The notes under the pieces: generated by a model
What the model was told of the DNA's origin: nothing
What the model saw: only the letters and a program-made list of their open reading frames with translations
Databases searched by the model: none
In this document: one piece after another, positions 1-64,000 of the stretch
How positions within the stretch are numbered: the stretch's first letter is position 1
How the letters are laid out: every line of letters begins with the position of its first letter
Position numbers and translations under genes: made by a program
NCBI RefSeq assembly: GCF_001649575.2
Contig: NC_051445.1
Location: 29,217,946 to 29,281,945, forward strand
Source of the DNA: Kryptolebias marmoratus
Taxonomy: Eukaryota > Chordata > Actinopteri > Cyprinodontiformes > Rivulidae
Direction: 5' to 3'
DNA length: 64,000 nt

Positions 1-30
<30 letters not shown>
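1..30. repeat. (AG)n microsatellite
   Basis: The window opens with an uninterrupted AG dinucleotide run that probably continues to the left. It borders a CpG-rich block unlike the rest of the window. Confidence 0.95.
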
Positions 31-34
<4 letters not shown>

Positions 35-290
35 TCTACGTGTTGTTTTCCGACTCCACGGTTTCTCTCTTCCCCGTCGGACCCCTCGGTACGCAAAGTG
101 GGGTCGAATCGACCCCGTCCATCCTTCCTTCCTTCCGACGACGGAGGACAAAGGTGTTGGTGGCGGTGTCGCCCCCGCCACCCGCCGTCGTCTTGTAGCG
201 ATACAAGACGCGCGCGCGAACGCTGCGGCGGGGGTCGATCGGACCCCCCCGTGCCGTCGTCTTGTAGCGACACACAAGGGTTAAAATAAA
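31..290. other. CpG-rich block with direct repeats and hairpin
   Basis: This stretch is far richer in G, C and CpG than the A/T-rich DNA that follows. It contains two 18-bp direct copies of GCCGTCGTCTTGTAGCGA (184-201 and 253-270). The first is part of a perfect 9-bp stem with a GCGA loop (189-210), a GNRA-type tetraloop. No convincing protein is present: the open frames on both strands are arginine- and proline-rich. The composition suggests ribosomal DNA spacer or another structured-RNA source, but I do not recognise a specific rRNA segment. Confidence 0.4.
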
Positions 291-299
291 AAGTGTCAA

Positions 300-735
300 A
301 GTAAGCTTGTGATTTGTGACAACAGTTTATTTTAAAACAGACATTTTTATTTACTGAAAAGGCTGTTTTTTTTCCCCCTAGATAAATGGTTTCTGGCTGC
401 CAGCAATGATATGATGAAACTTATGGCAGGATGTTAAACATTAAACTCAAGGAGTAAATTAAAAAAAAAACTGTTTAATGAAAACTATTTAATGTAAGTC
501 AAGCCTAATATAGATTTACAACTAAATTTAATACAGTAAAACTGTCATAAAATATTAAGGAAGCATACAAGTGTCTTCACAGTGTAAAAAATATTAGTGT
601 TACTTTTTTTATTTTTCATTAAAGGAGTCTTCCCAAGGGATCAATGAAGTTACTACCCCCAAATTAAAGTATACAGTAAGCAGTTAAACAGTAAATAGGA
701 AATATAAATCAGACTCAGATTTGTCTGTATAATCA
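300..735. other. A/T-rich stretch, nothing recognised
   Basis: Unique-looking A/T-rich DNA with short poly(A) and poly(T) runs. I see no gene, repeat family or RNA. Confidence 0.5.
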
Positions 736-1000
736 TTATATGTACAGCTAGAAGCACTCGGAGACTTCCGCCAAGACCATAGGGTCAATTAAAAGAATGT
801 AGGATCTGGATTGTGATTTGCATCACCACCAAAATTTAATCACAAACCCAAAACATTTACTAAAAATTTCATCAAAATATGTACATTAGTTTTTAAGTAA
901 TCTTGCTAATAGTTGGACAAACAGATGGACAAACCGGCCAGCACTACCAAAAACATAACTTTCTTGGTGGAAGTTATGTGGAAGGTAATAATTATACATC
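736..1000 (+). repeat. teleost interspersed repeat, 3-prime tail type
   Basis: The segment has the wording of a very common fish repeat: a CACCACCAAAATTTAATCAC block (822-841), a phrase about ATTTCATCAAAATATGTACA, repeated GGACAAACAGATGGACAAAC and a terminal CATAACTTTCTTGGTGGAAG (954-973). I recognise the pattern but not its formal class; it may be the tail of an RTE-like LINE. No coding capacity. Confidence 0.5.
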
Positions 1001-2016
1001 TTTATAAGGTGCACCTTCAAAGAAGACCTGCAGACTTATTTAATAGATATCTTTAATCATACTCGTATGATGAACAAGACACAACATGCATCAACATTTG
1101 CTTGTTCAACTAAAAACCAACAACAACAAAAAACAAAAAGAAGAACAATTCAAACAGAATGGCTTGTGACCCATACAGGTGGAAACAATTCAGGGGGACA
1201 GACCAGAGAGTGTACAGACACTCTTGTACAGGGGGTGGCTCCATAGCTGTTCAGTCAGACAGGGCTGTTAAGAAAGAAGTTGTCAGCTGAGAACGGCAGG
1301 AGCCATGATGCTTGGCTCTGCCAAGGAGTTCTGTTCTGGCTATGAAAGCTATAGCCTAGGTAGCTAATGCTGTCATGTGGAGTTCAGGTGACAGCTTGGA
1401 TATTGTAGAGTGGTGCTTGGCTGTAGGCTTGGGTATTATGGCTTAGAGCTGGAAACTCTGGTGCTGTGTGGGTGCTGGTGCAAAGGAGTGGGACTGTGGT
1501 GCAAAACAACAAGACTGAATGAACCAAATTAAAGCTCATGGGTTGCGACTGCTGCTTGGTTGTGGTGCTTAACAAAGACTGTGACTCATTCTCAACTAAG
1601 GCTTTGATTATGTCCAGATTGTTCTTCATAATTAGAAAATCCAGTACCTGGGGTTTGAAGAGTTTAAAAGACATTACACAGAATCTTAAATTTTCTCCTC
1701 ACAAGTAAACGCATGTGGAGGTGGTTTTGAAAATTAGAATGCCACTTCTGTGACAGGAAAAAAACTGGTGTATAAAGTTGAGTGAGACCAACTACATTTA
1801 GCTAGGTGCACCTCCACATATATTGTTCACTTTAAACCCAACTTAAGTAAAAGTGCTGGACTTTCTCCTACTCCACAGGTGCTCTGTGGAAGAAGTGTTG
1901 GGAGGGTGTGAGGATACTCACAATCACTTTGCTCAATGTAGCAGTGTTGTGGTTTTCTTCAATGAGTGAGAGAATTGTCTCTCCGCAGCTTCAACGTACA
2001 TAAGTAAAAAATTATT
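1001..2016. other. no gene recognised
   Basis: A/T-rich sequence. A 96-codon open frame on the minus strand (1384-1674) shows no motif and no homology I can name. Nothing else is supported. Confidence 0.4.
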
Positions 2017-2147
2017 AACAGCTGTTCAGATGACCCACCCTTATTGATTGTATGTGTGTGATAGATGCTGTCGCGAGATTCAGCCATTTTTCTTAAGAGA
2101 CTTTAATATCTATGTGGGCAACAACATAACTACTTGGAGGGTTGCTC
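2017..2147 (+). mobile_element. Rex3 LINE endonuclease scrap
   Basis: Starting near AACAGCTGTTCAGATGACCC and running through GACTTTAATATCTATGTGGG, this follows, with small changes, the part of the long Rex3 copy at 55420-55560 that encodes the apurinic endonuclease motif around DFN-HVGN. Only about 130 bp is preserved and it is not open. It abuts the Rex1 fragment on the other strand, so one may have inserted into the other. Confidence 0.55.
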
Positions 2148-2149
2148 AG

Positions 2150-3300
2150 TGCAAAGGACACGGGCTGAGATTCCATCTTGACCAGCAGCTTTGCCGGTGT
2201 TGAATCTGTTAATAGTCCTTTTCACATTTGCAACAAAAACAGCGAAACATACATCATCCAGTGCAGTGAGATCATGCATTTAGTTCATCTGTGGGCAACA
2301 CACTGGCATCGGTGAATGAACAGGCTTGTGGTTTATAATCTGTTTGTGTCAAAATTCCTCTCCACAACCTGTGCATCTCACGTGCAAAATTAGGAATCTT
2401 GCGACAAATCTCTGAATTCCTCCACAGTTTGTAGTTTGGAATAGAACAGACAGTTTTTCATGAAACACAATCCTCCACATAGGTTCTGATGAAGTCTGTG
2501 ACCACTGTCCCGCACTCATCCAAATCAGAGGAAGAATTTCTGAACATGTCCCAATCTATACAGTCAAAACAATCCTGCGGTTTGTCCTTCGCCCTTACGT
2601 GTCCAACACTGTACCCTGTGTGTCACCAGCACCTTGCGCTCAAGCTTTGTTTGTAAACAGGGAGCAACAGCATGGGTACACGGTCCCATAAACTCATATG
2701 TGCTTGCAGTAGAGAGCAATACCACTTTTTGTGTGCGGTGTAGAAGTTGTCCAACGTGTTCTCACCACGAGTTGTGCTGATGGTATTTGAGGTAGTCCTC
2801 AGATCTGCCAGGTCATAGTCTACAGATTTTATAGACAGTCCATTGGGGTTCACTTTCAAGTTGCTGGTAATGAGTTTGTAGAGTTTGTTCTGTGAGAGCT
2901 CAGTGTTCAACAGCAGTGGAACATAAACTGCTGCCATGAACACCACATTGAACTCTCTGGGCAGGTAGAAAAGCCTGAACTTGCTCTGTAGTTATTCAAA
3001 GTCCAAAGTGCAATTCTTTGACATTATTTCCATGTCTGTGTACCATGAGTTGTTGATCAGAAAGCAGATACAGCCTCCTCTTTTCTTTCCCAGTGATTCT
3101 GTGTAATCAGTGTGGTAGATTGTGAACCCCTGTGGCTGGACTGCAAGGTCTGGCTTGCATGTGGTCAGCCATGTCTCAGTAAAACAGAAAGCGCAGCACA
3201 TCCCCAGCTCTCTTTGGAATTTCAGTCTACCTCTGAGATCCTCCAGTTTTCACAGAGCGTTGGAAGGAGGAACATCTTATCCTGCTCTCTCCCGTCCTAA
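2150..3300 (-). mobile_element. Rex1-type LINE fragment, broken
   Basis: Read on the minus strand from 3300 down, this is the 5-prime half of a Rex1-type non-LTR retrotransposon ORF2. It opens with a start like that of the Rex1 copy at 28770, then the endonuclease motif CFTETWL (about 3184), then a GGCICFLINNSWYTDME segment (about 3080-3030). After an in-frame stop near 2998 it continues with FYLPREFNVVFMAAVYVP. Further down are a DCFDCIDWDMF linker (about 2580) and a GKAAGQDGIS motif near 2180. The reverse transcriptase core is absent. Several stops make it a dead relic. The family call rests on matching motif order with 25870-28770. Confidence 0.75.
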
Positions 3301-3472
3301 TTTGATAATAGCTATTATAAGCTAAGTTTTTAAAGTTATTTAGAATTTTTATTTTAACTACTTATACTTTGCCTACCCCCAATACTGGATTACTGGATTA
3401 TTTCAAACCTAAGGACTGTGGATTTTAAATTTTATTTCACTCTTTGCTATATCCAAGATAAGCAAGAGCAAG

Positions 3473-3919
3473 ATGCCTATGGTCGTAGCAGAGGTCACCA
3501 GCAATATTTTACACAGACTTGAACTGATAGACCAGAGGCTGTCTCGACTGGAGGTAAACACCGAGATCAACGCAGTTACTGGAAATGAAACAAATCTACC
3601 GATGCCTCAGGACAACAAACAGCGTCCAAGCACCTCAAGCAGCTCAACCACCTGGAACTGTCTCAGAGCTAAGCCGAAAGATAAATCTCATCATTTGGAT
3701 CTGCCTCGATGTCTGACAGGACGAACCCCTCACCTAGATGATACAGCGTGGCCAGCACTGAGCCGAAACAATCCCTCATCAACACCAGCACCGCACCAAA
3801 GAAAAAAACAACTTAAAGCTGCAGCTGACCTGATTCCACCTTCCCTGACTCCGGTATCAAGGGCAAATCAGCCAGCTCAAGCCATAACGCATCCCGTCAT
3901 GTTTCCAGAATTCCACTGA
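3473..3919 (+). pseudogene. L2 LINE ORF1 remnant
   Basis: An open frame of 148 codons in the position of LINE ORF1. The first 40 residues (MPMVVAEVTSNILHRLELID and on) are predicted-looking helix with a heptad of leucines, which would suit the trimerising coiled coil of an RNA-binding ORF1 protein. The rest is rich in serine, proline and basic residues. Related fragments continue to about 4285 in another frame (4067-4285). No esterase or zinc-knuckle motif is visible. It is assigned to L2 only because it lies upstream of the L2 reverse transcriptase on the same strand; it could instead belong to a separate insertion. Confidence 0.5.
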
Positions 3920-4389
3920 CAAACAGGTTTTCTGCGCTGCAGCAGGAGCCTCCAACAGACACCTCTCCTCCAAACATCAACAAGAGGTATGAAACAAGAC
4001 CAACACGACCACCTCCTAAAGTGACAAGGAAACCAGGAGGCGCCCACAGTTTCACCAACACCGACTGTGAGACAAGACCAGCACCTGTCCCCTCAGAACA
4101 GTACTGGAACACAGTATAGCTCCATACAGCCGATGTTCCTTAACTTTACAGAGAAAATGGATCTACAAGTTCAGCAAGGAACATATCTCTTAAGTTCCCA
4201 AAAAGCATGCTTGAGTTTCGAACCACCTGATTATGGCCCAACAAAACAATCAGACCACCATCAACTCTGTATCTCTGATGTCTGAGACAGGGGCCCAGAC
4301 ATTATAACACTTGTCACTCTCCAGAAAGCGTCTGGTAAGCTACAGGAGCATCTCTGTTAGAATCGCTAATAGAACAATAGCAAAGAAAC

Positions 4390-6510
4390 ATGCCTGTTCA
4401 TAGACAGCACAGCTGCAACTTTTAATCAAATCTACTCCTGCACCTCACTTCCAGGCTGTAAACCAGTAGATGAACTGGCATGTAACTCATTCTCCAAAAA
4501 CTCAGATGTAACAGATTCTGTTCCCCCTGTTAAAGTGAAAATTATATCTGGCAGAAAGAAATCACCTTAGATAAACACCCCACTTGTAAGAAATGAGAAA
4601 ACCCTCTGTCGAAGGGCTGAACGTAAATGGCATAAAACTCGACTTCACGTTTACTATGAAATCTACAAAGAAAGACTGCAAAGTTATCACTCTTCACTAA
4701 AACATGCAAGGGAAACATTTTTTTCGGAAATCATAAACAAAAACATCAACAACGCTGTTTGCCACAGTTGACAGGTTGACAAACCCTTCTGTGATTTTAC
4801 CATCTGAACTCCACTCTACCAGGGCTTGCAATGAGTTTGCCAACTTTTTCACAGAGAAAGTTACAAAAATTAGAAGGTTAATCTGCTCATCCACACCAAA
4901 CCCAATCCCGATGCCACGCAATGCCACAATGCAAAACATGTCAAATGCAGAGAATATGGCTGTATTTCACCAACTCACCCATTAAAACCTAGAAGAAATT
5001 ATAAATCAATTAAGCTCATCCTCTTGCTGTCTTGATATCCTTCCTACAACCTTCTTTAAGAAAGTTCTTCCTGTCATTGCATGTGACTTGATTCAAATAG
5101 TAAAATCATCTCTCTCATCAGGTGTTTTCCCCTAGGCTCTAAAACAGCAGTTATCAAACCTCTGTTAAAAAAGAACAATCTGGATAAATCACTATTGCAG
5201 AATTATAGGCCAATCTCCAACCTTCTATTCATTAGCAAAATTATTGAAAAAGCTGTATTTCAACAGTTAAATAGCTTCTTAACAACGACCAACCGCTTTG
5301 ATATCTTTCAGTCCAGAATCTGTGCTCACCACAGCACTGGGACTGCCTTCGTAAAAGTGTTCAATGATGTCCACATAAATACAGACTGTGGAAGAACCAC
5401 AGTGCTGATTCTACTGGACCTTAGCGCAGCATTTGACACTGTTGACCATAATATATTATTAGAGCGACTGGAGAGCTGGGTCAGACTCTCAGACACAGCA
5501 CTGGTTCAAATCCTACCTAATCAACAGGAACTTCTTTGTATCAATAGGCAACTTCTCTTCAGAGCGAACAGAAGTCCCATGCTGAGTATCACAAGGTTCA
5601 ATCCTGGGACCCCTTCTGTTTAATATCTACATGCTCCCACTAGCCCAGATTATAACAAGTAATAACATTAGTTACCATAACTATGCAGTTGATACACAGC
5701 CCTATATTATGACGTCACCAGGTGACTCTGAACCTATCCTAGCACTAAACAGATGCTTAGAACAAATCAATGCGTGGATGTGCCAAAACTTTCTCCAGCT
5801 GAACAGAAACAAGACTGAAATTATTATCTTTGGACCTAAAGAGGAACGATCAAGAGTCAGCGCGCAGCTTCAGGTATTACAGCTAAAAACTAGTGATCAG
5901 GCCCGAAACCTGGGTGTAGTAATGGACTCAGACCTGAACCTTAAGGGACACATAACAACAGTTACAAAGTTGTCTTTCTATCACCTGAAGAACATCTCCA
6001 GAATTAAAAGACTAATGTCACAACAAGACCTAGAGAAAATTATGCACGTGTTCATCTTTAGTCGTCTTGATTACTGCAACAGTGTCTTCACAGGTCTGCC
6101 AAAAATCAATCCAACAGCTGCAGCTGATCCAAAATGCTGCTGCCCGTGTTCTCACTAAGACCAGAAAAATAGAGCACATCAACCCGGTTTTAAAGTCTCT
6201 ACACTGGCTCCCCATAGCTCAGAGAATAGACTTTAAAATACTTCTATTAGTTTATAAATCACTGAAAGGTCTAGCACCACAATACAATAAAATCTTATTA
6301 TTGTCGTATCAACCCTCCAGAACACTCAGGTCTTCTGGTTCTAGTGTACTTTGTATCCCCAGAACCAGAACCAAACATGGAGAAGCAGCTTTCAGTTTGT
6401 ATGCACCATCAATCTGGAACAAACTCCCAGAAAACTGCAAAACAGCCAAATCACGAAATTCCTTTAAATCAAGGCTGAAAACTCACCTGTTTAGAGCTGC
6501 CTTCGATTAG
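4390..6510 (+). pseudogene. L2 LINE reverse transcriptase pseudogene
   Basis: The remains of ORF2. A basic linker (about 4560-4760) is followed by [20 protein letters not shown] (from 5198), [16 protein letters not shown] (about 5415-5460), the region for [16 protein letters not shown] (about 5595-5635) and [10 protein letters not shown] (about 5680). It ends with the C-terminal thumb and tail segment including [22 protein letters not shown] and KTHLFRAAFD (6150-6510). The frame changes near 5500 (a few bases lost before the codons for WFKSYL) and near 6100, and a TGA interrupts it at 5583-5585. The catalytic YADD is YAVD, losing the first aspartate. Identification as an RT of the fish L2 group is firm; it cannot be functional. 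Confidence 0.9.
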
Positions 6511-6755
6511 TAGTCTGCAAACAAATTCAGGTATAAAACTGCTCTGAACAAAATATCTTATTACATATTGACCATCTCCTTATGATTATCAAGTGTATCT
6601 GCTTGATGATTTTTATGATTTTTTTTTGATGATTGTAATGACGTTTTTTGATGACTGTAATGTAATTCTACTGATGTTTTTATTATGTAAAGCACTTTGA
6701 ATGCCTTGCTGCTTAACTGTGCTATACAAATACATTTTTACTTACTTGTTGTCAA

Positions 6756-7435
6756 AAGACTGCACGTTGGTCAGGAAAATGGTAGGCATTGGAGGTTGTA
6801 ACCCAGAACACTTTGTTCTGACTTGCTCACCAGCCCTGTGGCCTCTTCTCTGTACACTGTCTTTGAATGAGCAACAAAGATACTAGCTCTGAGTTTACAA
6901 CTATAACTGCTGCACCTTGTTGAACTATTTCATCTGTTTTTAGGAACATTTTTTCAGAGACTTACAATGCAGGTCATTGATAAGCGTGAAAAGTTGCTTA
7001 ATAAGAAACTGCTATGAGCTCAGTATCTTAGATGACAAAGCGATGAGGTAATGTTAAGATAATGTGTCAAAATGTGACTTTTATGTTGTCCTACCTATGT
7101 TGCTGTCAGATGGAGGTCTTTCAAATAGGTGAGTGATAAAAAAAATCATTACCTTATTTCAAATAACTTACAGCAATTAATATTGTTTATATTTCACCCT
7201 CTTGCAATTTTACTGGGTAGGAATAGTGCCTCTGTTTTTCTGAAGATGATTGTTGTTATGACCAGGGAGTGGAGTTGGAACAAATGTATTTTAATTTTAT
7301 TTGAAGAAAAACTTGTTCAAATACAAATTTTCAACATACAAATCACTCGTTTCAATTGTATTTAGATTAAATTTGTTTTAGAAGTACTACTGTTGACAAA
7401 ATATCTTGCAAATACACCTTACCCAGTCAAAGGAG
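6756..7435. other. no gene recognised
   Basis: A/T-rich spacer between the L2 end and the next repeat. Open frames such as 7129-7365 have no recognisable motif. Confidence 0.45.
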
Positions 7436-7437
7436 TT

Positions 7438-8380
7438 AATTAAAGCTGCAAGCAGCCTCGTATTGCTCTCACAGCTCAGCACCACTTTGGCCTTGTGGCG
7501 TCCGCGGGAGGTTCGATACTTCCACCCCGAGAAGATACACATGTGTAATGAGTTTCATAATTCTTGGTCAAAGTATGGTTTGGGTCTGATTTTTAAAAAG
7601 ATTCTAGAGGAATTAAGCCATGCCCACCATAGATTGTTGGGGATTTCTGTTGAGGGTTGCATTTGGATTGATTATAGTGAGTTTGATACAGTTCAGCTCG
7701 AATCTGTGGAATTTAGAGCCAAACGTATGGCAACAGCGTGATATCTGACTTCACCAAGCTGCCATGGCCACGCCCTCCACTGAAACCTGTCAATGCTGAG
7801 AGCCAAGTTACACCAACATGTCTTCTGTCACTGGACACCCTTTCATGTTGATTAGATCAAAGGGGTCAGATAGGAACAGTTCAAAGTAAAACATTACACT
7901 TCCTGTTGTCAAGGGGCGTGGCTTAAGTGATGTCATGATTTAACTATTGAGTATTGTAGGGGATTGGATGTGGATCAATCACTGAAGGTTTGGAGTGTCA
8001 GTGAGTTTTTGTGTAGGAGGTATAACAGTTTGTGCATCATAGCGAGATGTGAAACTTTGAGGCCTGGCCACTCCTTCATCATGCATGAAAACTCACTGTT
8101 TTGATGACTTTTATTCGGCCATCTCTCATGAGCAAACTGACCAAATTTAAAATCGATTCAAAGGCAGAAGATGTCAACATCCAAAATGGGGTAAAAATCC
8201 GACCTTTGATACAAGATGACCGACCTTCTGTTTAGTGGAGAGCATGGTTGCAAGAGAGGTTTCTGTAGGTCTTGGGGAGTTCTACAAGTGTACTAAATTT
8301 CATGCTTCTACAACAAAATAAGGTCAGTGTGGAGGGTATTTTGAAAGCTGCACTTAGCGGCTAAGGCCTAATAAATATAG
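7438..8380 (+). repeat. teleost interspersed repeat beginning CTGCAAGCAG
   Basis: A roughly 0.94-kb non-coding repeat that opens with TTAAAGCTGCAAGCAGCC and ends with GGCTAAGGCCTAATAAATAT. In between are family-typical phrases, such as a cluster on GCCACGCCC and closing lines on AAATTTCATGCTTCTACAAC and GTGGAGGGTATTTTGAAAGC. A second, gap-interrupted copy starts at 62945 (AGAACTGCAAGCAGTTATCA). This is a widespread fish repeat whose class I cannot name with confidence; the lack of coding sequence and defined ends suggest a non-autonomous DNA element. The 111-codon open frame inside it (7406-7741) is incidental. Confidence 0.6.
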
Positions 8381-9060
8381 TTTATTATTATTAACGTTGG
8401 GCTACAGTTAGACTAAACATAGATGAAAGTCAAACACTACACTAATCACTACAACAAATAGTATAAAATACTTTCTACATGGTAATGTAATGTGGGACAA
8501 AGTAGCTAATGCTAACAAATTCTAATTCACCACTAGTTCTTTAATAGTGCTTATAATTTGCTGAGACTGAGCTAATTGCTTTCAAAATGCAAAAGTCTTT
8601 GTTTATGTTTTGTCTTTTTAAAAAATTCAAACTTATTTCTTAGTTTTTATGCAAATCTAGACAGCTATTTATTTGTTTATAAACTTTTTAATCAGGCAAA
8701 AAAGGGCTTTCACTGGGTCCTACTGATATCTTAAGTTTCTATTTTATTTTTTTTTTATCATCAGGCATAATGTAAGCTAGCTTTGAGGTCCTAGACATTT
8801 CCACACACTTCCAGTAGGGGGAGCTCCAGGTCATACACAAATTATAGGGAAAATTGAGGGAAGCAACCACACACATACACAAAAAATCTGATAAAAGTGA
8901 CTTTTCAGTACAGTTAAGCTTTTTGGATAAAAATGCTATTTGGAGCATGGTGAATGCATTGAGAAGCAAATCTAATTGAGGACCGTGGTTGTAGTCCCCA
9001 CTTGCCAAGGTGCCCCCAAATGACTGGTGTGTAAACTGATTGACGACCCAAAATATAGCA
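8381..9060. other. no gene recognised
   Basis: A/T-rich, no recognisable coding sequence. The minus-strand open frame at 8739-9113 is low-complexity at its start, where it reads through the ACAT microsatellite, and otherwise featureless. Confidence 0.45.
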
Positions 9061-9064
9061 CAAT

Positions 9065-9125
9065 CAAGTGCACCCCCACACATACATATACACATACATA
9101 CATATACACACATGCATACATACGA
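9065..9125. repeat. (ACAT)n / (ACAC)n microsatellite
   Basis: Imperfect tandem CACATACATATACACATACA repeats. Confidence 0.85.
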
Positions 9126-9264
9126 AAGGTGTGTTCATGTTATGAGGATGCATGTATGCTAGTTAGCCACCTGGAAAGGCACAGTTAAAAATAAGGTGCC
9201 GTGAACAGCAGAAGTGGAGGTAAAAATTTGATTGAAGCAACATTTATAAATCATCAGTTGTTCA

Positions 9265-9952
9265 ACTCATTTCAGTTCAATTCAAAAATACTTTATTTAT
9301 CCTAAAGGGAAATTAAATGTTGTTTTAGCTCATTATCCTGGTGTCATTATAGATATTATAGATGCTGATTTCTGTGGCGGGGAAGGATCTCTTGTAGTGG
9401 TCTGTCTTGATGTCCTGGTATCCTCGAAGAGCCCCACCAGGTAAGCCTCGCTGTTTTCCTGCAGAGCCATGACAGACAAGCTCTGAAAGTGCAGGTCGGT
9501 CTTGAAGTCCTGGACGATCTCACAGACCAGGCGCTAGAAGGGCCAGCAAGTTTCTTCACTCCAAACATGTTTGAGGTGCTCTTGCCTGGTAGCTTTGGTG
9601 GTAATCTGCTTCAAGGAAGCTTTACCTCTGGTGGATTTACGGGCGGTCTGCTTGGTTCTGGCCATGACTGGACTTCAGGAGGTCTTCATGTTTAACACTG
9701 AAGAGTGAAAGATGTTATTCAGCTGCTTCTGATTGTTATGGTTATGCATCATAACAAATATGCAAAAGTAAAATGTTTCAGTAAAAAATCCTTCCAGCTG
9801 CAGAGCATCTGATACCAGAGGAAATATTCATCTAAAAAAAACAGTTTACATTCAGAAAAAATAGGGATTAAAGTTTTCAAAAGCAATATCTCAGAATGAA
9901 TGTAACAGAGTAACTCCCTCATGCAGCCACCTAGAGCAGCACAATTCTGGAA
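9265..9952 (-). mobile_element. histone H3-LINE chimeric retroelement, copy A
   Basis: Read on the minus strand this has three parts. (1) A leader of about 290 bp (9952-9666) matches the leader of copy B (32677-32994), including a 42-bp identical block (9869-9910 versus 32719-32760). (2) Histone H3 coding sequence (9665-9417). (3) A tail (9416-9265) encodes, out of frame with H3, a LINE-like C-terminus reading KTDHYKRSF and EISIYN, then TAAATAAAGTATTTTTGAAT and imperfect GAATTGAA repeats. The H3-to-tail junction lies just after the codons for FEDT, as in copy B. Homology to copy B stops near TTCCAGAATTG at the 5-prime end and in the tail repeats at the 3-prime end, as expected for a mobile unit. 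I infer a non-autonomous retrotransposon mobilised by a LINE. Confidence 0.7.
9417..9665 (-). pseudogene. histone H3 retro-pseudogene (copy A)
   Basis: The start codon at 9665 begins MARTKQTARKSTRGKASLKQ, which is the canonical H3 N-terminal tail with G12 changed to R and a few later changes. After GVKK (in a shifted frame) about 80 bp is missing, removing most of the alpha-N helix and the start of the fold. The sequence resumes with [39 protein letters not shown] and then leaves H3. One in-frame TAG lies near 9535. The last 35 residues of H3, including the alpha-3 helix, are replaced by LINE-derived sequence. It has no introns. It cannot make a nucleosomal histone. Confidence 0.9.
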
Positions 9953-9979
9953 TTTCATTTTAATTCTAGAAGGTCCTTG

Positions 9980-11350
9980 TTAGCTGGTAGGACTTCAAAG
10001 GCAGCTGAGGGATATTGGCAAGGCCATGGCTGTTTTGGGGTGGCAAAAGCTAGGGTGTGGGAGGAGTTCAGTGAGGCCTTGTATCGAGACTTTTGAGTGG
10101 CTCAGAGAAGCTTCTGGCAAACCATGAGGCAACTCAGACAGGGGAAGCAGTACTTTACCAACACTGTATATAGAGGAGGTGGGGTGCTGTTGACCTCAAC
10201 CAGTGATGTCATTGGACGGTGAAATTAATACTGTGAGGACCTTCTTAATCCCATCAACACATGTTCCATGGAGGAAGCTGAGTCTGGGAACTCTGAGGTT
10301 AGTCCACCAATAGCCTGGATCAAGGTTGCTGAAGTAGTCAAAAAGCTCAGTGGCGACAGGGCTCTGGGACAGACAGGATCCACTCTTAGTTCCTCAAGGC
10401 TCTGGATGCTGCTTTGGTTGACACGCCTTTGCAACATTGCGTAAATATTGTGGACAGTGCAACTGGATTGGCAGACCATGGTGGTTGTTTCCCCTAATAA
10501 GAAAGTGGTCTGGAGAGTGTGTTCCAATTACGAGGGAATCACACTCCATAGCCTCCAAGGTAAGGTCTATTCAAGTGTTCTGGAGAAGAGAGTCCTGTCA
10601 ATATTCAAACCTGAGATTCAGGAGGAAAAATGCGGGTTCCATCCTGGCCATAAAACATTGGACCAGCTTTTTACCCTCACTAGGGTCCTCAAGGGGAAAA
10701 TGGAGTTTGCCCAACCAGTTTACATGTTTTCTGGACATTCAACTGAGTTCTTCGGGTACCCTGCGGGGGTGATCTGGGAGTATGGGATTGGGCATCACTA
10801 CGGGCCAATCAGTCCCTATACAAATGATGTGAGAGTCTGGTTCACATTGACAGCAGTAAGTCGGACATCTTCAGGGTACAGTTGGACTTCGCCAAGGCTG
10901 CCCATTATCACCAATTCTGTTCATGACTTTTATGTACAGATTTTCTTAGTGCAACTAGGGAGTGGAAGTCTGGTTTGGTGGCCTCAAGGTTCTGTCTCTG
11001 CTATTTGCAGATGATGTGGTCCTGCTGATGTCATCATGCTGTGATCTCCAGCTCTCACTGGAGCAGTTAACAGCCAAGTGTAAGGCGGCTGAGATTAGGA
11101 TCAGCACCCTCAAATCTGAGCCTATGGTCCCTAGCCAGAAAAGGGTGGACTGCTCTCTCTTGTGTTAGGAGTGAGGTACTGCCTCAAGTGGAGGAGTTTA
11201 AGTATCTTGGGGTCTTGTTCACAAGTAAGGGATGATTGGAGTGTGACAGCAACAGACAGACCAGTGCATCTTTTATTGTAATGTGTACTCTATACTGGTC
11301 CGTTGTGGTGAAGAGGGAGCTGAGCTGCAAGGCAAAAATCTGTTTACTAT
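9980..11350 (+). mobile_element. Rex3 LINE, middle portion
   Basis: A plus-strand Rex3 (RTE-clade) copy truncated at both ends. It begins in the post-endonuclease linker (TGGTAGGACTTCAAAGGCAG) and covers the reverse transcriptase: the region for DWQTMVVV (10470-10500), VCSNYEGITLHSLQGKVYSS (10518-10577), CGFHPGHKTLDQLFTLTRVL (10631-10690), and LLFADDVVLLMSS (11005-11040). The YxDD-equivalent FADD is intact here, unlike the 55-57.8 kb copy. It ends near VVKRELS-KAK (about 11330). Multiple frameshifts and stops disable it. It starts within 30 bp of the 5-prime end of chimera copy A. Confidence 0.85.
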
Positions 11351-11373
11351 GGAGAGAAAGTGGTTTGAAATTA

Positions 11374-11517
11374 CCTGAGCGTGTGTAAAAGGATTTGTGC
11401 GTGTGTAAAAATATTTGTGGGTGTGTAAAAGGATTTGTGTGTGTGTAAAAATATTTGTGCGTGTGTAAAAGTATTTGTGCGTGTGTAAAAATATTTGTGT
11501 GTGTGAAAATGTACACA
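11374..11517. repeat. 20-bp minisatellite
   Basis: About seven tandem copies of a 20-bp unit, consensus GCGTGTGTAAAANNATTTGT, with the variable dinucleotide alternating between GG, AT and GT. The minus-strand open frames over it (threonine/histidine-rich repeats) are artefacts of the tandem array. Confidence 0.9.
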
Positions 11518-12464
11518 CAAGTCGCCAGATACACACACACAAAACTGCAGTTACGTACAGATCCAGTTACGAGTGCACAACTATTTTTGAGACTCATTTC
11601 ACGCTTCCGGGGAGCTCCCAGATTTGTGCGTAGATGTTGCGTTTAGGTGCTAGTAGAAAGCTGGGTCATCTGAGTTTTCTTCGGAACTTTTTTTTTTTCC
11701 ATAGTTCAACACGGTCAGTAAAACGTGCAAGTTTTAACGTCCACTTACTTCTGACGGTAGACCACAACCGCGATCACTGGGCTGAATCCGTGTATCATTC
11801 ATTCTTTCCATTTACAATTGACTATCAAAAATCAAATAATGAAAAACGGACTGGTTATTTTATTTATTTTTTTTTTTTAATATGACACCAAAAACAAATA
11901 AATGCCTGTTTTTTCGTATTTTACTTTGCAATCCATTTAGTATGTTTGCCTTAATAATTATGCACACCATATGCTGATGATCAGCACATGCAAAATACTA
12001 GGAGGAGGATATGCAAATGTAATTACTTTCCAGTCGCAATGAGATTTACCAAACGTGAAAGTGATTGTGGGTACTGTTTTTGTGTCTATATTTAGCATAG
12101 TTGAAAGGCAGATCCAAAATGACACAGAAATGTCAGCCATAATTGTGGTGAGAAGGAGGCACAGATACAATGACAGACGACGGAGAAAGAAAATCTACAG
12201 TATGTGTGTCCACAATTTTGGAATGTCAAAAATTTAAACTGTAGAGATGTATTGTCTGTCGAGCAATGCTATTTCTGATCTGCTGACTTGGAGCCAATCA
12301 CAAACAGAGGCCATGCAATCTCTCTTATGCACAAACTTCTGCATTTTCTGGCATCTGGGTCATTGCAGTGCACAGTTGCATTCAGTGCTGGGTATTCCCA
12401 GAGTAGTGTGTCAGCAGTGCTGTCCCAAGTGTTGAATGCAATGACATGCAGGATGGGCAAGTAT

Positions 12465-12850
12465 TTTTTTTTTTTTATTTATTTGTTTATTGGTTTTTTT
12501 CACTATATACACACATCAACAAAAGCAAACAAAAACAACCCACCCCAAACAAACAAGAAGCNNNNNNNNNNNNNNNNNNNNNNNNNNNNNNNNNNNNNNN
12601 NNNNNNNNNNNNNNNNNNNNNNNNNNNNNNNNNNNNNNNNNNNNNNNNNNNNNNNNNNNNNCTTCCTGGTGGAGGAGCCCGACGGGGAAAAAATAGGGAA
12701 ATCTTTTTCACGTTGTGTTCGAGGCATCCCCGGAATGTTTCAAAGTAGATAAGAACGAGTTTAACTGGAGGTAGATGTAAAATTATTTTTAGCCTGGAGC
12801 GGAGAAGAGCCTCAAGCGTCCATCTTGGTCCGTACCCACGTGATCCCCCC
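12465..12850 (-). mobile_element. L1-like retrotransposon insertion with 15-bp TSD
   Basis: The insertion splits the Harbinger transposase at MGKY. The 15-bp AGGATGGGCAAGTAT is duplicated exactly at 12450-12464 and 12851-12865. A poly(T) run follows the left copy, so the element is inserted with its poly(A) tail to the left (minus orientation). Its 5-prime end at 12850 reads GGGGGGATCACGTGGGTACG and, a little further, AAGATGGACGC. That start and the long duplication fit an L1 clade LINE that was internally deleted. A 100-N gap hides the middle, so the real length is unknown. Confidence 0.75.
12562..12661. other. assembly gap, 100 N
   Basis: Exactly 100 N, probably a placeholder of unknown true size, inside the L1-like insertion. 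Open frames crossing it are meaningless. Confidence 0.99.
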
Positions 12851-13799
12851 AGGATGGGCAAGTATATCCACTTCTCACGCAATCCGGAATCACTAAATGA
12901 CACTAAGCAGGGCTCTTATGCAGTTGCCGGCTTCCCCCAAACCATTGGAGCAATAGACTGCACTCATATGCAGCTTGTTCTGCCCTCAAACAGGGAGCAC
13001 ATTTTCTGAAATTGCAAGCACACACATTCTTTGAATGTTCAAGTTGTGTCTGACTCAAGTGGGGTAATTACAAAGATTGAAACAAAAACCCAGGGTCAGT
13101 GCACAACTCATTCATCCTCAGAAACAGAGTGATTTTCTCATTTGCTGAGAGTTGGAGAATATGAAGATGACTGGTTAAATCTATTTACAGTTTGTGAAGG
13201 CCATTACTCAAATTAATGCTGAATATGTGTTATTCTAATTTTTATATGAATGTGCATACCCCCTGGCGCACATCAGAACGACTGATATCGAGGAGCACAC
13301 CTGCAGCATGCTAAAAGGTTGGTTCCATTGCCTGGATCACAACAGAGTTGTGTTCTTATATAGCCCAGAAAAGGTTGCACAGATTGTAGTTGCCTGCTGA
13401 ATGTTGCACAATATCACACACTGCTACGAGTTGGAGCATGCTGCGCTGACTGTGGAAGACGCTCGTGTCTGGTCACATGAGGGACAGATTATTGCTGTGG
13501 GTTTCACAGACAGGACAATTTGATTCAAAACATCTTCTCATGAGCCATTTGAGGTATACATTTTATTGAAATCAATAATGTAAATAAACAAAAATGAAAA
13601 ACACCATGACGGGCATTAAATTTTGTGACATGTTTGAAAACAAACAAAAACTCTACTTTAACAGCCAACTGAGAATAAAACACCATGGATAAAAAATGTA
13701 AACATGATCATTGTGGCATTGACTATATCTATCTATATCTGACTATATCTCAAAACAATGTTCTTATTTGGGGCTTTGCGTTTTCACAGGTTGTGCTGG

Positions 13800-14534
13800 T
13801 GTCCAACCATGCCCTCTTCATTCGCCAGCAGCACAGGTGAAGGACCACTGCCACTCAAGGATCTCCAGACTGCTGCTAGGGTATTGACAGCCACGGTTAG
13901 ACTCGCCTTGTGTGTGCTACGATGGCCCAAGGGTTACGATGGAGGGCGTGTGCAGCACAGCTCTGACCTCCTGTGCAATGGCTTGTAGTGCATCTGTCTG
14001 TCTTTGTTGCTGCAGCAGCACCGAATTAATGTCATCACAGTCAGGATGCCTTTGGGCTCTGCTGGGACATTTTCTAGTGTAAGCAGATTAGAGGGCTATG
14101 GTAGAGATTTTTTGACATCTATTCTCTAGATAAGAATAGAGATGAACATTATTTTTTTAAAGTCATGGTGGACACAAAATCTAACTGAATAAACAAAATT
14201 ATTTCAAGTATGAAATTCTTTAATTCTGTATTCGATGTGTGGGCGTACCTTGGTTTACTATGATTGGGTCAACCAAGTCATATCCCTTGATTCCACCAAT
14301 CTGCTCATCAGGAAATGTTTCCTGAATACGCTGCTTAATTGGAGAGAGAAGGATCTCTTTTGCTGGGCCCCCACGTGTTTTATTTGAAGAAATTTTATTG
14401 TAGGAAAGTTTATTTTTTCTTTGTTTTTCTGAGGCTATCTGGCCATCTCCTTTCACTTCCTCTGGAGATCTTATGGTTTGGGTCACAGCATTCACCTTTT
14501 CACAGATAGCCTCCCAAATTGTTTCTTCTGACAA
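13800..14534 (-). pseudogene. Harbinger A Myb/SANT-like DNA-binding protein
   Basis: The second gene of a Harbinger element: a Myb/SANT-like protein that in active elements helps bring the transposase to the ends. From 14534 down, the minus strand reads WEAICEKVNAV, RSPEEVK, then a basic region and GGPAKEILLSPIKQRIQETF and GGIKGYDLVDP. This matches the layout of the MSANTD-type accessory protein (trihelix, then a GGP-LTP-E segment, then GG-GFD). A C-terminal helical piece QQQRQTDALQAIAQEV lies at about 14030-13970. It is convergent with transposase A. The helix around the W/K residues of SANT is partly corrupted (frameshift around 14450) and the C-terminal part is in another frame, so it is probably dead. 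Confidence 0.7.
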
Positions 14535-14829
14535 CGCTTAGATGTCTCTGCTGGAGTTCGCCAATGTGAGTATTTGCCTCCTCGACCAGTACCTTCTACT
14601 CCATGGCTTCAAACATTATTTAGGGTCCCAAGCCCGCGGAAGCAAGCGAACAGCCAATGCAAGGCATGGCCATTCGCCTGCTCCCAGCAGAGCAGGGAAT
14701 CCTATTGTTTTTGTACAGATTTTTCATCCATACAAATTCTTCTCCGGTAAAACACGTTAGCCAGAAAAACCAGAAACTGCTGGGGAAAAGCCAACCAGAC
14801 AGCCTGATAGAAAAATCCTACCGCTACTC

Positions 14830-15110
14830 AGACAAAAAAAAAAAAATCATGTTGTCCATATCTGGGGGGTGCTATAGCAAAGGACAATGTGTTTTTGCTC
14901 ATAACTCCTAAACTGCAAGTCCTACACTCAAAATCTTGACGGGACCTTAAAGTTTGGATGATTCTGCATCACTTTTACACTTCCGCCTAACTACATTTTT
15001 TGCTATAGCGCGATGAAATTGGTACAGATTATCAAGACCGCACCTTAAAATTATATCTTTAAGAAATATCAATCAATATCAATATCACGAAAGCTGTCAA
15101 AAGTACAAAA
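14830..15110. repeat. fragment of teleost interspersed repeat
   Basis: Phrases such as GGGGGGTGCTATAGCAAAGG, CTCATAACTCCTAAACTGCA and GCGCGATGAAATTGGTACAG belong to the same style of non-coding fish repeat as 7438-8380. It ends in short AATATCAATATC repeats. Confidence 0.4.
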
Positions 15111-15150
15111 TACAAAAAATAAATTCTTATATATATGTATATATATTTAT

Positions 15151-15470
15151 CAGGGTTTCCCCCAGAAAAGAGGCTAAACTTAGTGGTAGGTGGCTGTTCG
15201 CCGGCTGATTGTGATTTAGTAAAGAAAAAAAAGATTAAAGTTAACAGGAAAGTTAAAAATATGGCTATTTATTTACCACACGTCATATTAATATTTTCAC
15301 TAAGTACAAAACATGCCTACCGTATTCAGTCTTGTAAAGCCACTTGCTGAACTTCGGCTCAACTAACCATTTTTGGTTAAACCCGCTTGTTCGATGTTTA
15401 TTGCTGTGGCTCCAACAACGTGCTAACTCAAGGTGAAGGTGGCTCGGCCTTAGGGCTCATTAGAGTCACG
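15151..15470 (+). mobile_element. hAT-like element, left end fragment
   Basis: It begins with CAGGGTTTCCCCCAG, whose reverse complement is the right end of the element at 53565-54481 (ACTGGGAGAAACCCTG). From about 15290 it shares a long internal block with that element (ATATTTTCACTAAGTACAAA, then TTTTTGGTTAAACCCGCT). Homology stops near 15465, where Harbinger B coding sequence begins. CAGGG ends fit hAT-superfamily non-autonomous elements; no transposase is seen. Confidence 0.6.
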
Positions 15471-15483
15471 CAGGGCTCCGCGA

Positions 15484-16500
15484 ATGGCGCACAGACCTGA
15501 GCATGCGGTGGTGGTGTCGGAGCTGATGGCCGATCATGGCTACCAGAGAACATCGAAGCAGTGTAGAGATAAATTTAAAAAACTGAAGTGTGATTACCGC
15601 ATGATAAAGGACCGCAATGGAAGTAGTGGTTCAAACCGCAAAACATGGAAGTGGTTTGACCAGATGGACACCATTTACGGACATCGGCCATCTAACAATG
15701 GGAGGGAGAGTGGCTTGGATACGGCCTCTTCACTGCTGGAATCCATGATGGACGATGGTGAGTGTTTTTAACTGTAAGCATATTTTATATTAAAGTTACT
15801 TATTCCATCGGTGGTGAGTGTACTTTGAAAAAATAAACAAAATTAACTCTGACGCCATTGCCCCCGGATGCAGTTGGACAGCTAAGTACTAGCATCGATG
15901 CTAACTGTGAACTGTTCGTGTGTACTACTTTGGTCTGCAACTACATATCTTAATGTAGGTTTCCTGAAGTTTTGTGTTTCTTTTGTTTTAGAACTTTTCC
16001 CAAAATCGAACGATAACCTTCCATGCCACCTGGATCATTCCTCCGCTCCATTGGCCTTGATATTAAACATTAACATTTTTTTTCTGTTGCCCAAAGTATA
16101 ACACCTGTATTCACCTGTTTAATATCAGCACACTCATTGATTTTGCTTACAATAAAGCCTTTTCCTCAGTTGCAACACCTTTCTTTGTTTTAGGCCTTTT
16201 TCCACACTACAGTCTCTAGACTTGGTTTTTGTTGACCACTTGCCACTTCTTCTTTTCTGTCTAGGCAAGAGAAAGCGCGGCACAACTAAGGAGCAGTCAT
16301 TTGTTGCAGCAGTGCAGGCAGAAGACGAGAAGACGAGGGCACAGCGGGACCAACACGTCCATTTTGTGCTGTATGAAGCACGGGAAGCAAGAGAACAAGA
16401 GGCGGCCTTGAGGAGGGGAGATGCAACACAACGCTGCCTTTAATCAAGCGTTCCTTGGGATGTTGGGGGACAATGCACATGCTCTGACCCATAAGCATTC
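15484..16500 (+). pseudogene. Harbinger B Myb/SANT-like protein
   Basis: A multi-exon Harbinger accessory gene. Exon at 15484-15760: YQRTSKQCRDKFKKLKCDYR, then IKDRNGSSGSNRKTWKWFDQ and MDTIYGHRP, which is the second half of a Myb/SANT-like trihelix followed by the usual FYD-LLG-RP block. It ends at a GTGAGT donor near 15760. A terminal exon after TTTTCTGTCTAG (16264) reads GKRKRGTTKEQSFVAAV and a charged helix to about 16410, then shifts frame and ends with a hydrophobic helix. AATAAA follows at 16554. The N-terminal third of the SANT domain is missing because the hAT fragment lies directly upstream. It is convergent with transposase B. Confidence 0.75.
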
Positions 16501-17133
16501 TTGATTTTTGATGATTTTCTATACATTTCTACTATTACATCTGTTTTTGTTTAAATAAAAATGTTTTCTGAAGTCCTTGCATCATCATTTGTGTTGTTAA
16601 GAGTGTACAGTGATCTGTGAAATTTCCATTTGCACTTCAGCTTTAATGATTCTTAACTCTCCTGTTATGTTGCAGGTAAATCCACCCATTTTAAAATTCA
16701 AAAATCTAACAAAATAGTCCCAAGTACTTTTTCTGTATGAAGCCTCTTCTACTTGGCTTGGCTTAACATAAAATGAAAACAGTTCATTTTAGATATTTGC
16801 ATCCCCCATCTGCATTTATATTTTACATAGATACTGTTCAGGTCAAGTTCATCCAGCAGTCAAAGTTAAGAGTAAAAAGGGTCAAAACTTTCTTATTTTG
16901 TTCATTTATGGTTCAAAAACATTGATTAATAGGTGTCTCAAGTTTATTTATAAACATCATTCCTTGAAAAGCAAAAAGTTAGAAATTAAAAAAAAACAAT
17001 TTCAAGTATAAACAGATTTATTTTGTTAATAAAAACAAAATGCATACATTGAAATAAAAAAAAGAAAAACATGCTTTGAACAAAAAGAAAGCAGAGTAAA
17101 GAAATTAATTAATGGCAGTGAACAGATTTGAAA

Positions 17134-18522
17134 TTAACTGTTGCTGTTAACGAGGTACACCATAAGAGCATCTCTGACATGTCTGCCCTCATCCAAATCG
17201 CGTGGCACTCTTTGCCCTGGCTGCAGTGCAGCTGCTTCTGCATCCGGTAGGTCCAATGAGGTCTGAAATGACTCAACATGATTTTCACAAAGATTATGCA
17301 GAGCACAGCAGGTCAGCACCATAGACTTGACAAGTTCAACATCACAGTCATTCCTTTTGAGAAGGCAACGCCTTCTACCCTTCAGCCTTCCAAAAGCATT
17401 TTCGACCACAACCTGTGCGCTACACATTTTTTTGTTGAGGAACTGCTGTTCTGAAGTTAGTCTTCCAGTGTCGGGAAATGGTTTTAAGAGCCAGTCAAGC
17501 AAGGGATAAGCAGAGTCACCCAGGATGTAATAACCGGTAGCCACTGTGCCAATGTTCCTGATGTGAGGTGGAAACAGGTTTCCGCGGCTGGCTAGCTATG
17601 ACAGAGCGGACAGTCTGAAAACCCTGGCATCATGCGAGTTCCCTGACAGTCCAGCAAACAAATTCCAGAAGATTCCCTTTCCATCCACAGCAGCCTGAAG
17701 GATAATGGAATGCCAACCTTTTCTATTAAAATAGTGTGTGGTAGTGGTGTGGTGCTATGATGGGTATGTGGCAGCCATCAACAGCACCCACACACTGTGG
17801 GAGCCCCCACCTGTTTTCAATGTACATGGCAATTTCTCTAAAACGGTCTTCATTAGGGAAACGGATCTGCTCTGGCACCAACACTTTCTCTGCTGCAACA
17901 CAAAACTCCTGCACACACCTACACACCGTTGTAATGCTGACTCCAAAAGATGTCCAACACTCCTGTACTCTAAGCTAGTAGCCAGCTTCCACAGTGCAAT
18001 GGCCACTCTCTTCTTTAATGGTACACAATGGCGGAAAGTCATATGCTGTCGCTCCAGAGCTGGAGGAAGTTTGTTGCACAGGTAGATAAACGTTTGTTCC
18101 GTCATCCAGAAGTTCTGCAACCACTGCACGTCTGTGAATCCAGGAACAACAACATCCCACCACTCGGAGGCTCGGTTAAACGCCCAGACTTTTGGTTTGC
18201 GGCGCTGATTTTATAGGAGATTCATCTGAAAAAAACACACGCAGCATATTAGCTTGTTTCATCAACATCACACACGGTACTTTTACGCTCAGCATTGTTC
18301 GTACAGCCCACTAGCAGATTAGCATTAGTTTACCATCAAACGTCGTCTAGATCGTGTCCTATCTTCGTCTTCATACTGCTTTAGCACTTTCCACACTCTC
18401 CTGTACTTCTCCTGTGTGTTTCGCTTTACTGCTCGCAGCCTTCTCCTGTATTCTTCTCTTTGGCGTCTTGCCAAAAGCCACAGACTGAGCAAAATGTTTA
18501 ATAACACGACCATGTCCTCCAT
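17134..18522 (-). pseudogene. PIF/Harbinger transposase B
   Basis: Transposase of the second Harbinger. A first exon (18522-18328) encodes MEDMVVLLNILLSLWLLARR and a basic helix, with a donor near 18325. After an acceptor near 18226 the main exon reads RRKPKVWAFNRASEWWDVVV, DVQWLQNFWMTEQTFIYLCN and MTFRHCVPLKKRVAIALWKL; an early in-frame TAA lies near 18215. After a frameshift near 17940 it goes on with VLVPEQIRFPNEDRFREIAM and WGLPQCVGAVDGCHIPI (catalytic GAVDGCH motif present), and then YYILGDSAYPLLDWLLKPF (second D), VVENAFGRLKGRRRCLLKR (the E in VVENAFG) and VLTCCALHNLCE. So D, D and E of the DDE triad are all still visible, although a second break lies between 17726 and 17544. Confidence 0.9.
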
Positions 18523-18609
18523 TGTTGTGTTTGTGATCTTCTTCTTCTTCCTCTTCTTCTTCTACTACTTGAACTTCTTCTGCTACATTTAATGGTGGCT
18601 TACAAAAAG

Positions 18610-18775
18610 CTTTGGAGCATTACCGCCACCAGCTGGCAAAGGCGCGTAATGACAATTTCCGGACTCGGGGACCGCCCAGAACCTGCCCACTAGAACTGTA
18701 CAGAAGTGTAATGGAAAACCACCCGAACCGTGCCGTACCGTCCTGTACAGGCACTAGTAGAAAATGGGCATTAGT
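18610..18775. mobile_element. Harbinger B right terminal region
   Basis: Beyond the transposase start the sequence contains GTGTAATGGAAAACCACCCG, AACCGTGCCGTACCGTCCTG and ACTAGTAGAAAATGGGCATTA. This CCG/GTACCG-rich run ending in GGGCATTA is the usual look of fish Harbinger termini. The left partner is not found; the hAT fragment at 15151-15470 sits where it should be. Confidence 0.6.
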
Positions 18776-18977
18776 GATTCAGACTTCTTCGATGTCCAAA
18801 GGCCTTTCCATACTCCTCCGAATCATGAAGTCAGCTATCATTCATGTGGTCGTATGATGAAAATTGTGTAATTTTTGTTCAGATAGCAGCTTTGCTCACC
18901 ACTTCGTAATACAAGGCTGGGGCCAAACTTTGAAAAATGTTACAATTAAATAGTGTTTAAAGGAATCATGGTGGTTT

Positions 18978-19200
18978 TGTTGCCTCCCAGCAACAATGTT
19001 GCAGGGTCACTTCCTGCCCTGGGGCCTTTCTGGATGTTTCCATGTTCTCCCTGTGCACACGTGGGTTTAGTCCGGGTACTCGGGTTTCCTCCCACAGACG
19101 GAAAACATGCATGTTAGGTTAATTGGTAACTGTAAAATTGTCCCTAGGTATGAGTGAGAGTGCGAATGGTTGTTTTTCTCATTTGTTTGTATCTCATTTG
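18978..19200 (+). mobile_element. SINE core/tail fragment (V-SINE-like)
   Basis: Contains CCATGTTCTCCCTGTGCACA, TTTCCTCCCACAGACGG and ACATGCATGTTAGGTTAATT, followed by GTATGAGTGAGAGTGCGAAT. This is the conserved central domain and tail of a widespread vertebrate tRNA-derived SINE group. The tRNA-like head is not preserved. Confidence 0.65.
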
Positions 19201-19574
19201 TGAATGTATCTGGCAATATACAAAAAATTACTAAAATTATGGAAATTAAATGTTTTATATAACAAGTGTTTGTGATGTACAATACATTTTACAGTAAAAA
19301 TACTTTTTTTTTAAATAACAGAAGTGTTTGGGAATGTACCAGAAAGTAAAATGTGACAATACAATTGTATCCATTTTTAATTACCACAACAGTATGTAAG
19401 TTCAACATAATAAACTGTTAAATTGTGGGAAAAATCTGTTTTACGGTTGACAGAAATGTCTGTACAATAAATGGAAAATGTCCAGTTACTTTTCTGCTAG
19501 GACTTTCTCTGTTTTTTCCAGACATTTTTTTTCCAGTGGGAGATCAAAATAATGCCTGTAAATTACAATGTAGT
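19201..19574. other. no gene recognised
   Basis: A/T-rich DNA with nothing identifiable. Confidence 0.45.
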
Positions 19575-19850
19575 TGTCACGATTCCGGTGGAAGGACGAC
19601 CACAGTGCAGCGGGTTAATCCGAAAAATCTCTTTATTAAAATGACCAAAAACTCTGGGACGTGGCCTGAAGTATTTGCAGCACAAAATACAAAAACTAGG
19701 TCATAAAGAACCAATCGTGTACAAAAGCCGAGGACCCAACGTCCAACTAAAACCACGGGGCGCTTAAATACAAACACAGGTAATTAAAACATTCAAGACA
19801 AGTGCGCCAAAAAAACGAAAACGTGAAAACAAATAGAAAACAAAAACCCG
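19575..19850 (-). mobile_element. probable solo LTR (minus)
   Basis: Starts TGTCACGATTCCGGTGG. On the minus strand it has a TATTTAAGCG box (near 19760), then AATAAAGAGAT (near 19636) about 30 bp before a typical GGTCGTCCTTCCACCGG end, the layout of promoter, polyadenylation signal and U5 of an LTR. The far edge and target duplication were not found. Confidence 0.45.
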
Positions 19851-20809
19851 AATTGGAGACCACTCTAACCTTCTTCTCTACTTCATGTTGACACATAACG
19901 TCTAGGGCTGCAGAAGATAAAGCTACATTTTTAACACATTTTGCAGCATCTACCTGCAGATTTCTCTTTTTGTTCTTGCTTTTCTGTACCACCCTTTATC
20001 TTTTGTCTCTATTTTTCATTGTTTGTCTTTCTGATGTAACAAGTGAGTTGCGAGGATAGGATGGGGAGAGGAGCAAGAGAGGCAAGAGTTCAGGCTACGA
20101 GATGTGACTGGGTCAGCTCATTGATCAGTTGAGCCACTAGTAATTATTCATGAGTTGTTTTTTTTTAAACAAAAAATTCAAATCAGGTGTGTCAAAACCG
20201 AGACACATCTACATTTTAGATGTGACATATCAAGAAGATCAAGCCACACTAGTACAACACTGAAGGGACAATGGTGTCATAGGCAGGTCATGAGACCAGC
20301 AAGACCAGTCTTGCTTCAAATTCTCAACAGCCAAACCACATGGACATGTCATGGACAGGTTACTACTGCAGTCACCACATTGCTCAACACTAGTCTGTGA
20401 ACCTCGATATGCTGCCACCAACAACTATTGCAACCTCACTGTGAAAGTTTTGTGCATGCTCAAAACCCTCCACAACTTTTCATGCTCCATTAACTGTAAT
20501 GGGGACTCCACTGTTTTGTTTTTGCTTTTGTATAGTATTTTCTTATTTGCACATATAAATGATATCAAACCAGCAACAATCCTGAACAGATTCCAAGATT
20601 TAGGTTATTAAAGATATAGCATTCCTTAAAGGAATGCAAATTGTCTGTCACCTCTCATGCTAGAGTTTTAAACTAAGATCATCTTATGTTGAGAAATGAA
20701 AGAATGTATTACCATTATGGTCAAACCATGAAAATACTGTTATCCTTGATTTCATGCGACATTGTGAGATTTTATGAGATCGGACAGCGCTCAGAGTATG
20801 TGTTGTGAA
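19851..20809. other. no gene recognised
   Basis: Open frames of 60-86 codons lack motifs. Possible unrecognised repeat; nothing supported. Confidence 0.4.
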
Positions 20810-20945
20810 TAACTCTCAACTACTACCACACCAAAATAAGGTCAGTAAATGTAAATTGACTGAGGTACAGCCATGTTTGTGTTGGCTAAAGTCAATTAGC
20901 TGTGGTGACCATCTTGAACTGGGTTGACTCCAAATGCTAATGAGT
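20810..20945. repeat. dispersed repeat shared with 23155-23280
   Basis: TCTCAACTACTACCACACCA and GGTTGACTCCAAATGCTAAT match, with gaps, the segment at 23155-23280 (TCTCAACTACTACCACCCCA, GGTTGATTCCAAAGTAGCAG). Same orientation, non-coding; family unknown. Confidence 0.5.
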
Positions 20946-21910
20946 GTTGAGTTGTACTATAGGTGTACTGGTTATCTTTTGAGTTTCATTAACATCTTTC
21001 CATTGGTTCATGAGATATTTTGCTATCTGTACCATTGTACAGATAAACGCACACTGCAAAAACAACCTGAATATGTTTCTCTGTTATAGAGACAGGCAGT
21101 ACTCCATATTGAAGGCAAAACTTAAACTAATGCACAATTTGTTCTAGGGACGTGAGAACCTTCATCTCTCAAGGCGAGTATATCAAGGTTAAAAAACTTC
21201 CCTCCATGTCTCCTGAACAAATATTTTGTCTTCTGCCTAGAAGACCGCATTATTGCTCTCCTGTAATGTGGATGGTGTTTGGATTCCTACTGCTTGCCTG
21301 CAGCCATTGCTAAATTGTGAAAGCCAGTGTTTGAAAGCCTGGAAATTATATTCTCTTTGGAGTTTTACAAAGGCTGCCACGGACCACAGGATTATGGGTT
21401 CTACAGGCTTGTTTTCCTTCACTTTTATGTAATAAAACAAGCCAAACAGCTGAAGGCAAGGCACAACAGGGAGGTAAGCTCAAACGATTCCCCCCTATCC
21501 AAGCAGTTTCTATTTTTGCTCTGCTTCACATCACCAGTTTTCTCCTACCGATCATCCTTACAATACTGAAAACACAGTCACCTAGCAGTTCCCACTGATG
21601 AGTGTGTAATGACACTGCAAGACACAAAGCGTGGAAAAGAAACGAATGGGACAGAAGGGCAGTTCTATTCTTCTTTGGGTCATCAAACCCTTAACCAGTG
21701 CAAGACTTCTGAAGTGCGAGTACAGATAAAATATTGCCTGAAAAAAATGCAAAAATCAAATGCAAAAAAACAAAATGTTTCAAGTAACTGAAGAAAAATG
21801 AAACCAAAACTATAAACATTAGCTTTTTATATGAAAATGCAGCATGAATGTTGAGTGCTGACTGACTGTTGATGAAGAAGGTGAAGCTGGGTTGTTCAAC
21901 CCAAAACAGG
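20946..21910. other. no gene recognised
   Basis: No coding sequence or known repeat recognised. Confidence 0.4.
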
Positions 21911-21914
21911 AGAG

Positions 21915-22480
21915 AAAAAACTAAACAAAACTAAAATCTAAAACTAGCAAAATAGTAGCTAATATCTAAAACTGTCAGAGCAATACATAAAACCTAAAAT
22001 TACCAAAATAGTAGCAAAACTCTATAACTAAAAAAACATCAAGTAAAAGCAAACATGAGCAAAACACAGTAGCTGAAGGCTAAAACTTGTAAAATAGTAG
22101 CTGAAAGCTAAAATTATTAGCACATTAACTAAAAGCTAAAAATAAAACAGTAGCTAAAAGACAGGACAAGCAAAACAGTAGCTACAAGATAAGACTGGCT
22201 AAAGTAGCTAAAAGATAAGACAATTAAACTATAACTGAAAGATAAGATGAGTAGAACAAAAGTTAAAAAAACAGGGAAACATGAGCTAGAAGATAAAACC
22301 AGTAAAACAGTAGCTAAAAGCTAATAGAAGCAAAAAAAAAACTAGATGAAAACTAAACTTATCAGAAAAGAAACTAAAAGAGCAGCAAAAAACAGTAGCT
22401 AACAGAAGAGACCAGGAAAACACTAGCTAAAACACAGTTGCAAGCTAATATCAAAATAGTAGCTTAAAGTCAAAACCAGT
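21915..22480. repeat. degenerate AGCTAAAAGCTAAAAC minisatellite
   Basis: A diverged tandem array of about 15 units of roughly 35-40 bp built on AAAACAGTAGCTAAAAGCTA with variants such as AAAATAGTAGCTGAAAGCTA. The plus strand is strongly purine- and A-biased. No reading frame. Confidence 0.75.
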
Positions 22481-22484
22481 AAAA

Positions 22485-23140
22485 TGGTACAGCTCTTCTG
22501 GGGGAATCCCAAGGCGTTCCCAGGCCAGCCAAGAAACATAGTCCCTCCAGCGTGTCCTGGGTCTTCCTCTGGGCCTCCTCCTGGTGGGACATGCCCAGAA
22601 CACCTCACCAGGGAGGCGTCCAGGAGGCATCCTAACCAGATGCCCGAGCCACCTTAACTGGCTCCTCTCGATGTGGAGAAGCAGCGGCTCTACTCCTGAG
22701 TCCCTCCCGGATGACTGAGCTTCTCACCCTATCTCTAACGAAGAGCCAACACACCCTGCGGAGAAAACTAATTTCAGCCGCTTGTATCTGCGAGCTCATT
22801 CTTTCAGTCGCTACCCAAAGCTCGTGACCATAGATGAGAGTAGGAACGTAGATCGACCGGTAAATCGAGAGCTTCGCCTTTTGGCTCAGCTCTCTTTTCA
22901 CCATGACAGATTGGTATAGCGCCCACATCACTGCAGATGCAGCACCAATCCGCCTATCGATCTTTTGTTCCATTTTTCCCTCATTTGTGAACAAGACCCC
23001 GAGATACTTAAACTCCTCCACATGGGGCAGGACATTTTCCCCGACCCGGAAAAGGCACTCCAGCCTTTTCCAGCTCAAGACCATGGCCTCCGATCACGGC
23101 CTGATGAAGCCAATAGGACTACATCATCTGCAAAAAGCAG
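22485..23140 (-). mobile_element. Rex3 LINE 3-prime part, minus strand
   Basis: A 5-prime truncated Rex3 copy that keeps the C-terminal part of ORF2. On the minus strand 23084-22632 is open: VLPHVEEFKYLGVLFTNEGK, IDRRIGAASAV, KAKLSIYRSIYVPTLIYGHE, RDRVRSSVIREGLR. It is followed by the usual segment ending in the codons for MPPGRLP and a PEELYHF-like end near 22490. Truncation upstream of the FADD active site is typical of abortive LINE integration. Confidence 0.9.
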
Positions 23141-23154
23141 AGACGCTCAGAGAA

Positions 23155-23280
23155 TCTCAACTACTACCACCCCAAATTTTTGGTAAGTATCTGAAGAAAA
23201 CTTTTGTTTTTAATGTCAGTTAGCTGTTGCAGCCAACTTGAATAGGGTTGATTCCAAAGTAGCAGTTGTAGCAGTGAGCA
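23155..23280. repeat. dispersed repeat shared with 20810-20945
   Basis: Second copy of the repeat described at 20810-20945. It starts just beyond the truncated Rex3 edge, so the Rex3 may have inserted into it. Confidence 0.45.
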
Positions 23281-23399
23281 ATAAATATTGCAAATAACTA
23301 AAATTAGTCAGAACACAGTTTAGTTCTAAGGAGCTTGAACACATTGGAGTTGTAAAGTTGTAGAAACAGCCATCGTACTAGCGTATCAAACTCTGTGTT

Positions 23400-23770
23400 G
23401 TTTACTGTGCCTCAGGTCATGTCTCATTTTTGGATCTTGCCTCTCGTTTTTGGACCCTGCTTTGCTCTTACCGGGAGAACTTACTTGCCACTGGACCTCC
23501 GAACCTCATCTCCTCGTCGGAACTGCCTCCTCCTCTTTCCAAGTCACCTCCACGTACCTCAACGCTCCTGGAACAGAAAGACAAAGACAGAAAAGAACTA
23601 TTACTGTCCACTCCTCAATCTCCTCAAACAGTGCAAAAACCTGAGACTCACCTCTCTCAATTACCTGGATGTACATTTCATACCCACCTGTAAATAACTC
23701 ACCTGTAAATAAATTCACTTACCTTTAGTCTGCCTCTGTGTCTGGTTCTTGGTTCCGCTCCTCTGATGTG
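23400..23770 (+). repeat. probable retroelement 3-prime region
   Basis: C/T-rich stretch with CACCTGTAAATAACTCACCT and GTAAATAAATTCACTTACCT followed by AGTCTGCCTCTGTGTCTGGT. The combination of AATAAA and a CTGTGTCTGGTTC-type end occurs at the ends of fish LTR-type repeats. Class uncertain. Confidence 0.4.
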
Positions 23771-25400
23771 TCCTGGTTTATGTCACTTCAAATTCCAGTT
23801 GTGGAGAATTGTTTCTCTAAAGAAGCAGTTTAATAACTAGTTTTTTTTAATATATATTTGACATCTCACTACTTCTCCAGCAGGAATATAGATGGAGACA
23901 AGAAGAACTACAGTGTTCCAGTGAAGCAGGTGCAGTATCCTGGGTATCCAAGGCAATCCAGCAGTCCTCAACCCAAACCCTAGTTAGTGTTTGGAATCTA
24001 TCAGGTGAGCTTTTTGATCCGTTCCTGTTTAGCCAAAGCTGTTCTTTTCTGGTAACTTTATTAATATATACCAGACTGTAGTGCGGTGGTTGGAGACCCC
24101 CAGTGGACCCATCATTAACCAAAAGCTACAATAAATTATTATGATGGTCACCTATAAAATCAGTTATCAGATGAATGAGTGAGATTCAGTCATCCACAAT
24201 CTCTATTGTTCTTTTGAAACTGATATTTTATCAAGTTCTTTTGATCTCCTGTAATTGCTGTTCGTTTATAATGTTTGATCCATTAAGGAGCTCTGGGATT
24301 TATTTATTTGGGTGGTGGTAATGGTGATGGAAGAGAGGTATACTTTGAGGTGTTTTAAGCCTTAGTGTAAAATCTTAGTGAAAGTATTGCATTTTTTTAT
24401 CAGTTTTTATGTACTGCAGTTAATTTTGCATTCATCTCTTTTTAATTTTGATTTTACAATATACAGTTTGTTTATTTAAAAAGGGACAGGGTCCATCAAT
24501 CAACATTTAAATGAGCCATCTATCCATTTCCTTTTTCTGCTTGTCTGTTCTGTCTTGATTTTGTGATGGCTTTAGATCCCGAACTCAGATTGTTGACACA
24601 AAAAAGCACATACAAATAAGGTAAGTATTTTTTTTTTATTATTATTTTGAAAGTAACACAGGAAGTCAGGACCCACAATGTACAAGGGTGGGGCAAAGGT
24701 TAGAGATGGTTCTACTACTATACTGTACTGAAGAGGTCAATCTTTGTATGAAAATAGGTAGCAATCCTCCTTTTTTTTATTTTATAGGATTCCATGGAGG
24801 AGATGTTTTGAGTTGTCCAGATCAGGTGAGTAGTGCAGGTTACGTTTTCCAGGGAGCAGACAGGCAGCATGGAGGCAATGATTAGGAACTTCAGAGAGGA
24901 ACTTCAAAATGCACAATGATCTTCGAAGATAAGGTAAGAAGCCACACACGTCTGCCAAGAGAACCCAGGTAAGTTTTAGATTGGATAAATTCACAAGGAA
25001 AAGACAACAGGAATTCTTATGAGGGCTGAAATGAGAATGATTGGCATGTGACATTAATGGTCCAACAAGTATCTCATCTCAGTCTTAAATACTACATGCA
25101 ATAATATGAATTAGCAACAGCTGCGTGTCATGCCACCGGTATCTCACAGCACCTCAGGTGGAGTGACAGCAGAATGTTGTCACCGCTCTCTGTCTGCAAA
25201 GGAAGGGAAAGGCTGGACATACCATAATCATGAGAGCACCCCCTCGTCAGTGGTTGCCACTTGGCAACGAAGGGTATTTGTCAGGGCGGTTCCAATAAAA
25301 GTCAGTGATGAAATCAGGGTCAGGATAAACAAACAGAAAATTAAGGAGTACTCTTCTGGACTGTACTCTTCTGAGTTGACCAGATACTGGAGGTCACGGG
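23771..25400. other. no gene recognised
   Basis: Mostly A/T-rich. Short open frames (for example 24688-24885 and 25130-25585) show no domain. The second overlaps the Harbinger remnant that follows. Confidence 0.4.
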
Positions 25401-25404
25401 CCCT

Positions 25405-25860
25405 CCTGCAAACATCTAATGCCCCCTTTACACGGGCTCTAAAGGTCCCGGCTCCACTCTACTCTGCTTGCTTTGTGCGCAATTCCATCTGCATTTTTTT
25501 TCGAGGCCGGTCCCTGCTTCGTGGGTGGCGCAAGCTTAGCTCTTGTTCACTCATTGGTCGTGGGTGTGACCAGATGCAAGCATAAAGAGCGAACGGTAGG
25601 AATATAAACAACAGCGTTAGCTTACCCTGCAACGTTTATGCCATCTGTCCCCCAGCTGAAGGCACTGTAAAGCCTGAAATCTCCAGCAGATAACAGCTGT
25701 CCTACTCCGCGCAACAATCGCGGCATTCAGAGCATTTCTTCCACTGCGCCTCTCTTCCTGAAGTCTCAGGCGAATCCCCGTAAGTTTAAAAAACAGCAAC
25801 ACAGGGCCAATGTTGTCCATTGCGCTTCTGTTGTTTACACGACTTGCGCCAAGTTTTCGT
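25405..25860 (-). mobile_element. internally deleted Harbinger with transposase exon 1
   Basis: The left edge contains CTAATGCCCCCTTTACACGG and CTCTAAAGGTCCCGGCTCC, resembling the Harbinger B terminus (complement of GAAAATGGGCATTAG). On the minus strand from 25820 the sequence opens with MDNIGPVLLFFKLTGIRLRL followed by a basic helix, the same layout as exon 1 of transposase B (18522-18328), and ends at a GTAAGC donor near 25626. The rest of the transposase and the right end are missing; Rex1 sequence begins at about 25870. Confidence 0.5.
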
Positions 25861-25869
25861 GCTTGTAAG

Positions 25870-28770
25870 AAGCTGTTGTTTAGTCTAGGACTGAGGGTCG
25901 GAGCCTGAAGAGATGGTGGGCAGGTTGGGTCTTAGCCCTGTTCTGACATCAGGTCTTAAAGATGTGGCTCATTGCAGGTAGATCAGACCCAATGATCCTC
26001 TGTGCTGCTTTCATGACCCTCTGCACTGCTCTTTGATCTCAATTGTGGTATCCAGCATACCATGCTGTGATGCAGTATGTCAGGAACACGCATACCAACA
26101 CGCACTGATAAAAGTTCATGAGGAGATTCCAAGGCAGTCTGGCTCTCCTCAGGAAATAGAGGCATTGTTTTGCCATACTGATGATGTGGGAAGTGTGTGT
26201 GTTTTCAGGAAAGGTTCTCAGTGATATAAACGCCCAGAATTTTGAAAATGGGGACTCTCTCCAAAGCCTCTATGTTGATAATTACAGAAATAGGAGTCAA
26301 CCTTCTGAACCTTCTTTAGTCCACCACAATTTCCTTGGTCTTCTTGCTGTTCAGAATGAGATTGTTGGTTTTCTGCCTCTCTCCTGTATACTGACTTATG
26401 ATTATTGGAGATCAGCTCCACAACTGTTGTGTCATTTGTAAATCTAATGATGGTATTTGTCGTGTAGACAGGCTAACATTTGTTGTTTAAAGTTTTCAGC
26501 TTTGGGATGTGCACTATAGTGGTATACTTGAAACATGCTGGGATTACTGCACGTGAAAGGCTAACATTAAAGATGTTAGTGAATACATCAACAAGTTTGC
26601 CTGTGCATGCTTGTGAAACAAATCCTGGAACACCATCAGGTTCTGTCTCTTTCCTAGCTTTGACTCACTGTAATACATTCCTCACCTCATTTGTGTCCAG
26701 CCTGATCTGCTATTGGTCAGGTGCCAGTCTCTTCACATGTCCGGTGCAGCTGTCATTTTTGAAATGGACAAAGAACAGGTTTAGGTCATCAGCAAGCAGA
26801 TGGTCACCAATTACAAGCACAGTGTTGTTTGCTTTATAGTCTCTAATTGACTACAAGCATTGCAACAGGCGTCTGGGATCATTGTTGAAATTTCCCGCCA
26901 TCTTGAGCCTGCAATTATTTTTAGCTGCCTTAATGCAACACTTCAGGTTGTCTCTGGTGAGGCTATAAGCTGCTGTGTCTTTGGTCCTGTATGCAACTCC
27001 TGTATCTCCTGTCTGTGCAGGACATGGGAGGATTCATCTGTAATTCGTGAATGGCCAGAGGCACTGTAAAGTAGTATTGTGTCATTCATGAATAATTTGT
27101 CCAACGGACAAATGTTTTGTGTGAACGAACTGAACCAAAACACTTTATTCACTCATTCGTTTCTTACATAATTCAGTTGAGTTCAGCGTGAGCGGGAGTG
27201 GAGACCTGAGCAAATGTGACTTGAGATTCATTCACTGCAAAAAAACTCCATGTATTACTCAGTGAACCAAATATAGTCTAACTCTGCCCTGAGTGATTCT
27301 AACTGTTTCCTCCTCGCTGGGATTTGCTCTCAGGCTTTTGGCAGCGGCATACTTTTATTCAAACTAACTGCTAATGTTGAGTCAAGCTTCATGAAAATAA
27401 ACATACACATGCCCCGTCCCCATTATCTTAACAGACTAAGGTACACATAAAGTAATGAGAGGAGACAGTAGAAGAGTGAGTGAGACTCCCAACCGGAGTC
27501 TTCGAGCAGAGCAAGCTGCAGCAGCGAGGTGGGGATGGGGAACGGGGGGGTCTTAGGTCGTAACAATAATAAAAAGAAAAGAAAGAGGACTTGTTTACAT
27601 TTAGTGAACATGCTGCTTGCTGTTGTAGTATTGTGGCACTCACTAACTTTGGCTACACAAAGAGAGGAATCTGTCAGAGAGAGCAGGCGAGGGATTCATT
27701 TAAAAAACGTACTGCTGATTTGCGCATGTGCAGAAACATCGAACTGCTGCCTAGGAGAGATTTGTTTGCTTAGTAATGTGGTGGAAGTGGTGATGTTTAT
27801 TTGTGTACTGCCCAAATAAACTGCGTAAACTGAAGGATTCTTTGAACAAATCTTTTGAACGAATCATTTTATTGAAATGATACTAAGGATTCAGTACACT
27901 CAAAAGAACTGCTGTTCCCATCACTACCCTAAAGATGGACTGCTCTGTGTGCCCATTTTGCAGAACTGTTTTATGAAAGAGACTAGTGTTTGTGCTGAAG
28001 CTAATATAGGACAGTACAGAGGCTGTGTAGTGGTCCAGGTCTGAGCTATCCTAGGCAAAGACAGTCCAGTCTGTAATTTCAAAGCAGTCTTTCAAACAGG
28101 CCAAACTATGATCTCCCTGCTAGATGGTTTAGTCCTGCTTTGTAAGCTGGCAACATTATCAGAGAAAGATGATCAGATTGTCTGAGATAAGGGTAGGCCA
28201 CAGCCTTGTAGGAATTGTCCACAATAGTATACACATAGTCCAAATTTCTCTCTCCCTGTTTGGGCATTTGACATGCTGATAAAAAAGTTGAGTTTTGCTT
28301 GATTGAAGTTCCCAGCAACTCTAAAAACATATTCAGAATGAGACCTATTGTTTATTAACAGCTGTGGGCAGAAGCTCCAAGGCTAGCTTTGTGTTAGCCT
28401 GCATTGATTTGTAGATGCCAGTGATGTAAACTACAAAGAATTCCCTTGGTAAGTGGAAGGTCTGCATATCATGGTCATATATTCCAGATCAGATGTGCAG
28501 AGACTTTCTGTAATTTTAGTGTTCATGTACCAGTTACAACATCTGTCATCTGCTTTCTTATCTGCTACATCTAGAGGGTTACAGTTCAGCCATGTTTATG
28601 TGAAAATCAGCACACAGCGATCCCTGATGTTTTGCTGAGTTGTTATCATCAGTCTGATGTCATCCAGCTTGTTGGAGAGTGACCAGGCATGTGTGAAGAG
28701 TACTGTTGGGAGAGACAGTATTGGCATGGCAGCCTTTAGTTTAGTTTGTAGCCTGGCTCACTTTCCACCT
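25870..28770 (-). mobile_element. Rex1 LINE, RT core deleted, interrupted
   Basis: A minus-strand Rex1-type LINE relic. In order from 28770: SNKLDDIRLMITTQQNIRDR, the endonuclease segments, GERNLDYVYT, YPYLRQSDHLSLIMLPAY (28330-28106), DCFEITDW, then an unrelated insertion (27074-27927). It resumes with a basic linker, LDTNEVRNVLQ, EPDGVPGFVSQACTGKLVDV, SRAVIPACFKYTTIVHIPK (about 26510), then jumps to IIRFTNDTTVVELISNNHKS and later RVMKAAQRIIGSDLPAMSHI. The jump removes the RT fingers and palm between the motif for ACFK-TTIVP-PK and the FADD motif, and FADD itself reads FTND. It is dead. The family call comes from the overall order of blocks typical of Rex1. Confidence 0.85.
27074..27927. mobile_element. 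DNA transposon insertion in Rex1
   Basis: About 850 bp of unrelated DNA separates two Rex1 blocks that are adjacent in other copies. Its right end reads, on the minus strand, TAGTGATGGGAACAGCAGTT and its left end TAGTATTGTGTCATTCATGA, so both begin TAGTRNTG. TAGTGATGGGAA starts are common in a fish non-autonomous DNA transposon group. The inside has many GAACGAA/TTCATTCA motifs and no transposase. The formal class is unknown and terminal similarity is weak. Confidence 0.45.
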
Positions 28771-28828
28771 TGGGAAAAAAAATAATCATCACAAAAAGGT
28801 ATTTTTTGAGAAGATATAAATTCATTAC

Positions 28829-29228
28829 TGTCGGAACGAGTGGAGAAGGAGGCGAACCCAGAGCGCAGACTCATTTTAAATAAACTAATTTATTTAAATA
28901 AAGAAAATAAACAAAACAAAAAGATGGCATGGCAGCAAAGGCTAAACAAAAACGCAAACAAAATAATAACATGGAGAACGGAGCGACATGGTATAATCCA
29001 AACAGAAACGGGCACAGAGTGAGAAGTAGGAGATGACCGGGTTTTTAAGCACAGTAGGTGATTAGGGAAGTGGACACAGGTGGGTGTGGCAGGGAGACAA
29101 GTGAATAACTGAGGAGTGAATAGTGACAGAAAACAAAGGTACAAGTAACAAGATAACTGAACACAAACAGAAACCATGAAGACAATAAACAGAATACGAA
29201 AAACCCAAAGAAAACCCAAAACCCAACA
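28829..29228 (-). mobile_element. solo LTR with 5-bp target duplication
   Basis: A 400-bp unit starting TGTCGGAACGAG and ending AAACCCAACA, flanked by an exact ATTAC duplication (28824-28828 and 29229-29233). On the minus strand it has a TTAAAAACCCGG box, an AATAAATTAG polyadenylation signal and the closing AGTCTGCGCTCTGGGTTCGC. Related LTRs are at 52717-53250 (minus) and 59190-59618 (plus). No internal retroviral sequence lies beside it, so it arose by LTR-LTR recombination. The internal open frames are incidental. Confidence 0.85.
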
Positions 29229-29234
29229 ATTACT

Positions 29235-31200
29235 TTAATATACATCATTCAAAAATATTTTAAAACTGTTCAAACCAATTAGGATGAACTTTGTTAATTT
29301 GGGAAATTTAAGAAAAAACTTTCATGACTAAATTTTTTTCTACAGCAATTCTTCTTTGCAGTTGGTAACAATGTTCCTGGCTTAAACCCACATCCCACTT
29401 CCAAGCCAATTTTTTACTTTCACCTATTTCAAATAAACTTGGTCAACTTTCTTGCTGTGTGTGATACAAAAACACCATTACAAATTGCATTGGTTGCATC
29501 AGTAGTACCACCTAATAAAGAGGCTGGTACTTACTTACTGACACTTACACTGAACCTAACCATCCCCAGTTCATGCCTAAGCCCTAGGATCACTTACATT
29601 CTATCTATTTTACCTGCAACCCATTTTATCCAGCCTTAACTTTTAACCTTAATTTTATTACACTATCTCAGTAAGCCCAACCCTAATCTTAGCTTTATTT
29701 TATAGACTCTCCCAATATTTCCAGTTCAAACCTTAACCTCCAATTTAATAAATTTCCCAGTAAACCAAACCCTAAAACTTAACACTACAGATCCAACTCT
29801 AAACCTACACTCTCCTCCTGTCCCCTCTATATATTTCTCTCTCTATTTCTCCCTCCCTCTCTTCTCTTCCCTGGACCCCCCTTCCCACCCATCACCTCAT
29901 TTCTTTTCTGTTTTTTAAACCACCCACAGAACATAACAAACATAGTACAAACAGACACCAAACTGTGAGTACATTCACCCACCTGGTTGTGGGTCACACA
30001 CCAGACACATTACATTTCAAATCACCTTAGGATGCAGTCAGGGTTGCCCGATACATCCATGCATCATACACAATATAAAGTGAGAATCATGTACTCAAGA
30101 TTTGACCTGATATCGAGCCTTTCATTGATTTCCATACCAAACACTGAGCAGCTTTTGAGCATCACGCATGGATCACAAGATAGATTTAAAAAAAAAAAAA
30201 AACAAACAACAACAACAAAAATCAACTTAATATACCCTAGCCCTGAATTGAATTTTTTCATATTAGGACTGGGCTTTCCTCCCCAAAAGGACTACTAGTC
30301 CCAACAAGGTGGGTAATTATACTAGAAAATGTCCTAAGAAGGTAACTAAAACCAAGAACACACACCCACCCACAAAGAGGGTCATAGTAAACCAAAATAC
30401 CAATATCAACACACTTTGAATTTAATACATTTGGTAGGCCACATGAGATAAAATGGTTTCAAAATGGCAAAAAAATCATACTGAAATCAATGAAGGTAAT
30501 AATACTGCAGCTATTTAACTAAGAAAAGTCATCAAGCCCTAACCAAAGACTGAAAATCATTATACAATCAGTCCCTCTTCAACCTACAGTAAGTACAGAT
30601 ATTTAGATTGTAGAAATATGTTTAAACGAGACAAAAATATGAGAGAAAGAAAAACAGGAGCTGGATGATGAGTTCTTTCTTCAATTCAGCTGGTCACGTT
30701 GATTAAGATGTGAACTTGTACAATTCCAGCCACATTCCACCTTTAGCTCCAGGCCTTATCTGAAATTAAAAAAGTCCCCCTTTCCTTAGCTTTGAAGTTT
30801 TTCTGAGCCACTCAAACATTTCCATTTGCAGCGCATGGAAGCTAAAGGAGGCTTTGATTTTTGGAGTCGGCTTTGCCTGTCACTTTGTGTTACATGCTGG
30901 CTGATCTAAGAGCTAAAAGGGAGCGACGCCACCATGCTGTCAGCTTTTCCCACCCCTCCATTTCAGAGTCTGATTCACCCATTATTGACTCTTGCAAAAA
31001 CCAAATGATTGACAAAGAGTGTAAAGCTGGAGCTGAAGCAATGCAAAAAGAGATGAGATGAGACAAGATGTTTTTTTTTTAAACTGACAACCAGTTGTTT
31101 TGTTTTAAGGTCATTTTTTCACTTTTAACGTGACATGATTTGAAAAAAAAGGTACAATTACCTACTGACACAAGATAGAAATAAACTTTGTATATATATA
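29235..31200. other. no gene recognised
   Basis: Long stretch without coding sequence. 29520-29830 is C-rich with scattered AACCCTAA and CCTTAACC words but not a true telomeric array. Confidence 0.4.
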
Positions 31201-31206
31201 AAAATA

Positions 31207-31425
31207 CAGTTGAAACCAGAAGTTTACATACACTATATAAAAAGACATGATTTTTTTTCATACTGTCTGATGTGAAAACAGAATAAACTTTTCCCGATTT
31301 AAGTCAATTAGGATTTTCAAAATTAATTTTATTTGCTAAATGCCAGCATAAAGAGAGAGACAATGTTTTAAAGGCAATTTTTATTACTTTCTTCAAAATC
31401 AAAAGTTTATATACACTAAGATTAC
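31207..31425 (+). mobile_element. Tc1/mariner left inverted repeat (IR/DR type)
   Basis: CAGTTGAAACCAGAAGTTTA at 31207, preceded by TA, is the outer repeat of a fish Tc1-family transposon. A related inner block AAAAGTTTATATACACTAAG sits at 31401-31420, about 190 bp inward, the spacing of the IR/DR structures that bind Tc1-type transposases twice per end. No transposase or right end follows; the element is truncated. Confidence 0.7.
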
Positions 31426-31706
31426 TATGTCTTTAAACCTCTGAATGTAATTTAAGGCACACCTGAAACACTATCTTTATTCTGGATATATACATCCACA
31501 AAGTCTCTCTCTCGCTCTCTTTATATATATATATTAACGTGTGTGTGAGTGTGTGTGTGACGGGGGGGGTTAGTGCTGAAGATATGCACCAACCCATGAA
31601 CATCTTTTGGAGTAACAAGGTCCGCATCAGATGAAGCTTCCAGGGAACTAAAACTGCCCATATGGAAGAAGGTTGGATGAGAATTGTTTTTATTTATATG
31701 TACATA

Positions 31707-32321
31707 TACACTAAATTGCCAAAAGTATTCACTCATCTCCATTCACACACACATGAACTTGAGCAATCATTCCAATATTAATCCATAGGGTTTAACATGA
31801 TGTTGGCCCACCCTTTGCAACTATAACAACTTCAATTTTAACCACAAAGAGTTTTTATGGGAATTTTTGACCATTATTTTGAAAGCACATTTGTGAGGTC
31901 AGACACTGATGTTGGAGAAGAAAGCCTGGCTCAGAGTCTCTGCTCTAATTCATCCCAAAGGTGTTTTATCGGGTTGAGCTCAGGACTCTGTGCAGAAAGA
32001 CCACAGAAAGACAATCCATGAAGCTCTCTACGCACTGTTCTTAAGCTAATCACAACATTAGCACCTCAGCATCCTCTAAGCCCGCTTTGTGATTTTATGT
32101 GGCCTATCACTTTGTTACTGAGTTGCTGTCATTCCCAGTCACTTCCACTTTGTTATAATACCACTAACAGTTTCCTATGGAATATTTAGTTGCAAGGAAA
32201 CTTCACAACTGGACAGCAGTCTGCATGTATAGGTGCTTGATTTTATACACCTGTAGACTGACTGGAACACCTGAATTAAATTATTTGGATGGTGAGTGAA
32301 TGCCTTTAGCAATATAGTGTA
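31707..32321 (-). mobile_element. Tc1/mariner element, internally deleted
   Basis: Left end TACACTAAATTGCCAAAAGT and right end (complement) TACACTATATTGCTAAAGGC are inverted repeats flanked by TA. The inside, read on the minus strand, keeps the two edges of a Tc1-like transposase gene: near 32200-32100 the stretch for the HTH region (codons around TIPKE-like AACTAAATATTCCATAGGAA), and near 32000-31800 the C-terminal part (segment with AACCCGATAAAACACCTTTG). The catalytic middle is gone, leaving 615 bp. Non-autonomous and non-coding. Confidence 0.8.
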
Positions 32322-32676
32322 TATATATATATGAAAGAAAAATACCTAACACAAAGGATTTAAATGTAGACCTCTTTTATGCAGCTCTAACATAAAATAG
32401 GTCTAATGAAACTAACTACATATTTGATATTTTAGTATTTTTCTTTTCTTAATGTAATTTTAAAATATAGCATTATTTTACAGACCTATGTGAAGCTGGA
32501 CCTTCAAAAATTATATAAATCTTTCATGGGAGGTAGTTTTCTTTTTTAAAAAATTGTGAAGCATTTTTTCTTTTGATTTAAAAATGTAAAGGTCTACTAA
32601 CAAGTGCTACCTAGATGATATATGTAGAGTAAGGCTTCAGTACTAACATCCACTTTAATATTTATTTATTTACAAC

Positions 32677-33430
32677 TTCTAGAATTGCACCGCTCACGGT
32701 GGCTGCATGTTGGAGTAGCTCTGTTACATTCATTCTGAGATATTGCTTTTGAAAACTTTATTCCTCTTTTTTTTCTTGATGTAAATTACTTTTTTGGGAT
32801 GATTGTTTTCTCTGGCATTGAATGTTGTGCAGCTGGAAGGATTTTTACTAAAACCTTTTTACTTTTGGACAATCTTTATGGTTATATTATATTATGCCTA
32901 ATCATAACAACAAGGTGGCTTTTTCTTCCCCCACAATCGGGAGCAGCTAATTAACATCTTTTACTTTTCTGTGTTAAATGTGAATAACCCTGAAATCCAG
33001 AAATAAGCAGATCGCCTGTAAATCCACTAGGAAGCAACTCTACGCCAAAGCTGCCCCACCACTGGCGGAGGGAAGAAGCCTAACCTCTACAGGCCCGGTA
33101 CCGTGGCTCTCAGGGAGATCCACCACTACTAGAAGTTCACTGAGTTGCTCATCTGGAAGCTGCCCTTCTGGCGACTGGGAGATCGCCCAGGACTTCAAGA
33201 CTTACCTGCGCTTCCAGAGCTTGGCTATCATGGCTCTGCAGGAGGCCAGTGAGCCTTTTTGAGGACACCAGGACCGAGGACACATCAGAACAGACCGCTA
33301 CAAGAGATCTTTCCTGCCCACAGCCATCAGTATCTATAACAACTCTTTAACGAAACCAGGATTATGATCTACAGCAATATTTAATTTCTCTTTGGGAATA
33401 ATAAAGTATTTTTGAATTGAATTTTATTGA
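32677..33430 (+). mobile_element. histone H3-LINE chimeric retroelement, copy B
   Basis: The plus-strand counterpart of 9265-9952. The leader (32677-32994) aligns with copy A along its length, including a 42-bp identical block (32719-32760) and the shared stretch GCAGCTGGAAGGATTTTTAC (32830-32849). It is followed by H3-derived sequence (32995-33269) and a tail (33270-33430) reading, in its own frame, RTDRYKRSFLPTAISIYN, then AATAATAAAGTATTTTTGAA and GAATTGAATTT repeats. The H3-to-tail junction falls at the same place as in copy A (after GAGGACACCAGGA), with 9 extra bases. Shared junctions mean the chimera formed once and was then copied. Confidence 0.7.
32995..33269 (+). pseudogene. histone H3 retro-pseudogene (copy B)
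   Basis: Recognisable H3 pieces in several frames: the codons for KQ-A-KST-RKQL-AKAA (33006-33050), [10 protein letters not shown] (about 33095-33125), TELLI-KLPF-RL (33139-33177) and [20 protein letters not shown] (33180-33239) with QEASE. Unlike copy A it keeps the alpha-N/alpha-1 region, so the two copies carry different internal deletions and neither derives directly from the other. Start codon lost, frameshifts and a TAG near 33128. No introns. Confidence 0.9.
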
Positions 33431-33825
33431 ATTAACTAGTGCTACTGATGTCAAAGGTCTGGTTAAATTTTTGTGTAGTATCTAGGATGAGGTTAAGACA
33501 AATTCACACTGAGTGATTTTTAGACTGTAGACAAAATCTTTTCTCATTAAAAAAAATAAAAAATTTAGAAAATCAAGCTCACACAATGTGACATGTATTA
33601 TTCAGTTTTGATTATCCACAGACAGGAATTGGTTCTAAGTCAATCTGACTGGATCATATTTCAGATTTGTTTCTCTCAAAGCTCAGAAGGGATAATATAT
33701 CTTGCCAAATAGTGCACAAGAACTTTAAGGTATGACCAAACCAGCTACAACCCCATCATATATCATCATAAAATAACTTTATCTAAAACTGTGGCAAAAG
33801 GTGGCAGGCAACATAGAGTATGACA
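33431..33825. other. no gene recognised
   Basis: A/T-rich spacer between the chimera and the SINE. Confidence 0.4.
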
Positions 33826-34020
33826 GCTTAGTGGTTAGCACTGTTGCCTCACAGCAAAAAGGTCCTGGGTTCAAGTACAGGGTTGGTCAGTTTTCTCCAG
33901 GTGCTTTGGTTTCCTCCCCCTTAGTCTAAAAACATGCATATTAGGCTGCCTTCAGAACCAGGCCTCCCTTGAATAAAAGATCTGAGATCTCAGTGGGATT
34001 TGCCTGGTTAAATAAAGGGT
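33826..34020 (+). mobile_element. tRNA-derived SINE
   Basis: A tRNA-like head with an A box TAGTGGTTAGCAC (33829-33841) and a B box GGTTCAAGT (33868-33876), 27 bp apart. The SINE core CTCCAGGTGCTTTGGTTTCC and AAACATGCATATTAGG follow, and a tail ATCTCAGTGGGATTTGCCTG, GTTAAATAAAGG and (AAT)n. Polymerase III promoter boxes are in correct order. Confidence 0.8.
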
Positions 34021-35440
34021 AATAATAATAAACATGCAGTCCTTCAAGAAAAGCTAGACCTTTAATTAGGTATGAAAGCAGCATTGCCTAAAGTAACTTG
34101 GAGTCCATCTTTTGTAATCAAACCAAGTGTCCCCAAGAAAAAAATAATCAGATTATATCTAACTCATTTTGTGTGGCATGTTTAGATATACCTGAAGGTA
34201 AACCAACACTATTCATAAGAAGGAAGTTGGTTAAAAAGGAAGAAAATACTTTTTTGAGTAAATAATTGCTGTAATCATGGCCTGCCATCATCGTGTGGAT
34301 ATGTGAGATTCTTGTAACAGTGACAAGAGAAAGTCTCCAAAATCCCAAAGACAAAGAAGTCACTAATTAATATTGTGTGCTGTTTTGGATGTGAGGAGGT
34401 GAGGTGAGCCAGTGTGGCTTGCTGCCACTCTGGGACTGCTTCTCAGCTGGCATCAGGGGGAGATTTCACATATAACTGAAAGGAAATTGGCTTAATGAGA
34501 AAAGGGATATTTTGTTTCTAAAGTTGGGGAATCCTGGTAAGGATTCACAGGAGTGGTTTTTTTTTTGTTTGTTTGTTTGTTTTTTTGTTTTTTTTTGGCA
34601 GCCTTCTTCCTTCCAGAACACAGTCTGGCCAGAGGCATTCATGGACAGCCGGGCAAAATCCAGACAGTCCGAGTAAACAGCATTTGTAATGGGATATTAG
34701 CCTGAGCTGTTCCTTCATTTGGAGTGTCTGTCTCATTTCATGGCTGACAACTGAGAGCTCCAGAGGTATATTTTTCAGGCAGTGAACACCCACCTTGATC
34801 CACTGGATCTAATCACTCCTGACATCTGTCAGTCACCCTCTGCTGATGTGAGACAAATGTAATAGCACGTGAAGACAGGCGGTGCCAATATGCACGGTCA
34901 CAGTAAATGACTGGGATGTAACCTTCACCCCACTGGAGAGCCACAAAACACACAGACGTACCAGAGCCCAGTCATTATTGATATTCACATGTACTCCAGC
35001 AGACACACCACAGAAAAGGCTCTTTATATTCACTGATAGCAACCACACACACACTGTAGACAAGAGAGATTATATGGTCTACTTTCTGTCAAGAATGATT
35101 TATTGCCCTTACCCCCCTCCGACTTTCCCATAACCCCACCACCCACCCCACCCTGTCTGAAATTTTATTGTGAAATGCTTAGACAGCACTCAAGAGAGAA
35201 TCAACACCTTCATCACCTGCCCAGGTACCAGAGGTTTCATCATTGTTTTTTATTTTTTAGTGCATTAGTTTTTCAGCTTTTTAGGGGCTTAGATATCTTT
35301 ATAAGAAATGTCTTTTAAACTAATTTCTTTGAATTTTATTCTAGCTCAGTCTTTAAGGCATTGTTTCACCATAGTGGGTGTTTACTTGCTTTTATTAACC
35401 TATTTAAAAAGAGAGAATAAAATAGTGCTGCTTCTTTTAA
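34021..35440. other. no gene recognised
   Basis: Includes a poly(T)/GTTT low-complexity run (34556-34600). No recognisable exon or repeat. Confidence 0.4.
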
Positions 35441-35446
35441 CATAAA

Positions 35447-36032
35447 CCTGACATGAACCAGGATTTGTCTTTAAGAGTAGGACCAGAAACCAGACACGGA
35501 GACAAGTTAAAAATATAAGTGATTTTATTTACAATTATCGAAATGTGCAATAATGAGGAGTTGCCAGGCAGATCTAAAACAGCAAGGAAGGGAGCAAGGT
35601 GAGTCTCGGGTACAGGTTCAGTCTTGTGCATATAATAAAGGCAATGGTTAATAGTTCTTTCCTTACAGGTGCGACATGTGGAGAGATGTGGACATAACGA
35701 TGTGTTCAACAGAGAGGTTCCAGGAGGAGGAGGATCCAGAATCTGACGACAGGTAAGTCCAGCAGGTAAGTGCAACCGTAGTTCCAGACAGGCAGGTATT
35801 TACGGAACAGCAGTTCCTGAGGCAAAGAGGGGAGAAAAACAAGGCAAAGGGTTAACATAGCTGAGAGTTCTCAAAAACAGAGGTCTAAGGCTGCGATCCT
35901 GATCTATAAGGCGCAATGCTCCAGAAAATATCTGGAACCAGCCAAAGGCTTAAATACAGGTTCAGTTCATCATGGTAATTGGCTGCAGCTGTGGAGGGAG
36001 AGTACTTGGCACGGCCAACAGGGCCGGGACAG
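35447..36032 (-). mobile_element. probable solo LTR (minus)
   Basis: Begins TGACATGAACCAGGATTTGT and ends near GGGCCGGGACA. On the minus strand it carries TGTATTTAAGCC (near 35955), an ATAAAATCACTTATATTTT region and a closing CCGTGTCTGGTTTCTGGTCC: promoter, terminator and U5 layout of an LTR. No target duplication found, so the edges are provisional. Confidence 0.45.
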
Positions 36033-36227
36033 AAAACTCTGGATCCTCACTAAACCTCAACCTTTTTAAAATTCAAGTAAAATATATTCTCAACAGGCCA
36101 AATCTGAAACCAAAAACATTTATGTCCGAAATTCAATTTACTCATTTTTCAGACAAAGATAAATAGTTAATGTTGTTTGAAAATAAACCAGGATGTTGGT
36201 ACTCTGAAAACTTTAAGGTTGCTGAAC

Positions 36228-36801
36228 CTAGACCTGACTACAGCAACCCCAGGTCATAGCACTGCCCCCACAGGCTTGTACAGTAGGCACTAGGCATGAT
36301 GGGTGCAACACTTCACCTGCCTCTCTTCTTACCCTGATGCACCCATCACTCTGGAACAGGGTAAATCTGGACTCATCAGTCCACATGACCTGCCATTGCT
36401 CCAGAGTCCAATCTTTATGCTCCGTAGCAGATTGAAGCCTTTTTTTTCTGGTTAGCCTCACTGATTAGTGGTTTTCTTAAGGCTACACAGATTTGAGAAA
36501 AACCCAATCTCTTGAATTCCCTTCACATTGTGCTTGAGGAAATGCTCTTACTTTCACTATTAAACGTAGCCCAGAGTTCTATTGTTGTTTTTCTTCAATT
36601 TGATTTCACCAAACGTTTAAGTGATCGCCGATCATGATCATTCAGGATTTTTTTCCAGCCACATTTCTTCTTCGAAGACGATGGGTCCCCACTTTCCTTC
36701 CAGTTTTTAATAATGCGTTGGACAGTTCTTAACTCAATTTCAGTAGTTTCTGCAATCTCCTTAGATGTTTTCTCTGTTTGATGCATGTGTAACCCTGTCA
36801 A
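36228..36801 (-). pseudogene. Tc1-like transposase fragment
   Basis: Two open minus-strand pieces. 36801-36595: helix-turn-helix N-terminus, TSKEIAETTEIELRTVQRII and a basic GWKK segment. 36461-36228: RKKRLQSATEHKDWTLEQWQ, VMWTDESRFTLFQSDG (second catalytic D in the TDES motif) and GGSAMTWGC. The first catalytic D and the terminal E lie in missing or corrupted sequence; a frame break lies between the two pieces. No inverted repeats seen near it. Confidence 0.9.
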
Positions 36802-39436
36802 TATAAAACACTGTTTATTGCTTTAAGTTTTGTTTCACACATGTAAAATGTTGGTTTTCCTTATTTTAGGTGTTAATATTTCATTTATCTTCTAAGAAAA
36901 TACGGCTAAATTAGTTTTTTAATGTGTATTTTTGTTCTCATGAATTGAGAGGAAGTTTTGCTTTTTCAAACTGTTCAGTGAAGTGCTCACAGGCACGGTA
37001 AAAGGCAAAGAAAAAAAAATTGGTTTATGCCAAGAAGTGAGTGTGTGTGTTTTGTGGGTTTTAGAGGGTCAAATACATCCCATAAAAAGCACGCCAGGCT
37101 TTTGTTAAAGTGCTTTCCCTTCGGTGTTGCTGTTTTTGGTAAGTTATTTTAGCCATGTGAAAAATAAGGTTGCAAATGAGATGCTAACGGCTAGCGTCGT
37201 CAGTTAAGCAAACATTTTTTTTGCGTAACTTTAAGAGCCATTTTGTTTTCCGTGCTAGCTCTTTATACAGCTGCACCAGAAGCTAAGCAATTTTGATCCA
37301 GGTTAACGGACACAGAGTCCACATGTTTTCTACATGTTTTGTTCTCAGAACTTGGGTACACACGTGCTGTGAAAATTCATTGTTCTTGTAGAAGTTCTTT
37401 TACTGGAGTTTCTTTGTGGTGCCAAGCCATTGTTATTCAGAGGTCTGCACAGATTTCTGTATTCTGTTGTTCTTGGTAGGAAAACTGAAGTTGATAAATT
37501 CATCATTTAGATGATGTAATATTGAATTGGTTGTAGTAAACCCTACACTCAAGCAGAATTTGATTCTGTAATGTACTTTTATTACAAATGTGATACTGAA
37601 AGATGTTGTTTTGAATATTTTTCTGCTGTTTTGTGCAGATAAGGGTTTTTTTCCCCTCTTTTCTTTGTTTGTGCCTTCAAAGAATTTTGATCAGCGTTGG
37701 ATTCCATCCAGGGATGGCGAGCCCCCACCAGGATACACAAACCCCATTCTTGATGCAAGGAGATTCTGATCTGACCTGGATGGTCTAAGAACTGTGGTAA
37801 CTGCCATTTGGTAGGACAAACTGATTAGATTGCACTTCTGCATAGAAAGCAGTGAGGATGGGAACTGGAACTGAGAAAATCTTCTGATGTGGATTAATAC
37901 CTCACGGACTGAGTAAAATCCCTTGGGGGTATTCCATTATATCTTCTGGTTTTATTTATTTTTTTTAAAAGTAAGATTCATGTTTTGGGCCCATTTTATT
38001 TGATTTCCTGTGAAATGCTTTAACCTGAAAGTGCTTTCTAACACCATACATTTGTTTAATACATGTTTTTCTTCCAAACTTCTTTGTCCGTGTCATCAGT
38101 CACATTCTGCTCCAGCAAACAAATCCTAGAACTGGTCCAGTGTTAATCTAAAGTTATTTAAATTCTGTAGTTTGAGCAAAGTATTACACAAACCAATCAT
38201 ATGAACCTTCTCAAACACACTGACATCTTTCCCACGACCACGGGATGTGTCTTTCAACATGGTTATTTAAGAAATGAGAAACAACTCATTGCACCAGTTG
38301 GGGTAAAATAACTTGTTCCCATACAGTAATTATCCAACATGAGCCTCATACCTATTTGCTTAGTTAAATCCAGATGAAGACTTTTTTTTTTTGTGTGTAA
38401 AATCTCTGACAAACTCTCATCTCTGAAAGTCAGAGTTTAGAATTTGTCTGAATATTTATAAACAAATAAATAGAAAATAAGAGTTTACAAGAATTTATTA
38501 ATGAAAGCATAAAACACACAAAGTAAGGAAAAGTGAAGCAGTTTTTTTGTTGTTGTTTTTCTTGTATTTGACCCCAGACCGTCAGGCTAATTCAGATCTT
38601 TAATCTGTTCAAGGTACTTGACTTTTAAATGTGGAATGTTTGGCCCAGGCTCAAGTACGTCAGAATACCTTTGACAACTGCAGGCCTGTTGGTCACGCCA
38701 CTTCCTCAGTGAATAAAGATACCCATACTATGAGCACAGGGTTGACAGATTGTAAATGACAAAATAGCATACTGTTGCTTTAAAATTATTGTATTTTGAC
38801 CCAAACTATTGCATGTGCTTAGTGAGGGTGCAGTCTCTTGCTCAAAGGAGAGGGGAATTAGATAAGGTGTGAGTTGTGATTGCACAGGCGCAGAGGAGAG
38901 GATGGAGTGTTGCGTGTCTGGTGAGCACATAGTCTGGCTGGCTGGATCAGTCAAAACTATCTAATATTTATATTTTTTTTAAAAATTGCATCATATATTG
39001 TATAGACCCTAAAACCTTAATATACAGGCAATCATTATCATATATCTGGCAACACTATATGAGCAGTTTGTTCATAGGGATGATTGGGCCACCAAAAAAA
39101 AAAAAAAATCTTTCCGTCTTGTCCTCCAGTATACAAATGAGCTGTTTGAGGGGCTTGTCCCGCCTCTATAGGCCTATTCAGAATCGTAACTAAATTTTGT
39201 GAGTTCAGTAGAAAGTAATTATCTGAACATATCTTGAAAAAAAAAGTCAGCTTCGCATCCAGTTGAATACTGAAAAAAGGTAATTAAACAACCAACCTTG
39301 CTCTGAAGATAGTTTTTAGTTTGTTGTTTTATTCATTAACTTATGTAAAAGTTTTAATGAACAGTTTATTAAAATCCTTCCTAATAAAAAGATCCATTTT
39401 GTCTGTATTTTGTTAATCAGAGTGGATTACTGGGAC
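36802..39436. other. no gene recognised
   Basis: 2.6 kb with no recognised repeat or exon. A 28-codon run ending at 37769 (NFDQRWIPSRDGEPPPGYTN) follows a pyrimidine-rich TTTTTTCCCCTCTTTTCTTT and could be mistaken for an exon; no other support. Confidence 0.4.
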
Positions 39437-39441
39437 ACAGT

Positions 39442-39664
39442 TGTTATATTCGTGCTTGATAAAGACCAGACGTTGTGTAGTGCTCAGATACTTTTATTAA
39501 AGCATCTTTTCAAAGGTCTGTTCACCAACAGGTTCACAGGTGTCTCTCATCAGCTTCTCTAAGACCTTCTCTACTTCTATTATTCTGTTCTTTACATTTA
39601 TACATTCTCATGAGCTCATGCTCGCCACCCAGTGGACATAAACATAATTCATTCAATCATGACA
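39442..39664 (-). repeat. 3-prime LTR of the Ty3 element
   Basis: TGTTATATTCGTGC to ATCATGACA on the plus strand, TG...CA ended, 223 bp. The minus strand carries an AATAAAAG polyadenylation signal (near 39493). It lies downstream of pol, directly after the polypurine tract. Confidence 0.97.
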
Positions 39665-39677
39665 TCCTCCTTTCTTT
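39665..39677 (-). promoter_or_regulatory. polypurine tract
   Basis: On the minus strand AAAGAAAGGAGGA directly abuts the 3-prime LTR. This is the expected primer for plus-strand DNA synthesis. Confidence 0.85.
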
Positions 39678-39794
39678 AAAGTAAGAATGTTACAAAAGAA
39701 CAATCCTATCAATACTATCAAAGAACAATCCTAAACATACATTGCAGGAGAGACAGTTATCATATAGCTATACTTAACACATTAAAAACATCAA

Positions 39795-42700
39795 TTACAA
39801 AATAGACATATCAACTTTTTTTTTTTTTTTTAAATTCAATCTGTCAAGTTTTTTCACCACTCTGGTAGATCTTCTTAACACAGGTAGGTTGTCCCCAAGA
39901 CTGTCACAGGGTGTATCAGTCATAGGTGTTTCCGTCGTAGGAATAATCTGGGAGTCCTTAGAAACTTCACTCGACTCAACCACAAGCTCTAATGGAGTTT
40001 TTAACAAACTGCGTCGATTTCGTCTCAGAACTTGTCCATCTTCAGTCTTCACGTCAAATGAACGGGGAGCTACTTCCTGCAGAATAGTTGCTTTAGTATT
40101 CCATCCCTCATCATCCTGAATCCTAACTGGATCCTTGTATGACAGTGGAGGTAGAATCTTAGCTGATCTGTCATAATATGACTTTTGTTGTACTTTCTGC
40201 TTTCGTAACTTGTACTCCAACTTTGATGATTTCTTTGCACTTTGTTCATTACCATCATAACTTGGCAAAGTTGTACAAATCTTCCGATTCATCAAGAGTT
40301 CAGCAGGTGAAAATCCACATTGTAACGGTGAAGATCTGTAGCTCAATAAAGCTAAATACGGGTCAGAGTTACTATCTGCAGCTTTCTTCAGAAGTTGCTT
40401 AAGAATATGAACTCCTTTCTCCGCTTTTCCATTCGACTGTGGATAGTGTGGACTTGATGTTACATGTTTAAAATCATAATGTTCTGTAAACTCTTGCCAT
40501 TCTCTGCTACTAAAACATGGTCCATTGTCACTCACAACAAAATGTGGAATGCCATGTCTTGCAAAGATTGATTTAACATGTGTTATGACACAGTTTGATG
40601 ATGTATTAGCTAATAGAGCCATTTCAGGATAGTTTGAAAAGTAATCAATGATCACTAAATAGTTTTTTCCTTTAAAATGAAACAAATCCAGTCCTACTTT
40701 CAGCCATGGTGATGTTGGAAGGTCAGTCATTATCATAGGTTCTTTACTCTGTTTATTTCTAAATGTCTGACATGTTTCACATTTACTGATTAGCGTCTCA
40801 ATGTCCTTATTCAGCCCAGGCCAGAAAACAGATTCTCTAGCTCTTCTTTTACATTTTTCAATGCCCAGGTGACCCTCATGTATCCGTTGTAGAATCTCCT
40901 GTCTTAATACTTGTGGAATCACAATCCTGTTGTTTTTCAGTAACAGTCCATTCACAACACTTAGATCAGCTTTAACTTTGAAAAACTGTGAACATGAGCC
41001 TATTGGCCATCCTTCATCCATATTCTGCATGACCAACTGTAACTCTGTGTCTTTAGCTGTTGCCTCAACTATTTGCTTCAACTTGCTGTCTGACACAGGC
41101 AACGCAGTGGACACCATGTTCACATGACACTGAATATCCTCTTCAGTTGAACTTACACCATTGTCTGTAGGAGCTCTGGATAGAGCATCAGCAAGAATCA
41201 GATGTTTTCCTGGAGTATAAATCAGTGTAAAATCATACCTTTGCATCTTCATCATAAGCCGCTGGATCCTTGGTGACATCTCATTTAGGTGTTTTTTGAT
41301 GATGGCAACCAAAGGTCGGTGATCTGTTTCAGCTACAAAAGATGGTAGACCATACACATAGTTATGAAACCGTTCAAGTCCATAAGCCAGCCCCAAGCAT
41401 TCTTTTTCTATTTGAGCATATTTGCATTCAGCTTTGGTCATAGCTCTGGATGCATAAGCCACTGGCTTCCATTGTTCATCTTCAGCTTGAAGAAGAACTG
41501 CTCCAAGTCCATCTTTTGAGGCATCTGTGGACAGTTTAATTTTTTTAGTTGGATCGTAAAAGGTAAGTACTGGTTCTGTAGTCAAATAGTTTTTCAGTTC
41601 CTTCCACTCTTGTTCATGAACTTCTGTCCACTGGAATTGACTATTATTATACAAGAGTCTGCGAATATTTGTCATCTTTGCACTCAGATTGGGAATGAAT
41701 CTTCCTATAAAATTGATCATGCCCATGACGCGCAAAACACCCGTTTTGTCCACAGGCTGTGGCATCTTCAAGATGGCTTTAATTTTATCTACATCTGGTT
41801 GAACACCTTGGGCAGACAGTTTGTCACCGAGAAACATAATTTCTTTGACACTAAACTCACATTTATTTTTATTGAGCTTCAGTCCATTTTTCCGTATGCG
41901 CTCCATGACGCGTCTCAATCTGTCATTGTGTTCTTGAGCTGTTGATCCCCAGATGATGATGTCATCAATGTAGACTCTCACTCCTTCCAGACCTTCAATG
42001 ATCCGCTCCATCGCTCTATGGAATATTTCTGGTGCAGATTTTATTCCAAAAGGAAGTCTTAGAAAACAGTATCTTCCAAAAGGTGTGTTAAAGGTACAAT
42101 ACTTAGTACTGCTTTCATCCAACTTAACTTGCCAAAACCCTTGTGCTGCATCTAACTTGGTGAAATAACTTGCTCCAGCCATTTCACTGATTATTTCCTC
42201 TCGAGTGGGTATTTGATAATGTTCTCTTCTGATGTTCTCATTCAGATCTTTTGGATCCATACATACTCTTAATTCTCCGTTCTTTTTCTTGGTAATCACA
42301 ATGGAATTAACCCAATCAGTGGGCTCTTCTACTTTCTGAATGACTTCCAACCTGATCATTCTGTCCAACTCTTTTTTCAACCCCTCTCGTAATGGTACTG
42401 GAATACGACGTGCAGCATGAACTCCAGGCTGCGCATCTTCTCTCAGCTGGATCTTGTATGTGTAGGGTACAGCACCTAATCCTTGAAAAACATCCTCATA
42501 CTCTTGAATCATGGCATCAACAGGGTTATTAGGTTCAATCAATTCAGTATTTATGTGATAAACTCTTTTCACCAGTCCAAGTTCTTCACACGATTTATCA
42601 CCCAAAAGTGACTCACGATTCTCCTTTACAACTGAGAAGAACACAAGATGTTTTGCTCCTTTAACTGTCACATTCAATTCACATGTGCCAATGCACTCAA

Positions 42701-43754
42701 TTGATTGTCCATTATAGTCTCTTAGACTTGATTTTACTTCTTTTATGTGAGGTTTTACTTGCATTTCTTTTATATCAGACATGCTTATGAGATTAGCCTT
42801 AGCACCTGTGTCCAATCTGAACTTGATTGTAGTTCCATTTATCAACAAAGGAATCGTCCATTTATCATCTCTGTCAACATACTGCACTTTTTCTGACTCA
42901 TTTTCACAATTCACAACACCAATGAAGAATGTGTCACCTAAGTCAGTTTCATCTACTAAGTTTACACGATTCCTCTTCTTTTCTTCGTTTCTCTTCATAA
43001 AGCACTGTTTTGCAAAATGATTTTTTCCACGGCAATTCAAACACTGCTTACCATACGCAGGACATTGTCTCACTTTATGCCGTAATCCGCAGCGCTTACA
43101 GTTGATAATGGCTTCCTCTTGCAGCTGCCTCGTCTGAACATGACGTTTCTTCTGGCGGGACACCGCTCCCACTGCCACTGCTCCATCACTGGACTGTGAA
43201 GTAGTTCCTGAAGAAAGTTCAGAAAATGTCCTCACTTGCTGTAGCGACAGTTCGCTTGCCCGGCACATCTTTACAGCTGTTTCCAGGGTCAGATCCACTT
43301 CTCTCAGCAGTCTCTCTCTGAGCTTCCCATCACGTACTCCAAAGACGATCTGATCTCTGACCATCGAGTCCTTCAGCAGGCCAAAATTGCATGACTGAGC
43401 TTTTACTTTCAAGTCTGTCAGAAAATTATCGAAATGCTCATGCTGTGTCTGCATTCGGGAACGAAACACGTATCTCTCATAGCATTCATTCTTCTTGGGT
43501 GAACAGTGAGCATCAAATTTACTCAGCACAACATCCAACTTTTCTTTGTCTTCCGCTTCATCAAACACAAATGTGTTGTAGACTTCCAAAGCCTGCGCTC
43601 CCGCTATGGTCAGCAACATGGCTACCTTTCTTGGGTCCGGCTTTGTCTCCAATCCCATTGCGGCGACATACAGTTGAAAGCGTTGTTTGAAAGCACGCCA
43701 GTTCTCATCCACGTTTCCCGTCAGCTTCAAGCTCTCCGGTGGTTTCAGCTCCAT
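39795..43754 (-). CDS. Ty3-type gag-pol polyprotein, intact
   Basis: 1319 codons in one frame; no frameshift between gag and pol. Start ATG is 31 bp after the 5-prime LTR. Residues 1-190 are a retrotransposon gag (capsid-like). Two zinc knuckles follow, C219/C222/H226/C231 (a shortened CX2CX3HX4C) and C238/C241/H246/C251. The aspartic protease has DTGA at 315-318. Reverse transcriptase spans about 440-625, with LDAAQGF (534-540) and active site YIDD (595-598). RNase H starts at TDAS (743-746). Integrase has the HHCC finger H959/H962/C992/C995 and catalytic D1023, D1076 and E1112, a DD(35)E spacing. A C-terminal tail (1200-1319) has no chromodomain and ends in a lysine run. All catalytic residues I can check are present. 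It acts in cytoplasmic particles (gag, RT) and the nucleus (integrase). Family resembles proteins often annotated K02A2.6-like; placement in the Mag/SURL group is inference. Confidence 0.97.
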
Positions 43755-43770
43755 GGTCGGCTTCTTAGTT

Positions 43771-43784
43771 CACTCCTGGTACCA
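43771..43784 (-). promoter_or_regulatory. primer binding site, tRNA-Leu type
   Basis: Immediately inside the 5-prime LTR, with no spacer, the minus strand reads TGGTACCAGGAGTG. This complements the 3-prime end of a vertebrate tRNA-Leu(UAA) (acceptor ending CACTCCTGGTA plus CCA) over 14 bases. The tRNA match is from general knowledge and was not searched. Confidence 0.7.
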
Positions 43785-44007
43785 TGTTATATTCGTGCTT
43801 GATAAAGACCAGACGTTGTGTAATGCTCAAATACTTTTATTAAAGCATCTTTTCAAAGGTCTGTTCACCAACAGGTTCACAGGTGTCTCTCATCAGCTTC
43901 TCTAAGACCTTCTCTACTTCTATTATTCTGTTCTTTACATTTATACATTCTCATGAGCTCATGCTCGCCACCCAGTGGACATAAACATAATTCATTCAAT
44001 CATGACA
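43785..44007 (-). repeat. 5-prime LTR of the Ty3 element
   Basis: 223 bp, TG...CA ended, 221 of 223 positions equal to the 3-prime LTR. Contains the promoter side for the minus-strand transcript and the same AATAAAAG signal. Confidence 0.97.
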
Positions 44008-44269
44008 ACAGTGGGGTGAGTTTATCTTTAGTTTTGTTTTTGTTTTTTTATCTTTTGATCGTTTTAGGGCTGGTTTGACCATCTGTAGTCATTGTAAACT
44101 ATAATGCATTATATCAATCAGTAAACAACAGTCTGAGCAGCGTTATGTTGCATTATATTCACATAATTAAACACAGAACTGATGTGAAGTTCCCAGTGAA
44201 GCTGTATGAAGAGGCTGACAGCTGTTAATGCACTATGGATTTTTTGCATTGCTCAATTCCACTACAAAT

Positions 44270-46590
44270 TTTATCTCACCGACATAATCCTTCCTGAGGA
44301 ACACACATATGTGGATTTTTTAACAGAGAAACTAAATCTATGGATTTTGCTATGAAAACAGCAAAAGAGAACTCTGAAAAATCACAACAGAAACAGAAGG
44401 ATACGCCAAGAGGACCCAGAAGAAGTACAGGAATGTTGTGTACTCTGTAAATGATGAAGTCCTTCTTTTAAATATGAGAAAACGTGGAGAAAAGGGGGAA
44501 GAATGGAGCCAGATTTCTCTGGCCCATATAGAATCAACTCTGTGTGTGGAAAACTAGCCACCCTGAAGAACTCAGAAGGACAAGTCTTAAAAACAAGTTC
44601 AACGTAGGTCATTTGAAGCCCTACAGAAGAGAACAAGGTGGTCTACAATCTACCGTTATTAATTCCGAAGAAACGAAGACAAACACGCCTGAGAACTCGA
44701 GCTTCATATAAAGAGACAGACCCGATGATCACATGACCTTCTGTCATTTTCTATGCTCCACCTAATAAAGAGGAAGCATTGGATGCCTCCAAAGAGGTAA
44801 ACTTGATGACTGTACAGGCAGAAGAACGTGTACTGCAGCCAGATGCCAAGACTAATCCCCAAGAAGAAGGTTGCAACTAGAATGTTCTTCTCTTCATTTC
44901 AACACAATTAAATTGCATGGTGTTGGCCTGCATGTTGTGACCAATTCTTGCAAGAATGACACCAGTTACTACTTTGCATGATGTTTGTTTCTTGGATGGC
45001 ATGTTCAATTTGTGGCTCACTAACAGAATAACACCAGTTCTCATTTTGCATGATATTGTTGTTGTGAAATGTTACCTGAGCTTGTTTTTCATTTTCAGGT
45101 CATGAAGTTCATTGCTATCCTGTATTTTAATTTATAATTCTTTGTAATTAACAATGTCTTCTCTCTGTTGGCCCACAGTCATTAAGATCTGCGAGGTAAG
45201 TGATGACCGGCGAGTGGAAGCAGTTATGGGGCCCTACAAGCTGTATGACACTTCTTTCAGGACACTGCAGGGAACCGACTGGCTCACTGATGAGGTAATG
45301 GCTGGGAGAAAAGGCATTTTTATTCTAAATCTAATCTAATTGTGTCCTACAATTTCTCTGAACATGCTTTTGTTTTAAACAGGTTGTGGATGCATATCTA
45401 TTTCACATCATCCAGAAATTTCAGGCAAGTAAAATTCATTGTTGACAATGAAGACTCTGGAGCACAGTCACCAGCAAGATTCCCACAGTTGTGGAGTTCT
45501 TATATTGAAGGTGGTTTCAAATAAGTCATGTAATGTTTTTTATGAATTGAAGTTTGCAACTAAAGCTGAGGACAAACTACGACAAATACCCAATGTAATC
45601 TAAATGCAACAAAATGTTTGTAGTACCCATTTGCCGTATACTGATCAAAATTAAGTAAACCTGAAAACTTTCTTTTGTTATCGAAAAGAAAAACAGATCC
45701 ATAAACTTTGTCTCTTTTTAAGTGTGTAGCAATATTTGCACTTCAAATTTGTCAATATTTCTGAAATTATACAGTATTTTCTTCTTATATTTGTTTTCCT
45801 GTCTTTACTCCAGAGATGTATTATATATCTGTCACAAACTGTCTGTCTTATATTATGATATTCATGTTTGTTTTTTTTAGTATGCTGAAAACTACCTGGC
45901 TAATGGGCACATAAATGGCATGCTGACCAGTCAGTCTGTGATGAGAGCCTCAAGGACGGAAATAGCCTGTGCTCTTCTTGAGTATCATGGTAATATAACA
46001 TACGATGATGATAATATTGGACAGTACAATATTTCCCTATTTGTCTCTAACTTATGTATTTATAAACCGGTAACTATAAGACATTTAATGAGCCTTTATG
46101 TGTTTATAGACAGATCAATAGGATATTGTCTGGTGTGTTCCATGCTCGAAGATGACGCTGACAAAAGCATGATTGAAAAGGTAAAAGCTATTTATATAGA
46201 CAGATAGAGATCAACATAATGTTTGTGAGCCACTGTCTTAAACTAGATGTGTCATGACATGATCAGTGTAACCTGCAGATTTTAATTCTTAAGTATCAGT
46301 AAAATGTTTACAGGGAAATGGTTATAATGTATGAACTATTTCATTCACTCTCTTAAAGTAAAAGGTTATATATTATATATTAATTGACTCAGAAGAAATC
46401 CAAGACAATATTGATTATTCTGTATCTGTCACTTTATTATTCCAGGTGCAGTGTGACCTGTGCAGGTGGTGGGCACATTTTAACTGTGCCACACAAAAGA
46501 GTGTCATACTAATTATTCATGTGAAAAGTGTTGCCAGAAGTAAATTGTATTTATAGATGTCTATTTTCATGTATGTATAATAAAAGCTTG
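44270..46590 (+). pseudogene. Ginger2-like integrase C-terminus plus Ulp1 protease and PHD
   Basis: Plus-strand remains of a transposon protein. 44410-44640 encodes the C-terminal domain of a Ginger/KRBA2-type integrase: VVYSVNDEVLLLNMRKRGEK, then in shifted frames GGRMEPDFSGPYRI and GKLATLKNSEGQVLK. Exons with good splice signals follow: 45179-45294 (GPYKLYDTSFRTLQGTDWLT; ends GAG/gtaatg), 45383-45424 (VVDAYLFHIIQKFQ; donor gcaagt) and 45881-45990 (YAENYLANGHINGMLTSQSV; ends at gtaata). These read as the N-terminal half of a Ulp1/C48 SUMO-protease fold (W-L-DEV-DAYL). 46447-46550 encodes CDLCRWWAHFNCA, a PHD-like zinc finger, before AATAAAAG (46578). The exons that should carry the catalytic His, Asp and Cys are not found. 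The catalytic integrase core is also missing. Integrase followed by Ulp1 is known for Ginger2/TDD transposons. Confidence 0.65.
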
Positions 46591-46619
46591 TCTGATACCG
46601 TATCATTCTGTCTTTCCTC

Positions 46620-47235
46620 AAGTTAGATATTCTTATAAAGGGTTTTAGGACACCGACGTATGCTACCAATATACTTTATAAAGGTAGAATACTCAAATGA
46701 AGACACTTGGTGCAACAGAATACCCTACCTTATTTTTTTAAAGTTAGGGTATTATTATGAAGAGATTAAGTGCATGTATGTGTGCTACTTCAGAATTTCA
46801 AGGGTTTTAGTGCATCTATTTGTGCTACCCACTTATATTTAACAGGTAGGATATTCTGATGAAGGGTTTTAGGACACCAACATGACCTACCACTGTATTT
46901 CATAAAAGGTAGGAAACTCAAATAAAGGGATTTGGTACAACAAAATGTGCTACCTAAGTATTTTATTAAAGCTGGGTATTCTGATGAAAGGATTAAGTGC
47001 ATCAACAAATGCTACCGCTACATTTTATAAAAGGAGATTAATAAAATGAAGGGATTTGATGCAACAGAATGCGCTAACCTGCATATAAGTGGGATATTAC
47101 GATTAAGGATTTTAGTACAACATGAGCAATACCGCTAAATTTTATAAAGGTAGAATATTCTAATTAAGAGATTAGTGCATACATCTGCGATAGCTTTTCA
47201 TTTTAAACGGGTAGGATATTCTGATGAAGTGATTT
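46620..47235. repeat. ~61-bp satellite with higher-order period
   Basis: About ten diverged tandem copies of a 59-64 bp unit: AGGTAGGATATTCTGATGAA, a GGGTTTTAGGACACC or GATTAAGTGCATC variant, TGTGCTACC, and TATTTTATAAA. Copies four apart look more alike than neighbours, for example GGGTTTTAGGACACC recurs at 46640 and 46866. One copy (46800-46844) is shortened. Confidence 0.85.
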
Positions 47236-47420
47236 TTGTGGTTTTAGAGAGGTTTTCGTTATGGATATAAATTGTTCCAATGCTATGCTAAGCATAACTT
47301 TTAAGTTTCCACTACAAAGAATGTAGTGGCACGGGCCATACTTTTTTTTTTCCTGCTCCTGGTGGAAGGCGGATGTGTTTCTTTTCTCTCTGTCTCTCTG
47401 TCTGCTGAACTGCCCCCCCC

Positions 47421-47942
47421 NNNNNNNNNNNNNNNNNNNNNNNNNNNNNNNNNNNNNNNNNNNNNNNNNNNNNNNNNNNNNNNNNNNNNNNNNNNNNNNN
47501 NNNNNNNNNNNNNNNNNNNNNNNNNNNNNNNNNNNNNNNNNNNNNNNNNNNNNNNNNNNNNNNNNNNNNNNNNNNNNNNNNNNNNNNNNNNNNNNNNNNN
47601 NNNNNNNNNNNNNNNNNNNNNNNNNNNNNNNNNNNNNNNNNNNNNNNNNNNNNNNNNNNNNNNNNNNNNNNNNNNNNNNNNNNNNNNNNNNNNNNNNNNN
47701 NNNNNNNNNNNNNNNNNNNNNNNNNNNNNNNNNNNNNNNNNNNNNNNNNNNNNNNNNNNNNNNNNNNNNNNNNNNNNNNNNNNNNNNNNNNNNNNNNNNN
47801 NNNNNNNNNNNNNNNNNNNNNNNNNNNNNNNNNNNNNNNNNNNNNNNNNNNNNNNNNNNNNNNNNNNNNNNNNNNNNNNNNNNNNNNNNNNNNNNNNNNN
47901 NNNNNNNNNNNNNNNNNNNNNNNNNNNNNNNNNNNNNNNNNN
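47421..47942. other. assembly gap, 522 N
   Basis: Sized gap of 522 N. The left edge is a poly(C) run, a common cause of assembly failure. Confidence 0.99.
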
Positions 47943-48134
47943 AATGTACCAGCAAAGACTTCAAGGCAGACTCAAAACAAAGTCAGCCTGTTCCAAAACA
48001 ACTCTGTTATTCTCTACATTTGGCTTCCCGATGTAGCCTTGAAGGCCAAAGTCTCCCTGGAATTTATGTCAACAGAAGCTCGTTGCCTTCTTGCCTGTGA
48101 ACATCTGTGAATGTGATTCATGGACTTTTTCTGC

Positions 48135-48160
48135 AAACACACATACACACACACACACAC
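48135..48160. repeat. (AC)n microsatellite
   Basis: ACACACATACACACACACAC run. Confidence 0.9.
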
Positions 48161-48299
48161 AAATGCATCACACCGCCTCCTACCGTCTGGAAACAAACAT
48201 ACACATTCTCATACTCATACTCTGCTGTCGCACTCGTTTCTGTCATCGCTCTCACTCCCCCCCTCCTCCTTCCCTCTTTCTCTATCTTAGTAATTATTA

Positions 48300-48760
48300 C
48301 ATCAGCCGTTTTAGCGGACCAGTAGTACCATTTAGAAATTCGGTACTGTTTAGTTTAGCTTTATCTTCCTGTACACTTAGTTTAGTTCTGTACATTTAGT
48401 CATGCTTAGATCTGTTTAGTTTAGCTACTATTTTTGACTGTCTTAGCTCATGCTTAGATATGTCTGATTTTATTTCGGCTGTATAGCAGGCCTGGGGTAC
48501 TTTTAGATAGTTCGGTATCGTAAGTTTTAGTTTTAGATTAGCTTAGTTCTGTACATTTAGTCATGCTTAGATCTGTTGGTTTAGCTTAGCTTATTTAGAC
48601 AATTAGTTATCATTGTATCTTGTACCTATCTTTAATTTTGTCCATTATGTTCTGTAACTTTGTCTGTAATTTTGTTCTTGTGTTGTAAAGCACTTTGAGT
48701 CACCTTGTGCTGAAAAATGCTATATAAATAAATGTACCTACCTACCTACCTACTATAAAG
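48300..48760 (+). mobile_element. LINE 3-prime UTR with (CCTA)n tail
   Basis: Repeated words TTAGTTTAGCT and CATGCTTAGATCTGTT, then TTGTAAAGCACTTTGAGTCA, GCTATATAAATAAATGT and a (CCTA)n run (48741-48760). TAAAGCACTTTGA followed by GCTATATAAATAAA is the 3-prime end of fish L2-type LINEs (compare 6687-6736). No ORF remains upstream. Confidence 0.55.
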
Positions 48761-48770
48761 CTCAATCTAA

Positions 48771-49240
48771 AGTATGGCCTATGCCCCTATGCTTCCATTT
48801 GGTGCCCCTACTTGTTTTTTGTGTGACGTGCATAATTTTGGTATTGCGGGACTCACAGCAGTCCACAGAACACTGCTGACAACTTTTTTTCCCAAAATTT
48901 CCAACTTTTTTTTTCACCTCCAGAATGAGCTCAATAGCTGAGGCTATCAGGAGGAGAAGTTTTTTTTTTTCTAAGTGGATTTTCTTCACTTGATTCTCAC
49001 TCTCACCTGTCCAGAGGTTAAAAAAAAGTATGGCCCGTGCCCCTTACTGGGGGCACCAGGTGGAAACACAGGGGCACCGGCCATACTTTACTATGAAGGC
49101 CTATCATCAAGTATGGCCCATGCCCCTCTGCTTCCACCTGGTGATCCTAAAAAGGGAAAGTAGGGGCACCAGGTGTAAGCACAGGGGCACGGGCATTACT
49201 TTACTATGAATGCCTATCATCAAGTATGCCCCTACTTTTT
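48771..49240. repeat. cluster of palindromic foldback repeats
   Basis: Two near-perfect palindromes: 49025-49090, arms AAGTATGGCCCGTGCCCC and GGGGCACCGGCCATACTT; and 49109-49202, arms of about 35 bp beginning AAGTATGGCCCATGCCCC and ending GGGGCACGGGCATTACTT. They are separated by the repeated spacer TACTATGAAGGCCTATCATC. Single arms lie at 48771 (AAAGTATGGCCTATGCCCC), 49221 and, beyond the satellite, 47327-47342 (GGCACGGGCCATACTT). Each pair could fold into a long hairpin. No coding sequence. Confidence 0.8.
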
Positions 49241-49576
49241 TTTTTTTTTGCTTTTTGAAGGCCTTCCCGTGTTTGGATTGCAACGAGTCTTGCACAGGGA
49301 CATCTCCTGGCCACCCTGGACTTTATTACCTCATCAGTCAGCCAGTTGGTTGAATAAAACTCAACTGAAATCAAGTCTCAAAATATTGACATTTCATGTA
49401 TGTTATTTAGTCAAACACATCCACAAAACATTGCAGGGACCCATTTTTCTGACCTAAAACTGAAATAAACTAATTAAGTTTTTAACTAACTTAGTGTTTA
49501 AGTCAACAATTTTCGAAGTGGGTTACTTGTGGGGCAGCGTTCCGTCCTTGGTTTATGACATGTGCTGTATCCCGGC
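49241..49576. other. no gene recognised
   Basis: Nothing supported. Confidence 0.4.
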
Positions 49577-50000
49577 CAGTGGTGGAGAAAGTACTTAAAC
49601 AATGTACTTAAGTAAAAGTACAAATACACAGATAAAAATGTACTTAAGTAAAAGTACAAGTACCACATTAGCATTTGTACTTAAGTAAAAGTAAGAAAGT
49701 ACTGGCTTTTAAAACGACTTAAGTATTAAAAGTAAAAGTACTTGTTGACTGTATTACCTAAAGGCTAATACAATGTCCTTAAGTACCTATCATATTTAAT
49801 TTTAATACATTAGTAATGTACCATTTTAATGAACAATGCTGATGATTTGTTGCTTACAGCTAATGAAAACATGACATTTCTGATTAGATTACAGACCAAT
49901 AAAAAACCAATAAGACCAATAAAAAAACATAATGCAGGCATGTGGGTCTAATGAAAACAGCCCCGGCTCCAGACAAGTTTAACAGGGGTGGTTACTCAAG
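49577..50000 (+). mobile_element. hAT-like MITE, left end
   Basis: Starts CAGTGGTGGAGAAAGTACTT and continues with repeated TACTTAAGTAAAAGTACAAA words, a very common fish non-autonomous element. The right end is not found and may lie in the gap at 50258. Confidence 0.65.
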
Positions 50001-50257
50001 TAAATGTAACAAGTACTACCCACATTTGAACATAAACAACAACACCAGTAGCCTACAGGCTACTTCTTAACAAGCTCAAGGTGCTGTACTGGTATAGTTA
50101 GCTAACATTAGCTGTATCCAACAGTTTTACTCAACTCAGTCGGTTAGTTTGGGGAAAAAAACTGTGCAAAGTTTGCGTTTTGCTGGTTTGCTGCCATGAT
50201 TCTAACATACACCTGAGCAGCTCTGCACAGCAGCAAGTGTCCTTCGCTGCCCCACAT

Positions 50258-51118
50258 NNNNNNNNNNNNNNNNNNNNNNNNNNNNNNNNNNNNNNNNNNN
50301 NNNNNNNNNNNNNNNNNNNNNNNNNNNNNNNNNNNNNNNNNNNNNNNNNNNNNNNNNNNNNNNNNNNNNNNNNNNNNNNNNNNNNNNNNNNNNNNNNNNN
50401 NNNNNNNNNNNNNNNNNNNNNNNNNNNNNNNNNNNNNNNNNNNNNNNNNNNNNNNNNNNNNNNNNNNNNNNNNNNNNNNNNNNNNNNNNNNNNNNNNNNN
50501 NNNNNNNNNNNNNNNNNNNNNNNNNNNNNNNNNNNNNNNNNNNNNNNNNNNNNNNNNNNNNNNNNNNNNNNNNNNNNNNNNNNNNNNNNNNNNNNNNNNN
50601 NNNNNNNNNNNNNNNNNNNNNNNNNNNNNNNNNNNNNNNNNNNNNNNNNNNNNNNNNNNNNNNNNNNNNNNNNNNNNNNNNNNNNNNNNNNNNNNNNNNN
50701 NNNNNNNNNNNNNNNNNNNNNNNNNNNNNNNNNNNNNNNNNNNNNNNNNNNNNNNNNNNNNNNNNNNNNNNNNNNNNNNNNNNNNNNNNNNNNNNNNNNN
50801 NNNNNNNNNNNNNNNNNNNNNNNNNNNNNNNNNNNNNNNNNNNNNNNNNNNNNNNNNNNNNNNNNNNNNNNNNNNNNNNNNNNNNNNNNNNNNNNNNNNN
50901 NNNNNNNNNNNNNNNNNNNNNNNNNNNNNNNNNNNNNNNNNNNNNNNNNNNNNNNNNNNNNNNNNNNNNNNNNNNNNNNNNNNNNNNNNNNNNNNNNNNN
51001 NNNNNNNNNNNNNNNNNNNNNNNNNNNNNNNNNNNNNNNNNNNNNNNNNNNNNNNNNNNNNNNNNNNNNNNNNNNNNNNNNNNNNNNNNNNNNNNNNNNN
51101 NNNNNNNNNNNNNNNNNN
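50258..51118. other. assembly gap, 861 N
   Basis: Sized gap; its right edge is a (CA)n microsatellite. All long open frames crossing it are artefacts. Confidence 0.99.
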
Positions 51119-51145
51119 CACACACACACACGCACACACACACAA
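51119..51145. repeat. (CA)n microsatellite
   Basis: CACACACACACACGCACACA run next to the gap. Confidence 0.9.
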
Positions 51146-52716
51146 GCAAAACAGTAAACAGATGAATGCACATACCAAACAGCTGATTCTACACTGAACT
51201 CAAAGTCCCTTCTCCTCCTCTCCACTCTCTCTCTGCCTTTTCTGTCAGTTTCTTTTCCGCACAAGTCAGGATCTTTATGTGTTTTAACTCTTTTTTTGTA
51301 TCTCAGTGATGCCAGCATGTAGGGTGACTTGAAGCAAGGTGCAGAATAAAAGCTAGACGCAGTGTTTTTGGCACAGCTCAGACTTGTCTGGCTCAGCTCG
51401 GGCCTCTCGCTGCTCCTCCAGCTCCCCGCAGACCGACACCCGACAGCTACAGGGACTCAGTCATGTACTACTGCAGCAACAGCGCTCGTACAGCAGCCAG
51501 AGACACGGCCCTCACAAATTGAACACGGCAATGGTATCTCACCGTTTGCGCTCTATTTCTCTCTGACTGTATCTCGCTCCCTGAATTCCCCCGCCTCATT
51601 CTGACATTTTTCAGCTGCTTCTTTTTTTTTCCCATTCACCTGCAGTGATAGAAGAAGTGCTCTGGATTGTCCAAATCTGGATGGCCAGAACTATCAATAA
51701 TGCTATTCACAAATGAATAAACAAATAACTCTCCTGAAACACTGCTAGTTTTAAAATGAGTTCTCTTCTTTTTTGCTTTGTTATAGCTTTGTTAAAGTTA
51801 ATTATACATTTTTCTATAATAATAATAAACTTGTCACATTGTTTTAAGCTAAATGAAGAACCTCTCTCACTGTGAGCTTGTCTCTCTGTCCCCCCCAACT
51901 GCGATCCATCTACCTCAGATTGATTAGGAAAAGGCTCCCATGTGTCTAAACAACATGAAATTGCTAATAAAGACAGGAACATGGGGTGCCCTTATAATGG
52001 TGATAATCACTGTAATGATGTTAACAGTGGTGGAACTGCTGCCATCTGAATCTTTCATTCCTGTACAGTCCACTCAGTCGCAGCAGAATAATCTCACATT
52101 TCACGCTGTTTTGGTCCTTGTTTCACTGAAACATCTCTGATCTGTAAAGCCAGGGACTCTGATTTTTTTGAAGCTGCAGATTCTTTCAGGTTGAGGGTTA
52201 CAAACCTCTACAAATCAGGAAGCAGCTTTTTGTTAAAGTACCATCCAAGTGAATTCTAGGACACAAGACCAGATGATTGCTGAGACATTTAGCTTTTTCC
52301 ACCTCTTTCCTACAGTGCATTCTGCTGCTATTTTGAGGTAAGCCTATATTCAGCCTTCCACATGATGTAAAAGCAAAAGGAACTCATTTAATTCAATTTC
52401 TGCTGCTCCCTGATGGAATGAGTGTTGTTTCAAAACTTTAGTCATCGAGTGTCACAGAAAACTATGATGAGTCGAATCGACTTCAGACTGCAGTGATTTG
52501 TTCAGCTTTTGGGAAATAACTTCTTACTGTTAAGTACCAATGAATGGTTTGACTGCAGAGAATTTCTTTAACAAATTTAGTTGTACGTACTGTTGACTGG
52601 ATTTCATTTCATCAATGCAACATGAAGTTTAACTAACATTTATTATAATGCTTCAGACAGGGGAACAAATCTTAAACCACTAGCTGCCCCAATGTTGCAT
52701 TTTGATTGAAACTATT
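51146..52716. other. no gene recognised
   Basis: Slightly GC-rich at 51350-51560, otherwise A/T-rich. No supported gene; see the rejected immunoglobulin-like motif. Confidence 0.4.
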
Positions 52717-53250
52717 TGTCAGAAACCGTGGAGACAGAGGTGAACCCAGACTCATAATTAAAGGGAACAAAAAAAAAAACTAATTTATTAAACTAAAGAA
52801 AACAAAATGAAAACAAACAGCTGACGTGGCAGCAAAACAAAAAGACAAACGGAACATGAACACGGAGCAACAGAACCAGGAACAGACGGCAAGACAACAG
52901 GCAAAACAATGACAATGGACCAGCGGAGTATAGAAAGAAATGACCGGGTTTTAAAGTGCTGAGGATAATCAGGTAAGTGGAGACAGGTGACATGATTAGC
53001 AGGCTTTGACAGGTGTGAGTGGGCGTGGCAGGAATGCAGAGAGAGAAATAGACTGAGGAGGAATGAGGAAGTGAAAAACACGAAAACAGAAACTAAAACA
53101 CAAACCAATAAACTAAAACAGAAATAAAACAAAACACAGGAAAAAACCCAAATCACCACACAGAGAACATGAACACAACAAAACCCAAACCAAAAGGAGA
53201 CCAGAAACAAACATCAAAAACAAAGAAGCAAACAAAACCAAATCCTGACA
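52717..53250 (-). mobile_element. solo LTR, same family as 28829-29228
   Basis: Begins TGTCAGAAACCGTGG and ends AAATCCTGACA (TGTCAG...CTGACA). Shares with the 28.8-kb and 59.2-kb copies the block (minus) GAGTCTGGGTTCACCTC, an AATAAATTAG signal, TTTAAAACCCGGTCA and GCCACGCCCAC. The flanks (CTATT and CATTT) are not a convincing target duplication. No internal retroviral sequence alongside. Confidence 0.75.
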
Positions 53251-53564
53251 CATTTATGAACTCTCACACCAGAGCAAACAAATCAACAGCAGGTTCAGAA
53301 TATGACATTTGTTTAATCAAACATGGATTGTCTGTATTTTTTCATCAATAACAAACTGTACTAAATCCCAAACTGATCTCAGGCTGTCGGCCTGTAAGCA
53401 GCTCATACCTTTTATTGACAAAGCGGGTTCATGTCACGTTCGAAGTAAAACTTTTTGTCATCTCCTTCTCTGTGATGATGTCCTCTTCTCCATTTGGATC
53501 ACTACATGTAACAACAAAACAAAACATATCTAATGCTGAATTTAATAGCATAATTTTACTGGTA

Positions 53565-54481
53565 AACATGGATAATATTTTCACTAAGTACAAAACATGC
53601 TTACCATATTCGGTCTTGTAAAGCCACCTGCTGAATTTCAGCTCAACTAACCATTTTTGGTTAAACCCGCTCATTCCATGTTTATTGCTGTGGCTCTGAT
53701 GACCTGTTAACTCCAGCTGAAGGAGGTTCGGCCTCGGGGCTCATTAGACTTGCGCTGAGGTGTTTATACTTGCCGCTTAGTAGCGGCGTTCTCCGCTTAT
53801 GTCGGAGCAGTATTTGTCAAAAAAACAGGGGGCAGCACGCTACATATCCAGTGGAAATACAGTAAAAAAGGAGAGCAGATGGTTGTCACATCAAATATGG
53901 CTGCATATATTCAGGAAGAAGAGCTGTTGTGTTTCTGGCCGTGATACAGAGAGAATGTTTAAACTTAAAGCATTCAGTTTGACTTTCATTGATTTATTTG
54001 CTTTAGTTGTGATTCGCCCATCATAGGACTAACATTTCTTCCCTCTGTGGTCAATAAACACTCCTTTTTTATCGCCTGCAGGAGTGATCTCCTTCCATGA
54101 GTTTTGAACCTTTTGATTGTCTTTGTGATCTCTCAGAGAGATCATATTATTGCTGATACAGGCGAACCAGCTCCGCTAGAGCAGTAAAATCGTCCATTTT
54201 GAACAGAGCGCGGCGCACGGTCCACACCAAGTTACAAAAGGTGCACGACGCGACACCGTGCGGGACCTTTGCGCAGGGGCAGGGACAGTGCAATCGTATT
54301 ACTGTTGGCACGTGCACCCTCGCGTAGTGAGGTAGATAAAGGTTGCGGTTTTGGGGTTGCGTGTGGAAAAAAACGTGCATAAAAAAATGTATTTATAATA
54401 AACAAGCGGAGCTTAGCCTGGCAGCAGGGTCACCAAAGACATGCAGCCCGCCAGGCTTATAATACACTGGGAGAAACCCTG
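53565..54481 (+). mobile_element. hAT-like element, right part
   Basis: Shares ATATTTTCACTAAGTACAAA and TTTTTGGTTAAACCCGCT with 15290-15465, and ends in AATACACTGGGAGAAACCCTG, the complement of the CAGGGTTTCCCCCAG end at 15151. The minus-strand open frame at 54147-54380 shows no transposase motif. The left end is missing. Confidence 0.65.
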
Positions 54482-55059
54482 CACACCAAATGTATTTCTC
54501 CATGTTGTGTTTATTTAAACTTTTCAAAAAATTTAAATAGTTGCTGTTTTTTTACTCATTTTGGTCTTCGCTTCCGCTTCCGGGTCATGTGGTCAGGTGA
54601 CTTCCAGCATAGACTTATTCTCCATTTTACAAAAATATAAAACCACATAAACTATACCCTGCATCCAGACACAATACAAAGTCCAAATGGAAACATTTAC
54701 ATCATGACTACAGAGAGAAAGAGACACACACTGACTTTCGGTGTTGCCATGGAAATGAGTAAAAAAAAACTTGGATTTTCTGTAACTACAGTATCCATAA
54801 AGTGTTTTAATGTGTTCACTCTTCAGGGTGAATAATTGCTAGTGGTTAGCTATTGTTTAAACAGCAGGGCTGGGCGTTCACTCACACAAGATTCAACTGC
54901 GAGGTGATGAAATTAACAAAATGTGATCATGTTTTAAATGTTCATGTTTTTCATTTTGATGAGAAGTGTGACAGTCATTTGTTTAAAGTGACCTTTTGCA
55001 AAATAACTACTTACTTATTTATACTAGCAGCAAAAAAATAAAATTTTTAACGGTCAAAG
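54482..55059. other. no gene recognised
   Basis: A/T-rich, no supported feature. Confidence 0.4.
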
Positions 55060-55180
55060 GAAGTGGGTGCCATGGGGATTCAGTGATTAAAAGTGTTTAT
55101 GACTCTGTCATGTGGAAGACCCAGGTTTGAATTCCTGACCTGCAGACAGGGACCCCCACCACTTTACTAACAAGGCAGCT
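55060..55180 (+). mobile_element. possible tRNA-derived SINE head
   Basis: CAGTGATTAAAAGTGTTTAT resembles a degraded A-box region and GGTTTGAATTC (55124-55134) a B box, in the right order and spacing. The body is short. Confidence 0.4.
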
Positions 55181-55295
55181 TCATAAAACCTACATACTAC
55201 AAGCCATTTATCCATGTTAACTCTACTCTTGCACTTTTAAAAGTTTTAAGCAAAACCAGCCTGTCTATTCATTTTTTTAAGTGGAATGAGCAGGA

Positions 55296-55982
55296 GTGGG
55301 CATACTTGTTGCCCCCCATCTTGGTGCCTGTACATTGGGGTTTACCCTGGTGAACGAGAGGGTAGCCTCCCTCCGCCTACGTGTGGGGGGACGGGTCCTG
55401 ACTGTTGTTTGCACTTATGCGCCGAACAGCAGTTCAGATTACCCACCATTTTTGGAGTCCTTGGAAGGGTTACTGGAGAATGCCCCTTCTGGGGACTGCC
55501 TTGTTCTGCTGGGGCACTTCAACGCTCATGTGGGCAATGACAGTGAGACCTGGAGGGGTGTGCTTGAGAGGAATGCCCCCCCTGATCTGAACCCGACCAG
55601 TGTTCTGTTGTTGGACTTCTGTGCTCATCATGGATTGTCCATAACGAACCCCATGTTAAAATATAAGGGTGTCCACATGTGCTCTTGGCACCAGGACACC
55701 CTAGGTCGCAGTTCAATGATTGACTTTGTTGTTGTTTCATCTGATCTGTGGCCGCATGTCTTGGACACTCAGGTGAAGAGAGGGGCGGAGCTGTCAATTG
55801 ACCACCACTTGGTGGTGAGTTGGCTCCGATGGTGGGGGAGGATGCCAGTCAGACCTGGCAGGCCCAAACGTATTGTGAGGGTCTGTTGGGAACGTCTGGC
55901 GGAGTCTCCTGTCAGGCGGAGATTTAACTCCCACCTCCAGGAGAACTTCGAACATGTTCTGGGGGAGGGTGGGGGACATTGA
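55296..55982 (+). pseudogene. Rex3 endonuclease domain
   Basis: 228 open codons of the apurinic-type endonuclease that nicks the target. Visible blocks: [71 protein letters not shown] and [15 protein letters not shown]. The conserved GDFN motif reads GHFN (aspartate to histidine), so nicking activity is probably lost although the frame is open. The true N-terminus is missing; the ATG used here is just the first in the frame. Confidence 0.9.
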
Positions 55983-56074
55983 CCCTGAGTGGGCCATGTT
56001 CCATGCCTCCATTGTTGAGGCGGCATATCTGAGCTGAGCTCTGATACCTGACAGGTACCGGCAGTCCAAGCGGC

Positions 56075-57766
56075 ATGCGGCTCGGATGGTCACTAAGGGC
56101 AAAAACTCAGGCATGGGAGGAGTTCGGCGAGGCCATGGAGAAAGACTTCCGTACGGCTTTGAGGCGATTCTGGTCCACCATACGGCATCTTAGAAGGGGA
56201 AAGCGGTGCAGCACCAACACTGTTTATAGTGGGGATGGTGTGCTGCTGACCTTGACTCGGGATGTAGTGGGTCGGTGGGTGGAATACTTTGAAGACCTCC
56301 TCAATCCCACCAGTACGTCTTCCATTGGAGAGGCAGAGCCTGGGGACCGATGCTGAGGTCACTGAGGTGGTTAAAATGCTCCTCGGTGGCAAGGCTCCGA
56401 AGGGGGATGAGATTCGACCGGAGTTCCTTATGGCTCTGGATGTTGTGGGGTTGTGTTGGTTAACGCAACTCTGCAATATCGGGGGCAGTTCCCCTGGATT
56501 GGCAGACTGGGGTGGTGGTCCCCTTATTCAAAAAGGGGGACCGGAGAGTGTGTTCCAACTACAGAGGGATCACACTCTTGAGCCTCCCTGGTAAGGTCTA
56601 TTCGGGGGTTCTGGAGAGGAACTTCGGATTCAGGAAGAGCAGTGTGGTTTTTGTCCTGGTCGTGGAACACTGGACCAGCTATACACCCTCAGCAGGGTCC
56701 TTGAGGGTGCATGGGAGTTCGCCCAACCAGTCTACATGGGTTTTGTGGACTTGAAGAAAGCTTTCGACCGTGTCCTTCGGGGAATCCTGTGGGGGGTGCT
56801 CCGGGAGTATGGGGTACCGGGCCCTTTGATATGGGCTGTTAGGTCTCTATATGACCGGTGTCAGAGCTTGGTCCGCATTGCCGGCAGCAAGTCGGACTCG
56901 TTTCTGGTGAGAGTTGGACTCCACCAAGGTTGGCCTTTGTCACCGATTCTGTTCATAACATTTATGGACAGAATTTATAGGCGCAGCCAAGGTGTCGAGG
57001 GGATCGTTTTTATGGCCTTAGGATTGCATCTCTGCTTTTTGCAGAGGATGTGGTCCTGTTGGCTTCATCAGGTCGTGATCTACAGCTTTTGCTGGAGTGG
57101 TTCGCAGCCGAGTGTGAAGCAGCTGGGATGAGGATCAGTGCCTCCAAATCCAAGGCCATGGTCTTGAGCCGTAAAAGGGTAGAGATCCTTCTCCGGGCCG
57201 GGGAGGATATCCTGCCCCAAGTGGAGGAGTTTAAGTATCTCTGGGTCTTGTTCACAAATGAGGGAAAAATGGAGCGGGAGATCGACAGGCGGATTGGTGC
57301 TGCGTCTGCAGTGAAGCGGGCACTGTACCAGTCTTTTGTGGTGAAGAGAGAGCTGAGTCAAAAGGCGAAGCTCTCTCTCATCTATGGTCACGAGCTTTGG
57401 GTAGTGACTGAAAGAACGAGATCGCAAATACAAGCGGCTGAAATTAGTTTTCTCTGCAGGGTGTCTGGGCTCTCCCTTAGAGATAGGGTGAGAAGCTCGG
57501 CCATCCGGGAGGGACTCAGAGTAGAGCCACTGCTTCTCCACGTCAAGAGGAGCCAGTTGAGGTGGCACAGGCATCTGGTTAGGAAGCCTCCTGGACGCCT
57601 CCCTGTTGAGGCGTTCCGAGGACGTCCCACCGGGAGGAGGCCCAGAGGTAGAGCCAAGACACGCTGGAGGGACTGTTTCTTGGCTGGCCTGGGAATGCCT
57701 TGGGATTCCCCCGGAGGAGCTGGCCCGAGTGGCTGGGGAGAGGGAAGTCTGGGTCTCCTTACTTAG
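56075..57766 (+). pseudogene. Rex3 reverse transcriptase
   Basis: Pieces in several frames: RVCSNYRGITLLSLPGKVYS (56537-56600), GFVDLKKAFDRVLRGILWGV (56739-56800), RVGLHQGWPLSPILFITFMD, LLFAEDVVLLASSGRD (about 57028-57075), VEEFKYLWVLFTNEGKMERE and the long open tail 57050-57766 to PPGRLPVEAFRG. The YxDD-equivalent FADD is FAED, a conservative change of the first catalytic aspartate that normally abolishes polymerase activity. Frameshifts near 56620, 56700 and 57010. Confidence 0.93.
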
Positions 57767-57827
57767 GCTGCTACCCTCGCAACCCGACCCCGGATAAGCG
57801 GAAAAAGATGGATGGATGGATGGATGT

Positions 57828-59189
57828 TTATCCAACTGGATTTGTTTATAAAAAAGTTTTTGGATCACTGATTGATTATTGGAATCCAAGCATCAAGATT
57901 AACCTCTGTTTCTGCTCTTCCTCAGCTCAATAATTTTAACTGGTGTTTTCAATCAAGCCCTGTTATTCTGTTTATTTGCAAATACTTACCTCTAAATCCT
58001 CACTGCCATGCCCTTTCCTTGGAATCAAGACTCACCTGTGACATCATTCTTGACTCGACTGGGTTTCCTACTTTATGACTACATAGGATTAAACCTAAAA
58101 TAAAAACCAGGGTAAATACCAACCAAACTGATTCTTATTTCAACTAAACCTGACTGTGACTTTTTATTTATCTGTCCATCTTCCAGAGTTCTGTCAAAGA
58201 GTTGAGAGAAAGATGAGTCCCAACTGCTTGCACATTCAAACTATTTTGTAATAAACCTCTTAAAACTTTTTTTTGTTTGTTTCTGGTGTGCTTTTTGGGG
58301 TCAGCAAGATTTATTTGAGCCATTACAACCAAATGTGTACTATATTATACAAAAGACTACTAAAAAGATTAACTTTATTTATCTAGTAGAACTATTGTAA
58401 TATTTGTTTATGAGATGATCTCAAGGTGAAAAAATTTATTTCTCACACCAAAATGATAGTCAGGGATTTGTATCACATTTCAGCCAAATAAACGGGAGAT
58501 TTTATTGACACAACTGCTCGTCTTCAGCTTTACCCCAAAATCCCAAAGTATCTTGGAATAGAGGCATATTTACTTAGACAAAATATATTGGTGTGTATTG
58601 CATATTTCTGCCAACTTAAATAACTCCTACGACACCTACAGGAAACCAGCCAGAACAGCTGAGTCAGTTTAACCCTGACTTGACCCAGAACGAGCACACT
58701 GTTTTCCAGTAATTGTTATTATTAACAATCTCTTATCACAAAGACCCAATGTTCTGGAAAGTTCATGGCAATAACAACCGAATACTCTTTACACATGAAC
58801 ATAGCTCCTGTTTACCCTTTTCTTCTTCCATATTTGGTAGACTTTGCAACCTGCAGTTTGCATCCTCCTCCACATTCCCCCATTTTTTCAAAATATTGAA
58901 AACTAATACATACTAAATGAGGATTTGTGGTGCTCTAAGAACATCTATCTGATTACCTAAAAGTGAGTTAAATGTCAAACACATACATATGGTGTGATAA
59001 CATAAAACACATGGGGGCTAACCTATGATTAAGTAACAGTAGGTGATAACACTAACACATATTAACATAACACATAACAAAGAGTAATACAAGATCATTG
59101 TTCTCCATTTGTATAGAATGGAAAAACCCTGGTTGACTGTTTCGTTGCATTTTCCCAGGGAAAAAAACTATTCTATGATCCCCTCCCCC
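57828..59189. other. no gene recognised
   Basis: A/T-rich 1.4 kb without recognised repeat or exon. Confidence 0.4.
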
Positions 59190-59618
59190 AAACAGGGTGA
59201 TGTTTTTTGTTCTTTATGTCCTTGTGTGCTGTCACTATTCACTCCTCCCCAGTTCACTCTTTGGTCTTCCTGCCACACCCACCTACACCTGCCCCAAGTC
59301 TTGGTAATTACTTCACCTGTGCCCACTTTCCAATCACATCCTCTGTTCAAAAACCCGGTCATCTCCTCCACACTCTGCTGGTTCACTGTCCTTTGTCGTC
59401 TGCCTCGTTGCCATGCCTCGTCACCTCGTGCTCAGTTTGGTTCTCGTCTCAGGTCTGCTTATGTTAGTTTAAGAAAGTTAAGTGTTTTTGTATTTAGTTT
59501 TGTTTGCTGCCACATCAGCCTTTTGTTTTCGTTTTCCTTTTACTTTAATAAATCAGTTCCTTTAACAATATGAGTCTGCACTCTGGGTTCGCCTCTTTTC
59601 CCGTTCCCCCGCCTGACA
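59190..59618 (+). mobile_element. LTR copy, plus strand, 5-prime end unclear
   Basis: The plus-strand member of the 28.8-kb and 52.7-kb LTR family: GTCACTATTCACTCCTC, GCCACACCCACCTAC, AAAAACCCGGTCATCTCCTC, TTTAATAAATCAGTTCC and GAGTCTGCACTCTGGGTTCG, ending GCCTGACA at 59618. It lies 360 bp from the broken retroviral env, which is on the other strand, so it is not that element's LTR. Confidence 0.7.
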
Positions 59619-59978
59619 GATATAAAATAAAACATAAAGACATCTGAAAAAGTCCAATATGGATATCAAACTGAATAAAGTATATGTTTTTAAAATGTAA
59701 ATTTGCATGCATGAGTTTGTTTTATTTATTATGCATGTATGTCGAGGTGTGTGTGTGTGGCCGCCTGTGTGTATGCACTGCATTTTGTTGTATATGGGTT
59801 GTAATATGGATGTGTAACTGAGTGTCTGTGGATGCAACCAAGTCTGTCCAATACTCGATTGGTTCATAAGATGTAACTGATTGCCAATCCAGACCTTTTC
59901 GTCCAATGATGCTTTCCACAGACATTTATGAGCTCTGTCATCAAGTCCACAACCTCACAGGTCCAGGCAGTCCATGTG

Positions 59979-60425
59979 TCAGTCCTTCTCACGATTGTCA
60001 GCTATGGTCATCCACCTGTATACGGTCCCCAGAATCCATTTCCTCAGAATCGGGACAACACAACACACAAGGAGAAAAATCCCAATTATTATTAAAGTTA
60101 TTCCAATTTTAACGGCCAAAGCTCCCCATTCTCCCAAAATTTCCTCTAGGCCTTTCCACGACCAACTGCTCCTGCCTGCAATATTCTTCAGTTCTGCTTT
60201 TAGATTACTCAGTTTAATCACTGCCGTCCTAAACGTGCCACGTGGTGCAGTATGAGTGGGAATATATGTGCAACATTGATTTCCAAACATATGACAGACT
60301 CCTCCCATACTCACTAGAATCCAATCTAAAGCTTGCCTTGTTTTATCTTACCATCCTACTTGTCTCATGAAGTTGATCTCCCAGAGCTGTGAATCCCTCA
60401 ACTGTGAAATTTACCAGTGTGAAGT
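59979..60425 (-). pseudogene. endogenous retrovirus env, TM subunit remnant
   Basis: The C-terminal part of a retroviral envelope gene. The minus-strand frame 60314-59979 holds the CX6CC motif (CHMFGNQCC) that in alpha-, gamma- and deltaretrovirus-type Env links TM to the surface subunit. It is followed by an ectodomain with a Trp-rich stretch before the membrane, a hydrophobic span (GITLIIIGIFLLVCCVVPIL) and a short cytoplasmic tail. The heptad/immunosuppressive-like region just upstream (60425-60346) is in a different frame, with the break near 60345. The fusion peptide and TM start are missing where foreign DNA (60426-61555) begins. Decayed. Confidence 0.8.
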
Positions 60426-60663
60426 ATAATCAAACTTTGATACTTGATTTTATTTTATTGATTTTATTGCTAAAATTAGGTTACGCTTAGCTTATGATAA
60501 AATAATCACACAGAACAGTTTTGTCTGTGGGGTGAGGGAAGCCAAAGAATCCAGGACATCATGACAGGGGCAAGTGAGATTAGGTAGCCGTCCTTTGGAC
60601 GGAAAAACAAGCTGCTGCAGCTGTTTGTGTGCAGAACACCCTGGTCTTGGGCGTGGTTCATAG

Positions 60664-60671
60664 TATAAAAA
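60664..60671 (+). promoter_or_regulatory. TATA box
   Basis: TATAAAAA, 46 bp before a start codon, implying a very short leader. An E-box CAGCTG lies 40-50 bp further upstream (about 60618). Confidence 0.5.
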
Positions 60672-60709
60672 GGAGGTGAAAGGGAATCACCTCAGACACA
60701 ACTAGGAAC

Positions 60710-60867
60710 ATGCTGCAGTTTCTTCTTGTTGGTAAGTTGTTGTCTCCATTCAGCTGAATGTTTAAATAAATGTATGATTGGTAATTCAACCTCAGGTTTG
60801 GACTCATTTTGTGTGTCCGTCTTTTATGCAACATCAAAAGATCCAGTGAGAGAAACTAAGTGGGCAG
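60710..60867 (+). CDS. two 5-prime exons of an unidentified secreted protein
   Basis: Exon 1 (60710-60731) runs from ATG to a consensus GTAAGT donor and ends in phase 1. After a 64-bp intron ending CAACCTCAG, candidate exon 2 (60796-60867) stays open in the joined phase and ends at a GTGAGA donor, again phase 1. The spliced start reads MLQFLLVGLDSFCVSVFYA, a good signal peptide with a cleavage-compatible VFYA, then a charged segment (TSKDPVRETKWA). TATA box, short leader, small intron and symmetric phase-1 exons are what a compact fish secreted-protein gene looks like. No third exon found. I do not recognise the family. It may be a gene fragment. Confidence 0.4.
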
Positions 60868-61555
60868 GTGAGATTCCTCTGAAAGGAGTGAATACTAAAA
60901 ACTTGGTTTTCTCAACACCAGTCACTGTTGATTATAATAAACATAATTTATCCACTCAACATTTTTGTTAATTGCAATCCAGGGTAAGATAGACTCAAAT
61001 TCTGCTGTAATTTCATGTTGTGTTTTGAATTTGTCTGGAGTTCATCTCGGTTGACCTATAAGATTTAAATAAACACCCTCATTGAGTCCATAATCATCTA
61101 AACTTCTCTGAAACCTAGTCCCATTTTTATCTATTCTAACTAGGTCTAGTGTGACCATTTATGTTTCTTTTGTAAATCACAAGTTCTATCAATTTAGTCT
61201 TAATTTTGGCAGTTAGAATATACTTTAGTTAGTTTTGGAATCACAATCTGTAATTAATTTGGAATTGTTTAGGTTATTTTTGTAAATTGTGGATCCTCCC
61301 ATTAATTGGTGATTAAGAACACACTGGTGGGCGTGGTGTAGGAGGCTTTTTGTTTGACAAATGTCCGGTGTGAGGACGGGAGGTTTTGTAAAATGATTGT
61401 TTTGACCACATTTTGAGCTGGTAGAATCGGTTTAAGTCAACTTTCGTTTTCATCTAAATTATAAGAGAATTTTAGTTATTGTTTTACCCATATTTTTTTT
61501 GCTGGAAAGAAACATTTTTTAAACAATCAAGTCGGAAGTGCGTGCAAAAATCAAA

Positions 61556-62097
61556 CCACCTGTTGCCACCCATGGCCTTGCTTGGAAAGTTTTGTTTGGA
61601 AACTAGACGGCCGCAACATTGTCTTTCACTTCTTCATATACTAATACTATGGGCCTTTTCATTCTCACCAATGCACAAAGACCAACCCACCGCAGGGGTA
61701 AAGTATTCATTAGCACATCATCACTGCACATCCAATAACTGTCTGCCACTGGATATGTCTGGTCTCCTAAAAAAACAATGTAGGAATAGTCATGGTTATA
61801 CTTACACAGTCCTGTTTGACAAACTCTGGATTATTATACCATAAAGGTTTACTAACAAACACTGTTGTCATATTTGCATGTTTAAACCAGGACAACACCC
61901 AAGTCACATTACATTCCACCGTGGTGTTTCCCAGCAACATCCCTCCGGTGTGTTCAAAACCTCCACTCCCAAAACACTCATACTCTGCATTATAATCTAC
62001 CTTGTAGTCTATTGGAGGGCCGTTTTGTGTAGTGCTGAGGTTAAATTCAGCACATAATGCTTCTGTCACAGTTTTTAGCTGCTTTTTGCCTCAACTA
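61556..62097 (-). pseudogene. endogenous retrovirus env, C-terminal SU remnant
   Basis: Minus-strand frame 62069-61767 and its continuation to about 61560. It has several N-linked glycosylation sequons (NLST, NTTV, NVTW, NMTT), regularly spaced cysteines and, near 61670, the motif GLCALV, resembling the G-CALV element that lies near the end of the surface subunit in gammaretrovirus-type Env. It ends at foreign DNA near 61555. On the upstream side it ends near 62097, where another insertion starts. Confidence 0.75.
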
Positions 62098-63119
62098 TTT
62101 TTAGGTTAACTTTCCCATCACACAATCACAATGAATAGTGGCAACCACAAATTGTTTAAAAAGTTCAATTGTAATTTATTAGTTGACAACAATAAATATG
62201 CTAAAAGGCATTTATATAAAAAAAGATAAAGAGGCCTGAGAAGTAAAATCTAACATTAAAAAACAGGTTACCAAAACAGTCTAAAGCAAACAGCTCAAAG
62301 TTCCAATCCTCACAGCTCAGTTCAGTTCATCATGTATTTATCATTAAAAGTCTGTCACCACACCAGCAGGGGGAGATCATCACACCATCCTGACAGGGAG
62401 CAGTCCCATCCGCCTGCACAGAGATCAATAGTTATATCTCCACTCCGATGAACCTGGAAGTGAAGTCGTCCATGTCCACTTACTTGGTCCTTTCAAGCCT
62501 GTTTGTCCCAGCTACACATCGACGTCCTGCATTCACTTGTGTGCTCTGCAAAACAATAACGGGGACTAAGAACCCGCCCAAGCAACCGCAAGGAAAAAAA
62601 ATGGGCTGATATGCCCAAGAAGATAAGGTTACTTTCCTTTAGTTAAATGATTGTGAGCGTTTGATTAAAAGACCAAGCCACCTCGCGGCAGGGTTGACAG
62701 ATCGACTGGGTTTTGGAGCCGAGCCGTGGGATGGATCCTCAGTTTTCTTTTCTCACCACCTGATCTTAATTGTCCAACTTAACTAGGCATGAAGTGCATC
62801 CTCCCAGCCAACTGGAATCTGACAGTTGTAGTTCAGGGAGAAGGGGCAATCAACAGCAGGTGCTAATAATAAGCCAAGTGAAAAACATGCTCAGTCCAAA
62901 ACAACAAATGTGGAAATATACCCAAAATACAAATAAAACTAGAACTGCAAGCAGTTATCAACGGGTTCCAAGCCCCCCACGCTCCGCCCCTACCCGCGCG
63001 CTCCGACCCCGATGCCCCGCCGGCGTGGCTCCGCCGGCTCTCTCGGCGAGCGGGCCGAGGCGAAACTCGCCAGTACGGTGCGTACTCAAAGGCGCTTCGT
63101 AAGACGTAACGGTACAATT
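62098..63119. other. insertion in env, with repeat start at 62945
   Basis: Sequence unrelated to env separates the two SU pieces. 62098-62940 is A/T-rich and unrecognised. 62945-63119 (AGAACTGCAAGCAGTTATCA, then very CpG-rich) is the start of the repeat family seen at 7438-8380 and runs into the assembly gap. Confidence 0.55.
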
Positions 63120-63219
63120 NNNNNNNNNNNNNNNNNNNNNNNNNNNNNNNNNNNNNNNNNNNNNNNNNNNNNNNNNNNNNNNNNNNNNNNNNNNNNNNNN
63201 NNNNNNNNNNNNNNNNNNN
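63120..63219. other. assembly gap, 100 N
   Basis: 100 N placeholder inside the env interruption. Confidence 0.99.
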
Positions 63220-64000
63220 CTTCCATTTTGTGTCCTTTCCAGTTTTCTAAATATTGATGAGAATTTTGTGATCCATATAACAGTCTACACCTGATGCCAC
63301 ACATTGGTAGCTTAAACAATGATACTACATTGTCATTGGGTATTAACTCACCTTTCCTACACTTCTGTTGCTCAACTATTGCACATTCTCTAAATGTATA
63401 TCTTTCCGGAATGACAACCGGAGCTGTTCCAGGTGCACCAGTACAAACCAAACAATCATTCTGCGTTAGCTCCCTAGCAGTGTACCATGTGTTCTGAATG
63501 GCCCTCTGCCAAAGTTCATCACCTCTTGGCCTGACTCCTCTCCATTTTATCTCTTGTAATCTGTTTGGTGCTCTTGGAGTAACTACGTTGTCTCAACACG
63601 TTGAGTAAAACTCATCTAGGCCACCATGGAAGTCATGACAGCCTTGTTTTTCTGAACATCCATATCGATCTGGAGCTGATTCTGTCATATTATATGCTTC
63701 AACAAATTCATAATCTCTAACTAATGTACTGGTCGTTTCTGGTGCACCAGTAGTACATGTTGTTGTAATTCTAAGTACATGTGAAGTAGTCATATGTGTT
63801 GTGGTTTTAGGATGTTCTATTTCCTGAGTTGTCATCAGTGTAGTGATCCAGGTTGGCGATGTATTTTCTGTAGTCATAGGTGCAGGCGTTGTTTTAAATG
63901 TTGTGCCAATGTTGGCAACTGACATAATATATTTAGGTCTGGTCATTAATGTAGGCGTGGTAACGGAGTAGGTGTTGTAATTACTGTGGGCGTAGTTAAC
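63220..64000 (-). pseudogene. endogenous retrovirus env, N-terminal SU with mucin-like region
   Basis: Minus-strand open pieces 63946-63593 and, after an in-frame TGA (63593-63595), 63592-63220. The part beyond 63720 to the window edge is extremely rich in threonine with MTT/TTT clusters, a mucin-like O-glycosylation region. Toward the C-terminus come cysteine-containing segments (CSEKQGC, then W-A-QNTWYTA and CLVCTGAPG) typical of retroviral surface subunits. The gene continues past the right edge, so signal peptide and start are not in the window. Confidence 0.75.

Follow-up and report, generated by a model that had tools for sequence, protein, structure and literature searches.

The genome of Kryptolebias marmoratus (680 Mb) contains a family of retroelements in which part of a histone H3 mRNA lies between the 5' end and the 3' end of a LINE. 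At least 98 distinct loci on 26 contigs were found when three sequence searches were combined. Each search scored 40 candidates and the total is therefore a lower bound; the sequence of 52 of these loci was read. We consider it probable (approximately 0.83) that the family descends from a template-switch chimera of LINE 5' end, H3 mRNA and LINE 3' end, which is non-autonomous and mobilised in trans by the LINE.

Two copies, A and B, are located in the window, i.e. the whole stretch of 64,000 nucleotides that was analysed. A BLASTN comparison of copy A (reverse-complemented) with copy B, both including their flanks, yielded two blocks only, which corresponded to the leader, parts of H3 and the tail, and the flanks did not align. 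Both copies had a leader block of ~42 bp in common, and in both H3 stopped after the FEDT codons and gave way to the same LINE-like tail, which ends in AATAAAGTATTTTTGAATTGAA. The internal H3 deletions differed between the copies, and copy B additionally lacked the H3 ATG. Apart from the missing ATG of copy B and the end sequence of the tail, these features had been reported in a preliminary description of A and B as two H3-LINE chimeras with leader, H3 and tail, an observation that was correct and, given the copies found genome-wide, understated. The borders given in that description are better shifted, from 9265-9952 to ~9265-9955 for copy A (~9955/9265, minus strand) and from 32677-33430 to ~32675-33430 for copy B (plus strand). 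The two copies consist of the following parts:

9707..9955, minus: copy A leader, portion derived from the donor LINE's 5' end; 86% identity to the consensus leader
9666..9706, minus: copy A H3 mRNA 5'UTR (ACTCTTCAGTGTTAAAC...), reaching the ATG; similar to that of host gene L090
9417..9665, minus: copy A remnant of the H3 coding sequence (codons 1-108), internally deleted, ends with FEDT
9287..9416, minus: copy A LINE 3' part, end of the RT ORF and 3'UTR; 85% identity to the consensus tail
9265..9286, minus: copy A GAATT-type terminal repeat (sequence)
32675..32962, plus: copy B leader, mostly LINE 5' end; 82% identity to the consensus leader
32915..32971, plus: copy B putative mini-intron, 57 bp, starting with GT, acceptor AG mutated to TG
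32963..32996, plus: copy B H3 mRNA 5'UTR remnant; a small deletion removed the ATG
32997..33269, plus: copy B remnant of the H3 coding sequence, internally deleted, ends with FEDT; 78% identity to the consensus H3
33270..33410, plus: copy B LINE 3' part with AATAAA; 93% identity to the consensus tail
33411..33430, plus: copy B terminal AATTGAA-type repeat (sequence)

With copy B as the query, at least 40 loci including B itself were found in its own genome (59 matches), and the resemblance of A and B is therefore not due to chance. Sixteen other loci aligned in one piece to >95% of the length of copy B, with one exception that is included in this number: at C16:2048784, the match comprised 747 of 754 positions with 72% identity. 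The consensus of 41 copies was 776 bp long and sharply delimited; its H3 ORF is fused at FEDT, and GAATT repeats form its 3' end. The ends and the H3 and tail junctions were common to the copies, and the flanks differed from locus to locus. Truncation of the 5' end within H3 was observed at four of eight additional loci read. The consensus contained the H3 ORF and only the final codons of an RT ORF, and thus no reverse transcriptase. The family is dispersed and multicopy, with a single 3' end and variable 5' truncation, as is characteristic of non-autonomous LINE derivatives. The genome-wide copies with one junction and differing flanks thus support the earlier proposal of a dispersed, non-autonomous, LINE-related element carrying H3. 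Of the shared junction and variable target duplications anticipated there, only the junction was found: long target-site duplications were not detected, and matches of 7-9 bp, at a chance-like level, were present in 8/34 copies with a 5' end. The ends were GAATT-type repeats rather than the poly(A) of processed pseudogenes, and all copies read carried the LINE leader, the LINE tail or both, none being host mRNA alone. The head is not of the SINE type, since it is the 5' end of a LINE and no pol III RNA gene was indicated by Rfam at gathering thresholds in the whole window. Viral contigs contained no match to exact patterns of the leader block or the junction, and no histone-carrying LINE family was found in the open-access literature on H3, LINEs, chimeras and the letters of the tail.

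The tail of the family corresponded to the C-terminal RT-ORF codons and the 3'UTR of a LINE in the same genome (L066, L067, L071 and L072), with an identity of 81-94% over ~120 bp in L066, L067, L069, L071 and L072. This LINE was found with a query extended by LINE-like residues upstream of the tail; in the tail-only (query 33262-33430 of copy B) and leader-only searches, all 11 loci read were H3 elements. L072 contained Pfam RVT_1, and its second frame matched ALKBH8_N, a model known to match fish LINEs. Most of the consensus leader corresponded to the 5' end of L073 (263 columns, 70% identity, E 2e-36), a LINE copy of ~3.2 kb bearing both the leader and, 3.2 kb downstream, the tail. Two frames of L073 had no Pfam match, and H3 gave only a chance-level match (E 0.83) in its readable part (1119 bp of L073 being N). 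A donor LINE for leader and tail, as sought in the preliminary description, was found for the tail, and for the leader at 70% in L073 only. With this identity, and with the leader present in only one of the four LINE copies fetched, the precise subfamily of the donor was not identified.

Approximately 40 bp before the H3 ATG matched the 5'UTR of L090, a canonical H3 gene of the host, starting near the predicted cap site of that gene. The match extended from -39 with BLAST and, by eye, from an initiator-like A at -44, which is 29 nt after the TATAAA at -73. A leader representing an H3 gene's own long 5' region, which the preliminary description had named, for a nearby H3 gene and combined with differing tail junctions, as evidence against its reading, was rejected, as only the last ~40 bp were H3 and the remainder was LINE. 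LINE 5' sequence makes up most of the leader and is followed by an H3 mRNA 5'UTR, which goes beyond the preliminary description. In rarer forms, the H3 C-terminus is complete and ~25 nt beyond the stop are retained. In 10 aligned fuller loci, ~25 nt separated the H3 stop from the start of LINE sequence; the stem-loop of L090 begins 27 nt past its stop. The similarity of this post-stop stretch to host 3'UTRs was weak (BLAST reached 3 nt with L090 to 23 nt with L089), and the stem-loop marks the 3' junction only approximately. The FEDT junction probably arose secondarily, by an internal deletion in a chimera that once held the whole H3 C-terminus, a second point beyond the preliminary description. 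The fuller loci showed two kinds of LINE/H3 5' junction, which counts against proof of a single origin. L063 might be taken for an independent chimera, but L086 combines the 5' junction of the abundant form with the full H3 3' end; via L086, a common history of L063 and the main family appears likelier than independent capture.

Since the source parts match in this way, the element is composed of LINE 5' end, H3 mRNA and LINE 3' end. We infer that three RNA parts were joined. A canonical, replication-dependent histone H3 gene contributed its mRNA, and a single LINE contributed both its 5' end, with the 5'UTR and the initial codons, and its 3' end. The LINE reverse transcriptase would have started copying the LINE RNA at its 3' end, switched to the H3 mRNA approximately where the histone stem-loop begins, copied it up to the cap and switched back onto the LINE RNA. 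A later internal deletion from the FEDT codons of H3 to the LINE tail may have generated the abundant form. A pol II promoter would come from the 5' portion of the LINE, and the 3' tail may be what the reverse transcriptase recognises in trans, because this tail is shared with the LINE and the copies are 5' truncated. In this reading H3 is a passenger, the full protein being dispensable for spread. The LINE-H3-LINE order would also result at the DNA level if a processed H3 retrocopy had inserted into a genomic LINE, the LINE interior had been deleted and the remnant had become a transcribed master. The two 5' junction types among the fuller copies and the only rough position of the 3' junction are consistent with such an origin, which is nevertheless unlikely: in the abundant form, the H3 part sets in near the predicted cap site and lacks host promoter sequence, and by eye neither junction has poly(A) or a duplication. 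It is quite improbable that H3 was a preferred switch partner of this LINE rather than a random passenger, captured perhaps twice, with an ORF first kept open because a shortened H3 bearing a new tail eased the element's way to or into chromatin. This reading invokes an S-phase H3 mRNA without poly(A) that ends in a stem-loop, and draws the possible double capture from the two LINE/H3 5' junctions.

The proposed template-switch chimera resembles SVA elements, which are composite, LINE-mobilised in trans and have subfamilies and splicing. SVA depends on an L1 of the poly(A) type and combines Alu, VNTR and SINE-R parts, whereas in the fish family the LINE's own 5' and 3' ends flank a host mRNA. 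Host or other RNA is also joined to LINE sequence in the WEIRD/Mg-SINE/MGL elements of Magnaporthe grisea (33 bipartite, one tripartite; PMC2104539) and in human L1/mRNA chimeras (17 mRNAs named in chimeric insertions; PMC13174262), which those accounts attribute to one or two template switches or trans-splicing. Unlike the chimeras described there, the elements reported here have LINE sequence at both ends and form a multicopy family with subfamilies, probably from one chimera. A hAT DNA transposon that captured H3 in Pseudocercospora fijiensis and relatives likewise multiplied the H3 coding sequence into hundreds of decayed copies, as described in PMC6710886, but it is a DNA transposon of fungi and not a LINE chimera of a fish. 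A LINE-derived 3' tail is also known from the fish pairs UnaSINE/UnaL2 and HAmo SINE/HAmoL2, where the SINE tail is common to the partner LINE; SINEs tabulated in that source have heads derived from tRNA or 5S rRNA genes (PMC3747384), whereas the family has a LINE 5' head and an mRNA body. A LINE-mRNA chimera would have founded a family instead of dying on arrival, it seems because the mRNA is flanked by LINE sequence on either side. One genome contains the donor LINE, a candidate donor gene and both fuller and deletion forms, which makes the steps from chimera to parasite directly testable.

Of the 39 copies whose leader could be read, 17 precisely lacked a GT-AG segment of mostly 50-57 bp; as a chance yardstick, 0.28% of all 40-80-bp leader deletions would remove exactly GT..AG. 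The copies look as if some transcripts had been spliced, and pol II is therefore favoured over pol III transcription. Transcripts would be expected to start at CTTCTAGAATTG and to splice at AAG^GTGG...CAG, with the donor in the LINE part and the acceptor in the H3 5'UTR, and this putative mini-intron would have been lost from some of them, because the segment is exactly absent. At least 2-4 changes of splicing state were forced by starred branches and 6-8 occurred on the trees, counts that are confounded by mosaic copies (e.g. L021, L027/L028), that include L047 wrongly as spliced for the whole-element tree and that, for the H3+tail tree, leave out L047 and L044. In the leader of copy A, the putative mini-intron stretch was partly deleted.

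H3 decays neutrally in the copies. Divergence was equal at the three codon positions (6.1/6.6/6.4%), and 11/34 copies were without in-frame stops (0.33 expected), indels being disregarded in the stop count and the partial copies L024, L026, L031, L033, L036, L044 and L047 omitted from the stop/indel count. A lineage with a stop was amplified: TAG at codon 68, also the stop of the copy A remnant, was present in 15/41 copies, among them every member of a four-copy clade that is starred in both trees. A five-copy TAG68 clade (L029, L032, L034, L037 and L038) was starred in the whole-element tree only and unstarred in the H3+tail tree. H3 as a maintained gene is not supported by these codon-position, stop and lineage data, and the family would yield many H3-like pseudogenes, which annotation could mistake for histone genes.

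The consensus ORF was open over 134 codons, and five of 41 copies (L014, L016, L017, L025 and L040) read through from the ATG for 133-134 codons, so that some copies do keep H3 open, a point raised in the preliminary description. Additionally, 9/10 fixed differences between the family and L090 (host base in <3 of 41 copies) were synonymous, against a random expectation of 25%; such an excess would arise just as well if the host gene had evolved or if the donor had been another H3 gene. The open frames and synonymous differences would fit a functional chimeric histone with a new C-terminus that aids the spread of the element or acts in chromatin, but with equal divergence of codon positions, stop-free copies at the neutral rate and an amplified TAG68 lineage, we regard such a function as very improbable. 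Copies A and B stand in inverted orientation at a distance of ~23 kb, with a third copy (L024) 13 kb outside the window. This arrangement would suit a local inverted or segmental duplication of a single H3 pseudogene, rightly thought less likely from the outset and now refuted, with a probability close to nil, by flanks that do not align and by the presence of at least 98 loci on 26 contigs.

The two chimeric elements in the window, each made up of a leader, a histone H3 coding part and a LINE-derived tail, were delimited by aligning them with each other over leader, H3 and tail:

9955–9265, minus strand: H3 element, copy A
32675–33430, plus strand: H3 element, copy B

They aligned in two blocks with identities of 71% and 75%, and no alignment was found outside these parts, in agreement with the preliminary description, which had confined the homology to the element. 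Both leaders were 82–86% identical to the family consensus. A third H3 element (C16:29294707–29295290) was located only 13 kb past the right end of the window, giving three copies within about 70 kb.

The proposal that these elements belong to a dispersed family rather than a pair was borne out by searches of the window's own assembly (680 Mb), in which the window spans C16:29217946–29281945. With copy B as the query, at least 59 matches were obtained, falling in 40 loci (1168 candidates, of which 40 were scored), and the leader and tail queries gave at least 40 matches each (40 of 545 and 40 of 1024 candidates scored, respectively). The union comprised at least 98 distinct loci on 26 contigs; copy A was not among them, and two of the 98 formed a single tandem duplication. 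Sequence was read at 52 loci (B, 39 others from the B search and six each from the leader and tail searches), while the remaining 46 were known by their match alone. The tail matches started at query position 1 (39/40) or 2 (1/40), within the H3 FEDT codons. H3 sequence preceded the tail in all 11 further loci (read in sets of three and eight), with truncation inside H3 in four of the set of eight. The tandem duplication (L048, C10:1746300–1753300) had a period of 5022 bp and contained an H3 element and a gypsy-like ORF; its units were 100% identical across the 1979 bp readable in both, indicating a recent duplication or an assembly artefact.

In an alignment of 41 copies (39 fetched loci, A and B), conservation dropped at a common point at either end. 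The 776 bp consensus started with CTTCTAGAATTG and terminated in AATTGAA repeats. Its 134-codon ORF contained H3 codons 1–108 to FEDT, followed by RTEDTSG..., a translation of the tail in a different frame; read in frame +1, the tail encoded TDRYKRSFLPTAISIYNNSL, the end of a LINE reverse transcriptase (RT) ORF. A motif like the TTTCCCTTTGGGAT-AATAAAG end of the element was also present in two unrelated stretches (L013:2508–2549, 78%; L014:2634–2663, 90%). Since other repeats come after it there, this type of 3' motif may be common to several retroelements of the genome.

A LINE-like C-terminus reaching upstream of the tail was used as a query for the donor LINE (150 of 1312 candidates scored, 14 loci fetched). 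In L066, L067 and L072 a LINE ORF end ran into the same kind of tail, and RVT_1 was found in L072. L071 was a truncated LINE with a tail identity of 94%, L069 a short LINE tail, and L065 and L068 were other LINEs. L062 had a tail without H3, L059, L060, L061 and L064 were elements of the abundant form (H3 ending at FEDT), and L063 and L070 had complete H3 C-termini. A second search with the C-terminus of the donor-type LINE (150 of 2330 candidates scored, four loci fetched) yielded L073, a LINE with both ends and the only one of the four showing the leader; the suggested comparison with LINEs points to a candidate donor. Its 5' end (1873–2127) aligned to leader positions 5–263 and its 3' end (4933–5045), about 3.2 kb away, to the tail; positions 3167–4285 were N and not readable. 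The L073 ORF contained putative endonuclease-like motifs, which Pfam did not confirm.

For the H3 donor, a query taken from L063, spanning its H3 C-terminus, the sequence after the stop and the beginning of the LINE part, gave at least 41 matches (40 of 42 candidates scored). Sixteen, including L063, ran from H3 codons through the stop into LINE; the others were shorter, several being the H3 part or the LINE part alone. Four loci with matches confined to the H3 part were examined. L087 was a decayed LINE-H3 copy with another repeat after the stop, and L088, L089 and L090 each encoded a full-length canonical H3 of 136 aa with a histone stem-loop downstream (93.2%, 91.4% and 93.8% identity to the consensus H3, respectively). 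In L090, the candidate donor gene, TCTTCAGTGTTAAACGCGAAGAA preceded the ATG, as in the H3 element. This match began at −39 in BLAST; by eye it could be traced to position −44, an initiator-like A that lies 29 nt downstream of TATAAA (−73). The L090 stem-loop started 27 nt past the stop codon.

Twelve fetched loci had a complete H3 3' end (L063, L070 and L077–L086). LINE 5' sequence was detected in five of these; in L070, L079, L081 and L085 it passed its limit in the abundant form and nearly reached the H3 ATG, whereas in L086 it met the H3 5'UTR at the same junction as in the abundant form. On the 3' side, the stop was followed in all ten loci aligned by a variant of ACTCACC..CACATTTAACACAACA, roughly 25 nt long, and then by LINE sequence also present in L071. 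The post-stop stretch only partly resembled host H3 3'UTRs, with BLAST matches continuing beyond the stop codon for between 3 nt (in L090) and 23 nt (in L089). The most plausible reading of the abundant form is that a chimera of this fuller type underwent a FEDT-to-TDRY deletion, which does not account for about 20 bp at its site, AGGACCGAGGACACATCGGG.

The leader was readable in 39 copies. In 17 of these a segment was precisely missing that starts with the GT following AACAAG and ends with the AG preceding TGTTAAA, and the other 22 kept it in whole or part; complete segments were mostly 50–57 bp (maximum 71). Of the putative splice sites, the donor belongs to the LINE-derived part and the acceptor to the H3-derived part. 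One copy without the segment (L046) nevertheless grouped by its leader with the intron-bearing L018 (support 82/83). The number of splicing events is not firmly countable because copies are mosaic. From their sequence we infer that H3 elements were probably transcribed, spliced and mobilised in trans.

Divergence of the copies from the consensus was 8.0% of sites, or 6.6% once CpG-like sites were excluded, and was equal at the three codon positions. In-frame stops were absent in 11/34 copies, where the substitution rates of the copies themselves predict a fraction of 0.33. A TAG at codon 68 occurred in 15/41 copies, including every member of two clades, one of four copies (L021, L033, L041 and L045) that is starred in two trees and one of five that is starred in a single tree. 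Compared with L090, the family differed at ten sites at which fewer than three copies had the host base, and 9/10 changes were synonymous. This was the sole result leaning towards a functional H3; the synonymous excess may instead mean that the host gene has changed or that a different H3 gene was the donor.

Other repeats were also observed in the window. At 39442–44007, an open frame of 1324 aa on the minus strand lies between 223-bp direct repeats 99% alike; by eye it resembles Ty3/gypsy gag-pol, and the whole would represent a recent-looking LTR retrotransposon. Two frames at 17134–18210 (minus strand) resembled a PIF/Harbinger-type transposase. Several copies of another LINE, in direct and inverted orientation relative to each other, were located at 10444–11341, 22540–23094 and 55290–57766 and contained RT-like frames.
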